A DNA stretch of 53,269 nucleotides from the NCBI GenBank assembly GCA_900315675.1, contig OMZY01000019.1, forward strand, positions 1 through 53,269. Direction: 5' to 3'. Origin of the DNA: an uncultured Eubacteriales bacterium. GTDB taxonomy: Bacteria > Bacillota > Clostridia > Christensenellales > Aristaeellaceae. Position 1 is the first letter of the stretch. The number at the start of each line of letters is the position of its first letter. This document shows, piece after piece, positions 1 to 53,269 of this stretch. The position numbers and the translations under genes were made by a program. The notes under the pieces were generated by a model. It made no database searches, was not told the origin of the DNA, and saw only the letters and a list, made by a program, of their open reading frames with translations.

Positions 1-1
1 G

Positions 2-268
2 GAGATTGTCCGGGTATTGCTCAGCCCCTACGGCGACATGAAATTCCTGCACCGCCTGTACGATGTGATCCGGGAAAAATGTCTCACCGGATTTCCATAC
101 GCCGCCGCGGTGGACAAAAAAAATGAAGCGGATTTTGATTACCGCTTCAGTTTTGTGATCTATGGTGCCGCCGGGCTGATCCGCGCCTGGGTAAACCGGA
201 ACTGCGCCGAACCCGCCGTTCAGATGGCCGAACTGGCCGACGCTCTGATCCGCCGCGGGAGCCTGTGA
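2..268 (+). CDS. TetR-like regulator, C-terminal part (5' end outside window)
   Basis: The frame is open to the left edge, so the gene starts outside the window and the TTG at 17 is not a real start. The visible tail (about 88 residues) has the look of a TetR-family C-terminal ligand-binding and dimerisation domain: a helix around LLSPYGDMKFLHRLYD, then FSFVIYGAAGLIRAWVNR, then a final MAELADALIRRG helix. That last pattern is common in TetR_C domains of the DhaS-like group. The DNA-binding half is not visible, so the assignment is moderate. The gene lies on the element side of the tRNA 3' fragment at 511-534 and may belong to an integrated element. Confidence 0.5.
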   Translation, partial: EIVRVLLSPYGDMKFLHRLYDVIREKCLTGFPYAAAVDKKNEADFDYRFSFVIYGAAGLIRAWVNRNCAEPAVQMAELADALIRRGSL

Positions 269-329
269 TCCCCGCGCCATCGCGTCGTTTCCTTCCCGCC
301 TGCGCAGCCCCAGCTTCCCTGCCATGCAA

Positions 330-354
330 AAACGCCGTATCCGATACGGCGTTT
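330..354 (+). terminator. Perfect inverted repeat after the TetR-like gene
   Basis: An 11-bp perfect stem (330-340 with 344-354, arm AAACGCCGTAT) closes a 3-base loop 61 bases after the TetR-like stop. Few T residues follow, so it may be a weak terminator or transcript-stabilising hairpin. Confidence 0.5.
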
Positions 355-394
355 CAGACTGTCTCTTTGACAGCCTCTTTTGTAAGCAGAGAAT

Positions 395-417
395 TGTACC
401 CTTATCTGTACCCTTAT
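395..417 (+). repeat. Two-copy 12-bp tandem repeat near the attachment-like site
   Basis: TGTACCCTTAT occurs at 395-405 and again at 407-417 with a period of 12. Short direct repeats placed about 100 bp inside an element end resemble arm-type integrase binding sites. The role is inferred from position only. Confidence 0.4.
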
Positions 418-510
418 AAAACTATAACATTTGGCGTGAAAATGAAACTATTGTCCCCTGAATTGATTGATTTTACTACGTTCCCCAATAAATTAGCATT
501 GAGTAATATA

Positions 511-534
511 GTTCAAATCCCGGCTTCTCTGCCA
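511..534 (+). other. Isolated tRNA 3'-end fragment, probable attachment site (att)
   Basis: These 24 bases read like the 3' end of a tRNA gene: T-loop TTCAAAT, 3' T-stem strand CCCGG, acceptor strand CTTCTCT, discriminator G, then CCA. Upstream, the 5' T-stem strand that should be CCGGG is replaced by unrelated AT-rich sequence, so no tRNA can form. This is what is left where an element has integrated into a tRNA 3' end. By the usual geometry the intact tRNA and the element lie to the left. Confidence 0.6.
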
Positions 535-543
535 GATAGAAAG

Positions 544-578
544 AAGCCTGCAGATCAATGTCTGTAGGCTTTTTTTTG
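544..578 (+). terminator. Rho-independent terminator behind the tRNA fragment
   Basis: The stem GCCTGCAGA (546-554) pairs with TCTGTAGGC (561-569) with one G-T pair, a 6-base loop, and a run of eight T (570-577). It is probably the original terminator of the tRNA gene now represented by the fragment at 511-534. It may also slow minus-strand transcripts leaving the RiPP operon. Confidence 0.75.
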
Positions 579-599
579 TGTTCTTTGTATTTTCAACGA

Positions 600-1583
600 C
601 TATTTGCAGCACGGGCAGCTGACGTTCCGGTACAGGTACTTCATTTTGGCTGTCATATCATCCCGGGATACCGTCATCACTTTGTTGATCGGGATCTGTG
701 CGTCCGAGAGCAGGTAGTACAGGTTTCTTCCCTTGATATAATACAGAATCCGGATAATAAAGTAGGCAAACAGATGCCAGGCCGCCCGGTCCAGGAAGCC
801 GTTCTCGCCCGGATAAAACTCTTTCAGGATATCCTGGTTCTGCATGCAGCGCAGGCATGCGCTTTCGCCGCCGATGACCAGCGGGCCGATTACGTTTTCC
901 TTGTTGGTATTGTTGTAGAAAAGGACTGTCGCTTTCCGTTCAGTCACATAATCATTCAGTTCAATCAGCCGGTCTGCGCTCATCCCCGTTCCATCCGCCA
1001 GGAACAGGACATCCTGTATTCCGCTCCTGTCTTTCAGCTCTTTCTCCGGGATGATCCTGTCCTGAGGAATACCTTCCTCAAGCTGTTTTTCCCTGGACAT
1101 CCCAGCAAAGCTGCCGACATCCGCCACATCTTCCACCCTTCGGATCAGATAAACTTCAGGCACAAACTCCTTCAGGTTCTCAAATAAAAGCTTGTTCAGA
1201 GCTGTTGCGCCCCACAGGTAAATCCGTGTCTGATCAAAAGAAGGATCCACCTGGAAATTCTCGGCGAAATGCGTTGGATTGACCACAGAAAAATAGTCTG
1301 CCTCTTCCGCCGCTTTTTCGGCTTCGGCTTCTGTCAGTTCCTCAAAGAGTTCCTGGTGCTTCAGAATCAGGATTCCGAGCCAGTTCCAGTAAGGCTTTTG
1401 GGAAAGCCAGTCAATTCTGTGCGGCCGCTTCAGATCTTCCTTCACAGCATCGTTCCAGGCATCTTTTCCGGCCTTCAGTTTCAGTATGACCAGTTTTGTG
1501 CTTTTACGGTATACACACACAAACGTGTCTTCCTGGAAGAAAACATAATCCTCTTTCAGCCTGATCATCGCGTTTTCGTTCAT
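600..1583 (-). CDS. E1/ThiF-like partner protein of azole RiPP synthesis (Ocin-ThiF-like)
   Basis: Last gene of the RiPP operon, 327 aa. The middle and C-terminal part carries the E1-like hallmark GPLVIGGESACLRCMQNQ (near residues 232-249). The protein ends in a second Cys pair, SCPCCK, so two CxxC-type pairs could bind zinc, as in the E1-like C proteins of azole clusters. The first 80 residues look like a leader-binding RRE (PqqD-like) domain. Such proteins present the precursor to the YcaO enzyme that makes thiazolines and oxazolines; TbtF of thiomuracin is a comparable role. The start is supported by AGGGGG seven bases upstream. It follows the dehydrogenase gene by 14 bases. Family is fairly clear; partner role is inferred. 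Confidence 0.7.
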   Translation of the reverse strand: MNENAMIRLKEDYVFFQEDTFVCVYRKSTKLVILKLKAGKDAWNDAVKEDLKRPHRIDWLSQKPYWNWLGILILKHQELFEELTEAEAEKAAEEADYFSVVNPTHFAENFQVDPSFDQTRIYLWGATALNKLLFENLKEFVPEVYLIRRVEDVADVGSFAGMSREKQLEEGIPQDRIIPEKELKDRSGIQDVLFLADGTGMSADRLIELNDYVTERKATVLFYNNTNKENVIGPLVIGGESACLRCMQNQDILKEFYPGENGFLDRAAWHLFAYFIIRILYYIKGRNLYYLLSDAQIPINKVMTVSRDDMTAKMKYLYRNVSCPCCK

Positions 1584-1597
1584 AAGTCGTCCCCCTT

Positions 1598-2383
1598 TTA
1601 TCCTACAGCCAATACATACAGCACTCTTTTTTCCGTACCCGCTATGTTCAGGAGCTGCCGTATTCTCTCTTCAAAAAAGCCTCCCAGCGGAACAACGCAA
1701 AGGTTCAGCATTCCCGCTGCCAGCATCATATTCTGGCCGATATGTCCGCATTCATCATGCATCAGCCGGTAAGTCAGGGCATGATACTTTTTCTTCATCA
1801 CTTCCGGGCTGCCCGTCAGGCAGACCAGGAACTGTGCCTTTGAAAAAGTGAATGGCCCGATATCTGTCGCGGAGATCAGGGTGTCCACCCTGTCAGTATC
1901 CAATCTTGACTGCTTCTCCAGCTGCCGCGTACGCGGATTGTATTTCAGGCAGTAATCCTTTGCGAATATTTTGTTCTTCCCTACTGTTTTTTCAGTGGGT
2001 ATCAGATAGATTTCCACAGGATACAGGCGTCCTCCGGAGGGATAAGTCAGCAAATTCTGTTTTTTATCATTCACTCCAAAGGAGTAGGCCAGGTACTTCT
2101 CCAGTTCATCGTCCGTAAGCACTTCCCGGTGAAAATCCCAGGATGTCCGTCGCTTCATCAGCGCGTCCTTCAGCGTGAATCCGTCATCCGGAATGTCTTC
2201 CAGATATGGAATCGACCACACTGCCTCCCGTTCCTCTTCCTTCGTTTCAGGAAGCTTATAATCCATCTTCGGTGCGTTAAAGCTCTGGGTTCTCGCTGTA
2301 TGCTCGGAATTCAGGTGATAGAACTCATACAGTTTTGCTTTCTGATCCGCCTCTTCCCGGAAATTCCACAGGATCGTTTCCAT
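1598..2383 (-). CDS. SagB/McbC-type FMN dehydrogenase (azoline oxidase)
   Basis: Predicted to oxidise thiazolines or oxazolines to aromatic azoles using FMN, like McbC, SagB or TbtE. The 261-aa protein shows the nitroreductase-fold SagB signatures: RRTSWDFH in the N-terminal third, TYPSGGRLYPVEIYLIP in the middle, and GHIGQNMMLAAGMLNLCVVPLGGF near the C-terminus, followed by a closing LYVLAVG strand. A longer reading frame exists upstream, but the start at 2383 is preferred because GGGAG precedes it at suitable spacing and it begins 5 bases after the previous stop. Operon position between the LanB-C-like gene and the E1-like gene supports a tailoring role. Confidence 0.85.
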   Translation of the reverse strand: METILWNFREEADQKAKLYEFYHLNSEHTARTQSFNAPKMDYKLPETKEEEREAVWSIPYLEDIPDDGFTLKDALMKRRTSWDFHREVLTDDELEKYLAYSFGVNDKKQNLLTYPSGGRLYPVEIYLIPTEKTVGKNKIFAKDYCLKYNPRTRQLEKQSRLDTDRVDTLISATDIGPFTFSKAQFLVCLTGSPEVMKKKYHALTYRLMHDECGHIGQNMMLAAGMLNLCVVPLGGFFEERIRQLLNIAGTEKRVLYVLAVG

Positions 2384-2388
2384 CCGTT

Positions 2389-3246
2389 TCAGCTCCCTTC
2401 GCAAGTTCGCAGCACCTCTGCCAGCGACGCCTCCAGCTGCGGCACAATGCCCAGCCGGTTGTTTGTCATATGAATCTGGGAAGCAAGGATCATCTTTTCC
2501 GCCGTATCCCGATCCGGATAGACCGATTGTGTCTCGCACACCTGTCCCATTTCCTCCCGCAGTCCCATCTCCCAATCCCTGTAATAATCCCCGGCGTCTG
2601 CCATCAGGCTGTCATACCGTTTTTTGTATTTCTCTGCCAGTTCTTCCGTTGAAAACAGTTTTTTGTTTTCCCCCGCGAACCCTTTCCAATACTGGCCGTA
2701 GAGGCTCAGGAACGGCTTCCTGTCCCTGAGTCCCTTGACTGCCAGCGTAAACAGGTCCAGCCCGCCGATGATCCGTTTCATCACGCTGTTCCCTGCGCTT
2801 TTGCGTATCCCCAGTGTATATTTTGACGAAAGCGAGAATATCTTTTCACAGTGCGGAAGGCTCCGCGGCCCGCCGTAGCGTTCCGTTTCCGGCTCGTAAA
2901 CCATTCGTCTTGCGCTTTTGTCAGGTATAAAAGTAATATCCTCCACGTTTTCCTTGTTATTGCTGTAAAGCTCATAATAAGCCTTCTCCGGCAGAACGTA
3001 TTTCGGTTCATAACCTTCCAGGAAACTTTCAAACCGTGCGTTCATCCGTCTTTCCACAGTTTCCGGTTCCCGGCTCTTGTAACGGAAACGGATGTGGTTG
3101 CCGCCCTGCCAGTACACAATATAGAAATACTGATCCAGCAGGCCTTCCTTTTCCAGCTGCTCCGCCTCAGGCTTCAGGTATTCTGTCAGAAACCTGTTGT
3201 GGCAGGTGCTGTCATGGATAAAGTAATGATTTGCGTTCCACTCCAT
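2389..3246 (-). CDS. LanB C-terminal-domain / thiopeptide-type biosynthesis protein (elimination enzyme candidate)
   Basis: A 285-aa stand-alone protein resembling the SpaB/LanB C-terminal and thiopeptide-type domain. The N-terminal FYIVYWQGGNHIRFRYK matches the usual R-x-G-x-H-x-R-R pattern. VYEPETERYGGPRSLPHCEKIF matches the family's YEPExxRYGG motif, and the QIHMTNNRLGI segment matches its C-terminal H-x-x-x-NR-x-G motif. In split dehydratases such as TbtB/TbtC this unit removes glutamate from glutamylated Ser/Thr to give dehydroalanine or dehydrobutyrine; its partner would be the LanB-N protein at 9016-11529. The alternative is a pyridine synthase (TbtD-like), because a second such protein lies at 7913-8992. 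The start is preceded by AGAAGGG. Confidence 0.75.
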   Translation of the reverse strand: MEWNANHYFIHDSTCHNRFLTEYLKPEAEQLEKEGLLDQYFYIVYWQGGNHIRFRYKSREPETVERRMNARFESFLEGYEPKYVLPEKAYYELYSNNKENVEDITFIPDKSARRMVYEPETERYGGPRSLPHCEKIFSLSSKYTLGIRKSAGNSVMKRIIGGLDLFTLAVKGLRDRKPFLSLYGQYWKGFAGENKKLFSTEELAEKYKKRYDSLMADAGDYYRDWEMGLREEMGQVCETQSVYPDRDTAEKMILASQIHMTNNRLGIVPQLEASLAEVLRTCEGS

Positions 3247-3264
3247 CTTTCCGTACCCTTCTCT

Positions 3265-4551
3265 TCATAGTCTGTGCACATAGTTCCGCGTATTGGCTTT
3301 CCCCAGAATCAGGCTGTATACGAACCGTTCCCTGTCCCTTGCGCCAAACGCTTTTTCAACATATGCGTCATTCAGGTTGCGCATAGGTCTTCCGAAGTAT
3401 CCGTCCGCGCACCCGCCCAGCAGGAACCAGTGGCAGATCTCCGCAGCCCCGATATGGGCGTTGTAGATGTTTTCCTTCTCTGTCAGCTGCTCGTCATATA
3501 GATAGGAGATATATACAACGACCGGCATGCTCTCCATATCGATCATCCGCACCGTGTCATACAGAAGCTGTCCCTTGTCTATGTCTGCCGGTTCCGCCCG
3601 TCCCGCTTTTTCTCCTTCTATCCGTTGCAGTCGCTGTCCGTCCTTCGTGGTATACAGCATATGTACCCGGTACCGGTAAGCATCCTCCATGTAATGGTTC
3701 ATGTAAGCTTCCAGCTGTTTCAGATACCTTTCTGCAGTCGTCTCCGTTATGGTTTTCTCCAGGCTGCATACCCCGATGTGGTTATGGGCGGATTCCCTTC
3801 TTTCGGTTTCCGTAAAAGGGATCATCTGCGTGCCTTCACAGGCGACCTTTCTTCTGCGGAAACTCTTGTCCTGGGACAGAAGCCATCCGGCTGCCTCATA
3901 GGATGATACTTCCTCGTCATAGTTCATGACCCGCCGGTACCGTCTGTTGTCTTCCGTCCCTTCCGCGGGAAAATACCCGCTGCCCAGGTCCGCTTCCAGC
4001 GTGATCATGTGGCATTTGGGGCTCAGTCCCAGCATGTCGTATTCCGACTTCCCCGCCGCTCCGTATCGGATCTCCGTTTCGGTTCTTCCTGCTGCTTCCA
4101 GTTCTGTTTTCAGTTCCGCCAGAATGTGTCCCGCGTCCAGCAGCGGAAGCATCAGTCCGAACTCTCCATAGTATTTCATCAGCCGCCACAGTTCCGCCGC
4201 TATCACAAGCCGGCATTTCCCGCGCTCCGTTTCACTGAAGCCGACCCGTTCAAACACGTTGCCCTTACAGTTATACCGGCTGATTCTTCCGTCCCAGATC
4301 AGGAACGCCTCATTGGCGTGCACATTTCTGGCTGCCGGAACCCGTTTGTGAAACCCATAGGGATTCGTCGGCTCATACCGGGAGTATCCGAAGATTTTCC
4401 GGATCAGCCCACATACGTCTGCCAGTTGTGCCGGCAGTCTTTCCTCGGCGCTTTCCTCCAGGTCCGTGATCATGTAATCAATGAACTTTACTGATGAATA
4501 CCGGTTCGGATTGTCGTACCGTTCCCGGGTCAGTCTGTCAAACAGCTCCAT
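3265..4551 (-). CDS. Divergent nitroreductase-fold protein, second oxidoreductase of the cluster
   Basis: 428 aa with no clear catalytic signature, but the layout suggests a distant SagB-like nitroreductase fold. An NPYGFHKRVPAARNVHANEAFLIW stretch stands where SGG-LYP sequences occur in relatives. There are helices around DAGHILAELKTELEAAG and HIGAAEICHWFLLGG, and a closing GRPMRNLNDAYVEKAF followed by a FVYSLILG strand. It could oxidise a different ring or be a scaffold. An ATG at 4566 touches the YcaO stop but has no ribosome site; AAGGAA lies seven bases before the ATG at 4551, which is chosen. Family assignment is tentative; membership of the operon is clear. Confidence 0.5.
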   Translation of the reverse strand: MELFDRLTRERYDNPNRYSSVKFIDYMITDLEESAEERLPAQLADVCGLIRKIFGYSRYEPTNPYGFHKRVPAARNVHANEAFLIWDGRISRYNCKGNVFERVGFSETERGKCRLVIAAELWRLMKYYGEFGLMLPLLDAGHILAELKTELEAAGRTETEIRYGAAGKSEYDMLGLSPKCHMITLEADLGSGYFPAEGTEDNRRYRRVMNYDEEVSSYEAAGWLLSQDKSFRRRKVACEGTQMIPFTETERRESAHNHIGVCSLEKTITETTAERYLKQLEAYMNHYMEDAYRYRVHMLYTTKDGQRLQRIEGEKAGRAEPADIDKGQLLYDTVRMIDMESMPVVVYISYLYDEQLTEKENIYNAHIGAAEICHWFLLGGCADGYFGRPMRNLNDAYVEKAFGARDRERFVYSLILGKANTRNYVHRL

Positions 4552-4566
4552 TGTCATTTCCTTCAT

Positions 4567-6303
4567 TTATGGAAAAGGATGCGGTGTCACATTGATCTCC
4601 TCTTCCGGAATTTCCCGGTCTGTAATGCCTGCTTCCACAGCGCCTTTCCTGATCCGTTCCAGGTTCAGCCGCTGGTTTTTCACTCCGAAGGTCATTGTCA
4701 GCATGGAGGGTACTATTGCCTTTACACACCACAGTCCCAGTTCCCGGTTTACTTTGCTTTCCAGCACCCCCACATAGATATCCGGGTGATATTTCCGGAA
4801 GCGTTCCGTGAACTGTTCCAGCGTAAATGTACGGTCTTCCCGTTCGTACCAATCCTTGAACCGTTCCGTGAATTCCACCTTCTGCTCGTTCAGGTAATAA
4901 GGCTCGATATTGTGGAAATTCTCTTCCAGTGAGTAGAAATAAACATGATCTTCAATCCCGATCACAGCTTCCGGATGTCCCTTAAGTTTTGCCAGTTGTT
5001 CGTCCAGCTCTCCGCTCCTGATCATCCGGTCATAGATACCGATGCTCGTGGCCACTTCCACCAGGGCGCCTTCCAGTGCCTTTTCCGGATTGATATGGGC
5101 CCCTGCGGCATTGTAGCATTTCATCTTTCCGTGGTAGTTCCTGTCAATCGCCGCCACCCAGATGGCCGGGATCCCGGTTTCCATGGTGATATCCATTACC
5201 CGGATCTCATAACCGATGCAGGTCATATACCGCACCACGTCCCGCAGATAATCGTTCTTCACTCCGGAAATATCCAGCTGCTTCGGTGCAATCCGGTTAT
5301 ACCAGTGCATCAGGAACGCGTCCCGTTCCACCAGTTCCAGCATTGCGTACATCACAGCTTCTTCAAAAGTTCCGCCCATGGCACAGCCGTTGGAAGTCTC
5401 ATACATGAAGCGTTTTTCCCCGCTCACCAGCTGTGCGTCGTAATACATCACCTGTTCCGGCAGGTAATACTCCAGGCCGTCCGCCAGGTTTGTCACCAGG
5501 CGCCAGCGATAGCTCTTGTCATCCGAGTAGGTATCGAAACCATACTGTTTCTTCACCTCATCGTTCACCAGGTTCATACTCAGCTTTTCCGGTGAAACCA
5601 TCCGGTATCCCGCCTTCACCAGTTCGCTGAAGCTTCCTGCCAGTTCCGGCTTTGTATGCGGCACGATCGAAGCGTACCGCTCCAGCATTTCAAACTCCGC
5701 GGACATGCGTGAAACTTCCAGTGTCTCTGACCGGCCATATGAATAGTATTTGTTCGTGATCATATGGCTTTTCACATAGTACATGGGAATAATCCGGCTG
5801 TCTGAATCCCGGATGATCTTCCCGCCGATCCCGCTGTGGGGGCTGATCAGCATTTCGTTATGCTCATCGCTGAAGATATCGTTTCCTTTTTTCGCCCGTT
5901 TTTCCGTATCCAGCCGGTAATTCCAGTCAATCTTTGGAATGTCCGGGGCAGCCTTCCCTTCGGCGCACTGCACAAGCGGATGGCAGTGCACCGGCAGATA
6001 CTCTACTGTGTAGTCCTTCCGGGAAATCAGGGCTACTTTCTGTTCCAGCTCTTCCCTGTCCAGGTTCTCCAGGCACTCCATTTCAAAATCATTCAGTCCT
6101 TCCCGGTCTTCCGTTCCATTTTCCAGGATCCCGGCCAGATAGCTTTTGTTATCTTCCAGGCTCCGGCGGAAGCACTGGAAGCAGTCTTTCCCGGGCCGGG
6201 CTGCAGGCCCGGCGAAAATATAGGAAGCTGTCACTCTCACAGGTATATCCTGGGCAATCTCCCTTTCCATTGTCTCCACGGTCAAAGCTGCTTCCCGTGC
6301 CAT
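4567..6303 (-). CDS. YcaO cyclodehydratase (azoline-forming)
   Basis: The ATP-dependent enzyme expected to cyclise Cys, and perhaps Ser/Thr, of the precursor to azolines. The 578-aa protein begins with an E1-like remnant (FAGPAARPGKDCFQCFRRS, a CxxC). It then has a YcaO domain with ETSNGCAMGGTFEEAVMYAM and ELVERDAFLMHWYN, which hold the Glu/Arg ATP-Mg binding motif. It ends in TPHPFP. That PxPxP C-terminus is established as important for azole-forming YcaO proteins and argues for an active enzyme. The start has GGGAGGA upstream. It sits between the degenerate YcaO-like gene and the second oxidoreductase. It corresponds in role to TbtG or to the D protein of TOMM clusters. Confidence 0.9.
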   Translation of the reverse strand: MAREAALTVETMEREIAQDIPVRVTASYIFAGPAARPGKDCFQCFRRSLEDNKSYLAGILENGTEDREGLNDFEMECLENLDREELEQKVALISRKDYTVEYLPVHCHPLVQCAEGKAAPDIPKIDWNYRLDTEKRAKKGNDIFSDEHNEMLISPHSGIGGKIIRDSDSRIIPMYYVKSHMITNKYYSYGRSETLEVSRMSAEFEMLERYASIVPHTKPELAGSFSELVKAGYRMVSPEKLSMNLVNDEVKKQYGFDTYSDDKSYRWRLVTNLADGLEYYLPEQVMYYDAQLVSGEKRFMYETSNGCAMGGTFEEAVMYAMLELVERDAFLMHWYNRIAPKQLDISGVKNDYLRDVVRYMTCIGYEIRVMDITMETGIPAIWVAAIDRNYHGKMKCYNAAGAHINPEKALEGALVEVATSIGIYDRMIRSGELDEQLAKLKGHPEAVIGIEDHVYFYSLEENFHNIEPYYLNEQKVEFTERFKDWYEREDRTFTLEQFTERFRKYHPDIYVGVLESKVNRELGLWCVKAIVPSMLTMTFGVKNQRLNLERIRKGAVEAGITDREIPEEEINVTPHPFP

Positions 6304-6331
6304 TTTTCATTCCTCCCTGCGCCTTTTTGAT

Positions 6332-7909
6332 TCACTTTACAAAGTAGAATTTGCCAACATGCATTCCCGTATCCTGGATCTGAATCTGGTAAGCCCAGAT
6401 CTTTTCATCAATGATTCTGCCCTTTTCCCCGAAGAAGCGCTGCAGTTCCCTCATCGTGTCTTCCGCAGTCTTGCCTTCGGGCAGAGCCCGGATTTCTTCA
6501 GCCGTATCATATTCCGCAGCCAGCTTCCGCCGGCCTGTCCGATCCGCCTTTATCCCGTTCTGGATCTCACCCGTCACCTGCCAGATTGCCTCCATCAGGC
6601 TCTTTTCCGGTTCATAACCGTTGGGACCGTCATACAGGATGTCTCCGTCATCGCCGCACAGGATCATTCCGCCGATGCCTTCCGCCGGCGATGGCCGCCA
6701 GTACACCCTGATCCTGTCCCCTGTCAGTTCCTCCAGATACTTCAGCCTCCCGGCTGCTTCCTCCGGAAGTTCCTTTACTTCAAAGCACCGGTTCCGCTTC
6801 TCCAGCAGGGAGATATACCCCCGGGCATAATAATCTTCTTTACTGCTCCCGCAGCACCATACGCTCCCGGTCGCGTCTTTCAGCATCTTTTCCAGGCCTT
6901 CGCAGAAAGCTTTAATTCCAGCGGATTCATAGTCCTCATGATATGCTGTATAGCTTTTTCCGCCAAAGTCGCTTCCGAAAACTATTTCATAGTTGCACAC
7001 CGGGCTTTGCCGTACGTTCAGATTGTCCCGGTTGCATGCTTCCACCAGCCAGGGAGCCCGCACCACCAGTTCTTCCATCCTCAGCAGGCTTTCCCGCGGA
7101 GTTCTTTTCGGCGCCAGTTCCCTGTTGTAATAGGTAGCCGTCTCCGTGTACAGGCTGCCGATTGCGAACAGCTGAATTGTCCCGTCTCCGGCCAGGCACA
7201 GCAGTTCAGGCGCTCCGCTGTTTTTCCTGCAGCTGCAGCACTGCATAAACAGGTGGATTGGAATCATCTTCTCTTTGGCGTAAAAGCGGCTGCTTTCTTT
7301 CCATTCAAAAGTCCGGAACCGGTCATATTTTTCCGCGTCAAACCGGTTCATGTACAGCAGGTAGGTAGTCCCTTCACTTTCCCGAACCAGAACGGCTGCA
7401 CTTTTTCCATCCAGCAGTTTTCTGCATTCTGTCGCGGTAAAATCACCGATATACAGCCTTTCCCCTTCCGGCTGTCCCGCTTCCGGATAGGTTCCGCAGT
7501 CGATCCCAAACCCTGCGACCGCCTTTCGGACGTTATCCAGCCCGGCAAAAAGCACTTTGGTTTCCGTCCAGTAGCGGATCAGTTCAGGATCAGCGTCATA
7601 GTTGCTTCGCAGCAAATCCAGAATAGCCGGACTCAGTTTTTTCTCATTTTCTGTATCCTCCACCAGGATCTTTTTCTGCCAGAGCAGCTTTGTGAAAGCG
7701 TAATACTGTCCCCGCTTATCCTCCGGGACTGCATGGAATGCCTGCTCAATCTCACATCCTTTGCCGCACATCCTGATGATTTCCCGGATCGTTTCCATAT
7801 CTTCCCGGGGACGTTTCAGCAGAAAGTGATTCCCCCGTTTGGCCAGCACAATAGCTGCTTCCCGGGCATCGTAATAGATGTCACAGTTCTTTGCATACGT
7901 CAGCTTCAT
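6332..7909 (-). CDS. RRE-domain protein with degenerate YcaO-like C-terminal half
   Basis: 525 aa, no clear named homologue. Residues 1-80 look like a PqqD/RRE leader-binding winged helix (CDIYYDAREAAIVLAKRGNHFLL, then a helical stretch). Around residue 115 a TETKVLFAGLDNVRKAVAGF segment resembles the start of an E1-like nucleotide fold. The second half has YcaO-like traces: SYTAYHEDYESAGIKAFCEGLEKML, similar to the family's G-K-G-x-x...E-A...E-R region, and a late helix EKSLMEAIWQVTGEIQN. The ATP-binding Glu/Arg set and PxPxP end are missing. It may present the leader peptide to the active YcaO protein. The start is backed by AAAGGGTGA, and the gap to the previous gene is 3 bases. Confidence 0.5.
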   Translation of the reverse strand: MKLTYAKNCDIYYDAREAAIVLAKRGNHFLLKRPREDMETIREIIRMCGKGCEIEQAFHAVPEDKRGQYYAFTKLLWQKKILVEDTENEKKLSPAILDLLRSNYDADPELIRYWTETKVLFAGLDNVRKAVAGFGIDCGTYPEAGQPEGERLYIGDFTATECRKLLDGKSAAVLVRESEGTTYLLYMNRFDAEKYDRFRTFEWKESSRFYAKEKMIPIHLFMQCCSCRKNSGAPELLCLAGDGTIQLFAIGSLYTETATYYNRELAPKRTPRESLLRMEELVVRAPWLVEACNRDNLNVRQSPVCNYEIVFGSDFGGKSYTAYHEDYESAGIKAFCEGLEKMLKDATGSVWCCGSSKEDYYARGYISLLEKRNRCFEVKELPEEAAGRLKYLEELTGDRIRVYWRPSPAEGIGGMILCGDDGDILYDGPNGYEPEKSLMEAIWQVTGEIQNGIKADRTGRRKLAAEYDTAEEIRALPEGKTAEDTMRELQRFFGEKGRIIDEKIWAYQIQIQDTGMHVGKFYFVK

Positions 7910-7912
7910 AAC

Positions 7913-8992
7913 TTATATCACCCTTTCCGCCATGATTTCCTGCCAGCTAGTGTTGTATTTCTCCATAATGTACCGTACGATCGCATAACAGCACAGGTTC
8001 TTCTCCAGGAAGGAAATGTTGAGTGCCGGCATCAGGTTGTACAGAATGTTGGTCACCGACCGGAAGGTCAGATGAACCTTTCCGCTCACAATCTCATGCA
8101 GGTGTTTGTCCTTCCGGAACGCCTGGTGGAAGGGGCTTTCCAGGTCCCGGATATTTCTCTGCATTTGTGCTTCCTGATCTTTCAGCTGCCAGTAGCCTTC
8201 TTCTGAGAATTTCCCTTCCTCCGCCAGTGCTGCGCACTTATCATAAATCTGCGTCCAGGCTTCTCTGAACCGTCCCTCCAGGTCTCCGGGCGCATGTGTT
8301 TCATCAAATTGATCCATAGCCATTCTTCTGTATTCACCTTCAAAGTGCTGCCGGAACGCTTGTTCCTTGCCATACTGCCGGGCAATACCGAAGAAGCCCT
8401 CAATGTTGGAAAAGTAAACCATGCTGGCGTATTTTTCCCCCTGGTCAAACAGCGCCATCGTCATCTGGAACAGCTTCATTCCAAGCATGAGCATGTCCCG
8501 TTTCCCTTTTACCGTCCGCAGCGCCTCCTCAATCAGGGGCTGCAGCAGAAATTTGCTCTCAAAATGCAGCTTCACATGATCGGAGGAGTTGTACATCCGG
8601 TGATAGTATTCCGGATCCGGTGTCCCCTGGATCACTTTCAGGTGGTTTCGAGCCCTGATCGGTACCTTGTCTTTCCGCTCCATCTGCAGCAGGTTCTTCT
8701 GGTTCTTTTTATAACTTCTGAGGTTCTGCTGGATCTGTTCCGGTGTCCAGCTCAGTCCTTTCTCCCTGCAGTAGCGGAGAATCTCCCGCCGCAGTGTTTT
8801 GGGGTCTATCTCTTCTCCGGCATACACTACCTCTGTATTCGGGCCTCCGTTCCATTCCCGGGTGGCATAGTACTGTCCCTTGCGGTTTGCTTCCATGAAA
8901 GGGCAGATACATTCCAGATAAAAGTTTTTCTTTTCTTCCTCATCCCCGAAAAAGAATATATTCATTTTCCGATAGCCCGCCAGGGTATTCAT
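7913..8992 (-). CDS. Second thiopeptide/LanB-C-like protein (pyridine synthase candidate)
   Basis: 359 aa. The start resembles the thiopeptide-type biosynthesis domain: MNIFFFGDEEEKKNFYLECICPFMEA, then YYATREWNGGPNTEVVYAG, matching the family's RxWxxGPHxR region. A long helical body follows. The R-x-G-x-H signature is altered to REWNGGPN, so the protein is divergent. Thiopeptide clusters use two such proteins, one for glutamate elimination and one for the [4+2] reaction that forms the central pyridine and ejects the leader; this is a candidate for the second role. The GTG at 9019 overlaps the previous stop, but AGGAGGA lies eight bases before the ATG at 8992, which is chosen. Enzymatic role is inferred. 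Confidence 0.55.
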   Translation of the reverse strand: MNTLAGYRKMNIFFFGDEEEKKNFYLECICPFMEANRKGQYYATREWNGGPNTEVVYAGEEIDPKTLRREILRYCREKGLSWTPEQIQQNLRSYKKNQKNLLQMERKDKVPIRARNHLKVIQGTPDPEYYHRMYNSSDHVKLHFESKFLLQPLIEEALRTVKGKRDMLMLGMKLFQMTMALFDQGEKYASMVYFSNIEGFFGIARQYGKEQAFRQHFEGEYRRMAMDQFDETHAPGDLEGRFREAWTQIYDKCAALAEEGKFSEEGYWQLKDQEAQMQRNIRDLESPFHQAFRKDKHLHEIVSGKVHLTFRSVTNILYNLMPALNISFLEKNLCCYAIVRYIMEKYNTSWQEIMAERVI

Positions 8993-9015
8993 GACCGTTT
9001 CTCCTCCTGTCTCTG

Positions 9016-11529
9016 TCACCGGTACAGCGTTTGTTCCGCCTGGTATTCGCAGATATATTCATCGTCCCGGTTATCCGGATAAATTTCCTCCAGCACGAAC
9101 TGCTTCTGGTTCTCCATTTCCCGCAGCAGCTCCTGGAAAAGCAGCGGACTGTCCAGGTCGATATACTGGGGTTTCAGCGCTGTCCGGCCCATATTGTAAA
9201 AGTCAAAGTCATCACCGTTGATATAAGGACGGATGAAGAACCGCTTCGGCAGCCCGGCTTTCTCAAAGTCTGCCAGGATCTCCAGGTACAGCTCGTCCGC
9301 CGACTTGCTCAGGTCATAGATGCTGTTCAGCAGATACTGTTCCCGGATGAAGACCAGCTTCCCGTACTGTGTCCGCGGAATGTGATCCGCAATCAGTCCT
9401 TCATTCCGGTTTTTCTCCCACAGGTTCAGGTATGACGGATCAAATCGGGTTGAAGGCTGCATGCCGTTGACCGTTCGCAGCGGAATAGGCATCAGGTTGA
9501 TCGCCAGGCTTCCGAGAAACACACCGTTCACTTCGCCCAGATCATTATGTCCCAGCTTTACCAGTTTCTTTTCCGGATCGTAGTAGAAATAGCACTCGCT
9601 GATCGGAATGTCTCCCGATGTGGCGTCGTTCTGGTCCGTCAGGTTCAGTACCAGCCGCCTGTCAAAGATCCGCCGGTGCACATTGGCATTGAATCCGAAG
9701 CTCTCCGTGATTTCCGCCGGGTTCGGCCCAAAGGCATAGCGGCAGTAATCGCGGATTCTCCTGTTATCCTCATCAAACAGTTTCAGGAACCGTACAAAGA
9801 ACAGCAGCTGTCCTTTGTACACTTTATTGATTACCAGTTCCCCTTCCTTTTCCGCCTTCTGCAGATAGAAAGTGGCGCTGTCGATATCCTCATCAAATAT
9901 ATCCGGATGATTCGCCACCTCAGCGTCGATGAATGCTCTCAGATCCTGCGGTTCTTTTTGTCCCTTTCGTTTCAGGATCTCGGCATACATTTTTCTCTTC
10001 ATCGCCGAAATGGTCCTGATTTTTTCTCCCGCGTCGAAGCTGATGGTGCTGAAATTGTCCACCCAGACTCCTGTCAGTTTCGTTGAAGCCTCCACAAACA
10101 ACTTGTAAACTTCCAGGTCATCTGCCGGCACCTTCTCTGTTCCGTACTTTTCCAGGAACATTTCGCTGAACAGCACATAGCCCAGCACGCCCTGGTCAAA
10201 GATCCGGAAATACCTCTGCAGCTTATCCAGTTCGCTGTTTTTCAGTTCCCCGGCAGTCAGGGCTTTCTTCGGCCTGTCATACACACTGTCTTCATACAGC
10301 TGGATGTTGTGGACAAATTTCCGGCCCAGCACTTCTTCAATTTCGGCTATCAGCCGATCCATTTGATCCACTGCGGCAAAGCGTCCTCGCCAGTCGGCGT
10401 CCCGGAACTCCTTCACCAACTTTTCGTATTCTCTTATCCGGTCACGAACCTTTTCCAGGGTCCCTGCCCCGTCGTCCGTCAGGGCTGCTGTTTTTTCCTC
10501 AAACTCGCGGAAAATGTTCTCCTTCGTGTCATCAATGCTCAGGTGAGGGGTCAGCACATGGTTCCGGATCAGTTTCTCATGGATAAACTCCTGTGCTTTC
10601 GTTTCCTCCATCCCGTGTTCAACCAGCAGGCTGAGTAATTCACTGTAATGGAACACACGGTTTCCGAACTGCTCACAGATCAGCTCTATAATGCCTTTCC
10701 GCACCAGCCGTACGGTGCCGTCCACCGTCTTGTAAACCTTACCCTTTTCATAGTCACGCTGATACAGGAATATATAGCAGTCTCCATAGTCCTGGTGAGC
10801 GTTCAGCCGGTACTCCGCCTGGCTGGCAAAGTGCGGTATCTCCAGGATAAAGTCATAGACGGCCTTGATAATATAGTTGTTCGCTTCACAAATAGAACGC
10901 AGTCCTTCTCCCTGTTCCTGTTCGGCGGATTCCGGATCATAAAGGCACACAGAGGTCAGAAAACTGAAAGGGCTCGTCTTCATCGTTGCCCTGGTAAACA
11001 GCCGGATCAGCTGATGATCCAGTTTCCGGATGTCCGCATTGTGCTGCTTTACCGGGACTTCAAGGTACTTGTTCAGCTTATAGATAAAATCCTTGTTAAT
11101 GAGCGGCAGCGACCGGAGCACAAGCTGATCTTCCTTAAAGAAGGTACGCAGTGCTTCCCTGTTCCTGTCCAGGCATTGGACATACAGCATCCGGTAACGG
11201 CCTTCTGCCTGCAGGGTTTCCTCTACCTGGCTGTTGTAACGGGTGATCAGGTCTTCATATTCACTTCCCGTGAATTTTTCCCTGTTCGTCACAATTTTTC
11301 CGGCCATCATCTTCCGTTTTGCCTTCAGGATATCCGGATTCTGGCAAAGGCTGTACGCGTGTTCCAGCGTCTTCACGCCTTCCTCTGCCGCGGCCTTCAG
11401 TCGCACCGCAGCTTCCCTGTAATACTCTGCGGTTTCCGGCAGCTCCGGACACTCAACAGCTTTCAGTGCTGTCCTGGGCACATTTGTGCTCCGTTCCAGG
11501 CAGTAGGGGAACAGTTTTACGCCGTCCAT
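9016..11529 (-). CDS. Lantibiotic-type dehydratase, N-terminal (glutamylation) domain protein
   Basis: 837 aa, the size of a stand-alone LanB N-domain. The landmark RLFTRATMKTSPFSFLTSVCLYD (near residues 170-192) is the Lant_dehydr_N R-x-x-x-K-x-x-P-F motif. The C-terminal block LPKRFFIRPYINGDD...KPQYIDLDSPLLFQEL matches the family's closing motif. Such enzymes use glutamyl-tRNA to glutamylate Ser/Thr; elimination is then done by a separate SpaB_C-type protein, here probably 2389-3246. No C-terminal elimination domain is fused, so the system is split as in thiopeptides and goadsporin. It follows the ABC permease by 21 bases with a GAGAGGA ribosome site. Confidence 0.88.
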   Translation of the reverse strand: MDGVKLFPYCLERSTNVPRTALKAVECPELPETAEYYREAAVRLKAAAEEGVKTLEHAYSLCQNPDILKAKRKMMAGKIVTNREKFTGSEYEDLITRYNSQVEETLQAEGRYRMLYVQCLDRNREALRTFFKEDQLVLRSLPLINKDFIYKLNKYLEVPVKQHNADIRKLDHQLIRLFTRATMKTSPFSFLTSVCLYDPESAEQEQGEGLRSICEANNYIIKAVYDFILEIPHFASQAEYRLNAHQDYGDCYIFLYQRDYEKGKVYKTVDGTVRLVRKGIIELICEQFGNRVFHYSELLSLLVEHGMEETKAQEFIHEKLIRNHVLTPHLSIDDTKENIFREFEEKTAALTDDGAGTLEKVRDRIREYEKLVKEFRDADWRGRFAAVDQMDRLIAEIEEVLGRKFVHNIQLYEDSVYDRPKKALTAGELKNSELDKLQRYFRIFDQGVLGYVLFSEMFLEKYGTEKVPADDLEVYKLFVEASTKLTGVWVDNFSTISFDAGEKIRTISAMKRKMYAEILKRKGQKEPQDLRAFIDAEVANHPDIFDEDIDSATFYLQKAEKEGELVINKVYKGQLLFFVRFLKLFDEDNRRIRDYCRYAFGPNPAEITESFGFNANVHRRIFDRRLVLNLTDQNDATSGDIPISECYFYYDPEKKLVKLGHNDLGEVNGVFLGSLAINLMPIPLRTVNGMQPSTRFDPSYLNLWEKNRNEGLIADHIPRTQYGKLVFIREQYLLNSIYDLSKSADELYLEILADFEKAGLPKRFFIRPYINGDDFDFYNMGRTALKPQYIDLDSPLLFQELLREMENQKQFVLEEIYPDNRDDEYICEYQAEQTLYR

Positions 11530-11550
11530 TTTCTCGTCCTCTCTTCAAAA

Positions 11551-12297
11551 TCACTTATCTGTAGCGAAACCCTTCTGGAACTGGATCAGGATCAGGCAAA
11601 CCGCCACCCAGATTGCCAGGGCAATCAGGTTAATGATTTGCTGCGGCGTCCCGTACCATACGCGAACCAGGATCTGGTTCATGTGATATACCGGATTGAT
11701 GTAGATCAGCCAGCGCAGGACCACGGGCATCTTTTCCACCGGCATAATCAGTCCGCTGGCAAACAGCACATACTGGAAGCCGATAATCGTAAAGGGCATC
11801 ACCTGCCGGCTGTTCTTGAAGAAGCCGTGCAGTGTCAGGCTCAGCAGCATCATGATGATAACCGTTACCAGGAAGGCAAAGAAGAAGAGAATCATATGGC
11901 TGCTCAAGGGAATCCTGAACACAAGCGTCGCAATCGCAATCATTTCAAAGAAACCCAGGATAGAAATCAGCAGTCCCCTCAGGGAATAGGTCAACACTAC
12001 GTTAAACAGGCTGATCGGGCTCAGCAGGAGGCGCTTGAATATGCCGCTCTGCTTATCTGTAACGTATTGTGTGCCAATGTTGAAGAAAACTGTCAGGAAT
12101 GAGATCAGGATCATATACATCGGCAGGAATTGGGCAAAGCCCTCGATACTGGCTGCGTCCTTCGCCATTGACCCGGCATAGATCACAAAGAACACGCCCG
12201 GCAGCAGCAGGATCGGCAGTGCAAAGAAGGGTTCACGGAAAAAGATCACCAGGTCATACCAGAATTGTTTCCAGATACTTCTTACGGAGAATCTCAC
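11551..12297 (-). CDS. ABC-2 type transporter permease
   Basis: 248 aa with about six hydrophobic segments (residues 20-45, 60-80, 105-130, 135-160, 170-195 and 220-242), typical of ABC-2 exporters such as DrrB-like permeases. The sequence GFQYVLFASGLIMPVEKMPVVLRWLIYINPVYH is the usual ABC-2 C-terminal signature, with P-x-x-x-P and NP-x-x-H. It overlaps the ATPase gene by 4 bases (ATGA), so the two are translationally coupled. Position inside the RiPP operon suggests it exports the mature peptide, confers self-resistance, or both. Confidence 0.88.
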   Translation of the reverse strand: MRFSVRSIWKQFWYDLVIFFREPFFALPILLLPGVFFVIYAGSMAKDAASIEGFAQFLPMYMILISFLTVFFNIGTQYVTDKQSGIFKRLLLSPISLFNVVLTYSLRGLLISILGFFEMIAIATLVFRIPLSSHMILFFFAFLVTVIIMMLLSLTLHGFFKNSRQVMPFTIIGFQYVLFASGLIMPVEKMPVVLRWLIYINPVYHMNQILVRVWYGTPQQIINLIALAIWVAVCLILIQFQKGFATDK

Positions 12298-13022
12298 AGT
12301 TTTTCTCCTCCTTCCACCAATCTGAAATATGCGTCCGAGAAGAACTCAACGCCCAGCGCCTTTTTAATGTTTGCGGGCGAATCGTTCGCGGCGATCTTCC
12401 CCTTGTTCAGCACGATCACCCGATCGCAGAACTTGTCCACTTCTTCCATGGAGTGGGTTGAGAGCAGGATCGTCTTGTCCTTCTGGACTCCGCCCCGGAT
12501 CTTTTCCCAAACCAGCTGCGTCGCCTTGGGGTCCAGTCCGGTTGTAGGCTCATCCAGGAAAATCAGGTCCGGATCATGCAGGAATGCTATAGCCAGCAGG
12601 AACCGCTGTTTCCAGCCGCCTGAAAGTTTTTCAAACTTGGTGTTCAGATAAGGCTGCAGTTCAAAGTATTCCACCAGCCGGCTGATTTTTTCTTTCCCGA
12701 CGGAATAGAAGGAAGCAAACAGATCCAGCGCTTCTTTCAGTTTGATAAAGCTGTACATTCCGCCTTCCTGAAGCATGACGCCGATCTTTGCCCGGATCGC
12801 GTCCACAGATTTCTGTTCACCGGTGCTCTTCCCCAGGATCGTCACTGTACCGTTGTTCACTTTGCGGATCGTCATCAGGATCTCCAGCAATGTGGTTTTC
12901 CCTGTTCCGTTTGGTCCGACAACAGCCACTGTTTCACCAGCCGGTATTGCAAAGCTGATGTCATCCAATACGGTTTTCTCACCGTACTTTTTCGTGATGT
13001 TCCGAACATCAATAATACTCAT
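12294..13022 (-). CDS. ABC transporter ATP-binding protein
   Basis: 242 aa with a full set of ABC motifs: Walker A GPNGTGKTT (36-44), a Q-loop in GVMLQEGGMYSF, signature LSGGWKQR, Walker B LIFLDEP, D-loop GLDP, and H-loop LLSTHSMEE. The order and the 'drug exporter' style match DrrA/CcmA-type ATPases that work with ABC-2 permeases, here the coupled gene at 11551-12297. It starts 49 bases after the second agrD stop. Likely role: export of, or immunity to, the cluster product. Confidence 0.92.
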   Translation of the reverse strand: MSIIDVRNITKKYGEKTVLDDISFAIPAGETVAVVGPNGTGKTTLLEILMTIRKVNNGTVTILGKSTGEQKSVDAIRAKIGVMLQEGGMYSFIKLKEALDLFASFYSVGKEKISRLVEYFELQPYLNTKFEKLSGGWKQRFLLAIAFLHDPDLIFLDEPTTGLDPKATQLVWEKIRGGVQKDKTILLSTHSMEEVDKFCDRVIVLNKGKIAANDSPANIKKALGVEFFSDAYFRLVEGGEKL

Positions 13023-13071
13023 ACGCTCTCTCAGCCTTTCCGTTTGTTATTGGTCTCCCTCCGGGACCTGA

Positions 13072-13209
13072 TTACTTATTCTTCTTCAGCTTGTTCATGG
13101 CTTTGGGCTGCTTTGGCTGATATCCAAAGAAGATACAGCAACTGTTCGCCTGTGCCTCTGCCATTTTGACTGCTGCCTTCACGATGATCTGCTTTCCGAT
13201 GTTCTTCAT
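13072..13209 (-). CDS. agrD: AgrD-like cyclic autoinducer precursor, copy 2
   Basis: Encodes a 45-residue peptide reading MKNIGKQIIVKAAVKMAEAQ, then ANSCCIFFGYQPKQPKAM, then a Lys-rich tail ending KKNK. The amphipathic basic N-terminal helix, central Cys, and conserved Q-P-x-x-P recognition segment are the three parts of an AgrD precursor. By analogy with Clostridium perfringens AgrD (CLWFT followed by HQPEEP), AgrB should cut after Gly29 and form a thiolactone ring C25-I-F-F-G29, with Cys24 outside the ring. A ribosome site (AAAGGAGAAA) precedes the ATG. It differs from copy 1 only by Asn instead of Ser at residue 44. Confidence 0.85.
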   Translation of the reverse strand: MKNIGKQIIVKAAVKMAEAQANSCCIFFGYQPKQPKAMNKLKKNK

Positions 13210-13282
13210 TTTCTTTTTCTCCTTTCAATCTGTTCAGTTCGTCAGTCTTTCCGTTTGTTATTGGCCTCTTTTCTGGATCTGA

Positions 13283-13420
13283 TTACTTACTCTTCTTCAG
13301 CTTGTTCATAGCTTTGGGCTGCTTCGGCTGATAACCAAAGAAGATACAGCAACTGTTCGCCTGTGCCTCTGCCATTTTGACCGCTGCTTTCACGATGATC
13401 TGTTTTCCGATGTTCTTCAT
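13283..13420 (-). CDS. agrD: AgrD-like cyclic autoinducer precursor, copy 1
   Basis: A 45-residue peptide identical to copy 2 except Ser44 (tail KKSK). The signal region NSCCIFFGYQPKQP is unchanged, so both genes should produce the same autoinducer. This copy is first in the direction of transcription, after the three RiPP precursors. It is preceded by AAAGGAGAAA. AgrB, the sensor kinase and the response regulator lie 1-3 kb upstream on the same strand, with the RiPP precursor block inserted between agrC and agrD. Confidence 0.85.
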   Translation of the reverse strand: MKNIGKQIIVKAAVKMAEAQANSCCIFFGYQPKQPKAMNKLKKSK

Positions 13421-13524
13421 TTTCTTTTTCTCCTTTCAATCTGTTCAGTTCGTTTTTTATTTATGTTCCCGCCGCAGCGGTTTGAATTTCTTTCCTGGTT
13501 CTTCGGGAGGTCCCGCAAGGGGGC

Positions 13525-13538
13525 GATCGGCTGTTCAA
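13525..13538. promoter_or_regulatory. 14-bp inverted-repeat partner, downstream copy
   Basis: GATCGGCTGTTCAA here is the exact reverse complement of 14198-14211. This copy lies in the 165-base gap upstream of agrD; the other lies 39 bases upstream of the first precursor gene. A shared regulator site is possible. No binding protein is assigned. Confidence 0.35.
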
Positions 13539-13585
13539 ACAATTTTTCTCGTCCCCTCAGCAGGGTTGTTCTTCTGCTTTTCGGC

Positions 13586-13756
13586 TTAGTTCGCGGAGCC
13601 GCCGTTGATGCCGCAGCTGATGCAGCTGGTGCTTCCGCAGCAGGAACAGCTGGAGCTGGAGCTGGAGCCGCTCGTTGCGGCGGTCTCGCCCAGCAGAGAA
13701 GCTTCGGATACTTCCATAACCTCGATGTCTTCCATGTTCTTGATAGCTTCCTTCAT
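13586..13756 (-). CDS. RiPP precursor peptide 3 (Ser/Cys-rich core)
   Basis: 56 residues, too short for many gene finders. The leader MKEAIKNMEDIEVMEVSEAS continues with LLGETAATSG. The core then has six Ser in a row and the block SCSCCGSTSCISCG, ending INGGSAN. The leader is acidic and shared with the other two precursors; the core has the Ser, Cys and Gly content expected for azoles and dehydroamino acids. The leader/core boundary is probably after TSG, but this is inferred. An AGGAGAG-type ribosome site precedes the ATG. Confidence 0.85.
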   Translation of the reverse strand: MKEAIKNMEDIEVMEVSEASLLGETAATSGSSSSSSCSCCGSTSCISCGINGGSAN

Positions 13757-13776
13757 TTTTCTCTCCTCCTGTCTGC

Positions 13777-13968
13777 TTATTTGGATGCCTGAACGGTTGC
13801 GTTCGCGCTGCTGTCATTCATACCGCAGCTGATGCAGCTGGTTGATCCGCAGCAGGAGCAGCTGCCGCAGGCGCTGGATCCGCTTGTCGCGGCGGTCTCG
13901 CCCAGCAGAGAAGCTTCGGATACTTCCATAACCTCGATGTCTTCCATCGTCTTGAAAGCGTCTTTCAT
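13777..13968 (-). CDS. RiPP precursor peptide 2 (variant core, C-terminal extension)
   Basis: 63 residues. The leader is nearly the same as in its neighbours (starts MKDAFKTMED rather than MKEAIKNMED). The core begins SSACG instead of SSSSS, then has the shared SCSCCGSTSCISCG block, then MNDSS and a longer tail ANATVQASK. Its core therefore carries an extra Cys near the start and a possible C-terminal follower. The pattern S-x-x-G-S-C-S-C recalls the lactazole core in general form, which is only suggestive. It is 20 bases after precursor 1, with GGAGG as ribosome site. Confidence 0.88.
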   Translation of the reverse strand: MKDAFKTMEDIEVMEVSEASLLGETAATSGSSACGSCSCCGSTSCISCGMNDSSANATVQASK

Positions 13969-13988
13969 TTCCTTAACCTCCGTTTACG

Positions 13989-14159
13989 TCAGTTCACGCT
14001 GGAACCGTTGATGCCGCAGCTGATGCAGCTGGTAGAACCGCAGCAGGAGCAGCTGGAGCTGGAGCTGGAGCCGCTCGTCGCGGCAGTCTCGCCCAGCAGG
14101 GATGCCTCGGAAACTTCCATAACCTCGATGTCTTCCATGTTCTTGATAGCCTCTTTCAT
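13989..14159 (-). CDS. RiPP precursor peptide 1 (Ser/Cys-rich core)
   Basis: 56 residues and first gene of the biosynthetic operon. The leader is identical to precursor 3 and the core differs only at the C-terminus (INGSSVN instead of INGGSAN). It contains six consecutive Ser, then SCSCCGSTSCISCG. The ribosome site GGGAGGA lies upstream of the ATG. Its position directly behind the agrC terminator suggests its own promoter in 14160-14237, but no clear -10/-35 pair stands out. Confidence 0.85.
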   Translation of the reverse strand: MKEAIKNMEDIEVMEVSEASLLGETAATSGSSSSSSCSCCGSTSCISCGINGSSVN

Positions 14160-14197
14160 TTGTTTGTCCTCCCTTTCGTTTTTGTTTGATTTCGGTC

Positions 14198-14211
14198 TTG
14201 AACAGCCGATC
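14198..14211. promoter_or_regulatory. 14-bp inverted-repeat partner, upstream of precursor 1
   Basis: TTGAACAGCCGATC is the exact reverse complement of 13525-13538. The pair flanks the three precursor genes. It may be a shared binding site in the putative precursor promoter region. Confidence 0.35.
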
Positions 14212-14227
14212 TGGTGTCATTGTAACG

Positions 14228-14262
14228 ATAAAAAAAAGATTGTGGCGATCATTGCCACAATC
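14228..14262 (-). terminator. Rho-independent terminator of the agrBAC operon
   Basis: A 9-bp perfect stem (GATTGTGGC at 14238-14246 with GCCACAATC at 14254-14262), followed on the minus strand by eight or more T. It lies 16 bases past the kinase stop and separates the agr sensing operon from the precursor genes. Confidence 0.85.
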
Positions 14263-14278
14263 CAACGTTTTATTGCCA

Positions 14279-15541
14279 TCATCCAAGATAAAGCAGTATT
14301 TTTGTCCTGAAAATCTGTTCCTCCGCGTTCATTTCCAGTGTCCCGTGATACTTCTCCACGACCCGTTTCACGTTTTCCAGGCCGATACCGTGATTGTTCT
14401 CATCCGCTTTCTGCGTCAGGAGCCTGCTTCCCCGCCATTTCAGCTTGCCCTCAAACGGGTTTTCAGTCCGGATAAACAGCTGGTTCTTCACCAGTTTGAT
14501 AGACAGATGTATTCTCTTCTTCTCATTTTCCAGTTTTCTGCATGCTTCGATTGCATTGTCCAGCAGGTTCCCCAGGATAACCGTAATATCAAAATCGTCC
14601 ATACTCAGCTGTTCCGGAATACTGGTTTCCACCTCAATCGGTATTTCTTTCGCGCTGCTGATCTTGTAATGCAGCATGCTGTCCACGGCCGGCTGTCCGG
14701 TATAGACCTGCGGAACCGACGCCTGCGTCTCTTCCTGCATTCGGTGCAGGTATTCATCCAGTTCCTGATAGCGTTTTTGCTCTGAATACGAGCGCAGGAT
14801 CAGGATATGATTCTTGATGTCATGATAGATTCCACGGATTTTCTTCCGGCTGTCCAGCAGGATCTCCATTTCCCGCTCATAACTTTCCTTCTGTTCAGCC
14901 AGCAGAAGGTTTTTCACCCGTTCCTCTTCAGATACAATCAGCCGGTCATAGATGTAGATCACCACATAGTCAATCACCGCCAACATCAGTATGGCGCCAA
15001 CCAACACGTCTCCATGAAAATTGAAGACAAACATGGTAATCAAGCCAATCACCATAATCTGCATGAGGGTGACACCTGCCCAGCAGATCCAGTCACCTTC
15101 TGTGCTTCTGGCTACTCCTTTAAACCGCTTCAGAACCTGGACAATCAGTGACAGTATCACGCACTGAATAACCATTCCCATCTGCGAGAAGCTGTCCTGC
15201 TGGCGTTCCCAAAGTCCGCTCGGCACAAAGCCGCTGACCCATACAGCTGCCAGTTCCGCCAGTATCATGGCCACATACGTCACCAGCACCATCATAATAT
15301 TGCGTTTCAGTGTCTTCTCATATAACCGGTTCAGCAGAATCATGCCCGCTATATTCAAAAACATATTCAGCATCGGAATACCAAACAAAAGAAACACTGC
15401 GGATGTCACGGCATAGAATGCAAGATAGGCTGCTACTTCCCTCTGGAATGGAACTCTTTCCGCGGCATTGTGGCGAAAAACTCTGGCAATACATAAGGTG
15501 TTTAGCGCACCGGTAATCAGATATATCAATGTATTGCTCAT
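14279..15541 (-). CDS. agrC: AgrC-type sensor histidine kinase (GHKL)
   Basis: 420 aa. The first ~200 residues form about six membrane segments, the autoinducer-sensing part of AgrC kinases. A coiled linker leads to GIYHDIKNHILIL with the phospho-acceptor His, and a C-terminal GHKL ATPase domain with LGNLLDNAIEAC (N-box) and NNHGIGLENVKRVVEKYHG (G-box). It overlaps the response regulator stop by 4 bases (ATGA). It should detect the thiolactone made from the agrD genes and phosphorylate the regulator at 15538-16251. Confidence 0.88.
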   Translation of the reverse strand: MSNTLIYLITGALNTLCIARVFRHNAAERVPFQREVAAYLAFYAVTSAVFLLFGIPMLNMFLNIAGMILLNRLYEKTLKRNIMMVLVTYVAMILAELAAVWVSGFVPSGLWERQQDSFSQMGMVIQCVILSLIVQVLKRFKGVARSTEGDWICWAGVTLMQIMVIGLITMFVFNFHGDVLVGAILMLAVIDYVVIYIYDRLIVSEEERVKNLLLAEQKESYEREMEILLDSRKKIRGIYHDIKNHILILRSYSEQKRYQELDEYLHRMQEETQASVPQVYTGQPAVDSMLHYKISSAKEIPIEVETSIPEQLSMDDFDITVILGNLLDNAIEACRKLENEKKRIHLSIKLVKNQLFIRTENPFEGKLKWRGSRLLTQKADENNHGIGLENVKRVVEKYHGTLEMNAEEQIFRTKILLYLG

Positions 15542-16251
15542 TGTTCCATCCCCATCTCGCTGCTCAGTTTGCGCACTTCTTTCCGCTTGGCCTGGCTGAT
15601 TTCCAGTTCTTCGCCGTTATCCAGTACCAGCTTGTCATAATGAAATTCCGCCACCCGGTCATAGTTCACCAGGATGCTCTTATGGCAGTAGAAGAATCGC
15701 TTGTCCTTTAATTCTTCATAGATATCCTTCAGCGAGGCGTAGAACTCATCCGTCTTCTGACGGGTCACAACAATTGTCTTTTTCAGCTGGCTCTCAAAAT
15801 AAAGAATGTCTTCCATTTTGCAGCGTGCTGTCTGCCCTTTCTTATGGTAGACAAACATTTCCCCGCTCCGGTTCAGCGTATTCATCAGCTTATTCATGAC
15901 TTCCTCAAGCTCTTCATACTTCACCGGTTTGATCAGGAAATCAAAGGTGTCCACCTTGAACAGATCCATAGCGTACCCGCGCTGGCTGGAAACATAAACG
16001 ATCTTCAGTCCGTAGTTCTGCAGCTGTTCCCGTACCCGCGTGCCAACTTCCACACCATTGATGTTGGGCATTTCAATATCCAGGAACAGCACATCCCACT
16101 GTTCTTCCTTCAGCTTCTGAAGCGCTTTCTCTCCATGATTCACCACATGGATATCAAATTCATCCCGATGATTGATTTCATACTGCTCCAGTTTTTTCTC
16201 CAGGTCCTCACTGAACAGTTCATCATCATCACAGATCAGGATTTTCATCAT
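15538..16251 (-). CDS. agrA: AgrA-like response regulator (receiver + LytTR)
   Basis: 237 aa. The receiver domain opens MMKILICDDDELF, with the phospho-acceptor Asp in VLFLDIEMPNINGVEV. The C-terminal LytTR DNA-binding domain runs from KKGQTARCKMEDILYFES to FYCHKSILVNYDRV. The reading frame is open upstream, but the start at 16251 is chosen because GGAGGAGG precedes it by about 10 bases. It overlaps the end of agrB by 23 bases. LytTR regulators bind paired direct repeats; I did not find a convincing pair in the short gaps of this locus, so its targets are inferred. Confidence 0.88.
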   Translation of the reverse strand: MMKILICDDDELFSEDLEKKLEQYEINHRDEFDIHVVNHGEKALQKLKEEQWDVLFLDIEMPNINGVEVGTRVREQLQNYGLKIVYVSSQRGYAMDLFKVDTFDFLIKPVKYEELEEVMNKLMNTLNRSGEMFVYHKKGQTARCKMEDILYFESQLKKTIVVTRQKTDEFYASLKDIYEELKDKRFFYCHKSILVNYDRVAEFHYDKLVLDNGEELEISQAKRKEVRKLSSEMGMEQ

Positions 16252-16804
16252 GGTCCAGCCGCCTCCTCCGTTTTTTGTTTGCCAGGCCCACCGCAAGATT
16301 CACCGCCATAAGGAACAGGCAAACGCTCACGCAGCGCGTTCCCGGCTCCCACCCCAGCAAAGATGAAATCAGATAGATACCGAATTCAGCCAGCACGATC
16401 CGCCGTGCTATCCGGCCATACACCTGTTCTTCCTTTTTGTCCAGTTCTTTGTTGGCCGTATCCACCGGCGCAAAGCGCATGATGAACAATCCGCCCGCCA
16501 GGGTCAGTCCGTGCGTCAACATTGACGGCAGCGTTATATATTTAATGCAAAGAAAGCAGATCAGGATAAATATGGCTGATATCACCCCGCATCGGGCGGG
16601 CGTCGTTGCATGATATCCTCCGGCAAAAATGCGCAGTATGTACGCAAGTAATAGGAAAAGCACAGCCTGTCCCGGAATGCCCAGCAGCCAACCGACAGCC
16701 ACCGCCAGAATCAGTCCGCCGATTAGTATCAGTCCCTGTTTCAGACCATACTCCGCTATTTCTTTGTCTTCTTCTGATAAATCAGCAAAAAGCCCGGTTT
16801 TCAC
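16229..16804 (-). CDS. agrB: AgrB-like autoinducer-processing membrane protease
   Basis: 191 aa with four to six membrane helices. The catalytic motif is AGGYHATTPARC, giving His65 and Cys72 at the 7-residue spacing seen in Staphylococcus aureus AgrB. FAPVDTANKELDKKEE is the second family landmark. It should cut AgrD at its C-terminal side and form the thiolactone. The start is GTG with GGAGGGG just upstream. It is the first gene of the agrBAC operon, behind the promoter at 16883-16910. Confidence 0.92.
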   Translation of the reverse strand: MKTGLFADLSEEDKEIAEYGLKQGLILIGGLILAVAVGWLLGIPGQAVLFLLLAYILRIFAGGYHATTPARCGVISAIFILICFLCIKYITLPSMLTHGLTLAGGLFIMRFAPVDTANKELDKKEEQVYGRIARRIVLAEFGIYLISSLLGWEPGTRCVSVCLFLMAVNLAVGLANKKRRRRLDHDENPDL

Positions 16805-16808
16805 ACAA

Positions 16809-16845
16809 TCCCCTCCGTTCTGTGAAATTGTGTTCCCCTCCGTTC
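16809..16845 (-). repeat. Duplicated ribosome-site-like repeat before agrB
   Basis: The 12-base sequence GAACGGAGGGGA (minus strand) occurs twice, at 16834-16845 and 16809-16820, 25 bases apart. Only the second is placed to serve the GTG start of agrB. Confidence 0.6.
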
Positions 16846-16882
16846 CGCCGGATTCCGGGAATCAAATATTATATATAATATA

Positions 16883-16910
16883 ATTCTATGGCCGTTTTCC
16901 TTTGTGTCAA
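16883..16910 (-). promoter_or_regulatory. Promoter of the agrBAC operon
   Basis: On the minus strand, TTGACA (16905-16910), a 16-base spacer, and TAGAAT (16883-16888), followed by an AT-rich stretch. The match to sigma-A consensus is strong. It lies about 80 bases before agrB and is divergent from the permease promoter. Confidence 0.7.
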
Positions 16911-17009
16911 TATTTACCAGTGTATTTTTTGCGAATTGGTTTTCTTTTGATCGTATATTTTTTCAAACAATGAAAATTTTGCCGTGGAAAAAGCCGGTAT
17001 ATTCACCGA

Positions 17010-17038
17010 TTGACGGTCTGGCTGTTTTTCGCTAGAAT
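17010..17038 (+). promoter_or_regulatory. Promoter of the permease gene
   Basis: TTGACG (17010-17015), a 17-base spacer, then TAGAAT (17033-17038), 44 bases before the start codon at 17083. Confidence 0.7.
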
Positions 17039-17082
17039 AATGCGGTTTCCGTCCGGAACGGAAGCTGAAAGGATTGAAGGAA

Positions 17083-18222
17083 ATGAAAAAGTTTTTCGGT
17101 TTCCTGAAAAAGGAACTGATGCTGACATTGTCTCTCCTGGCTGCCGGAATCGCGCTGATCATCACGCCGCCCTCCGCGCAGCTGCTCCGGGATATCGACT
17201 GGCACACCCTCGGTACGCTCCTGATGATGCTGTGTGTCCTGGAGGGCTTCAAGCAGGAGAATGTCCTGCGCCCCCTGGTTGGCCTGGCTTCCGGTCTGAA
17301 GCGGATGACCTCCCTTTCCCTGTTTCTGATCTTCGGCGTCTTTTTCTGTTCCATGTTCGTCACCAATGACGTGTCGCTGATCATCTTTGTCCCGCTGACC
17401 ATCATGCTCTTCCGGGACGGCGGGAAGGAAAAATACATCCTGCCGGTCATCTCCATGGAAAACATCGCGGCTATCCGCGGTTCTCTCCTGATGCCCTTCG
17501 GCAGTCCCCAGAACCTTTTCCTTTACGGAAAAGCCGGCGTATCCGCGGGTCATTTCATGCTGCATATGCTTCCGCTCTGCGTCATGTCCGCCCTGCTGCT
17601 GATCGGCTTCGTTTTCTTCCTTTACCGGAAGAATCCAAAAGAAGAAATTTCCGCCAGTGCCGACCGGATGGTCTGGACCCCTGACGGAAAAGTAAGGCGT
17701 ATCGGTTATGTATGCCTGTTTGTCCTGATTCTCACTGTGATTGTTACCCGCTCAGAGCTCTGGCCCTGGGCCGTTGCGGTTGTGCTGATCAGTATGCTGA
17801 TCCTGGACCGGAAGATCCTGCTGAAGGTGGATTACGTGCTGCTGATTACCTTCCTGTGCTTCTTTGTTTTCTCTTCGTCCATTGCGGCCAATCAGGAAAT
17901 TGCCGGAGTGTTGAAGAAAGCGGTGGCCGGCTATGAATACTGGTGGGCCATCGGCGTCAGCCAGATCATTTCCAACGTCCCCGCCAGCATCGTGCTCTAT
18001 CCCTTTACGGAAAACTTTGCCGGCCTGATCTACGGTGCGGATACCGCCGGTCTTTGTTCTCTGATCGGCTCCCTTGCCTCCGTGATCAACTACCGGATCT
18101 ATGTCCGGGAATATCCGGGAAAGGGCGGCCGGTTCATCAAAGTCTTCACCCTGGTCAGCTGGGCGTTCTTCCTGATTGTGGTGATCCCCGGCTTCCTGCT
18201 TTCCCGCTGGAACTTCTTCTGA
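17083..18222 (+). CDS. SLC13/ArsB-NhaD-type ion transporter permease
   Basis: 379 aa, almost wholly hydrophobic, with about 10 membrane segments. The half-repeat arrangement shows in FVTNDVSLIIFVPLTIML in the first half and SQIISNVPASIVLYPF in the second. These N-D/N-x-P re-entrant motifs are typical of the ion-transporter superfamily that includes ArsB, NhaD and citrate/anion permeases. The substrate cannot be told from sequence. A TTG at 17074 is possible, but AAAGGA nine bases upstream supports the ATG at 17083. Its stop abuts the stop of the convergent HAD gene with no room for a separate terminator. Confidence 0.75.
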   Translation: MKKFFGFLKKELMLTLSLLAAGIALIITPPSAQLLRDIDWHTLGTLLMMLCVLEGFKQENVLRPLVGLASGLKRMTSLSLFLIFGVFFCSMFVTNDVSLIIFVPLTIMLFRDGGKEKYILPVISMENIAAIRGSLLMPFGSPQNLFLYGKAGVSAGHFMLHMLPLCVMSALLLIGFVFFLYRKNPKEEISASADRMVWTPDGKVRRIGYVCLFVLILTVIVTRSELWPWAVAVVLISMLILDRKILLKVDYVLLITFLCFFVFSSSIAANQEIAGVLKKAVAGYEYWWAIGVSQIISNVPASIVLYPFTENFAGLIYGADTAGLCSLIGSLASVINYRIYVREYPGKGGRFIKVFTLVSWAFFLIVVIPGFLLSRWNFF

Positions 18223-19098
18223 TCAGTTTTCCCTCTCCGGGGCGCAGGCGGTATGCTCCGCCTCCAGTGCTTCGTTGGCGGCTGTCCTGACTATAATCTT
18301 CTTCACCAGCGAATCCAGCATGGACCCTTCCGTGTAGTCCGCCGGTGTATAGTATCTGATCCGGTCCTCCCGGATCATTTTTTTGACCTTTTCCATGTTG
18401 CCCGTCGCAGGATCATAAACGCCTATGGCATGTCCGCCGTAGGAGTTCACCAGCTTCATGCAGGGGATATCCGTATCGCTGTCCCCGATATAAACCATAT
18501 TGCGGAACGGAATCCGGATCCTGGCCTGCGGATAGTAATCATTGACCGCGGGATCGTTGACATCCAGGGTTCCTTTTTCAATCCGGAACAGGAACTGTGT
18601 TTTGTTGGTATAGTTGACCGCCTGGGCCGGCCAGATAGCTACGCCCCGTTCATTGTAGCAGAAGGAGCTGGCATAGATTCTTTCAAAGGTGCCCTGTTTC
18701 GCCATTTCCGTTCCTTCAATCATTTCCTTCAGTCCGGAGGAAATGATATAGTGTTCCACCAGAACCCCATGCTGTCGGCCGTATTCCCGGATGCGTTCAA
18801 ACCAGCCCTCCACGCCGGGAAACACCTTCACCTTTGATCCGTATTCCATCAGTGCTTTCCGGTTCAGGATCAGGTTTCCCTCCGCCTCCTTCACCATCTT
18901 GTACATATATGCCAGGTTGGAATCCATTTCCTGTTCATGGGCCAGCTTGTTGGTCTCTTCCCAGAATTGCTCCACGTCATATCCGACGGACTGAATATAC
19001 CCCTGCGCCTGCATATCGTCCGGTGTCAGGGTTTTGTCAAAATCATAGCAGATCGCCAGCACCGGCTGCTTTTCTTTCTCTTTTCTTTCATACTTCAT
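18223..19098 (-). CDS. HAD-family hydrolase (phosphatase-like)
   Basis: 291 aa. HAD motif I is DFDKTLT near residue 20, motif II is IISSG, and motif IV is MVYIGDSDTDIPCM, so the nucleophile Asp, the Ser and the Mg-binding Asp residues are all present. The insert between motifs I and II is helical, a C1-type cap. The phosphorylated substrate is unknown. GTG at 19107 is possible, but AGGTGA supports the ATG at 19098. Confidence 0.82.
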   Translation of the reverse strand: MKYERKEKEKQPVLAICYDFDKTLTPDDMQAQGYIQSVGYDVEQFWEETNKLAHEQEMDSNLAYMYKMVKEAEGNLILNRKALMEYGSKVKVFPGVEGWFERIREYGRQHGVLVEHYIISSGLKEMIEGTEMAKQGTFERIYASSFCYNERGVAIWPAQAVNYTNKTQFLFRIEKGTLDVNDPAVNDYYPQARIRIPFRNMVYIGDSDTDIPCMKLVNSYGGHAIGVYDPATGNMEKVKKMIREDRIRYYTPADYTEGSMLDSLVKKIIVRTAANEALEAEHTACAPEREN

Positions 19099-19140
19099 CG
19101 CGTTCACCTGCCTGATTCTTTCATTCTGTTCTTTTGCCGT

Positions 19141-19725
19141 TCAGCCGAACACCATCTCACCGAAGCATTCCGGCCTGTGATAATCCGGCACGGCCGAGGC
19201 TACCGGATTCCAGGCCAGGTAATGCGGATGAACGGTCTTGTCTCCGCATTTGTATACATTGGCTTTGAGAATACCGGAAAACCGGAAGTCCGGATAATAC
19301 TCCCGGAGAAAAGTTCCCGGGATCCTGTATTCCGCCTGCCATCCTTTCCCGGTTCGCTCAGTCCGGATCCTGAACAGCGTTTTCGGATCCTCCGGAAGGA
19401 TCTGCTTCCTGCTGTGCCTGTCCGGTCCGAATCCTACATGAAGGCAGCCGTTCGGGTTTATTTCTAAATTCAGATAGTCTTCTTTTCCCTCCGGCATAAA
19501 GAAAAACTCCAGGCAGCTGTCCTCATGCACCGGGGACGGCGGGGTGGTGTATTCCGCCCGGATCTGCTCCTCCTCCGCCCATAGGGTCACATACAGGTTT
19601 TCCCCGTCATGCCGGATCCGCCCGCCTGCCCGGATTCCGCAGTCCGGTTCCCACAGAATATGGTTCAGTTCCAGTTCCGGAGCATTTTCCTGATCTGCCC
19701 GGGCAATCACATACCGGTTTCCCAC
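19141..19725 (-). CDS. CBM9-like carbohydrate-binding protein
   Basis: 194 aa, no signal peptide. The pattern EDSCLEFFFMP...YLNLEINPNGCLHVGFG in the middle and AWNPVASAVPDYHRPECFGEMVF at the end is typical of the carbohydrate-binding family 9-like (DOMON-type) proteins found beside glycan-degradation genes. It begins with GTG, well supported by GGAGGA upstream. It is 24 bases downstream of the dehydrogenase and probably co-transcribed with it and the esterase. Ligand unknown. Confidence 0.7.
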   Translation of the reverse strand: MGNRYVIARADQENAPELELNHILWEPDCGIRAGGRIRHDGENLYVTLWAEEEQIRAEYTTPPSPVHEDSCLEFFFMPEGKEDYLNLEINPNGCLHVGFGPDRHSRKQILPEDPKTLFRIRTERTGKGWQAEYRIPGTFLREYYPDFRFSGILKANVYKCGDKTVHPHYLAWNPVASAVPDYHRPECFGEMVFG

Positions 19726-19749
19726 GTTCTTTTCTTCCTCCGGTTTCCT

Positions 19750-20712
19750 TCAGTATCCCCTGGTTCTGTCAATCAGGCGTTTCGGCGTCTGTCCGGCGCA
19801 ATAAGCGTCCAGGTCTTCCAGGAACATTTCCACAATCCGGTTCACAGTGTGCGCCAGCGTCATATTGCCGGCCGTGTGCGGGGTAATCAGCAGGTTCGGC
19901 AGTTCCCAGACAGGATTGTCCTTTTCCAGCGGTTCTTTTTCAAACACATCCAGTCCGGCCTGCAGCCGCCCGCTCTTCAGTTCCCTGATCAGGGCTTCCT
20001 GATCAATGACGCTGCCGCGGCCCACATTGATAATCACCGCGCCGTCCGGCAGCAATGACAGCTGCCGTTCTCCGACCATATGGAATGACTCTTTCGTACC
20101 CGGCAGGGAGATAATCAGCACATCCGTTTCCGGAAGGATCTGCTCCCACGCGTCCTGCGTCAGGATCCTGTCAAAGCAATTGTCCGGATTCTGTCCGCTC
20201 CGGTTTACCCCGTTTATACATGCTGGCAGGAAAGCCTTCAGCCTTCTGGCTGTTTCCAGGCCGATATCACCCGTCCCCAGCAGGGTGATCCGGCTGTCTT
20301 TGATGGACCGGATCAGCAGATCCCGCTTCCACTCATGGTTTGTCACAATCCGCCGGTACTCCGGCTGGCGGCGCAGGATATCCAGCAGCATCATAATGAC
20401 ATGTTCTGAGATGGTTACTCCGTATGCGCCGGAGGAATTGGACAGCATCGCCTCCGGATTCGCGAAGGCACCCGGTTTCAGGAACTGATCCACTCCTGCG
20501 AACGGTGTGCATATCCATTTCAGCGCGGAGGATGTCCGGGCAATCTCCGGAAGATGTCCGAATACCACCTCGCATTCCGTCAGAAAAGCCCTTTCCTCTT
20601 CCGGATTATCCACAATCCGGACTTCAAATCCGTGCTTTTCCGCGGCCGCCCGCATCTTTTCCTTATGTCTTTTTTCCAGGAACGGCTCATATACCGCCAG
20701 TTTTCTGCTCAT
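19750..20712 (-). CDS. D-2-hydroxyacid dehydrogenase (NAD-dependent)
   Basis: 320 aa, the usual length of the family. The NAD-binding fingerprint is LLGTGDIGLETARRLKAF. The catalytic triad is present: Arg in INVGRGSVID, Glu in GLDVFEKEPLE, His in LLITPHTAGN. The substrate (glyoxylate, hydroxypyruvate or other 2-keto acid) is not deducible. Ribosome site CGGAG is 7 bases before the ATG. It lies between a glucuronoyl-esterase-like gene and the CBM9-like gene, which suggests a link to plant polysaccharide use. Confidence 0.88.
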   Translation of the reverse strand: MSRKLAVYEPFLEKRHKEKMRAAAEKHGFEVRIVDNPEEERAFLTECEVVFGHLPEIARTSSALKWICTPFAGVDQFLKPGAFANPEAMLSNSSGAYGVTISEHVIMMLLDILRRQPEYRRIVTNHEWKRDLLIRSIKDSRITLLGTGDIGLETARRLKAFLPACINGVNRSGQNPDNCFDRILTQDAWEQILPETDVLIISLPGTKESFHMVGERQLSLLPDGAVIINVGRGSVIDQEALIRELKSGRLQAGLDVFEKEPLEKDNPVWELPNLLITPHTAGNMTLAHTVNRIVEMFLEDLDAYCAGQTPKRLIDRTRGY

Positions 20713-20746
20713 CTTTTTTCTCCGTTTATGTAAATATAGAACTTTA

Positions 20747-21994
20747 TTACCTCAAATACGGTCCGAACAGGGGATCCAGCCTGTACCGGTTATCCTGCAG
20801 GAACAGGTTCCCCCTCATTTTGTCCTGAAGCATCCGGAAATCTGCCCGCTGCTTTCCTGTCAGGCAGACGTCGCAGTAATCCAGAATCATTTCCATGTCT
20901 GTATGCAATATAGCGTGTCCGTCCAGGTGAATGATCATGTTGTTCTGTTCTCCGCAGTCCAGCAGATCCCATACCGGCTGCGACGCAGCATAGGCCAGGC
21001 ACTGTCCCTCTGTGTTATTCCATCCCTCGGAAACAATGCCTGTCACCAGAATCAGGTGGCGTTCCCTGCCTGCCGCCAGTGCGCACAGCATATGCTGATC
21101 AACCGGAAGCGCTTCCGCTGATGCCAGTCTGGTAAAGTTTCCGCAGAACCAGTAGCCTTCCCCGCCCTGCAGGTTGGAGAACGGTTCGTTCACCGATTCA
21201 TTCGTCCATTGTACCGGTCCGCCGAGGCTCGTGAGATCATACGTTTTCCCGTGATTATCCGTCCGGAAAACGGCGGTGCCTCCCGCGCCGGAACAGGACG
21301 GAACCGTCACCCGGATCCGTTCATCGTATGCGCCGGCCACAGCCGTGCTCTTCCCGTACCGGGACACGCCGCCCACGAGTGAAAGCGCCGGATTGATGCC
21401 CAGCTTCTTCCCGGCGCCGTCTTCCAGGGCGTCAAGGATCTTGCTCACGCCCCATGCCCAGGCCAGGAGAACGCCCCGCTGTTCCGCGGGATTGTCTTTT
21501 TCGTAGGGATACAGGGTAAAGAAAGCGCCGGTCCGTGTCTCATTGTCTACGGATACCTGTCCGCAGTCATACTGAAAGCAGGCGTATCCCCGTTCCATGG
21601 CATACTTACAGTTATCCGAGAATCCGGTCACCCATTCCTTTGTAAACCAGTTCTGATAATGCCACGGCCAGTATTCGATAAAAAACGGAAAACCGCCTTC
21701 CGGCGCTTCCCGTGCCGGAAGGCCGGCCAGAACGGAAAAGGACGCGCTGCGTCCTTCCGAGGAAACTGTAATTGTCATCAGTGTTCCGCCCGTTTCCGGG
21801 TCTTCCCGCAGGTTCCAGTTCAAAGTTTCCTTTTCTTTTTCCGGCATACAGCCGTATACGTATTCCGAATACAGCCGGAGCAGCTCTGTCCTTCTGCGTT
21901 TCCAGTCTTCGGTTGTGTTGACGCTGTCTCCGTTTCCGAAGCGCAGAAGTTCCGGCAGCTTTCCGGTTCCCGACTGCTGTGTTCTGTCCGTCAT
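20747..21994 (-). CDS. CE15-type glucuronoyl esterase-like protein
   Basis: 415 aa alpha/beta hydrolase. The nucleophile motif GGVSRYGKSTAVAGAYDERI fits the G-x-S-R-x-G-K signature of carbohydrate esterase family 15, and VPSCSGAGGTAVFR is a second family landmark. CE15 enzymes cut ester bonds between glucuronoxylan and lignin. There is no signal peptide, so it may act on imported oligosaccharides. The start is supported by GGGAG. The C-terminal GHAILHTDME region may hold the catalytic His. Substrate is inferred. Confidence 0.8.
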   Translation of the reverse strand: MTDRTQQSGTGKLPELLRFGNGDSVNTTEDWKRRRTELLRLYSEYVYGCMPEKEKETLNWNLREDPETGGTLMTITVSSEGRSASFSVLAGLPAREAPEGGFPFFIEYWPWHYQNWFTKEWVTGFSDNCKYAMERGYACFQYDCGQVSVDNETRTGAFFTLYPYEKDNPAEQRGVLLAWAWGVSKILDALEDGAGKKLGINPALSLVGGVSRYGKSTAVAGAYDERIRVTVPSCSGAGGTAVFRTDNHGKTYDLTSLGGPVQWTNESVNEPFSNLQGGEGYWFCGNFTRLASAEALPVDQHMLCALAAGRERHLILVTGIVSEGWNNTEGQCLAYAASQPVWDLLDCGEQNNMIIHLDGHAILHTDMEMILDYCDVCLTGKQRADFRMLQDKMRGNLFLQDNRYRLDPLFGPYLR

Positions 21995-22019
21995 TTTCCG
22001 GTGTCTCCCGTTTCCTGTT

Positions 22020-24866
22020 TTACTTTCTCAGGAACAGCACATAATCGCTGTTTTTCGGATATACCTGCGGTGTCTGCCTGAAGCTGGTATGCTTGTGCAC
22101 ATACTGGTACAGTTCGTTCAGTGTCAGCTTTCCGTCTCCGTTTCCGTGTTCAATATCCGCCGGCATGGCGCCGCTTGTACCCACACCCTTGGACAGCCAG
22201 TACGGGAACAGGTTGTAGGAATGCTCCCCGACCATGTAGGAGGCCTGCAGATACGCGGAAGCCGTCAGCACGACAAACTTCTCCGTCAGGAACAGATTCC
22301 CGCCCGGCGCCTGTCCGGCTGTGTCCGTTCCCGCGCCGCTGAGCGGCTCGTCCGCCAGGTTCGTCTGATAAACCGTCAGGCCCGGGTCCGCTGCTGCAAA
22401 CGTACTGATGATCATTTCAGTAAGATCGGGCGCGTCGATTTCTTCCGCTGTGACCGTTTCACCTTCGGGCGACGCGGCGCTCAGGTTTTCGTCAGGCCAT
22501 TCCCGGACTGCCGCTCCCGGTCCGCAGGATTCAAGAATCACGATCACTTTGCCCTTCGCCGCAGCCAGTGTTTTTGCCAGTTCCGGCAGTTCCAGCCAGG
22601 TTTCCTTGTTCTTGCACCACAGGCGGCCGGCATATTTCTGGCTCGTGGATTTATAATCCCCGTGGGATGCGAAGAAGAACATGGAGACGTCACCGTCCCG
22701 GGATGGTGCGACCAGCAGCTGGTTGATCTTGGTGTACACATCCTTTGCCACCAGGTCATCGTAGGAATAGACTTTATACAGTTCACCGTCCGGCCCGGTA
22801 ACGGAGGACAGAACATTCTTCATCAGTTTCACGTCGCCCCGGTTCCGGCGGATCACTCCCCCGGCGAATGTGGATTCAGAGAACAGCACCGCCCGGTAAT
22901 TGGCTTTCACGGTCACTGTGGTTTCCGTGAGGATCTTTCCGTCCGGCAGGTATACCTTCAGCGTGGCTTTGCCCGGATAGCAGCCCGTCAGTTCACCGTC
23001 CTGGCTGACGGTAAAAATCTTTGTATCGCTGCTCAGCCACTTCAGGGCAGTTCCCGCTTTCACGAGTTCCGGACTGGTCCGGATCTGCACCTTCGCTCCG
23101 TTATTGACCACGATACCCTGGTCATCCGGAACAAGGATATAATTGTATTCCGGTTCGGCCCCTGACTCAGAATCGTAAGCCGCAACGATGCCCGCAAACT
23201 CCCGGGAATTTGCGAAACCTTCGTTCACCTGTTCCCGGGTCATTTCCTCCTTCAGTTTTCCCTTCCAGAATTCAAGCCCGGCGTATTCCGCTTCCCGGCC
23301 CAGGTACAGCCGGTACAGTACTTTGACAAAGGCCTCGTCGTTCAGGTTTTTGTTGTTCATTTCATCGGAGAACACGAATCCCGCCGCAACCTCGGAGAAA
23401 GACATGTTTTTCCCTGTCAGCTGGTTGCACCAGAACTGCAGGCCGTTGGCGTCCGGTTCCCGGCTCAGCGCCTCCCGGTAGCACCTGGTCACAAAAGCTG
23501 TTATTCTCTCGCTGTAGGCCACAGGGGTTCCTGCCGCTCCTTCCGGAAGCGATCCCGCCTCTATGCCATAGCTTTCACAGATGCTTTTGAATTCAGCGGA
23601 AGTGCAGAACCCGTTCAGCAGTTTGTTCAGGGAAGCTCCGCTGGCAATCAGGTTACTCCAGCTTTGCCTGCCGGATTCATCCGACGCCCGGTTCAGCATC
23701 GTCCTGTACAGGATCTCAATCATTTCCTCCGAAGGCTTATGCATTTGGATAAACTCCCGGCTGCCGAAGAAGCCCAGGATAATTTCCGCGGCCGTAGCAC
23801 TTTTGCTTTTCAGTCTGCCGGTCCAGTCGGCCAGTCCGCCCTGATCCGGTTCCCTTCCAAGGATCAGCCAGTAGCAGCGGGTCACAAAGGCTTTCACCCT
23901 GTCGTCTTCTTCCGCAGCTCCGGATAAGGGTTCCGCTTCCGTACTCCCCGTCCCGGAGAGAACCTCCGCCGGTTCAGGAGTTTCCTGCGGTTTCTGTCCC
24001 TCGTCTGTCATTTCTGCTGCAGGCGCTTCTTCTATTTGTTTGCTCTCTGCTGCCGGAACTTCCTGTTCACGTTCAGCAGGTTCCTGTGCCGGTGCCGCTG
24101 CGCCGGTCTCCTCCGGCTTCTCTGATTCTGAAACCGGTTCTGTTTCCGCCGGTTCCGTTTCTCCGTTTTCCGGCTCCGCGGCAGGTCCTTCCTGTTCTGT
24201 GTCTGCGGTTGATTCCTCCTCCGCCGGATTGTCCGCGGAACCAGCGTCGTCCGCTTCCTCTGCCGCTGGTTTTTCATCCGCCGGCAGACTCTCCTCCGGC
24301 AGCTGTGCTACCGTTACCACGTCGTACAGTCCCGGTTCCGGGAGAGCAAAGGAAATCGTATTCCGTTCAGCCTGTATAATTACCGGAATGCTCCGGACTT
24401 TTTCTTTCAGGCTTTGAACAGTCTCATCATACCTCAGCACATACACGCTGACCCGGCTGCCCGGATATTCCTCCTGCAGTCCGGTCAGCCCAAGTTTTTC
24501 CATTCTGACCTTGCCGGGTCCGCTCATTTCCCCGAAGGAAAACCGGTAAACCGCGTGGCGGATAACCCTGCCGTCGCCCTGCTCAATGCCCAGTACTTCC
24601 TCGGCAGCGGAAACAAAGTCCGCAGCCGATACTTTCGCGACAAAAGTATTTCCATCAGCTGTCCGGGCACCGTCCCTGACCGTAACCGTAATCCTGACGC
24701 CCTCCACGGTCTCCGTCTGTTCAAACGGTTCCGCTTCTCCGGCCAGATCCGTCGGTGTCGCCGGAATTTCCTCCGCCAGCGACGCTATGCAGACATGGCA
24801 GAAAACGAATACAATGCTTAGAAGCATTGCTAGGGTTTTCCTGGTTCTCTCCCGGCAGCCGTTCAT
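22020..24866 (-). CDS. Secreted DUF4214/BIG2 protein with caspase-like peptidase domain
   Basis: 948 aa. Signal peptide MNGCRERTRKTLAMLL followed by SIVFVFCHVCIASLAEE. A beta-rich domain is followed by a long Glu/Pro/Ala-rich linker (about residues 200-320). DUF4214 repeats follow, with the pattern TRCYWLILGREPDQGGLADW and again TRCYREALSREPDANGLQFW. Next is a BIG2-like domain, then a C-terminal caspase/clostripain-like domain with FFFASHGDY (His) and VIVILESCGPGA (Cys) placed as a C14-type His/Cys pair. An EF-hand-like GNGDGKLTLNELYQYV lies near the end. An in-frame ATG at 24899 has no ribosome site; GGAAGGGAG supports 24866. Probably a surface-exposed or secreted protease; target unknown. 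Confidence 0.75.
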   Translation of the reverse strand: MNGCRERTRKTLAMLLSIVFVFCHVCIASLAEEIPATPTDLAGEAEPFEQTETVEGVRITVTVRDGARTADGNTFVAKVSAADFVSAAEEVLGIEQGDGRVIRHAVYRFSFGEMSGPGKVRMEKLGLTGLQEEYPGSRVSVYVLRYDETVQSLKEKVRSIPVIIQAERNTISFALPEPGLYDVVTVAQLPEESLPADEKPAAEEADDAGSADNPAEEESTADTEQEGPAAEPENGETEPAETEPVSESEKPEETGAAAPAQEPAEREQEVPAAESKQIEEAPAAEMTDEGQKPQETPEPAEVLSGTGSTEAEPLSGAAEEDDRVKAFVTRCYWLILGREPDQGGLADWTGRLKSKSATAAEIILGFFGSREFIQMHKPSEEMIEILYRTMLNRASDESGRQSWSNLIASGASLNKLLNGFCTSAEFKSICESYGIEAGSLPEGAAGTPVAYSERITAFVTRCYREALSREPDANGLQFWCNQLTGKNMSFSEVAAGFVFSDEMNNKNLNDEAFVKVLYRLYLGREAEYAGLEFWKGKLKEEMTREQVNEGFANSREFAGIVAAYDSESGAEPEYNYILVPDDQGIVVNNGAKVQIRTSPELVKAGTALKWLSSDTKIFTVSQDGELTGCYPGKATLKVYLPDGKILTETTVTVKANYRAVLFSESTFAGGVIRRNRGDVKLMKNVLSSVTGPDGELYKVYSYDDLVAKDVYTKINQLLVAPSRDGDVSMFFFASHGDYKSTSQKYAGRLWCKNKETWLELPELAKTLAAAKGKVIVILESCGPGAAVREWPDENLSAASPEGETVTAEEIDAPDLTEMIISTFAAADPGLTVYQTNLADEPLSGAGTDTAGQAPGGNLFLTEKFVVLTASAYLQASYMVGEHSYNLFPYWLSKGVGTSGAMPADIEHGNGDGKLTLNELYQYVHKHTSFRQTPQVYPKNSDYVLFLRK

Positions 24867-24912
24867 CTGTCTGTAACTCCCTTCCGCTCGTTCCGTCATG
24901 CCCGCGGGTTTC

Positions 24913-25380
24913 TTATTCCGGATAGGTCAGCCGCTTATGCGCTGTCAGTTCTTCACGGTATTTACGGATATAGTACTTGGCCATGTTCAGGTTCTGCTCG
25001 GACCAGTTCCCGCACTCTTCCGGTCTGGCTCCGGGAATTTCTCCCTCAAAGCCGATGATAAAATCACACATCTCCAGTACCAGCGGATAAACGTCCTCCG
25101 CGGTCTGTTCCCCGAAAACCACAAGGTAAAAGCCCGTCCTGCATCCCATAGGCCCGAAGTATATAATTTCATCCTTCCTTTTGCTGTTCCGGAAGAAGGT
25201 GGCGCCCAGATGCTCAATAGTATGTATGGCCGGAACATCCATCACCGGTTCCCGGTTCGGTGCGGTAACCCGCAGGTCAAACGTGGATGCCGCGCATTGT
25301 TCCCGCCTGTCAGTCCGGGATAAATAAAGGCCCGGCAGCAGGTTCAGATGGTTAACCTGAAAGCTGGCAATTTTCTGCAT
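24913..25380 (-). CDS. luxS: S-ribosylhomocysteine lyase
   Basis: 155 aa, normal length. It converts S-ribosylhomocysteine to homocysteine and the AI-2 precursor DPD in the methyl cycle. The metal-binding motif HTIEHLGATFFRN gives two His ligands, and the third ligand is the Cys in PEECGNW. FGPMGCRTGFYL holds the catalytic Cys. The usual CGNYxxHNL appears here as CGNWSEQNL, so the His at that place is Gln, which is not a metal ligand. Ribosome site AGGAGA. A -10 (TATAAT at 25462-25467) lies upstream. Confidence 0.96.
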   Translation of the reverse strand: MQKIASFQVNHLNLLPGLYLSRTDRREQCAASTFDLRVTAPNREPVMDVPAIHTIEHLGATFFRNSKRKDEIIYFGPMGCRTGFYLVVFGEQTAEDVYPLVLEMCDFIIGFEGEIPGARPEECGNWSEQNLNMAKYYIRKYREELTAHKRLTYPE

Positions 25381-25461
25381 GTTGAATCTCCTGTCTCCGC
25401 AGCGTGCTGTCCGCTGCTCTGTTCAATTATTTGTACGGAATAAGTATTTCTCTCTTTCCCC

Positions 25462-25467
25462 ATTATA
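25462..25467 (-). promoter_or_regulatory. Probable -10 element of luxS
   Basis: TATAAT on the minus strand, 82 bases before the luxS start. The -35 at 17 bases is poor (AGAATT-like). Confidence 0.5.
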
Positions 25468-25525
25468 CTCCTGTTTTTGGGGGTAATTCTTCCTTCAGAA
25501 TCGGTTATGTTATCCGCTCCGGAAC

Positions 25526-25560
25526 CACAAAAAAGAGGAGAGCGCTTGTCTCTCCTCTTT
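25526..25560 (-). terminator. Terminator of the secreted-protein gene
   Basis: A 10-11 bp stem (AAAGAGGAGA at 25532-25541 with TCTCCTCTTT at 25551-25560), followed on the minus strand by a T run, 15 bases after the stop of the 25575-27017 gene. Confidence 0.85.
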
Positions 25561-25574
25561 GCTCACTGTTTTCA

Positions 25575-27017
25575 TTATTGTACGGCAGGCTTCTTGGGAA
25601 CCATCAGCTGCTTCACCTGGGCATTGAGCCAGGCTGCCGCGTCTTCCGGCAGGTTCTTGGCCAGCACGGTCACAGACTTCAGCAGGTTGGCGGTTGCTGT
25701 CAGGGAAAGCTGTCCGGTCACGGTGGCATCTTCACCGCTCGCCAGCTTTTCAAGCGGCAGAACCGTGATGTTTTCTCCTTCAAACACGCTGACCGGTTTG
25801 TCTTCGCTCTTTCCGGCAGAACCTGTAATGGTCAGCAGGGCTTTTTCAGAGTCGTTGGCAAATACGTCCACAGTAAAGTTCTTCCGGTCGCCTTCCGCGG
25901 CTTCCACCTTCGCGCTCGCCTTCACATTGACATCCTTGTCCTTGATAGCCAGGTTCATCACCAGGTTGCCGGCCTGATCGGCATTGAGGTCAATATCCAT
26001 GTTCATGCCCTTGGTGTCGGCAATCTTACCCAGGAGGCTGGTGTTTCCTTCAGCCGCGTTGAAGGCAAACTCAATGTCTTCCTTCTCTGCGTCGGCCGTC
26101 AGGAGGATTTTGACCGTTCCGTCCGCAAGGCCTTCAGCGAAATAGACCTTTTCTTCCTTGGCTTCTTCAGTCTCGGTCGCGGCGGTCTTCTTGGTCATTT
26201 CAATGACAACATAGTTATCGTCCTTGTCGTTTGAATAGATCGCCGCAGACAGTTCAGGCTGTTCTTCAGCGGGCTGGTTCTTGATTTTTTCAATTGCCTT
26301 GTCGATCTCTTCGATCGGATCGCCTTTCTGGCTGAAGGCCTTGAGAACCGCCTTCATGGAATCTTTTCCAAGCAGTTCCTTCGCGCTGTTCAGAATCAGT
26401 TCGGAAGCTTCCGCATAAGTGATGTTGACAGGAGTCTTCACGGTAAAGGTCATTCCGTCCACAGTGAATTCGCCGTTCTCCGGCTCACCCACTTTTTCGC
26501 TGAATGCCTTGCTCAGCTTCTCCGCAATTTCCGCTACGTCCTTCCCGAGCTGCTCCTTGTCAATGTTCTGCAGTTCATTCAGCGAACCTGCAGAAGCCGT
26601 TGCAGATGTCGCCGCCTGCTGCTGAATCTGCTGCTGCATCTGCTGAACCATCTCATTGGAAAGGAACAGCACCTGGTTGCCCAGCAGGGTGCTGGCAATG
26701 GTCGCGCCCTCTTCCGTTTTCTTCGCGCCGATGGAAAGCATAAGATCATCGCCCGCGTACAGGGCTACTTCTCCGGCGTCCTTTTCAAAAACGCCTTTCA
26801 GCGTAACCGTATTCAGGATCGCGTTCACAGCGTTCAAAGCCTGCTGCGCGTCCTCGGGCAGTTCTGCCGTAGCCTCCCCGGACTGCACCATCAGTGCGGG
26901 AATATCCGCGCTGATCTTCGCGTCAAAGGATATCGTACCTTCTTCAGCGGCCGCCAGGCCGATGCAGGAGAAGGCCATTACAAGGGCCATTACCATGGAC
27001 AGAATGGATTTCTTCAT
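25575..27017 (-). CDS. Secreted protein of unknown function
   Basis: 480 aa, not recognised. It has a clear signal peptide, MKKSILSMVMALVMAFSC then IGLAAAEE, with a likely A-A-E cleavage region and no lipobox. The body is acidic and rich in Ala, Glu and Lys. It has a Gln-rich patch (QQMQQQIQQQAA) and repeated beta-type segments such as KVYFAEGLADGTVKILLTADA and MNMDIDLNADQAGNLVMNLA, suggesting an extracellular beta-rich fold. AAGGAGG precedes the ATG. It lies 62 bases after the VanW gene and is probably co-transcribed. Confidence 0.7.
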   Translation of the reverse strand: MKKSILSMVMALVMAFSCIGLAAAEEGTISFDAKISADIPALMVQSGEATAELPEDAQQALNAVNAILNTVTLKGVFEKDAGEVALYAGDDLMLSIGAKKTEEGATIASTLLGNQVLFLSNEMVQQMQQQIQQQAATSATASAGSLNELQNIDKEQLGKDVAEIAEKLSKAFSEKVGEPENGEFTVDGMTFTVKTPVNITYAEASELILNSAKELLGKDSMKAVLKAFSQKGDPIEEIDKAIEKIKNQPAEEQPELSAAIYSNDKDDNYVVIEMTKKTAATETEEAKEEKVYFAEGLADGTVKILLTADAEKEDIEFAFNAAEGNTSLLGKIADTKGMNMDIDLNADQAGNLVMNLAIKDKDVNVKASAKVEAAEGDRKNFTVDVFANDSEKALLTITGSAGKSEDKPVSVFEGENITVLPLEKLASGEDATVTGQLSLTATANLLKSVTVLAKNLPEDAAAWLNAQVKQLMVPKKPAVQ

Positions 27018-27079
27018 TTTTTTGCCTCCTTCATAATACAGGATTATGGACTATGGTTTCAGGTTTTACTCCTGTGGTT

Positions 27080-28273
27080 TTACTCTTCTTCCCCATGATA
27101 CCGGTAAATTCTCATCAGCAGGGCGCCGTCGTCATTGGAGGTGCCCAGCACTTTGATCGGGAAATCATAACGGTTGGTAAAAATCAGGTTCAGTTCCGGG
27201 TTGCCCACAGCCGCGTCACAGTGGATCGGCAGGTAGGCGGCACCGTTTCCGCCGTGGGGACGGCGATGATTGATCTCGATGTCCGGCAGCTGGATCAGCG
27301 CGTTGTACAGTGTGCTGGAAACCTGGCAGGTTCCGCCGCCGTATCCCAGCTTGGATGTCCCGGCCGTCAGCACGCCGGCCTGTTTGTATCCCTTGCCCGG
27401 ACGATAGGGACCCATGGTTTTGTTTGCGTCCAGGCGTTCTCCGGGCTGCAGCACCTGGGAAATATACCCGCAGCCGGTTTTAATATTATGGATCCGGTTC
27501 AGGTTTGTTTCGTTCTGGGTCATCTTGTAATAGCTTGTATAGGCAGCAATGGGACTGTCCGGGAACAGTTCTTCATCCGTAGGAGAAACGGGCACCAGGT
27601 CCGTCAGCTCATTCGGATCGATATAACCGTATTCACGCCAGTAGTTTACCATCGCCCAGCCTTTGTAGAACTTCCAGATGCTCAGCTCTGTGCCGGGCTT
27701 CAGGATGACCCAGTTGTTTCCGTCATCCCCGTCTCCCTTGGAAGGCGTCATGCTCTTCCGTACATGGCAGGTGGTGGCGGTTTTGGCGATATAGGTGTGC
27801 TTCTGAACATTGAAAGGCGGTGTGTTCACAGGATCAACCGTTTCAATGTCGCCTTTGGCAATCTGCTGCCTTCTGACATAGCCGATCACATTGTCCCGCC
27901 GGACGATAAACCAGATCAGTCCGACATACAGGATGTCCACCTTTTTACCCCTGGCGTCCATCAGTCTCATCTTCGGGGTAATGTCTTCTTCAGACTTCCA
28001 CTTTTCCGAGTAGATCACGCCGTTGTAGTCCGAACGCATTTTGGCCTTATACAGGGCAGGAGAATTCGCATTGAAATCCTCCCGGGTCATTTCATGGTAA
28101 ACCTCACCTTTTACCTCAGCCTCAACATAGTTTTCAGCCTGGTCTTCCTCTTCCTGCATTTCCCGCAGTTCTTCATCCGAGAACTGAATATCGTCATCCT
28201 CTTCAGCAACGGCAAAAGCCATTGTTCCGGTCAGCATTCCAAGGGCAAGTATAATGCACAAAATGCGCTTCAT
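27080..28273 (-). CDS. Secreted VanW-family protein with SH3-like segments
   Basis: 397 aa. Signal peptide MKRILCIILALGMLTGTMAFAVAEE. The middle has two SH3-like stretches (LYVGLIWFIVRRDNVIGYVRR and WAMVNYWREYGYIDPNEL). The C-terminal VanW domain has GYISQVLQPGERLDANKTMG, LGYGGGTCQVSSTLYNAL and the NRYDFPIKV strand. VanW proteins occur in some vancomycin resistance clusters, but their biochemical role is unknown; no other van genes are visible. A longer frame from 28291 exists, but GGAGGA supports 28273. The promoter overlaps a 35-bp palindrome. Confidence 0.88.
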   Translation of the reverse strand: MKRILCIILALGMLTGTMAFAVAEEDDDIQFSDEELREMQEEEDQAENYVEAEVKGEVYHEMTREDFNANSPALYKAKMRSDYNGVIYSEKWKSEEDITPKMRLMDARGKKVDILYVGLIWFIVRRDNVIGYVRRQQIAKGDIETVDPVNTPPFNVQKHTYIAKTATTCHVRKSMTPSKGDGDDGNNWVILKPGTELSIWKFYKGWAMVNYWREYGYIDPNELTDLVPVSPTDEELFPDSPIAAYTSYYKMTQNETNLNRIHNIKTGCGYISQVLQPGERLDANKTMGPYRPGKGYKQAGVLTAGTSKLGYGGGTCQVSSTLYNALIQLPDIEINHRRPHGGNGAAYLPIHCDAAVGNPELNLIFTNRYDFPIKVLGTSNDDGALLMRIYRYHGEEE

Positions 28274-28292
28274 TAGCACATCCTCCTTCATC

Positions 28293-28327
28293 GTATACGA
28301 AAAATATTATCCCCTTTTTTCGTATAC
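28293..28327. promoter_or_regulatory. 35-bp palindromic operator over the vanW promoter
   Basis: GTATACGAAAAA (28293-28304) and its perfect reverse complement TTTTTCGTATAC (28316-28327) flank an 11-base centre that contains the -10. A repressor bound here would block transcription. The regulator is unknown. Confidence 0.75.
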
Positions 28328-28334
28328 ATGTCAA
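28306..28334 (-). promoter_or_regulatory. Promoter of the vanW gene
   Basis: On the minus strand, TTGACA (28329-28334), a 17-base spacer, GATAAT (28306-28311). Near-consensus sigma-A promoter, 33 bases before the start codon. Confidence 0.85.
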
Positions 28335-28590
28335 CCGCACCGCCATCGGCAGGGCGTCTGAGCTCTATACCTTAAACGATTATCCATCCTCCTTTCTTCC
28401 CGTGAGATCTGCAGATCCGGAATCAGGTTCTGCCCCTCATCCTTGCCCGTATTATATTCCCGGCATAACCCTGAATAAACGACGCATCTGATAAATTGAG
28501 CCCCTGTATTTCTCTCCATCCGGAAAAAAACGACCCTCAATATCACATCCTCCGTCTGAAAACCCCAGTCAGAGGCAGTAACTGCCGCAT

Positions 28591-28656
28591 TCGCCGACAG
28601 GCGAGTATTTCACATCGCAAAGCGATAATTCACATTCGTCCGTTTTTTCGGACGAA
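28591..28656. repeat. Array of three short hairpins joined by TTCACA-type spacers
   Basis: TCGCC/GGCGA (28591-28595/28600-28604), TCGC/GCGA (28615-28618/28622-28625) and TTCGTCCG/CGGACGAA (28635-28642/28649-28656) follow one another. They are linked by AGTATTTCACA and TAATTCACA. It looks like a dispersed REP-type hairpin repeat. It lies in the 499-base gap 28292-28790, which otherwise holds only the two divergent promoter regions. Confidence 0.65.
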
Positions 28657-28730
28657 TAATGCATTGATTTTGCAACTTGCTGAACAGCTTACAAAATCTT
28701 GTGTTCCCCTTTCTTTTCAGGCACATTTTA

Positions 28731-28739
28731 TGGTATAAT
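28731..28739 (+). promoter_or_regulatory. Extended -10 of the topoisomerase operon
   Basis: TGGTATAAT, an extended -10 (TATAAT at 28734-28739), with a weak -35 (TTCTTT at 28711-28716) 17 bases upstream. Confidence 0.65.
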
Positions 28740-28790
28740 AATCTGTGATCATTCGGGCCTTTCATGTGAAAGCCCCAAAGGAGTGAACCC

Positions 28791-30788
28791 ATGGCATCCC
28801 AAACCTATAATGCCGGTAATATCCAGGTGCTGGAAGGCCTGGAGGCTGTGCGTATGCGCCCCGGCATGTATATCGGTACAACCTCTTCCCGCGGTCTGCA
28901 TCACCTTCTGTGGGAAATCGTGGACAATGCGATTGACGAAGCGTCCAACGGCTTCGCTTCTGAAGTCTCCGTCACGCTTCACAAGGACGGCTCCGCCAGC
29001 GTTTATGACAACGGACGCGGCATGCCCGTGGATGAACATCCCACCATGCACAAGCCCGGTGTGGAAGTCATCTTCACCGTGCTGCACGCCGGCGGCAAGT
29101 TCAACAGTGAAAACTATGACTATTCCGGTGGTCTCCACGGCGTCGGTGCCAGCGTCGTTAACGCGCTGAGCAAGTGGCTCACCGTCGATGTGTTCCTCAA
29201 CTGGACCCATTACCGCATGGCCTTCACCAGTCAGACGGATCCTGCCACCGGTAAAATCCATGCCGGCAAGCCTGAAGGTCCGCTGGAAGTGCTGGGCAAC
29301 ACCCGTAAAAAGGGCACCCTGGTTCGTTTTCTCCCGGATGATGAGATCTTTGAGGATGTCCGTTTCCAGACAGAAACGGTTGCCCGGCGTCTGCAGGAAC
29401 TGGCTTACCTGAACCGCGGCATCCGCATCACCTTTACCGATGAGCGGCTGGCTGACGCGGACAGCCGTACCCGTGTCTTCTGCTATGACGGCGGCATTTC
29501 CGATTATGTCCGTTACCTGAACGCCGGTAAAAACGCCCTGCAGGAAGATATCATCTATATTGAGGGCAAACGGGACACCGTCATCTGCCGCGCGGCCATC
29601 CAGTATACTGACGGCTACACCGAAAGCCTGTTCTCTTATGTCAACAACATCAATACACCCGAAGGCGGCACCCACGAGACCGGTTTTAAGGCGGCCTTTA
29701 CCAAGTGCTTCAATGATTACGCCCGCCGGATCGGCCTGCTGAAGGAAAAAGATAACAACCTGGCGGGTGAAGATTTCCGCGAGGGGCTGACCTGCGTTCT
29801 GACCACCATGGTCAAAAATCCCCAGTTCGAAGGCCAGACCAAGGGCCGTCTCGGCAACAGTGAAGTCCGTCCCGCGGTGGAAGCCATTGTGACGCAGCAG
29901 CTGCTGGACTGGCTGGACAACCTGAAAAACCAGGAAGTTGCCAACGCCATCGTCTCCAAGGCCATCCGCGCCGCCCAGGCCCGGGAAGCAGCCCGCAAAA
30001 CCCGTGACAACATCCGCAAGGCCAGCCAGCTGGAAGCCGCTCCCCTGGTGGGTAAGCTTTCCAGCTGTACCGGACGGCACTGGGAGGATAACGAACTCTT
30101 CATCGTGGAGGGCGATTCCGCAGGCGGCAGCGCCAAGCAGGGCCGTGACCGCCGTTTCCAGGCCATTCTTCCCCTTCGCGGCAAGCCGCTGAATGTTGAG
30201 AAAAAGCATCTGGACCAGGTGCTGGCCAATGAGGAATTCCGCAGTCTGATTACCGCTCTGGGAACCGGAATTGATGAAGGCTTTACCCTGGACAACCTCA
30301 AATACGGCAAAGTCATCATCCTCTCCGATGCGGACCAGGACGGCGCCCATATCCGGGCCATCCTGCTCACCTTCTTCTTCCGTTATATGAAGGATCTGAT
30401 TACCGGCGGTCATGTCTATATCGGTATGCCTCCGCTTTACAAGGTTCAGAAGGGGCAGAAGGTCATCTACGCCTATGATGACAAGGAGCTCGCCAAAGCC
30501 ACCCGTTCCGTCGGCAAGGGCTACACCCTGCAGCGGTACAAAGGTCTTGGTGAAATGAACCCCGAACAGTTGTGGGAAACCACCATGGATCCGTCCCAGC
30601 GCAAACTCATGCGCGTGGGTATTGAGGACGCCGCCCTGGCAGACCGGCTTACCACCGTTCTTATGGGCGACAAGGTGGAACCCCGCCGCGATTACATCAG
30701 CGAACACGCTGACTTTAACCGTACGGATACATTCGATGCCGAACTGGACGGTCACAGCGTACAGTCGCAGCAGGAAGGAGGGCAGTAA
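28791..30788 (+). CDS. Type IIA DNA topoisomerase subunit B (gyrase B / topo IV B)
   Basis: 665 aa. The ATPase domain opens IQVLEGLEAVRMRPGMYIG and has IVDNAIDEA, NGRGMPVD and GGLHGVGASVVNALS. The Toprim domain has VEGDSAGGSAKQGRDR and ILSDADQDGAHIR. It ends with the conserved RYKGLGEMNPEQLWETTMDP. It provides ATP-driven strand passage with the subunit encoded 3 bases downstream. The two paralogues GyrB and ParE are hard to separate; the linked A subunit lacks a standard GyrA box, so topo IV-like is possible. Ribosome site AAAGGAG. Confidence 0.93.
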   Translation: MASQTYNAGNIQVLEGLEAVRMRPGMYIGTTSSRGLHHLLWEIVDNAIDEASNGFASEVSVTLHKDGSASVYDNGRGMPVDEHPTMHKPGVEVIFTVLHAGGKFNSENYDYSGGLHGVGASVVNALSKWLTVDVFLNWTHYRMAFTSQTDPATGKIHAGKPEGPLEVLGNTRKKGTLVRFLPDDEIFEDVRFQTETVARRLQELAYLNRGIRITFTDERLADADSRTRVFCYDGGISDYVRYLNAGKNALQEDIIYIEGKRDTVICRAAIQYTDGYTESLFSYVNNINTPEGGTHETGFKAAFTKCFNDYARRIGLLKEKDNNLAGEDFREGLTCVLTTMVKNPQFEGQTKGRLGNSEVRPAVEAIVTQQLLDWLDNLKNQEVANAIVSKAIRAAQAREAARKTRDNIRKASQLEAAPLVGKLSSCTGRHWEDNELFIVEGDSAGGSAKQGRDRRFQAILPLRGKPLNVEKKHLDQVLANEEFRSLITALGTGIDEGFTLDNLKYGKVIILSDADQDGAHIRAILLTFFFRYMKDLITGGHVYIGMPPLYKVQKGQKVIYAYDDKELAKATRSVGKGYTLQRYKGLGEMNPEQLWETTMDPSQRKLMRVGIEDAALADRLTTVLMGDKVEPRRDYISEHADFNRTDTFDAELDGHSVQSQQEGGQ

Positions 30789-30791
30789 ATC

Positions 30792-33302
30792 ATGGCAAAG
30801 CGTAAAGAGCCTGAAAAGCCCATCGTCAAAGACGATCCTTCCCGGATTCTTGATATCAACATGGAAGACGTCATGCATAACAGCATGATGCCCTATGCCG
30901 AACATGTTATTCTGGAGCGCGCCCTCCCCCGGGTGGAAGACGGACTGAAGCCCGTTCAGCGCCGTATCCTCTATACCATGATGGAACTGGGCACCACACC
31001 GGACAAGCCGCACCGCAAGTGCGCCCGTATCGTCGGTGACTGCCTTGGTAAATACCATCCGCACGGAGACTCTTCTGTCTACGGCGCCCTGGTGCATATG
31101 GCGCAGGACTTTTCCATGCGCTGTCCCATGGTGGACGGTCACGGCAACTTCGGCTCCATCGACGGCGACGGCGCCGCGGCCATGCGTTATACCGAAGCCC
31201 GGATGACGCCCCTGGCCATGGAAATGCTGCGGGACATTGAAAAGGACACTGTTCCTTTTCGCCTGAATTTCGATGACACCCTGAAAGAACCGGATATGCT
31301 GCCCGCCCGTTTCCCCAATCTGCTGGTAAACGGCGCCAACGGCATTGCAGTCGGCCTGGCCACCAATATCCCCACCCACAACCTGGGAGAAGCTGTCCGG
31401 GCTGTCGTTGCCCAGATGGAAAATCCGGATATCACCCTGGATGAACTCATGCAGATTCTTCCCGGCCCGGACTTCCCCACCGGCGGCGTGCTGCTCCGCA
31501 ATGAGGAAATCCGCCGCGGTTATGAAACCGGTAAAGGCAAGCTGACGCTCCGTGCCCGGGTTCATGTTGAGGACGGCGCTTCCGGGCGGAAACTCCTGGT
31601 TATTACTGAAATTCCTTACCAGGTCAACAAAGCCGCTATGCTGGAAAAAATCCAGAAGCTGAGCGAAGACAAGAAAGTAACTCTCGGCGGCATCTATGAC
31701 ATCCGGGATGAAAGTGACCGGACCGGTATGCGCGCGGTCATCGAGCTCAAGCGCGATGTGGATCCCCTGCGGACGCTGTCTTACCTGTATAAATATTCCG
31801 ATCTGCAGGTCACCTTCGGTGTCAACATGGTCGCCATTGTCGGCGGCAAGCCGAAGCTTCTCAGTCTGAAGGAGCTTATTTCCAGCTATATTGACTATCA
31901 GAAGCAGGCCGTCACCCGCCGGACGGAGTATGAACTGAAGCAGGCCAAAGCCCGCGCTCACGTACTCGAAGGTTTAATGATTGCCCTGGACAACCTGGAT
32001 GAGGTCATTGCCCTGATCCGGGCCAGCAAGAGTCCCAAGGAAGCACGGATCGGCCTGATGGAGCGCTTCGCTCTCAGTGAAATCCAGGCTCAGGCAATCC
32101 TGGATATGCGTCTGCAGCGCCTGACCAATCTGGAAATTGAAGCGCTCCGGAAAGAATACGCGGATGTTCTGAAACTGATTGCCCGTCTGGAGGGCATCCT
32201 GAAGAGCGGAAAGAAGCTGACCGAGGTCATCCGCAAGGAAATGGAAGCGATCGCTGAAGAATTCTCCAACGACCGCCGTACTACGCTGGAAGTGCCCGAG
32301 GATGCGCCGGTGGATCTGCCGGACAACACGCCCGAACCCGAGGATGCCGTCATTATCTATACGGAAGGCGGCTACCTGAAGCGTGTCTCTCCCGCCCAGC
32401 TGAAGCGCAGCCCGCTTCCCTCTGCGGAGGAAAACCTGGCAGAAAGCGCCCGCTGGCTGCTTCCGTCCACCACCGCGGATACTCTCTATTTCTTCACCAA
32501 TCTGGGGAACTGTTATCCCATCAACATCGGCAAGATTTCCGAATGCAAACCGAAGGACCGCGGCCAGCTGCTCTCCGGCGTGCTCATGGGAATTGAGGAG
32601 GAAGAGCAGCCCCTGCTCATGCTGGCCTGCAATCCTTCGAAGGTCAAAGACCTGCCGGATTTCCTGTTTGTCACGAAGAACGGTATGATCAAGCGGACCG
32701 CTGCCGTGGATTATGATGTCCGCAGCCGCAAATATCCGACACTGTCCCTGAAGAAGGGCGATGCGCTCCTGTCAATCCTTCCCGCTGCGCATGAAGGCGA
32801 TCTGCTGCTCATCACCCGCGGCGGTATGAGCATCCGCTTCCCGCTGGCCTCCGTCCCGGTTCAGGGCCGGATTGCCACAGGCGTTAAGGGCATGAGTGTC
32901 GAAAGCGGTGACGAAGTCTTCTGGGTCAGTCAGCTGGAAGAAAACGATGAAATCATTCTCTTCTCTGAGCGCGGTTGGGCCAAGCGTATTCCCCAGCTCG
33001 ACTTTGAACCCCAGAACCGTGCCGGCAAGGGTGTCCGCTGCTTCTACTTCAACAAGAACGGTTCCAACGGCAAGTGTATCGCGGGCGTCAGCCGGATCAG
33101 CCGTGATATTCCCTGCGACCTTCTGGTGTATCAGGTTCGCAGTCCGTACAGCAAACTTTCCAGGGATGATATTCTTTTCCAGAACCGTGCCGGCAAGGGT
33201 ATGCCTTATGTCATGGCCATTCTGGATGATATCGTCACCGGAGTTACGGCTGTTCCCGCTCCGGTTCCTGAAGAATCCGCGCCGCCAGAGGAAACCACAT
33301 AA
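30792..33302 (+). CDS. Type IIA DNA topoisomerase subunit A (gyrase A / topo IV A)
   Basis: 836 aa. The winged-helix breakage-reunion domain has [40 protein letters not shown], and the active-site Tyr in [14 protein letters not shown]. The C-terminal beta-pinwheel includes [14 protein letters not shown] and [12 protein letters not shown]. The canonical GyrA box QRRGGKG is not seen in the expected first blade; QNRAGKG occurs only in a late blade. At the position equal to Asp87 of E. coli GyrA the residue is Gly (DSSVYG). AAGGAGGG in the end of the upstream gene serves as ribosome site. Confidence 0.93.
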
Positions 33303-33340
33303 TGCTTTCCGGTTTTCCGCGGACAGGATTCCCCCGACAA

Positions 33341-33380
33341 TCTATAATTCTGAATTCTGAATTATGAATTCTTAATTAAA
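33341..33380. repeat. AT-rich AATTC repeat, copy A
   Basis: TATAATTCTGAATTCTGAATTATGAATTCT-like sequence in the 100-base gap before ybaB. It is a member of the dispersed AATTCATAATTC family also seen at 34346-34432, 34470-34496 and 38327-38360. Confidence 0.6.
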
Positions 33381-33402
33381 TATCTGTGGAGGTATAACAA
33401 TT

Positions 33403-33741
33403 ATGGGTAGACCGAATTTCGGCGGCTTCGGTGGAGGCGCCAACATGCAGCAGCTTATGCGTCAGGCTCAGAAAATGCAGCAGCAGATGCAGGAAGCACA
33501 GGAACGTCTGGAAGAGGCCGAATATGAGGCGACCGCGGGTGGCGGAATGGTTTCCGTCAAAGTCAGCGGCAAGCGTGAACTGACTTCCATTACCATTGAT
33601 CCCCAGGTTGTGGATCCTGATGATATCGAAATGCTTCAGGATCTGGTGATGGCCGCGGTCAACGAAGCGCTTCGCAAGGGTGAGGAAGCCCGCGAAACCG
33701 CGATGAACCGCATGGCTCCCGGAATGGGCGGTCTGTTCTGA
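33403..33741 (+). CDS. ybaB: YbaB/EbfC nucleoid-associated protein
   Basis: 112 aa, normal length. The glycine-rich start GRPNFGGFGGGANMQQLMRQ leads into the helical MQQQMQEAQERLEEAEYEATAGGGMVSVKVSGKRELTSITID, the YbaB core. It binds DNA as a dimer. GGAGG lies nine bases before the start. It is followed after 1 base by recR, the usual bacterial pairing. Confidence 0.95.
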   Translation: MGRPNFGGFGGGANMQQLMRQAQKMQQQMQEAQERLEEAEYEATAGGGMVSVKVSGKRELTSITIDPQVVDPDDIEMLQDLVMAAVNEALRKGEEARETAMNRMAPGMGGLF

Positions 33742-33742
33742 G

Positions 33743-34342
33743 ATGAGCAGTCAGTTTGAGCCCATTGCGGCAATGGCCATGGAACTGGCCAAGCTGCCCG
33801 GCATCGGCCCCAAAACGGCCCAGCGGCTGGCCTATCACCTGGCTTCACAGCCGCAGGAGAATGTCCGTGCGCTCTCTGTTGCGCTCTGGGAAGGCCGTAA
33901 GGCTATTCGCTTCTGTGAAACCTGCGGCAATTACGCCACCGGTGATGCCTGCCCGATCTGTGCGGATCCGGCACGTCATAACGGTCAGATCTGTGTGGTC
34001 CGGGATCCGCGGGATGTGGCGGCGCTGGAACGTATGCACGAGTACCATGGCCTGTACCATGTGCTTCATGGGACTCTTTCTCCCATGGAGGGAATCGGCC
34101 CGGATGATATTCACATCCGGGAGCTTCTTGCGCGCCTCGGGACCGAAGAAGTAAATGAAGTCATTCTCGCCACCAATCCGGATGTGGAGGGTGAGGCAAC
34201 CGCTACCTATATCGCGCGTCTGCTCAAGCCCATGAATGTCAAGTGCACCCGGATCGCCCACGGCGTTCCTGTCGGCGGTGATCTGGAGTATACGGATGAG
34301 GTAACCCTCTTTAAGGCGCTTGAAGGCCGGCGGGACATGTAA
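33743..34342 (+). CDS. recR: Recombination mediator protein RecR
   Basis: 199 aa, normal length. It has the helix-hairpin-helix LAKLPGIGPKTAQRLAYHL, the zinc finger CETCGNYATGDACPIC, and the Toprim domain ending in RIAHGVPVGGDLEYTDEVTL with the Walker-B-like GGDLEY. It works with RecO/RecF in gap repair. One base separates it from ybaB, so the two are translationally linked. Confidence 0.97.
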   Translation: MSSQFEPIAAMAMELAKLPGIGPKTAQRLAYHLASQPQENVRALSVALWEGRKAIRFCETCGNYATGDACPICADPARHNGQICVVRDPRDVAALERMHEYHGLYHVLHGTLSPMEGIGPDDIHIRELLARLGTEEVNEVILATNPDVEGEATATYIARLLKPMNVKCTRIAHGVPVGGDLEYTDEVTLFKALEGRRDM

Positions 34343-34345
34343 GAT

Positions 34346-34432
34346 CAATTCACAATTCATAATTCATAATTCACAATTGAAAGTGTGTTCACACTAAGAA
34401 GGCGAATTATGATTCACCAGTTATGAATTGAA
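34346..34432. repeat. AT-rich AATTC repeat, copy B, with inverted arms
   Basis: Repeated AATTCATAATTCAC units lead into the palindrome AGTGTGTTCACACT, and AATTATGATTC/TTATGAATT follow in the opposite orientation. The segment can fold into an imperfect cruciform and fills most of the recR-rmuC gap. Confidence 0.6.
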
Positions 34433-34469
34433 CGTGTTTCTTTTACATCTATCTCCGCTTCTGACACTC

Positions 34470-34496
34470 CATAATTATGAATTATGAATTACGAAC
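34470..34496. repeat. AT-rich AATTC repeat, copy C (contains rmuC start)
   Basis: ATAATTATGAATTATGAATT at the 5' edge of rmuC. The apparent ATG of rmuC (34484) lies inside this repeat. Confidence 0.55.
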
Positions 34497-35731
34497 TAAT
34501 CACTCCCCTGCTTCTGGTTCTTTGCCTGCTGCTCCTGATCATTCTTTTGATCAGGCAGTCTGCGCTTGACCATAAACAGGAACGTGACCGGATGACCCAG
34601 GAGCACGGCCTTGTCAATCTAGGCAACCGTCTTCTGGACGAACTGGACGCCCAGCATGACGAAGCGGCAAAGTCGCTTTATGAGGCCAACCAGTCTCTGA
34701 TGACCACCCTGTCCCAGATGGGCCAGGGTCAGTCTACGTTGCTTGAAAGTATGCAGCGTCAGGTGCTTCTCTCCACCCGGAACCAGGAAGAGAAAATCAA
34801 TGACCTGCGGCTGGAAAATGAGCGTCAGCTATCTGAAATGCGCAAAACCGTGGACGACCGGCTTTCGGAAAGTCTGGACAAAAAGCTGGATCAGTCTTTT
34901 GCCCAGGTCAGCGAGCGGCTCGAATCGGTTTATAAAGGGTTGGGGGAAATGCATACCCTGGCCTCCGGCGTCGGCGATCTGAAGAAAGTCCTTACCAACG
35001 TGAAGACCCGGGGTATCTGGGGTGAAATGCAGCTCGGCAACCTGATCCGCCAGTCGCTTGCCCCCGGTCAGTATGAGGAAAATGTGGCTGTCATTCCCGG
35101 CTCTTCGGAGCGGGTGGAATTCGCGGTCTGTCTTCCGGATCAGAACGGCAGCACCGTCTATCTGCCGGTGGACAGCAAATTCCCCCAGGAGGATTATATC
35201 CGCCTGACGGACGCTGCCCAGCAGGGTGATGCCGCCGGCGCCGAAGCTGCCCGCAAAGCGCTCATCCAGCGCCTGAAGCAGGAAGCGAAAAAAATAGCGG
35301 AAAAGTATATTTCCCCTCCGCATACCACAGATTTCGCCATCATGTTCCTGCCGGTGGAGGGCCTCTATTCCGAGGCGCTTCAGACTCCGGAGCTGGTGGA
35401 AACCCTGCAGCGGGATTACCGGATCGTCATTGCAGGGCCCGGCACCTTCTCTGCTATGCTCAATGCGCTGCAGATGGGATTCCGTACCCTGGCCATTGAA
35501 AAACGTTCCGGAGAAGTCTGGCTTCTGCTGGGTGAAATCAAAAAGGATTTCATCCGTTTTGCGGAAACGCTGGAAAACACCCGCCGCCGTCTGGACCAGG
35601 CTGGAGAATCCATCGATTCCGCCGTAACAAAATCCCGCAGTATTCAGCGCAAACTCTCCGCGCTGGAGACTGTTCCCGCTCTTGACAATCCCCCTGAAAC
35701 CCTTACAATACAAGATGATATTGATCAGTAA
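34484..35731 (+). CDS. rmuC: DNA recombination protein RmuC homologue
   Basis: 415 aa. It has an N-terminal membrane segment ITPLLLVLCLLLLIILLI, a long coiled coil (about residues 25-145), and the RmuC nuclease-like domain with VDSKFPQEDYIRL, TTDFAIMFLPVEGLY and GPGTFSAMLNALQMGFRTLAI. No ribosome site is visible before the ATG at 34484, which falls in an AT-rich repeat; the membrane segment directly after it still argues for this start, as family members begin this way. It is 141 bases after recR. Confidence 0.9.
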   Translation: MNYELITPLLLVLCLLLLIILLIRQSALDHKQERDRMTQEHGLVNLGNRLLDELDAQHDEAAKSLYEANQSLMTTLSQMGQGQSTLLESMQRQVLLSTRNQEEKINDLRLENERQLSEMRKTVDDRLSESLDKKLDQSFAQVSERLESVYKGLGEMHTLASGVGDLKKVLTNVKTRGIWGEMQLGNLIRQSLAPGQYEENVAVIPGSSERVEFAVCLPDQNGSTVYLPVDSKFPQEDYIRLTDAAQQGDAAGAEAARKALIQRLKQEAKKIAEKYISPPHTTDFAIMFLPVEGLYSEALQTPELVETLQRDYRIVIAGPGTFSAMLNALQMGFRTLAIEKRSGEVWLLLGEIKKDFIRFAETLENTRRRLDQAGESIDSAVTKSRSIQRKLSALETVPALDNPPETLTIQDDIDQ

Positions 35732-35876
35732 AACCGTTTTTCTCCGGGATATACGCATACAGCACTGCTGTTGAGTCCCCCGTTCTTTTATGCCGGCATC
35801 CATATGTTCCCGGTTATGAAAATGGCTTCCCGGAGAAGAACCAAACCCAACAAAAATATCTGGGAGGAATCGTGCT

Positions 35877-36947
35877 ATGTCCATCAAAACGGAAGTCTGG
35901 GGAAAATCCCCCAAAGGAAAAGATGTCCATAAGTTCACAATGACCAATAACATGGGCGCTTCTGTCACCGTCATGGAGTGGGGTGCTATCGTCACCTCCA
36001 TTATCGTTCCGGACGCCGGCGGCAATATGGATGATGTTGCCCTCGGTTTTGACAGTCTGGACCGCTACATCGGGCCTCACGGCTGCTTCGGTGATACCGT
36101 CGGCCGTTACGGCAATCGGATCGGTGCCGGCAAGTTCTCTATCGACGGCGTCCAGTATCAGGTCGCCCTGAATGACAACGGCATCAACCACCTGCACGGC
36201 GGCAACGTCGGCTTTGCGGCCCATTTCTGGACCGGCACTCCCAAAGAAGGAGAGCACGAGGATTCCGTTTCCTTCCATCGGATTTCTCCGGACGGTGAGG
36301 AAAACTATCCCGGCAATCTGGATGTGACCGTCACCTTCACCTGGAATGATATGTGCGACCTGATCATCCGCTATGAAGCCACCACGGATAAGCCCACTCT
36401 CTGCAACCTGACCAACCACACCTACTTCAACCTCGGCGGTCATAAGCACGGCACCGTCAAGGATCATGAAGTAGCCATCGACGCCGATGTGATCACCAAG
36501 GTGGATAAGGGCCTGATCCCCACCGGTGACTATATGCCTGTAGCCGGAACCCCCCTGGATCTCCGTGACGGCCTGCTGCTGGAAGAAGGGCTGGAAGTGT
36601 ATGAAACTTGCCCCCAGATGATTCCCGCCGGCGGATACGATCACAACTTCGTGCTCCGCAAAGGTGAGGCCATGGGCGCCGCTGCCAGCGTTTATCACGA
36701 AGAAACCGGCCGCTACATGGAAGTCCTGACGGACCAGCCCGCCATCCAGCTTTACACCGCCTGCACCACTGATATCAAGGGCGGCAAGGAAGGCGCAAAC
36801 TACGGTCATTACTCCGGCTTCTGCCTGGAAACCCAGCATTGCCCGGATGATCCCAACCATCCCAACTTCCCCGGCACCACAATTCTCCGTCCCGGTGAGA
36901 AGTATGACACAACCACCATCTACGCCTTCCGCGCTGATGATGAATAA
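35877..36947 (+). CDS. galM: Aldose 1-epimerase
   Basis: 356 aa. It interconverts alpha and beta anomers of galactose, glucose or related sugars. Catalytic landmarks are present: GDTVGRYGNRI, NHLHGG, TNHTYFNLGG (His), YDHNFVL, and FCLETQHCPDDPNHPNFP (Glu base). GGGAGGA precedes the ATG by 8 bases. It is a single gene followed by a strong terminator. The 145-base gap before it has no clear promoter. Confidence 0.93.
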   Translation: MSIKTEVWGKSPKGKDVHKFTMTNNMGASVTVMEWGAIVTSIIVPDAGGNMDDVALGFDSLDRYIGPHGCFGDTVGRYGNRIGAGKFSIDGVQYQVALNDNGINHLHGGNVGFAAHFWTGTPKEGEHEDSVSFHRISPDGEENYPGNLDVTVTFTWNDMCDLIIRYEATTDKPTLCNLTNHTYFNLGGHKHGTVKDHEVAIDADVITKVDKGLIPTGDYMPVAGTPLDLRDGLLLEEGLEVYETCPQMIPAGGYDHNFVLRKGEAMGAAASVYHEETGRYMEVLTDQPAIQLYTACTTDIKGGKEGANYGHYSGFCLETQHCPDDPNHPNFPGTTILRPGEKYDTTTIYAFRADDE

Positions 36948-36964
36948 TCCTTAAATACCCATCA

Positions 36965-36996
36965 GCCCCGCTGCTTTCCCGCAGCGGGGCGTTTTC
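36965..36996 (+). terminator. Terminator of galM
   Basis: A perfect 10-bp GC stem (GCCCCGCTGC at 36965-36974 with GCAGCGGGGC at 36981-36990), followed by GTTTTC, 17 bases after the stop. Confidence 0.85.
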
Positions 36997-37159
36997 AGTC
37001 TTAAGCCTATATGCCCGCGGATAGTTAACATGAGGGACGGGTTAATGTCATGCGAAGTTTGACCTTAATCCCGTTCTCTTTTTCATCTTCCCGTTTTCAG
37101 CACATCTACTGCCGCCAAGTCCAATCTCCATCAAGTCAGGCAGGAACTCCACCGCCTTC

Positions 37160-37393
37160 ACTTGTCATCCCGAGCGTAGTCGAGGGATCTCCTCCGGGGA
37201 TGTAAACCTTCAATGCTTACGGAACATCTTCTGTAAAGAGATCATTCTCATTCTGCATTCATAATTCCGCATTTTGCTTCACTCATGTGATGCCATTGTC
37301 TCTTCTGTCACGTTCCCTTTCTCCGTCGTCCCAACGACATATTGTCATTCCGACCAAGCGTAGCTCGTGGAGGAATCTCTTACTACGCGAATG
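37160..37393. repeat. Two TCATTCCGAGCG-type interspersed repeats
   Basis: GTCATCCCGAGCGTAGTCGA (from 37163) and GTCATTCCGACCAAGCGTAG (from 37344), each followed by GGGATCTC or GGAATCTC, belong to a widespread intergenic repeat type. They lie in a 560-base gene-free stretch (36991-37551) that otherwise holds only hairpins. Confidence 0.55.
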
Positions 37394-37408
37394 CGCATTA
37401 ATTCAAGA

Positions 37409-37439
37409 AAACAGCTTCCGTTTCTGGAAGCTGTTTTTC
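37409..37439 (+). terminator. Hairpin with T run, no clear upstream gene
   Basis: AAACAGCTTCC (37409-37419) pairs with GGAAGCTGTTT (37426-37436), followed by T residues. It has terminator form on the plus strand, although no plus-strand gene lies directly upstream. Confidence 0.6.
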
Positions 37440-37477
37440 CCTCCATCTTTCATTCTTCATTTTTCATTCTTCATTCC

Positions 37478-37515
37478 CAAAGGGAAAAGCCCGCTGCGGC
37501 GGGCTTTTCCCTTTG
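37478..37515. terminator. Long perfect hairpin downstream of the glsB-like gene
   Basis: A 17-bp perfect stem (37478-37494 with 37499-37515, arm CAAAGGGAAAAGCCCGC) around a 4-base loop. It lies 36 bases after the stop of the minus-strand membrane protein gene and may act in both directions. Confidence 0.65.
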
Positions 37516-37551
37516 CAGCGGGCTTCCTTCTCATTCTCTCTTCAGTTGCTT

Positions 37552-37797
37552 TTATTTCGCAAACTTCTTCACGCAGAACAGCACCGCGCAGGCGCCGATC
37601 ACGGAAACGATGATATTGCCGATTCCGTTGATGGAGTCCAGTCCAATCAGACTGAACAGCAGGTTGCCCACAACGCCGCCAACCAGACCCAGCAGGATAT
37701 TGCTGAGCAGTCCGTCGGGCCTGCCCTTCATGATCTTGCTGGCTGCGAAACCTGCCAGCGCCCACAGTGCGATCTTAACAATCCAACCCCACAGCAT
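37552..37797 (-). CDS. GlsB/YeaQ/YmgE-family small membrane protein
   Basis: 81 aa with three membrane segments. The glycine-rich LLGLVGGVVGNLLFSLIGL motif in the middle is characteristic of this transglycosylase-associated, stress-linked family. The first helix ends ASKIMKGRPDG, matching the family's A-x-x-I-x-x-G. AGGAGG precedes the ATG. Function is poorly known; envelope stress is the usual association. It is 28 bases after nrdR. Confidence 0.88.
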   Translation of the reverse strand: MLWGWIVKIALWALAGFAASKIMKGRPDGLLSNILLGLVGGVVGNLLFSLIGLDSINGIGNIIVSVIGACAVLFCVKKFAK

Positions 37798-37825
37798 ATT
37801 CTTTATCCTCCTGTACTACAGTATT

Positions 37826-38284
37826 TTACATTTTCTCATCAACAAGCTTCTTCAGCTCGTTCATGAAGGTTCCCACGTCCGTGAACTTCCGGTACACCGC
37901 AGCGAAACGGACATAAGCCACATCGTTCAGTTCTTTCAGTTCAGACATAACCATATCGCCGATCTTCTCTGAAGCGATTTCTCCGTCCATCGTGGCGTAG
38001 GCTTTCTGCTCCACCTTGGTCACGATCTCATCGATCTGCTGCATGCTCACAGGCAGCTTGTCACAAGCGTGCAGGATACCGGCTTTGATCTTCCGGCTGT
38101 CAAAGCTTTCCCGGCGGCCGTCCCGTTTCACCACAAACAGAGGACTGAGTTCAACCTTCTCATAGGTTGTGAACCTTCTGCCGCAGTTTGTGCATTCCCG
38201 TCTGCGCCGGATGCTGTTTCCATCGTCTGTCGGCCGGGAATCGATCACCTTACTGTCCAGGCAGCTGCAATACTGGCACTTCAT
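37826..38284 (-). CDS. nrdR: Transcriptional repressor NrdR
   Basis: 152 aa, normal length. The N-terminal zinc ribbon is MKCQYCSCLDSKVIDSR...RRRECTNCGRRFTTYE with four Cys. The ATP-cone follows (VVKRDGRRESFDSRKIKAGI). It represses ribonucleotide reductase genes by sensing ATP/dATP; no nrd genes lie in this window. A longer frame from 38329 exists, but GGAGGGAAG supports 38284. Confidence 0.96.
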   Translation of the reverse strand: MKCQYCSCLDSKVIDSRPTDDGNSIRRRRECTNCGRRFTTYEKVELSPLFVVKRDGRRESFDSRKIKAGILHACDKLPVSMQQIDEIVTKVEQKAYATMDGEIASEKIGDMVMSELKELNDVAYVRFAAVYRKFTDVGTFMNELKKLVDEKM

Positions 38285-38326
38285 AAATCTTCCCTCCACT
38301 GATATATGCGTTATCGTGGGTAGTAA

Positions 38327-38360
38327 CAATTGTTAATTGTGCATTATTAATTGTTAATTA
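38327..38360. repeat. AT-rich AATTGTTAATT repeat, copy D
   Basis: CAATTGTTAATTGTGCATTA and a second ATTGTTAATTATT unit fill the gap between xylB and nrdR. It is similar in kind to copies A-C. Confidence 0.5.
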
Positions 38361-39884
38361 TTCAATCGTTCCCAGGTCTTTATACAGTTCCTTATTTGCG
38401 GTATAAAGCTTCTTGAATACTTCATACACCTTAGCGTACTTCGGCACATTCTCCGCAATGGGTTCCTGTGCGGGATTAACCTTGATCATCGCCTTGCAGG
38501 CTTCCTGGACGCTTCCGTACAGTCCGGCGCCGACGCCGGCCAGGATAGCCACACCCAGCGCGGGACCTTCTGTATTCACGGTCGTTGCAACGGGGCAGTT
38601 CATCACGTCTGCCAGCATCTGACGCCACAGCGGGCTCTTTCCGCCGCCGCCGCAGGCCAGCATCGTTTCAGGAGCAACGCCCATTCCGGCCAGCACGCCC
38701 AGGCAGTCATTCAGGCTGTAGGTCACGCCTTCCATAACCGCACGGAGCAGGTCACGACGCTGATGCATGGCACTCAGGCCGAAGAAGATGCCGCGGCAGT
38801 CACTGTCCAGGTGAGGAGTACGCTCGCCCATCAGATAAGGCGCATAAATCAGCTTGTTTGCGCCGATGGGGCTCTGGGCTGCTTCCTGGTTCGTCAGTTC
38901 GTAAGTATCAACACCCATAGCCTCAGCAGTGATCTTTTCAGCTCCGCAGAAATTGTCGCGGAACCACTTCAGGCTCAGGCCGGCCGCCTGGGTAACACCC
39001 ATCACATGCCATGCGCCGGGCACTGCGCAGCAGAAGGTATGAACACGGCCCTTGGGGTCGATAGCCAGCTTGTCTGTATGGGCAAACACCACGCCGCTGG
39101 TGCCGATGGTGGTAAAAGCCTTCCCGTCTTCCACAACGCCGGTACCGACAGCCGCAGCAGCGTTATCTCCGGCACCGCCGACCACCAGGGTCTTCTCACT
39201 CAACCCGGTCAGCTCGGCAGCCTTCGCTGAAATGTGTCCGGTCACTTCGCAGCTCTCGTACACCTTGGCCAGCATGTTCTTGTCGATATCCAGGATGCCC
39301 AGCAGCTCGTCGCTCCAGCAGCGGTTCGGCACGTCCAGCATCTGCATGCCGCTGGCGTCGGAAACCTCTGTGGCGAAATCACCGGTCAGCATAAACCGTA
39401 CATAGTCTTTGGGCAGCAGCACATGCTTGCACTTCGCGTAGTTTTCCGGCTCGTGATTCCTCACCCAGATCAGTTTGGAGAGGGTGAATCCGGGCAGAGC
39501 GGGATTGGCGGTAATCCTGATCAGGTTGTCATATCCGACCTTGGCTGTGATCTCTTCGCATTCCTTGGCAGTCCGCTGGTCACACCAGATAATGGAGGGA
39601 CGGATGACTTCATCCTTCTCATCCAGCATCACCAGACCGTGCATCTGGCCGCTGATGCCCATGGACACAACGTCTTCCTTGGCCACGCCGCTCTTTTCCA
39701 GTACTGTACGGATCGTGCTGACCGCAGCATTATACCAGTCCTTGGGATCCTGTTCCGCCCAGCCGTTCTGCGGCTGGTACATCGGATATTCCACCGTTGC
39801 GGAGCAGATACCCTTACCGTTCTGGTCGAACAGAACTGTTTTCGTGCCGGATGTTCCCAGGTCGATCCCAAGCAGGTATTTCAT
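38358..39884 (-). CDS. xylB: Xylulokinase
   Basis: 508 aa FGGY-family sugar kinase. It phosphorylates D-xylulose for entry to the pentose phosphate pathway. Landmarks: LLGIDLGTSGTKTVLFD (phosphate-binding loop), GISGQMHGLVMLD and IIWCDQRT (typical of XylB), VVGGAGDNAAAAVG, and LACGGGGKSPLWRQMLADV near the C-terminus. The frame is open to 39926, but GAGGAAA about 8 bases upstream supports the ATG at 39884. It is preceded by a consensus promoter and a palindromic operator-like site. It fits with the glucuronoxylan-related esterase elsewhere in the window. Confidence 0.93.
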   Translation of the reverse strand: MKYLLGIDLGTSGTKTVLFDQNGKGICSATVEYPMYQPQNGWAEQDPKDWYNAAVSTIRTVLEKSGVAKEDVVSMGISGQMHGLVMLDEKDEVIRPSIIWCDQRTAKECEEITAKVGYDNLIRITANPALPGFTLSKLIWVRNHEPENYAKCKHVLLPKDYVRFMLTGDFATEVSDASGMQMLDVPNRCWSDELLGILDIDKNMLAKVYESCEVTGHISAKAAELTGLSEKTLVVGGAGDNAAAAVGTGVVEDGKAFTTIGTSGVVFAHTDKLAIDPKGRVHTFCCAVPGAWHVMGVTQAAGLSLKWFRDNFCGAEKITAEAMGVDTYELTNQEAAQSPIGANKLIYAPYLMGERTPHLDSDCRGIFFGLSAMHQRRDLLRAVMEGVTYSLNDCLGVLAGMGVAPETMLACGGGGKSPLWRQMLADVMNCPVATTVNTEGPALGVAILAGVGAGLYGSVQEACKAMIKVNPAQEPIAENVPKYAKVYEVFKKLYTANKELYKDLGTIE

Positions 39885-39912
39885 ATGCATTTTCCTCTCT
39901 ATCCACAAAATA

Positions 39913-39928
39913 TAGTGGTTAATCACTA
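39913..39928. promoter_or_regulatory. Operator-like palindrome at the xylB transcription start
   Basis: TAGTGGTTAATCACTA, a 16-base palindrome with one mismatch, begins 7 bases downstream of the -10 and so overlaps the expected +1. Likely a repressor site; the regulator is not in the window. Confidence 0.6.
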
Positions 39929-39934
39929 AAAACT

Positions 39935-39963
39935 ATTATATTCTTGTGGTTTTTCCCTGTCAA
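39935..39963 (-). promoter_or_regulatory. Consensus promoter of xylB
   Basis: On the minus strand TTGACA (39958-39963), exactly 17 bases, then TATAAT (39935-39940). A perfect sigma-A consensus 51 bases before the start codon. Confidence 0.9.
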
Positions 39964-40003
39964 GCAACATTCCCCTTGTTTTCCTGTTCATCTTCTGCTT
40001 TGG

Positions 40004-40037
40004 TATAAAAAGCGGGTCGGCTTTTCAGCCGGCCCGC
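40004..40037 (-). terminator. Terminator of the giant adhesin gene
   Basis: An 11-bp stem with one mismatch (GCGGGTCGGCT at 40012-40022 with AGCCGGCCCGC at 40027-40037), followed on the minus strand by TTTTTAT, 16 bases after the adhesin stop. Confidence 0.85.
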
Positions 40038-40052
40038 AAACCTTGGTTTTGA

Positions 40053-43000
40053 TTAGTCGAAGCAGTCACCAACATGGTTGATGATGGTTTCAAGTCCCAG
40101 AGGCGTCTTGTATTCCTCGAAGGTGACGGTTTCACCGGTTGTCTTCGGTTTCCTGCCGCCCGTCGGAGGAGTCTCAGGACGCTTCCAGAGGGTATTGGTG
40201 AAGGTCGTTGTGCTTCCTTCCGTTACCACACTGGTCAGACCGTAGTTGAGCACTTTCTGCTCTGTCCAGGTGTACGTCACAGGCTGTCCGTTCACCCTGA
40301 CCGGCAGATCGCTGATCGTCGCGGTCCAGTTGTTTCCTGCGCTCAGCAGAACTGTCATACCGTTGCTCAGCGTCATCACGATGCTTTCCGGTCTCAGCTT
40401 CTGGTCGTTGTTATTGTCGTCCCATACCTTCCGGACCGATACGCTGGTCAGTTCAGGCTTGTAGTTGTTCCGGATATTGAATCCATGAATCTCAGCCTCG
40501 TACCATTCAACCGGATCCTCGGTGATGGTGTACACAATCTTCTGCTTCTCGGCTGTCAGCCTCGGAAGTCCGGTGAACACCGTCTTCCAGCCATTCGATT
40601 CGGCCAGCTGCGCATTGGCGACTTCAACGCCGTCCGCCAGCAGTCTCACCGTAATGGCTCCGGGCCTGTTGCCGTCCTTGTTGTTATTGTCGTTCCAGGT
40701 CTTGGTGACCGGGATATCCATCGGACTGTCGTCCGGACCGAAGGGCTCCCAGGGTTCGATATCAAATTCCTTCTCAATGATCAGCTTGCCGGTTTCGAAG
40801 GTATTGGTAATCACATAACCCGTGGAGGCATTCCCTGTGGTCTTGGCGATGTAGCCTTCCGGTATATCGGTTTCTGCCACCGTGTACTTGATTTCTCTGG
40901 TCAGTCCGGTTACGGTGACGTTCTTCGCCAGCTTCGTCCAGCTGTAGCTCCAGTTGTTGGAAGCGTCCAGCGTTACGGCTTCGCCCGTCGCCTGTCCGTC
41001 GGCATACAGCTGCACCGTGATGCTCGCGGGCCGCTTGCCTGCCGCGTCATTACCGTCGATCCAGGCCTTACGCACCTTCACTTCGGTTTCTTCCGGACCG
41101 TGTGTATTCGTCAGGGTTGTCAGGATGCCGTTCGTCCTGCTGTCCGTCAGCGTGTAGCCGAGGACTGCCGGTTCGTTCCAGCTGTACTCAACCGCCTTGC
41201 CGCTCTTCATCTTCGGCAGGTTGTTGATCATAGCCGTCCAGTTGTTGGCAGCGTCCAGCATGGCGAACTGTCCGGTGCCTTCGCCGTCTGCCAGCAGTTC
41301 AATCCGCAGGGCCTGCGGCCGCAGACCGTCACGGTTCTCGTCATCCTTCCAGACCTTCTTCACAGCCGCGGATGTCAGTTCAGGCGTGTTCTTCACATTC
41401 GTTACCAGGCTGCCTGCGCCGGTATCTTCAGTGAATTCGATCTCGCCTGTGATCACGTTGCCGGTCAGCTTCGTCAGGATCGTGTTCCTGGCTTCGCCTT
41501 CCCAGACAACCGTATGATCCGCAGTCACCGTGAATTCGATCGGATCGATACCCTTATATCCTTCAGGCTTCATGGTTTCCGTCAGGATATAATCGCCGTC
41601 ATCCAGACCCTTGAAGGTGAACATGTCTCCGCTTTCAGCCTCGATGCAGCCAATAACTGTCTTCTTGTCGCCGGGCAGTTTCTTCTCCAGAGTGAAGGCT
41701 GCGCCTGCCAGAGGCTTACCGGTCTCATCCACCTTGTTCACATCCACCATGTAGGTGAAGGCGATGACCGAGTCTTCATCGGTTTCTTCGGTCTCTTCAC
41801 TGGGCTTGCCGTCCTGTTCAACGTTCGGGTTGCAGCTGTATTCCAGCTTGCCCGTGTTGACATTGCCTTCAGCGCCCAGGACCGCTTCATCGTTCAGGAC
41901 TGCGGTGAAGAGGACTTCGACAACTGCCTTGTTCAGGTCTGTGTCTGTAATCTTCTTTTCGCCGTCGCCCCAGGTCAGTGTCAGGTCGAAGCTGTGCTCG
42001 CCGGAAGTAAGTGTATACTCATCCGCTGCCACTTCATTGCCGTTCACTGTCACCTTGTCGATTCCGTTGAAGGTCAGGCCGTTGTCCATCGTATCGTGGA
42101 AGGTGATATGGTACTTCAGATAGTCGGTCACGTTATCCGCCAGGGTCGCCTGCAGTCTGTACGGTACAGCATCTCCGATGTCATAGTCGGCGCTGTCCTG
42201 CCAGTCGCTGGTCTCTCCTGTCGTGTCGTTCGTGTCCTTAATCTTCTTCTCAAACTCCGGCTTCTCAGCCAGCTTGTCTTCCAGCAGCAGCACACCGTCT
42301 TCACGTGCTTTCAGTCCGGTGCTCTTAACCGTACCGTTCCTGTCAACACTGAATGTGGCGTCTGCCGCGAAGGTGTAATCTTTCGGAACGATGGTCTCTG
42401 TCAGCGTGTACTCTTCATCGGTCTTCAGGTTCTCCACTTCATGGATCTTGCCTGTTTCGGAATCCCACTCGTCAATCACAGCGCCGGTCTGGTCCAGAAC
42501 CTGGAGATGCGCGCCGGTCAGTTCTGCGCCGGTTGCAGCATCTGTCTTCTGGATCCTGACGACTGTGTTGATGAAGGTGATACCCAGATCGCCGGTTGCC
42601 GGATCCGTAGTGATCGTACCTTCCTGATCATCTGTCAGCGTCACCGTGATTTCCTTGACAGCGCCGTCATAGATGACTGTCTTGTCAAGTTCGTCGCCTT
42701 CGGGCTTCACTTCGCTGATGGTGTAAGTGTACTTCCGTGTCTGGACCCAATCGCCGTTCACCTTCATATCGTCTTCGGTATAGGTGATCGGCTCGAACTC
42801 GACCTTTCCGTCAGCGTCGCAGGCCACAGTCTGCAGAACATTGCCGTTTTCATCCTTCAGTTCGAAGGAGAACTCGCCTTCTGTCAGATCACGTCCCATC
42901 ATGGTCTTCTTTGCGAAGAACTTGATTTCGCCGCGGGATTCGTAAGGATTCTTGATCTCAACATAGGCGTCGCTGCTGGAGTTGTCAACATACAGCGAGC

Positions 43001-46000
43001 CAATTCCGTCATCCTTGATCACAACGGTGAATACCTTCGGCTCGGTATCATAGGTCACGCCCTTGATATGGCCTTCGGTCTCGGTAACCGTGAACTTGAA
43101 GGTTCCGTACTTCGTGAAGACGATGTCACCGAAGCTTACGGTCTGATTGTTGATATTTGCCTTCTTGACCGTTTCGTCCGGCAGCACAGCGCCATCCGGA
43201 TTGCCTTCAACCTCAGCCAGCGTGAATTCGAACTCATCCTCGTCAGTCCACATACGGCCTGTCAGGATCTTCGTCGCTTCAATCGGCAGCCTGGTCGGCT
43301 TCACGGTGTATGTGTTCGTCAGAGTGGTAACTGTGCCTTCCTTGGCAGTGCCGGTCAGCGCATACCCTTCGGGCAGCCGATCTTCACTCCAGGTGTACTC
43401 AATTTCCTGACCGTGATCCCTGTACTTCGGCAGTTCCGTAATGGTTGCTGTCCATTTGTTTGCTTCATTCAGTTCAACGGTCTTGTCGGTTTCAACGCCG
43501 TCAGCCACCAGGGTCACGAGCAGGTTTTCAGGAATCTCCTTGATTTCCTTCTCGGTGAGATCCCAGACCTTCCTGACAGTCGCTTCGGTCTTTTCAGTCT
43601 CATGGCTGTTCGTCAGCGTGTAGGTGAAGGTGCCGTCAAGAGCTTTCTGGATATCGGCGGTATATTCATCAACCGCGTCCTCAGCAATCGTGTATTCGAT
43701 CACCTGGCCGTTGGCCTTCTTGTCCAGCTCATCCCAGCCGTCGCTCCAGTTGTTGGTGGAGCTCAGCTTGACGGTCTTGATGACATTGCCGTCCGCCAGC
43801 AGGTTCACCGTCACATCATCCGGACGATAGCCATCCTGGTCATCCTCGTCGTCCCAGACCTTCAGAACCTTCACCTCGGTCTTTTCGATCTTGTGCGTGT
43901 TCGTGACTGTGTAGGTGAATGTACCGTCTTCGGCCTGGGTGATGGATGCGTCATACTCGTTTACCTTGTCCTCGGTTACCGTGTAGACGATATCCTTGCC
44001 TTCGGCTTTCTTGTCCAGCTTCGTCCAATCGTAGTTCCAGCTGTTCTCCGCATTCAGCGTAATGGTGTCAATAACCTCGCCGTTTGCCAGCAGGTTGACT
44101 GTTACGTCATCCGGACGGTAACCATCCTGGTTGTCCTTGTCGTCCCAGACCTTCAGGACCTTCACTTCGGTCTCTTCAGTCGTATGGCTGTTGGTCACCG
44201 TGAAGGTGAAGGTTCCGTCTTCGGTCTTGGTAATGCTCGTGGTGTACTTATCTACCGCGTCCTCGGTCACCGTATATTCGATGTCCTTACCGCTGGCTTT
44301 CTTGGGCAGCTTCTGCCAGATGTTGCTCCATTCGTTCGCGGCATTCAACTTGACAGTGTCCTTGACCTCGCCGTTTGCCAGCAGGTTGACTGTTACGTCG
44401 TCCGGACGGTAGCCATCCTGGTTATTCGCGTCATTCCAGACCTTGCTGACCTTCACTTCGGTTTCTTCAGTCTTGTGGCTGTTCGTCACCGTGTAGGTAA
44501 AGGTTCCGTCTGTGGCCTTGGTAATGGCCGTGGTGTACTTCTCCACCGCAGCTTCGGTCACCGTGTATTCGATGTCCTGACCGCCGGCCTTCTTGTCCAG
44601 TTCGGTCCAGCTGTAGCTCCAGTTGTTCTCTTCGCTCAGCTTGACGGAGGCCTTATACGTGCCGTTGGCCAGCAGGTTGACTGTTACGTCGTCCGGACGG
44701 TAGCCATCCTGGTTGTCCTTGTCGTCCCAGACCTTCGTGACATTCACCACGGTCTTTTCAGTTTCGTGGCTGTTTGTCACCGTATAGTTGAAGCTGTTCT
44801 CATCGGCCCTGGTAATGGTCGTGGTGTACTTCTCCACCGCGTCCTCGGTCACCGTGTAGACGATGTCCTTGCCGGCGGCCTTCTTGTCCAGCTTCGTCCA
44901 GGTCTTGTTCCATTCGTTCTCCGCACTCAGCGTGACGGTGTCAATAACCTCGCCGTTCGCCAGCAGGTTGACCGTTACGTCGTCCGGACGGTAGCCATCC
45001 TGGTTGTTCTTATCGTCCCAAACCTTCAGGACATTCACTTCTGTCTCCTCGGTCGTATGGCTGTTCGTCAGCGTTGTGACGGTGCCTTCCGCCTTGGTGT
45101 TCGTCAGTGTATAGCCTTCGGGCAGGTCGGTTTCGGACCAGGTGTACTCAATTGCCTTGCCGTTCGCGTACTTCTGCAGGTGATCAACGGTCGCTGTCCA
45201 CTCGTTCGCCGCTCTCAGCGTGACGCTGTGTTCAGTTTCCTGTCCATCTGCCAGCAGTTTCACGGTCAGGCTTGTCGGCCGTACGCCGTCCTGGTTGTGC
45301 TTGTCGTCCCAGACCTTCTTCACAGAAGCTTCTGTTTCTTCATAGTCACGGGCGTTCGTAACGGTGTAGATCCATTCGGTTGCAGACTCTCTCTTCACAA
45401 CGGGTGCCTTATAGTTGGCCACCGGTGTTTCGGTTACGGTGTACTGGATCTCCTCACCCTTGCTGAACTTCTGCAGCTTCGTCCAGGTATACTTCCATTC
45501 ATTTTCAGCGTTCAGCTCAACTGCTTCGCCTTCGGCCTTGCCGTTCGCCAGAAGCTGTACCGTCACGCTGTTGGGACGGAAGCCTTCCTTGTTCTCGCTG
45601 TCAGCCCAGACCTTGCTGACCTTTACTTCGGTCTCCGCTGTCTTATGGCTGTTCGTCAGCGTAGTGACTGTGCCTTCCACCTTGTTGTTCGTCAGCGTAT
45701 AGCCCAGCGGCAGCGCTTCTTCACTCCAGCTGTAGACGATTTCCTTGCCTTCTTCGTACTTCTGGAGCTTATCCAGTTTGGCTGTCCAGTTGTTATCCGC
45801 GTTCAGGATAACGTCTTTACCGGTATCCATACCGTTGCCCAGCAGTTTCACTGTCAGGCTGGCCGGACGGATACCATCCTGGTTGTCCGTGTCATCCCAG
45901 ACCTTGATAACCGTAGCTTCGGTCTCTTCAACGTCACGGCTGTTCGTCACGCTGTACGCCCATTCAGTCTCAGACGTCTTCACGATGACCGGCTCCTTGT

Positions 46001-48305
46001 AATTCGTGAGCTGGTCTTCCGCAACCGTGTACTGAATTTCCTGACCATCAGCGTACTTGTTCAGGCCGGTCCAGGTATGCTTCCACTCATTGTCCGCATT
46101 CAGCGTCGCTGTGCCGGCTTCCTCGCCGTTCGCCAGCAGCTTCACTGTCACGTCGTCAGGACGGAAGCCTTCCGCGTTGTTGCTGTCATTCCAGATCTTT
46201 TCAACGCTGACCTCAGTCTTTTCGACTGTACGGCTGTTCTTCACTGTGTAGGTGAAGGTTCCGTCGGTAGCCTTGGTGATCAGGGTGGTGTACTTCTCTA
46301 CCGGATCTTCGGAGACCGTGTAGTTGATCGCCGCGCCGCCTTCGTACTTCTTCAGTCCAGTCCAGCTGTAGGTCCAGTTGTTGTCCTTGTTCAGCGTGAT
46401 GCTGTCACCGATCTTCTCGGTTCCCTTCATCAGGCTGACGGTAACGCTTGTCGGCCTGAAGCCTTCTTCGTTGTCGTTGTCGTCCCAGACCTTGGTAACC
46501 TTCACTTCGGTCTCTTCGTAGTCGCGGGCATTCGTTACAGTGTATGCCCATTCAGTCTCGGAGATCTTTTCAATGACAGGCGCCTTGTAGTTCTCAAGCT
46601 GTTCTTCGGCAACTGTGTAAGTGATTTCTTCGCCGTCGGCAAACTTGTTCAGGCCGGTCCAGGTATGCTTCCACTCATTGTCCGCGTTCAATGTCGCTTC
46701 GCCGGCTTCCTCGCCGTTCGCCAGCAGCTTCACTGTCACGTCATCAGGACGGAAGCCTTCCACATTGTTACTGTCAGACCAGATCTTCTCTACGCTGACC
46801 TCGGTCTTCTCGGTTGTACGGCTGTTCGTCACCGTATAGGTGAAGGTTCCGTCTGTAGCCTTCGTGATCTGCGTGCTGTAGTTTGCAACCGGATCTTCGG
46901 TGACTTTGTATTCGATCACCGTACCGTTCTCATACTTCTGCAGTTCAGTCCAGCTGTAGCTCCAGTTATTGTCCTTGTTCAGCGTGATGCTGTCACCGAT
47001 CTTCTCGGTTCCCTTCATCAGGTTGACAGTAACGCTTGTCGGCCTGAAGCCTTCTTCGTTGTCATTGTCGTCCCAGACCTTGGTCACCTTCACTTCGGTC
47101 TCTTCGTAGTCGCGGGCATTCGTTACAGTGTAAGCCCATGCGGTCTCAGACACCTTCTCGATCACAGGAGCCTTGTAGTTCTCGAGCTGGTCTTCAGCAA
47201 CCGTGTAAGTGATTTCCTTGCCGCCTTCGTACTTCGGCAGGCCGGTCCAGGTGTACTTCCACTCGTTGCTCTCGCTCAGTTCAGTTGTCTTGATTTCTGT
47301 ACCGTTCGCCAGCAGCTTCACTGTCACACTTGTCGGACGGAAGCCTTCCTTGTTACCGTTGTCAGCCCAGATCTTCTCGACGCTTACCTCGGTCTTCTCA
47401 GTATCGCGACTATTCGTCAGAGTGGTGATTGTACCGACCTTATCAGTGCTGGTCAGTTCGTAGCCTGCCGGCAAGCCCTCTTCGTCTTCGGTCCATGAGT
47501 AGTCAATTTCAACACCGTTAGCAAACTTCGGCAGATTCTTAATTGTCGCGGTCCAGCCATTCGCCTTATTCAGCGTGACTTCCATACCGTTGCTCAGCGT
47601 GACTTTCAGTTCGGTCGGACGCTTGCCATCCTGGTCATCCGCGTCGTTCCAGACCTTCTTCACGGTCGCTTCGGTCTCTTCTGTCTCATAGCTGTTCGTC
47701 AGCGTTGTAATCGTGCCGACCTTGTCGCTGCTGGTCAGCTCGTAGCCTTCCGGCAGTCCTTCTTCGTCTTCGCTCCAGGTGTAATCAATTTCAACACCGT
47801 TCGCAAACTTCGGCAGGTGTTCAATCTTCGCGGTCCAGCCATTCGCTTCGTTCAGCGTGACTTCCATACCGTTGCTCAGCGTGACTTTCAGTTCGGTCGG
47901 ACGCTTGCCATCCTGGTTTTCACTGTCGTCCCAAACCTTCAGCACGGTCGCTTCGGTCTCTTCAGTGTCATGGGTATTCGTCACGGTGTAGCTGAAGCTG
48001 TGCTCATCAGCCCTTACGATATTCGCGGTGTATTCATCCACCGGATCTTCAGTGACTGTGTAGTTGATGTCTGCACCGTCTGCCTTCTTAGGAAGGTTGG
48101 ACCACTTGTAGTACCAGTTGTTTTCCTCACTCAGCGTGACGGTAGCAATGTTCTTGCCGTCGGCCAGCAGGTTCACTATCACTTCTTCCGGACGGTAGCC
48201 ATCCTGGTCATCTGCGTCATCCCAGATCTTCTCGACATCTACGTCAACAGTCTCCAGCGTGTTCGTGATGCGGGTGCCTTCGATGACCTTTGCGAAGCCG
48301 GGCAC
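40053..48305 (-). CDS. Giant Cna_B/pilin-domain adhesin, C-terminal segment
   Basis: 2750 codons from the first start in this frame; the coding frame reaches back to about 48352. Seventeen Cna_B-type repeats (pattern KVWDDxxNQDGxRP...YTVTED, about 85-100 residues each) come first. Two Spy0128/FctA-like pilin domains follow (ATKILTGRMWTDEDEFEFTL; AKKTMMGRDLTEGEFSFEL), then SpaA-like domains (VRIQKTDAATGAELTGAHL; VNKVDETGKPLAGAAFTLEK) around an isopeptide-forming fimbrial domain. Four more Cna_B repeats precede the end. Lys/Glu pairs for internal isopeptide bonds are visible. There is no LPXTG or membrane anchor; the tail is TPLGLETIINHVGDCFD. Surface adhesion is inferred. The frame is offset from upstream segments. 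Confidence 0.8.
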   Translation of the reverse strand: MPGFAKVIEGTRITNTLETVDVDVEKIWDDADDQDGYRPEEVIVNLLADGKNIATVTLSEENNWYYKWSNLPKKADGADINYTVTEDPVDEYTANIVRADEHSFSYTVTNTHDTEETEATVLKVWDDSENQDGKRPTELKVTLSNGMEVTLNEANGWTAKIEHLPKFANGVEIDYTWSEDEEGLPEGYELTSSDKVGTITTLTNSYETEETEATVKKVWNDADDQDGKRPTELKVTLSNGMEVTLNKANGWTATIKNLPKFANGVEIDYSWTEDEEGLPAGYELTSTDKVGTITTLTNSRDTEKTEVSVEKIWADNGNKEGFRPTSVTVKLLANGTEIKTTELSESNEWKYTWTGLPKYEGGKEITYTVAEDQLENYKAPVIEKVSETAWAYTVTNARDYEETEVKVTKVWDDNDNEEGFRPTSVTVNLMKGTEKIGDSITLNKDNNWSYSWTELQKYENGTVIEYKVTEDPVANYSTQITKATDGTFTYTVTNSRTTEKTEVSVEKIWSDSNNVEGFRPDDVTVKLLANGEEAGEATLNADNEWKHTWTGLNKFADGEEITYTVAEEQLENYKAPVIEKISETEWAYTVTNARDYEETEVKVTKVWDDNDNEEGFRPTSVTVSLMKGTEKIGDSITLNKDNNWTYSWTGLKKYEGGAAINYTVSEDPVEKYTTLITKATDGTFTYTVKNSRTVEKTEVSVEKIWNDSNNAEGFRPDDVTVKLLANGEEAGTATLNADNEWKHTWTGLNKYADGQEIQYTVAEDQLTNYKEPVIVKTSETEWAYSVTNSRDVEETEATVIKVWDDTDNQDGIRPASLTVKLLGNGMDTGKDVILNADNNWTAKLDKLQKYEEGKEIVYSWSEEALPLGYTLTNNKVEGTVTTLTNSHKTAETEVKVSKVWADSENKEGFRPNSVTVQLLANGKAEGEAVELNAENEWKYTWTKLQKFSKGEEIQYTVTETPVANYKAPVVKRESATEWIYTVTNARDYEETEASVKKVWDDKHNQDGVRPTSLTVKLLADGQETEHSVTLRAANEWTATVDHLQKYANGKAIEYTWSETDLPEGYTLTNTKAEGTVTTLTNSHTTEETEVNVLKVWDDKNNQDGYRPDDVTVNLLANGEVIDTVTLSAENEWNKTWTKLDKKAAGKDIVYTVTEDAVEKYTTTITRADENSFNYTVTNSHETEKTVVNVTKVWDDKDNQDGYRPDDVTVNLLANGTYKASVKLSEENNWSYSWTELDKKAGGQDIEYTVTEAAVEKYTTAITKATDGTFTYTVTNSHKTEETEVKVSKVWNDANNQDGYRPDDVTVNLLANGEVKDTVKLNAANEWSNIWQKLPKKASGKDIEYTVTEDAVDKYTTSITKTEDGTFTFTVTNSHTTEETEVKVLKVWDDKDNQDGYRPDDVTVNLLANGEVIDTITLNAENSWNYDWTKLDKKAEGKDIVYTVTEDKVNEYDASITQAEDGTFTYTVTNTHKIEKTEVKVLKVWDDEDDQDGYRPDDVTVNLLADGNVIKTVKLSSTNNWSDGWDELDKKANGQVIEYTIAEDAVDEYTADIQKALDGTFTYTLTNSHETEKTEATVRKVWDLTEKEIKEIPENLLVTLVADGVETDKTVELNEANKWTATITELPKYRDHGQEIEYTWSEDRLPEGYALTGTAKEGTVTTLTNTYTVKPTRLPIEATKILTGRMWTDEDEFEFTLAEVEGNPDGAVLPDETVKKANINNQTVSFGDIVFTKYGTFKFTVTETEGHIKGVTYDTEPKVFTVVIKDDGIGSLYVDNSSSDAYVEIKNPYESRGEIKFFAKKTMMGRDLTEGEFSFELKDENGNVLQTVACDADGKVEFEPITYTEDDMKVNGDWVQTRKYTYTISEVKPEGDELDKTVIYDGAVKEITVTLTDDQEGTITTDPATGDLGITFINTVVRIQKTDAATGAELTGAHLQVLDQTGAVIDEWDSETGKIHEVENLKTDEEYTLTETIVPKDYTFAADATFSVDRNGTVKSTGLKAREDGVLLLEDKLAEKPEFEKKIKDTNDTTGETSDWQDSADYDIGDAVPYRLQATLADNVTDYLKYHITFHDTMDNGLTFNGIDKVTVNGNEVAADEYTLTSGEHSFDLTLTWGDGEKKITDTDLNKAVVEVLFTAVLNDEAVLGAEGNVNTGKLEYSCNPNVEQDGKPSEETEETDEDSVIAFTYMVDVNKVDETGKPLAGAAFTLEKKLPGDKKTVIGCIEAESGDMFTFKGLDDGDYILTETMKPEGYKGIDPIEFTVTADHTVVWEGEARNTILTKLTGNVITGEIEFTEDTGAGSLVTNVKNTPELTSAAVKKVWKDDENRDGLRPQALRIELLADGEGTGQFAMLDAANNWTAMINNLPKMKSGKAVEYSWNEPAVLGYTLTDSRTNGILTTLTNTHGPEETEVKVRKAWIDGNDAAGKRPASITVQLYADGQATGEAVTLDASNNWSYSWTKLAKNVTVTGLTREIKYTVAETDIPEGYIAKTTGNASTGYVITNTFETGKLIIEKEFDIEPWEPFGPDDSPMDIPVTKTWNDNNNKDGNRPGAITVRLLADGVEVANAQLAESNGWKTVFTGLPRLTAEKQKIVYTITEDPVEWYEAEIHGFNIRNNYKPELTSVSVRKVWDDNNNDQKLRPESIVMTLSNGMTVLLSAGNNWTATISDLPVRVNGQPVTYTWTEQKVLNYGLTSVVTEGSTTTFTNTLWKRPETPPTGGRKPKTTGETVTFEEYKTPLGLETIINHVGDCFD
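46200..47380 (-). repeat. 588-bp higher-order repeat of two Cna_B domains
   Basis: Blocks beginning GGCCTGAAGCCTTCTTCG at 46453 and 47041 are nearly identical and exactly 588 bases (196 codons, two domains) apart. This shows recent amplification by domain pairs. Confidence 0.7.
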
Positions 48306-48754
48306 AGCAACTTCTTCAACTGTGTAGTTGATTTCAGTCTTGCCGCTCCGGCCTTTACGGTCAGCGTGTCAACGATGCTCTCGCCGTCCTTGATGTAGAC
48401 CGTGATGCTCTCCGGCAGCAGGTCTTCGCTGTTACCCTTCAGGTTCCAGACCTTCTGGCCGCTTACGGTCGTTGTACCAGGCTTGTAAGTGTTGGTAATG
48501 GTGGTGCCGGTCACAACCTTATCGAATCCGGCCGGGACTTCTTCGTCCACGGTGTATTCGATTTCGGTCTCGCCGTCTGCTTCGTACTTCGGCAGGTCTC
48601 TGGACTCGAACTTCCAGCTCTTGTCCTCGCCCGCTGTTACGGTCAGCTCGTCAACTGTCGCTTCGCCGTTCTTGATCAGAACCTTGATGCTTTCGGGCAT
48701 CAGCTCTTCGCTGTAGCCCTTCATATCCCACTTCTTCTCGCCTTCGATCTTCAC
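48239..48754 (-). pseudogene. Giant adhesin, middle fragment between two frame breaks
   Basis: About 135 adhesin-like codons in a third frame: two Cna_B units of a different subtype (KKWDMKGYSEELMPESIKV and QKVWNLKGNSEDLLPESITV). The real adhesin match stops near 48350, after SIVDTLTVKAG; the last ~37 codons are out of frame. The second unit lacks the stretch corresponding to EDKSWKFESRDLPKYEAD of the first and jumps directly to GKTEINYTVEE in the next frame. This is either a true non-triplet deletion or an assembly collapse. Confidence 0.7.
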
Positions 48755-48771
48755 TCGCCTTCGATCTTCAC
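48738..48771 (-). repeat. Exact 17-bp tandem duplication causing a frameshift
   Basis: GTGAAGATCGAAGGCGA (minus strand) occurs twice in a row at 48755-48771 and 48738-48754. Removing one copy restores a continuous reading frame ...NTLETVKIEGEKKWD. With both copies a TGA stop is read directly after KIEGE. Confidence 0.95.
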
Positions 48772-51700
48772 AGTCTCCAGCGTGTTCGTGATTGTGGTGA
48801 TAGTGCCGTTCTGACTGCTGCCATCGAGCTTATAGCCAGCAGGTACCTGTTCCTCTGTCCAGGTATAACTGATTTCCTTGCCATCAGCATACTTGGGCAA
48901 ATTCCTGACTGTTTCAGTCCAGTTATTCTTGGCATTCAGCGTGACAACAGTACCATTGCTCAGTTTGACCTTCAGCTCTTCCGGACGGGTGTTATCACGA
49001 TTTTCAGAATCGTTCCATACCTTCAGTACGGTCGCTTCAGTCTCTTCGTATTCGCGGCTGTTCGTTACGGTGTACTCAAATTCTGTAGCGCTTACCTTCT
49101 TAATTACAGGCGCACTGTAGCCCGGCACCTGTTCTTCGGTAACCGTATAGATAATCTTTGTACCGTTGTCGAACTTCGCCAGTCCGCTCCAGGCGTGAGT
49201 CCAGTGATTGCCTTCGTTCAGTTCAACAGAATCGATGGCTTCTGTGTTCTTCCACAGCTGGACCGTTACCTTGTCAGGACGGAAGCCTTCCTTGCCCTCA
49301 CTGTCATCCCAGTTCTTCGTAACTGTCACATAGGTCTTTTCAGTGATATGGGTGTTGGTGATCGTTACAGTGTATCCGGTGATGACTTCATTCACAACAA
49401 CGGGCGTGATTTCGCCGATGCTTGTGGTGTACTCATCAATCTTGGCTTCGGTGACCGCGTAGTCAATCTTCTTGCCTTCTGCGTACACGTCGAGCTTCGT
49501 CCACTTGTAGCTCCACTGACCGTCCTTGGTCTCCGGCTTGATCGTCTGTGTATCACTGAAGACAGTCTTGCTTTCGCCCTCAGCGGCGCCCGGGATCGTA
49601 CCAGTCAGCGTGACAACAATCTGTTCAGGACGCTTGCCATCCTGGTCGTCTGCGTCATTCCACGCCTTAGTGACTTCGATCTCCGTTTCTTCGGTTGTGT
49701 AGCTGTTTGTCAGAGTGGTGATCGTACCAACCTTCTCGGTATTGGTCAGCGTGTAGCCTTCCGGCAGACCGGTTTCATCTTCAGCCCAGCTGTAGACGAT
49801 TTCCACGCCATCCTCAAACTTCGGCAGTTTTTCGATCTTCGCTTCCCACTTGTTGGCAGCGTTCAGAGTAACACTCTTGTCGGTTTCCTCGCCGTTCGCC
49901 AGGAGTTTCACTGTCAGCGCTTCCGGACGCTTTCCATCCTGGTTATTCTTGTCGTCCCAGACCTTCCGTACGAACACGGTTGTTTCTTCCGGTCCATAGG
50001 TGTTGGTCAGGGTCGTCACGGTACCGTTCACGCTGGTGTCGGTCAGTTCATACCCTTCGGGCAGATCGACTTCTGTCCAGGTGTATACGATCTCCTTACC
50101 CTTGTCATACTTAGGCAGGTGATCAATCTTTGCGGACCACTTTCCCTGTACCAGTGTAACAGTCTTGCCGGTATCCTTATTGTCTGCCAGCAGCTTCACT
50201 GTCAGGGCATCGGAACGCTTGCGGTCCCGGTTGTTCGCGTCATTCCAGACTTTGATGACGGTCGCTTCAGTTTCTTCAGTTGTATGTTCGTTGGTAAGTG
50301 TAGTTACCTGTCCTTCGGTTACTGTATTGACCAGTGTATAGCCGGTCGGCAGTTTCTCTTCAGACCATTCGTACACATAATCCTTCAGGTTCTCATCCAC
50401 AGAAGGCAGGTTGTTGACCGTAGCCGTCCAGTTGTTGCCCTTGTTCAGGGTCACTCTGGTGTACTCATTGCCGTTCTGCTTCAGGATAACGGTCAGGCTC
50501 TGCGGACGGATACCATCCTGGTCTTCCCCATCGTCCCAGACCTTGTGTACCGTCCTGGTGAGTTTGATCATGTCATCCTTAATCAGCATGACTCCGCCTT
50601 CAGTGATTGTACCGGAGGAGGTTACTGTACCGTCCGCAGCAATCGTGAAGGTTGTGTCGGCCGCAATCGCATATCCGTGAGGCGCGACTGTTTCACGCAG
50701 GATGTACTCAACGCCGGTCTTCAGGCCTTCAACCTTATGTACTTCCGTGGTGGATGTCCACTCTTCAACGATGACAAGTGTCTTTTCCTCGTCAAAGTAC
50801 TTGGCGTCTTCACCGTCATCATCTGTCTTCGCACGGAGAATCTTAATCTCAGCGCCCGGCAGTTCCTTCTCGCCGGTGATGTCGGTCTTGCTGACATACA
50901 CCTTGGTCAGGTCGTCCTTGATCAGGATATGGCCGCCTTCAACAATCGTGTCGTTGGCCGTGACCTTGCCGGTTTCGTCGATCGAGAACTTCGTATCCGC
51001 AGCGATTGTATAGCCGTCGGGTGCCACAGTCTCACGCAGGATATACTCAACGCCGGTCTTCAGGCCTTCGATCTTATGCGCTTCCTCTGTGGAGGTCCAC
51101 TCTTCGATAACGACATATTCTTTTGTATTGTCCAGATATTCTGCGTCTTCCGCTTCGTCATCTGTCGCCTTCCGGGCCAGTTTGATGTTGGCGCCTTCCA
51201 GCTCTTCCTGTCCGGTAATGTCGGTCTTGCTGACATACACCTTCGTCAGGTCATCCTTGATCAGGATATGGCCGTCTGCAACAACCGTACCTTCCGTCTT
51301 GACCGTTCCGTCTGTATCAATCGTGAACTTCGTGTCCGCCGCGATGGTGTAGCCATCAGGTGCCACGGTTTCACGCAGGATATACTCGACGCCCGTCTTC
51401 AGGCCTTCAATCAGGTGTGCAGTTGTTGTGGAGGTCCATTCGTCCTCAATCACATATTCATTGTTTTCACCGAAGAACTTCGTGCCTGCAGGCTCATTTT
51501 CACCGGCAATGCGCAGGACCTTGATATCCGCACCCGCCAGTTCTTCCTCGCCTGTGATATCAGTCTTGCTGACCGTCACCCTGGTCAGATCATCCTTCAC
51601 CAGGATATAGCCGTCCTCAACAACTGTATCATTGGCCGTGACGTTGCCCTTTTCGTCAATGCTGAACTTGGTATCAGCAGCGATTGTAAAGCCGTCCGGA

Positions 51701-53269
51701 GCAATCGTCTCGCGCAGGATATATTCGACGCCGGTCTTCAGCTTCGTGATCTCGTGGACGTCCTTCGTGGAAATCCATTCATCCACAACCTTGCCGTCCG
51801 GTCCGATAACCTGCAGTGTTGCGCCTTCCAGCTCTTCCTCGCCCGTGATGTCAGTCTTGCTGATCTTCACCTTGGTCGGCGCGTCTTCAATCAGGATATG
51901 GCCGCCGGCAACTTCTGTGTTACCGGACTTGACCTTACCGTCAGCGTCAATCGTGAACTTCGTATCCGCGGCAATAGTATAGCCGTCCGGAGCGATGGTT
52001 TCACGCAGGATGTACTCAACGCCGGTCTTCAGGCCGTCAATCTTATGGGCTTCCGTGGTGGAGGTCCACTCTTCGATGATGACGTATTCCTTTGTCTCAT
52101 CCAGGTAGTTAGCGTTAGCCGCTTCATTTTCAGCAGCCTTCCGCGCCAGCTTGATGTTCGCGCCGGGCAGTTCAGGTCCGCCGGCGATCTCGGTCTTGCT
52201 GACTGTGACATGTGTCTTGTCATCTTCAACAACCAGGACTTCAACACCATCGGCGTCCTTGCTCACCATACCGGAGCTTGTGACCCTTCCGGTCTTCTCG
52301 TCAATGGAGAAGGTGGTATCGCTGGTGATGGCATAGCCGTCCGGAGCGATGGTTTCACGCAGGGTGTAGGTCACACCGGTCTTCAGGCCCGTCACATAAT
52401 AGGGTTCGGTGCCGGAGATCCACTGCTTGACAACCTCGTCGCCGATCAGGATCTGCATGGTCGCGCCGGGCAGTTCCTTTCCGCCGTTGGTGATATCAGT
52501 CTTGCTGATCTTCACCTTGGTGATGTCATCCTTCACCAGGATATGGCCGCCTTCAACAATCGTGTCGTTGGCCGTGACCTTGCCGGTCTCATCAATCGTG
52601 AACTTTGTATCCGCGGCAATCGTGTAGCCTTCGGGTGCTACGGTTTCACGCAGGATGTACTCGACACCGGTCTTCAGCTTCGTGATTTCATGTGCCGCAG
52701 TAGTGGAAGTCCACTCATCCACGATCACGTATTCCTTGTTGTCGCCAAAGAACTTGGTGTCTTCAGGCTCATTCTCACCGGCTGCACGCAGCACCTTAAT
52801 GTCAGCGCCTGCCAGTTCTTCCTCGCCTGTGATATCCGTCTTGCTGACCGTCACCTTGGTCGGGCCGTCTTCGATCAGGATATGGCCGCCTTCAACTTCT
52901 GTGTTGCCGGACTTGACCTTACCGTCAGCATCAATCGTGAATTTCGTATCCGCGGCGATGGTATAGCCGTCCGGAGCAATGGTCTCACGCAGGATGTACT
53001 CGACGCCGGTCTTCAGGCCGTCAATCTTGTGAGCTGTTGTTGTGGACGTCCACTCTTCGATGACGACATATTCCTTTGTATTGTCCAGATATTCCGCGTC
53101 ATCCGCTTCATCATCTGTCGCCTTCCGCGCCAGCTTGATGTTCGCGCCGGGCAGCTCGGGACCGCCGGCGACTTCTACCTTGCTGATGGTAACGTGGGTC
53201 TTGTCATCTTCAACAACCAGGACTTCATTACCCTCGTCATCCTTGCTGATTGTGGCAGTACCCGTGACC
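48751..53269 (-). CDS. Giant adhesin, N-terminal segment present in the window (5' end outside)
   Basis: The frame is open to the right edge, so the start lies outside; an internal GTG at 52854 is only a Val codon. At least eight SpaA-like prealbumin-fold repeats come first, each about 100-115 residues, with Lys in VSKTDITGEEELAGADIKV and Glu in EYILRETVAPEGYTIAADTKF, the usual isopeptide pair. Six Cna_B repeats follow (for example VHKVWDDGEDQDGIRPQSL). The frame ends early at a TGA created by the 17-bp duplication at 48738-48771. Signal peptide not visible. Likely surface or secreted structural protein. Confidence 0.8.
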   Translation of the reverse strand, partial: VTGTATISKDDEGNEVLVVEDDKTHVTISKVEVAGGPELPGANIKLARKATDDEADDAEYLDNTKEYVVIEEWTSTTTAHKIDGLKTGVEYILRETIAPDGYTIAADTKFTIDADGKVKSGNTEVEGGHILIEDGPTKVTVSKTDITGEEELAGADIKVLRAAGENEPEDTKFFGDNKEYVIVDEWTSTTAAHEITKLKTGVEYILRETVAPEGYTIAADTKFTIDETGKVTANDTIVEGGHILVKDDITKVKISKTDITNGGKELPGATMQILIGDEVVKQWISGTEPYYVTGLKTGVTYTLRETIAPDGYAITSDTTFSIDEKTGRVTSSGMVSKDADGVEVLVVEDDKTHVTVSKTEIAGGPELPGANIKLARKAAENEAANANYLDETKEYVIIEEWTSTTEAHKIDGLKTGVEYILRETIAPDGYTIAADTKFTIDADGKVKSGNTEVAGGHILIEDAPTKVKISKTDITGEEELEGATLQVIGPDGKVVDEWISTKDVHEITKLKTGVEYILRETIAPDGFTIAADTKFSIDEKGNVTANDTVVEDGYILVKDDLTRVTVSKTDITGEEELAGADIKVLRIAGENEPAGTKFFGENNEYVIEDEWTSTTTAHLIEGLKTGVEYILRETVAPDGYTIAADTKFTIDTDGTVKTEGTVVADGHILIKDDLTKVYVSKTDITGQEELEGANIKLARKATDDEAEDAEYLDNTKEYVVIEEWTSTEEAHKIEGLKTGVEYILRETVAPDGYTIAADTKFSIDETGKVTANDTIVEGGHILIKDDLTKVYVSKTDITGEKELPGAEIKILRAKTDDDGEDAKYFDEEKTLVIVEEWTSTTEVHKVEGLKTGVEYILRETVAPHGYAIAADTTFTIAADGTVTSSGTITEGGVMLIKDDMIKLTRTVHKVWDDGEDQDGIRPQSLTVILKQNGNEYTRVTLNKGNNWTATVNNLPSVDENLKDYVYEWSEEKLPTGYTLVNTVTEGQVTTLTNEHTTEETEATVIKVWNDANNRDRKRSDALTVKLLADNKDTGKTVTLVQGKWSAKIDHLPKYDKGKEIVYTWTEVDLPEGYELTDTSVNGTVTTLTNTYGPEETTVFVRKVWDDKNNQDGKRPEALTVKLLANGEETDKSVTLNAANKWEAKIEKLPKFEDGVEIVYSWAEDETGLPEGYTLTNTEKVGTITTLTNSYTTEETEIEVTKAWNDADDQDGKRPEQIVVTLTGTIPGAAEGESKTVFSDTQTIKPETKDGQWSYKWTKLDVYAEGKKIDYAVTEAKIDEYTTSIGEITPVVVNEVITGYTVTITNTHITEKTYVTVTKNWDDSEGKEGFRPDKVTVQLWKNTEAIDSVELNEGNHWTHAWSGLAKFDNGTKIIYTVTEEQVPGYSAPVIKKVSATEFEYTVTNSREYEETEATVLKVWNDSENRDNTRPEELKVKLSNGTVVTLNAKNNWTETVRNLPKYADGKEISYTWTEEQVPAGYKLDGSSQNGTITTITNTLETVKIEGE

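Follow-up and report, generated by a model that had tools for sequence, protein, structure and literature searches.

Gene content of the locus

The window analysed here (53,269 nt) carries agr genes, a thiopeptide-type enzyme set and an ABC exporter, all on the minus strand from 16804 to 600 (ORF coordinates). Along that strand the order is agrB, response regulator, sensor kinase, a terminator-like site, three precursor genes, two copies of agrD, the exporter and the enzymes. A preliminary description of this DNA had claimed such an interleaving of an agr system with modification genes, and the genes were found approximately where it had placed them, with profile matches.

The agrB gene (16229..16804, GTG start) encodes a signal-processing membrane protease of 191 aa (PF04647, 2.5e-32). 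Its motif GGYHATTPARC contains one His and one Cys, which we take to be the expected catalytic pair, and its orthologues are 71% and 76% identical. The next gene encodes an AgrA-like response regulator with a LytTR DNA-binding domain (15538..16251; 237 aa, counted from an ATG at position 16251; Response_reg 1e-18, LytTR 1.4e-19) that is 95% identical to its counterpart in the relative designated G033. It is followed by the gene for an AgrC-like GHKL sensor kinase of 420 aa with an HDIKNH box (14279..15541; HATPase_c_5/GHKL 3.4e-28), which shares 72% identity with the G033 kinase and 93% with that of a second relative, designated G009. The first agrD copy (13283..13420, 45 aa) scores 41.4 bits against a cut-off of 19 (TIGR04223, 1.1e-10), and the second (13072..13209) is likewise above this cut-off and has the same predicted signal. 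The copies are near-identical and arose by tandem duplication of 211 nt, with 93% identity between the two repeats. The signal is predicted from NSC-CIFFG(Y), with a ring of 5 or 6 residues. Cores translated by eye read CIFFG in the window, CAWFC in G009 and CILFG in G033; signal and receptor are therefore not diverging in step, the 93% identical kinase of G009 being paired with CAWFC but the 72% identical kinase of G033 with CILFG. By family cut-offs, the AgrB/AgrD pair and the GHKL kinase/LytTR regulator pair that characterize agr systems are both present. A single agrBDCA operon read from one auto-induced promoter was not found at this locus, where agrD lies 2.8 kb beyond agrB and behind the terminator-like site.

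Three genes encoding thiopeptide precursors lie between the kinase gene and agrD, as had been claimed, which places agrD inside the biosynthetic run. All three peptides exceed the cut-off of the RiPP-class profile PF19409 (Thiopep_pre): precursor 1 (13989..14159, 56 aa, 7.4e-9), precursor 2 (13777..13968, 63 aa, 9.3e-9) and precursor 3 (13586..13756, 56 aa, 4.9e-9). Precursor 1, the only one run against NF033400, is also above the cut-off of that profile (6e-12), and the precursor profile TIGR03892 was matched just under its cut-off (24.8 bits versus 25). All eight precursors of the genus contain Ser pairs at macrocycle spacing, compatible with ring sizes of 26 and of 35 members, with several such pairs expected by chance from Ser-rich cores.

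A conserved 14-nt inverted repeat flanks the precursor genes and has no other exact occurrence in the three genomes with the cluster. The 5' arm GATCGGCTGTTCAA (14198..14211) lies at or near the predicted transcript start, and a predicted hairpin, GAGGGGACGA...UCGCCCCC, has the 3' arm TTGAACAGCCGATC (13525..13538) in its loop. RNA folding gave the two arms a pairing probability of roughly 0.1 for the window sequence and 0.3 for that of G033 (the G009 cluster is split), because the local hairpin competes; pairing of the arms as a stable fold is thus only partly supported by the folding model. No Rfam family was detected between the kinase gene and the exporter, either at E-values up to 1 (12900-14400) or by gathering score in a search of the window.

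The exporter consists of an ABC ATPase (12294..13022, 242 aa, PF00005 4.8e-28) and an ABC-2 type permease (11551..12297, 248 aa, PF01061 1.5e-18). Downstream is the gene for a TbtB-like dehydratase of the LanB N-terminal type (9016..11529, 837 aa, PF04738 5.5e-10), corresponding to the glutamylation part. The nearest solved structures by sequence are a lantibiotic dehydratase domain protein (PDB 6ec7, presumably TbtB; 1.4e-5 for this dehydratase) and PbtD (5w98). The latter was matched by a TbtD/PbtD-like pyridine synthase homologue of 368 aa (7913..9019, E 0.0016) over its last ~140 residues only, and NF045556 covers this protein nearly at full length (2e-16) with 60 bits versus an equivalog cut-off of 325. 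The following 525-aa protein (6332..7909; 84% identical to its G033 counterpart and 78% to that of G009) had no family match in profile searches; from its position, we would guess that it is perhaps a leader-binding or E1-like partner of the YcaO protein. The YcaO cyclodehydratase (4567..6303; PF02624 1.3e-64; TIGR03604 234.8 bits, cut-off 219) ends in PHPFP, in agreement with the PxPxP end described earlier. A 433-aa protein (3265..4566), absent from that description, had no confident family match; weak homologues occur between YcaO and LanB-C genes in G470 (5e-6) and G1125 (2e-9) as well. The set is completed by a TbtC-like elimination protein of the LanB C-terminal type (2389..3246; PF14028 1.1e-34; TIGR03891 84.6 bits, cut-off 48), a SagB-type azoline dehydrogenase of 255 aa (1598..2365; nitroreductase 8.4e-20; TIGR03605 83.4 bits, cut-off 78) and a putative E1-like or leader-binding protein of 327 aa (600..1583).

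The HMM searches therefore upheld the YcaO and LanB calls (PF02624, TIGR03604, PF04738, PF14028 and TIGR03891 all match). A split LanB dehydratase with separate glutamylation and elimination proteins is present (PF04738 and TIGR03891 above cut-off), as are a YcaO cyclodehydratase and an azoline dehydrogenase, both above their cut-offs. Two LanB-C-like proteins had been proposed, of which the one at 2389-3246 is of the thiopeptide type (TIGR03891) and the one at 7913-9019 is instead the TbtD/PbtD-type homologue. The E1-like assignment is weak: the match at 600-1583 is under the cut-off (TIGR03882, E 0.0086), and the protein at 6332-7909 is the one lacking a family match. As judged from these profiles, the enzyme set is that of a thiopeptide, with a divergent pyridine-synthase homologue. 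A linear azol(in)e-containing peptide (LAP) cluster was ruled out, as this class has YcaO without LanB, whereas LanB-N and LanB-C are present here. A lanthipeptide cluster was ruled out as well, as no LanC-type family was among the profile matches for genes of 600-16804.

Promoter- and terminator-like sites

A promoter-like sequence, TTGACA-16-TAGAAT (16883..16910, minus strand), lies 5' of agrB; it has 11 of 12 consensus matches, and both hexamers are kept in G033 and G009. An intrinsic-terminator-like site directly follows the kinase gene (14237..14263, minus strand; 10 pairs and a run of 8 T), with stem and T run kept in all three genomes. Before precursor 1 is a second promoter-like sequence (14219..14248, minus strand; 9 of 12 matches, kept in three of three) with a good -10 (TACAAT) and a poor -35 (TCGCCA), the latter suggesting an activator-dependent promoter. 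These sites are singled out by conservation only, since the scan totals were not above chance for promoter-like sites (14 versus 15.7 by chance) and barely above it for terminator-like sites (24 versus 17.9, sd 4.5). A direct repeat of TGGCAAT with a 21-bp period (14251..14278, minus strand), also kept in all three genomes, is a candidate site for the LytTR regulator. The exact repeat occurs only here in each genome; with at most one mismatch, 8, 3 and 6 matches were found in G000, G033 and G009, respectively (reversed control 0, 1 and 1), and we do not read these matches as a regulon. The repeat overlaps the terminator stem, so the terminator may account for its conservation.

A transcript from agrC through the precursors is not supported, given the conserved terminator-like site between them. 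For the same reason, a single transcript from agrB through the enzymes was rejected as the likeliest reading: agrB and the regulator and kinase genes are probably off the precursor transcript, because the conserved hairpin follows the kinase gene. The scan listed no terminator-like site on the minus strand from 14236 to 12361, and the 165-nt gap before agrD contains predicted hairpins. From the sequence, it is plausible that the precursors and agrD share one transcript.

Conservation and occurrence in other genomes

The cluster layout, with a single agrD, recurs in G033 (on one contig) and in G009 (split over two contigs), and agrD lies between the precursors and the exporter in all three genomes. 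The dN/dS values were 0.02-0.26 in every compared gene (17 of 18 against G033, 13 against G009); the second agrD was left out and several dS values exceeded 1, so these ratios are rough. A TbtD-type protein is retained in G033, G009 and G470. A search with the LanB-N protein found one locus in the contigs of the source genome and three in 308 family genomes. Two genomes inspected for the cluster-free site, G023 and G004, have the neighbouring transporter, but the stretches retrieved from them showed none of the other three neighbours.

AgrB of the cluster type was found only in the three genus genomes that carry the cluster. The 45 genus genomes gave 12 AgrB matches; a tree of 11 of them (a sub-cut-off match in G035 was left out) places the three cluster proteins on their own branch (100/100) and the other eight outside it. 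Every one of the three genomes also carries at least one other agr locus, with the order regulator-kinase-AgrB-AgrD and a different AgrB branch.

In a PF19409 search of 393 genomes of the class, nine matched, three of them above the cut-off, and G470 was kept besides the source genome. The match in G313 was rejected, as it exceeded the cut-off only with its neighbours, its frame has stops, and tblastn with the cluster proteins gave no match; six further matches, which scored below the cut-off and lie in open frames of 388-403 aa, were discarded. Among 398 phylum genomes two matched, the source genome and G897 (sub-cut-off); the latter was discarded, its only match to the cluster proteins being to the ABC ATPase. 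Three of 206 genomes of the G470 family matched. In plasmids, YcaO matched 110 records (ten were opened among the matches listed), AgrB matched three, and the TbtD search gave no match. Agr genes adjoin thiopeptide clusters in two genomes from a different family of Clostridia (G470 and G1175) and on two Latilactobacillus plasmids (L. curvatus and L. sakei). No AgrB was found in the draft genome of G1125, which has a thiopeptide cluster, and none is annotated around the thiopeptide clusters on plasmids of S. aureus, Macrococcoides and L. paragasseri.

Proposed regulation and product

The host is a bacterium related to gut Clostridia, and its cluster appears equipped to make a thiopeptide antibiotic. 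We consider it likely that the locus is a thiopeptide biosynthetic cluster with its own agr-type quorum-sensing switch, the signal gene lying within the output operon. Points against this reading are the scan totals at or little above chance, the overlap of the direct repeat with the terminator stem, the unequal divergence of signal and kinase, the low score of the pyridine synthase homologue and the existence of thiopeptide clusters that lack agr. A density-dependent switch is plausible because the agr genes are interleaved with the enzyme set and agrD is inside the biosynthetic run; the earlier proposal that product output is coupled to cell density survives to this extent.

From gene content, gene order, conservation, and the terminator- and promoter-like sequences, we infer the transcripts, binding site, chemistry, product and activity as follows. 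Unit 1 (agrB, regulator and kinase) would have basal expression, driven by a canonical promoter, and stop at the terminator that follows the kinase gene. Transcription of unit 2 would begin at the promoter ahead of precursor 1 and cover the three precursor genes, agrD (present twice here) and the genes for the exporter and the enzymes. AgrD would be cut and cyclised by AgrB to a thiolactone peptide with 5 or 6 ring residues, which outside the cell would activate the kinase, leading to phosphorylation of the LytTR regulator and activation of the unit 2 promoter. Signal and antibiotic would then rise together, with positive feedback through agrD alone. Azoles would be formed by YcaO, its partner and SagB, and dehydroalanines by the TbtB- and TbtC-like proteins; closure of the pyridine macrocycle would fall to the TbtD homologue and export of the product to the ABC pair. 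The system thus read would work like agr, yet it is no agrBDCA operon. A further elaboration is possible but doubtful: receptor, regulator and signal processor would be held steady while agrD, behind the precursors in one operon, makes the signal dose track the antibiotic dose, and the 14-base 5' arm at the mRNA start would pair with the hairpin loop past the last precursor, setting the stability of the precursor section or its ratio to agrD and the enzymes.

The low NF045556 score, the partial PbtD match and the unassigned 433-aa protein would also fit a linear or otherwise cyclised azole/dehydroalanine peptide that is no classical thiopeptide, the TbtD homologue having another reaction. This is unlikely given the PF19409 matches of all three precursors, the NF033400 match of precursor 1, the retention of the TbtD-type protein in three other genomes and the Ser pairs at macrocycle spacing, several of which would arise by chance.

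It is improbable that the agr genes form a general quorum system of the cell merely beside the thiopeptide genes, with separate promoters for agrD and the precursors and the main regulator targets elsewhere. The hairpin-containing gap before agrD could hide a promoter, and in other Clostridia and one Latilactobacillus agrB and agrD stand with the kinase and regulator genes in a separate block next to the cluster. Against this stand the additional agr loci of all three genomes, the confinement of the cluster-type AgrB to genomes with the cluster, and the constant place of agrD between precursors and exporter.

Use of the modified peptide for signalling or self-control only, without killing of competitors, is very unlikely: although profile searches recognised no dedicated resistance gene in 600-16804 and two of the plasmid clusters have an annotated extra gene for ribosomal protein L11, the exporter lies within the operon, and thiopeptide-type precursors and enzymes elsewhere belong to antibiotics.

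With the switch read as proposed, the antibiotic is probably on when the bacteria are crowded. To our knowledge, the control of thiopeptide production in gut Clostridia has been little studied, and many of their thiopeptide clusters are silent in culture. If agr does run the cluster, supplying the signal as a small synthetic peptide should induce the antibiotic. That agr recurs next to thiopeptide genes, with AgrB proteins on two branches of a small tree, hints at thiopeptides having come under density control more than once.

Comparison with known systems

Pyridine thiopeptides of the thiomuracin/GE2270 type are made by the enzymes TbtB, TbtC, TbtD, TbtE and TbtG. The window resembles these systems in its split LanB, TbtD/PbtD homologue, YcaO, SagB dehydrogenase and Ser/Cys-rich precursor; it differs in having three precursors, an extra 433-aa protein, agr genes inside the cluster and two leader-binding candidates that are weakly or not matched.

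The preliminary description's view that the combination of agr and thiopeptide genes is undescribed was too strong. Agr beside thiopeptide genes is not unique to the window, as seen in G470, G1175, L. curvatus and L. sakei, and in PMC11352710 a passage on UBA3401 (Lachnospiraceae) mentions cyclic lactone autoinducers alongside a thiopeptide and proposes a quorum model. The UBA3401 call in that passage is antiSMASH-based, and agr control there is a proposed model. In a published LanM-like case, a RiPP-enzyme-like gene adjoins an agr operon and is under agr control; as described there, it is without other lanthipeptide machinery and is not a thiopeptide system, whereas the window has a thiopeptide-type set.

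In G470, G1175 and Latilactobacillus, a single block contains agrB, the kinase and regulator genes and agrD (the last looked for in all but L. sakei), located downstream of the cluster in G470 and G1175 and divergently in Latilactobacillus, whereas the genes are split in the window; the AgrB proteins of G470, G1175 and L. curvatus also branch apart from that of the window. As in agrBDCA-type systems, AgrB, AgrD, GHKL kinase and LytTR regulator are each above their family cut-offs. Unlike in those systems, agrD is not adjacent to agrB, the order being agrB-regulator-kinase, terminator-like site, precursors, agrD. The unusual feature is this predicted wiring, with receptor and processing genes on one unit and the signal gene inside the antibiotic operon.

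Gene content and class of the cluster

The window constitutes the whole of C22, one of 57 contigs in a draft genome of 3.6 Mb. Gene calls and family matches confirmed the preliminary description of agr genes and RiPP genes on one strand. The minus strand, read from 16804 to 600, first encodes AgrB together with a LytTR response regulator and a GHKL kinase. Three precursor genes and two agrD copies come next, then the ABC ATPase and permease genes and those of a LanB-N dehydratase, the TbtD/PbtD homologue and a 525-aa protein. YcaO, a 433-aa protein and the LanB-C protein follow, and the run closes with a SagB dehydrogenase and a putative E1-like protein. In profile searches all three precursors matched the thiopeptide model PF19409 above the cut-off, as did precursor 1, the sole precursor run against it, for NF033400. 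The sequence-nearest solved structure of the LanB-N protein was 6ec7, a lantibiotic dehydratase domain protein that we take to be TbtB, and that of the pyridine-synthase candidate was PbtD; the candidate scored 60 bits against a curated cut-off of 325 and is a divergent homologue of putative function. Based on the precursor models, enzyme families and nearest structures, the cluster is, as judged by enzyme content, a thiopeptide cluster.

Ser spacings are known for 26- and 35-membered macrocycles, and two Ser pairs fitted these in all eight genus precursors, the 26-membered spacing with the motif S[CT]CGSTSC[IV]SC. The Ser-rich cores offer further Ser pairs, and either ring size is possible. 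The family matches of the cluster revealed neither a leader protease nor a target-copy resistance gene. The 433-aa protein (3265-4566) was without a confident family match, and a weak homologue occupies the equivalent place in the thiopeptide clusters of two Clostridia genomes from another family (G470 and G1125); it may be an undescribed thiopeptide enzyme. Elsewhere in the window, 2750-aa and 1367-aa proteins (40053-48305 and 48751-52854) full of Cna_B and SpaA domains are probably surface proteins, and a 959-aa protein (22020-24899) combines DUF4214 repeats with a C-terminal caspase-like domain.

Conservation in related genomes

The LanB-N protein was present in 3 of 308 family genomes, namely that of the window and the genus relatives G033 (85%) and G009 (78%). 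The entire layout is colinear on a single contig of G033, with three precursors and one agrD. In G009, contig C20 carries agrB, the regulator and the kinase before ending inside the precursor section, and contig C18 starts inside that section and encodes, in turn, a precursor, a single AgrD and the enzyme set; we infer that the two join within this section. Ratios of dN/dS, computed by the NG86 method with our own script, were 0.02-0.26 for 17 genes against G033 and 13 against G009, and are rough since many dS values were near or above 1. Because the same upstream neighbours (a dehydrogenase, a 194-aa protein, a HAD phosphatase and a transporter) were common to all three genomes, the sequences point to a single common site and vertical descent since.

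The agr genes and their signal

Each of the three genomes has at least one further agr locus, in the order regulator-kinase-AgrB-AgrD, and AgrB was found above the cut-off in 7 of 45 genus genomes. The AgrB tree had 14 rows: 11 of the 12 genus matches plus three sequences taken from thiopeptide clusters outside the genus. The cluster-type AgrB of the three genomes stood alone (100/100), and the AgrB of G470, G1175 (also of the other family) and L. curvatus formed one clade (100/99), at which the program warned of long branches meeting. Judged from sequence, the cluster agr is probably distinct from the housekeeping agr.

A 211-nt tandem duplication (13031-13452, 93% identical) doubled agrD in the window, where both copies encode an identical predicted signal; the G033 and G009 clusters have one copy each. 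The AgrD cores were CIFFG (window, twice), CILFG (G033) and CAWFC (G009), the latter two translated by eye, with YQPK next in each. By analogy with other agr systems, a cut before YQPK would yield a predicted five-residue ring. Six-residue rings are mentioned in PMC10301443. Signal and receptor did not diverge in step among the three genomes, a pattern that speaks against simple co-evolution or points to recombination.

Transcription units and inverted repeat

A single transcript from agrC through the precursors to agrD had been predicted. Directly 3' of the kinase stop codon, on the same strand, lies a site resembling an intrinsic terminator, with a 10-pair stem and a run of 8 T; it is intact in all three genomes. 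The scan listed no further terminator-like site on this strand between 14236 and 12361, a stretch reaching from precursor 1 to within the exporter gene. Given these scan results, read-through from agrC into the precursors is unlikely, and co-transcription of the precursors with agrD is plausible. Conserved promoter-like sites were found for agrB (near-perfect, TTGACA-16-TAGAAT) and for precursor 1 (good -10, poor -35). Ahead of the latter lies a 7-bp direct repeat with the 21-bp period characteristic of AgrA-type LytTR sites; it is a candidate LytTR site, and because it overlaps the terminator stem its conservation is not proof of binding. Over the whole scan, 14 promoter-like sites were found against 15.7 by chance, and 24 terminator-like sites against 17.9 (sd 4.5); neither kind was clearly above chance, and position and conservation carry the weight.

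The 14-mer GATCGGCTGTTCAA (14198-14211) lies where the precursor transcript would begin, and its exact reverse complement past precursor 3 (13525-13538), so that the arms bracket the precursor genes. The pair is conserved in all three genomes, in each of which the arms are the only exact copies; one-mismatch matches elsewhere numbered 2 (the window's genome), 4 (G033) and 1 (G009), and the reversed control gave 0. A hairpin is predicted around the second arm, which occupies its loop, and the letters of the stem, GAGGGGACGA...UCGCCCCC, do not vary among the three genomes. Using ViennaRNA, the duplex of both arms alone was -25.9 kcal/mol, and the probability of long-range arm pairing versus the local hairpin was ~0.1 (window) and ~0.3 (G033). 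Rfam gave no match for the region. The repeat may act by RNA pairing, as a pair of oppositely oriented operator sites or as the target of a small RNA.

Comparison with other thiopeptide clusters

The combination, at first not recognised as described, is not unique: agr genes adjoin five of the six clostridial thiopeptide clusters seen (the window, G033, G470, G1175 and, only if its contigs join, G009). In G470, AgrB, AgrD, kinase and regulator lie downstream of the cluster beyond an intervening ORF taken by eye for a putative transposase, and the same block is downstream in G1175; both kinases and regulators were assigned through similarity, not family models. In G1125, the 26-kb contig with the cluster is free of agr genes, and AgrB was found nowhere in the draft genome. 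Among 110 plasmid records with a YcaO match, ten were examined, eight of which carried YcaO with LanB-type or thiopeptide-type genes. On the L. curvatus and L. sakei plasmids, agrB, GHKL and LytTR genes are annotated in divergent orientation to the cluster; for L. curvatus, inspection by eye also gave an AgrD-like ORF. Two S. salivarius plasmids (L045 and L052) have a GHKL kinase and response regulator and no annotated AgrB, and a tblastn search of one of them with two AgrB queries gave no match; their thiopeptide clusters contain two YcaO genes, with 9 and 7 annotated near-identical tandem precursor genes in the stretches shown. The incomplete gene tables of the S. aureus, Sutcliffiella, L. 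paragasseri and Macrococcoides stretches list no agr gene; for the last two, tblastn was used as well.

An agr-run thiopeptide cluster with agrD inside the output operon is probably the best explanation, at slightly reduced confidence because the terminator and promoter scans were near chance overall; the proposed mechanism is plausible and unusually testable. No report of agrD within a thiopeptide operon was found among the matches listed in the literature searched, mostly non-subscription, and the accessible parts of PMC10134562, PMC12231095, PMC12724294, PMC11118758, PMC13151043 and PMC10673953 contain no agr-thiopeptide cluster link. Thiopeptides and cyclic lactone autoinducers of rumen isolates are counted as separate classes in PMC13289728, and a LanM-like gene is reported to be under agr control (PMC10301443). 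UBA3401 is described as having both a thiopeptide cluster and cyclic lactone autoinducers, and a quorum model is put forward (PMC11352710).
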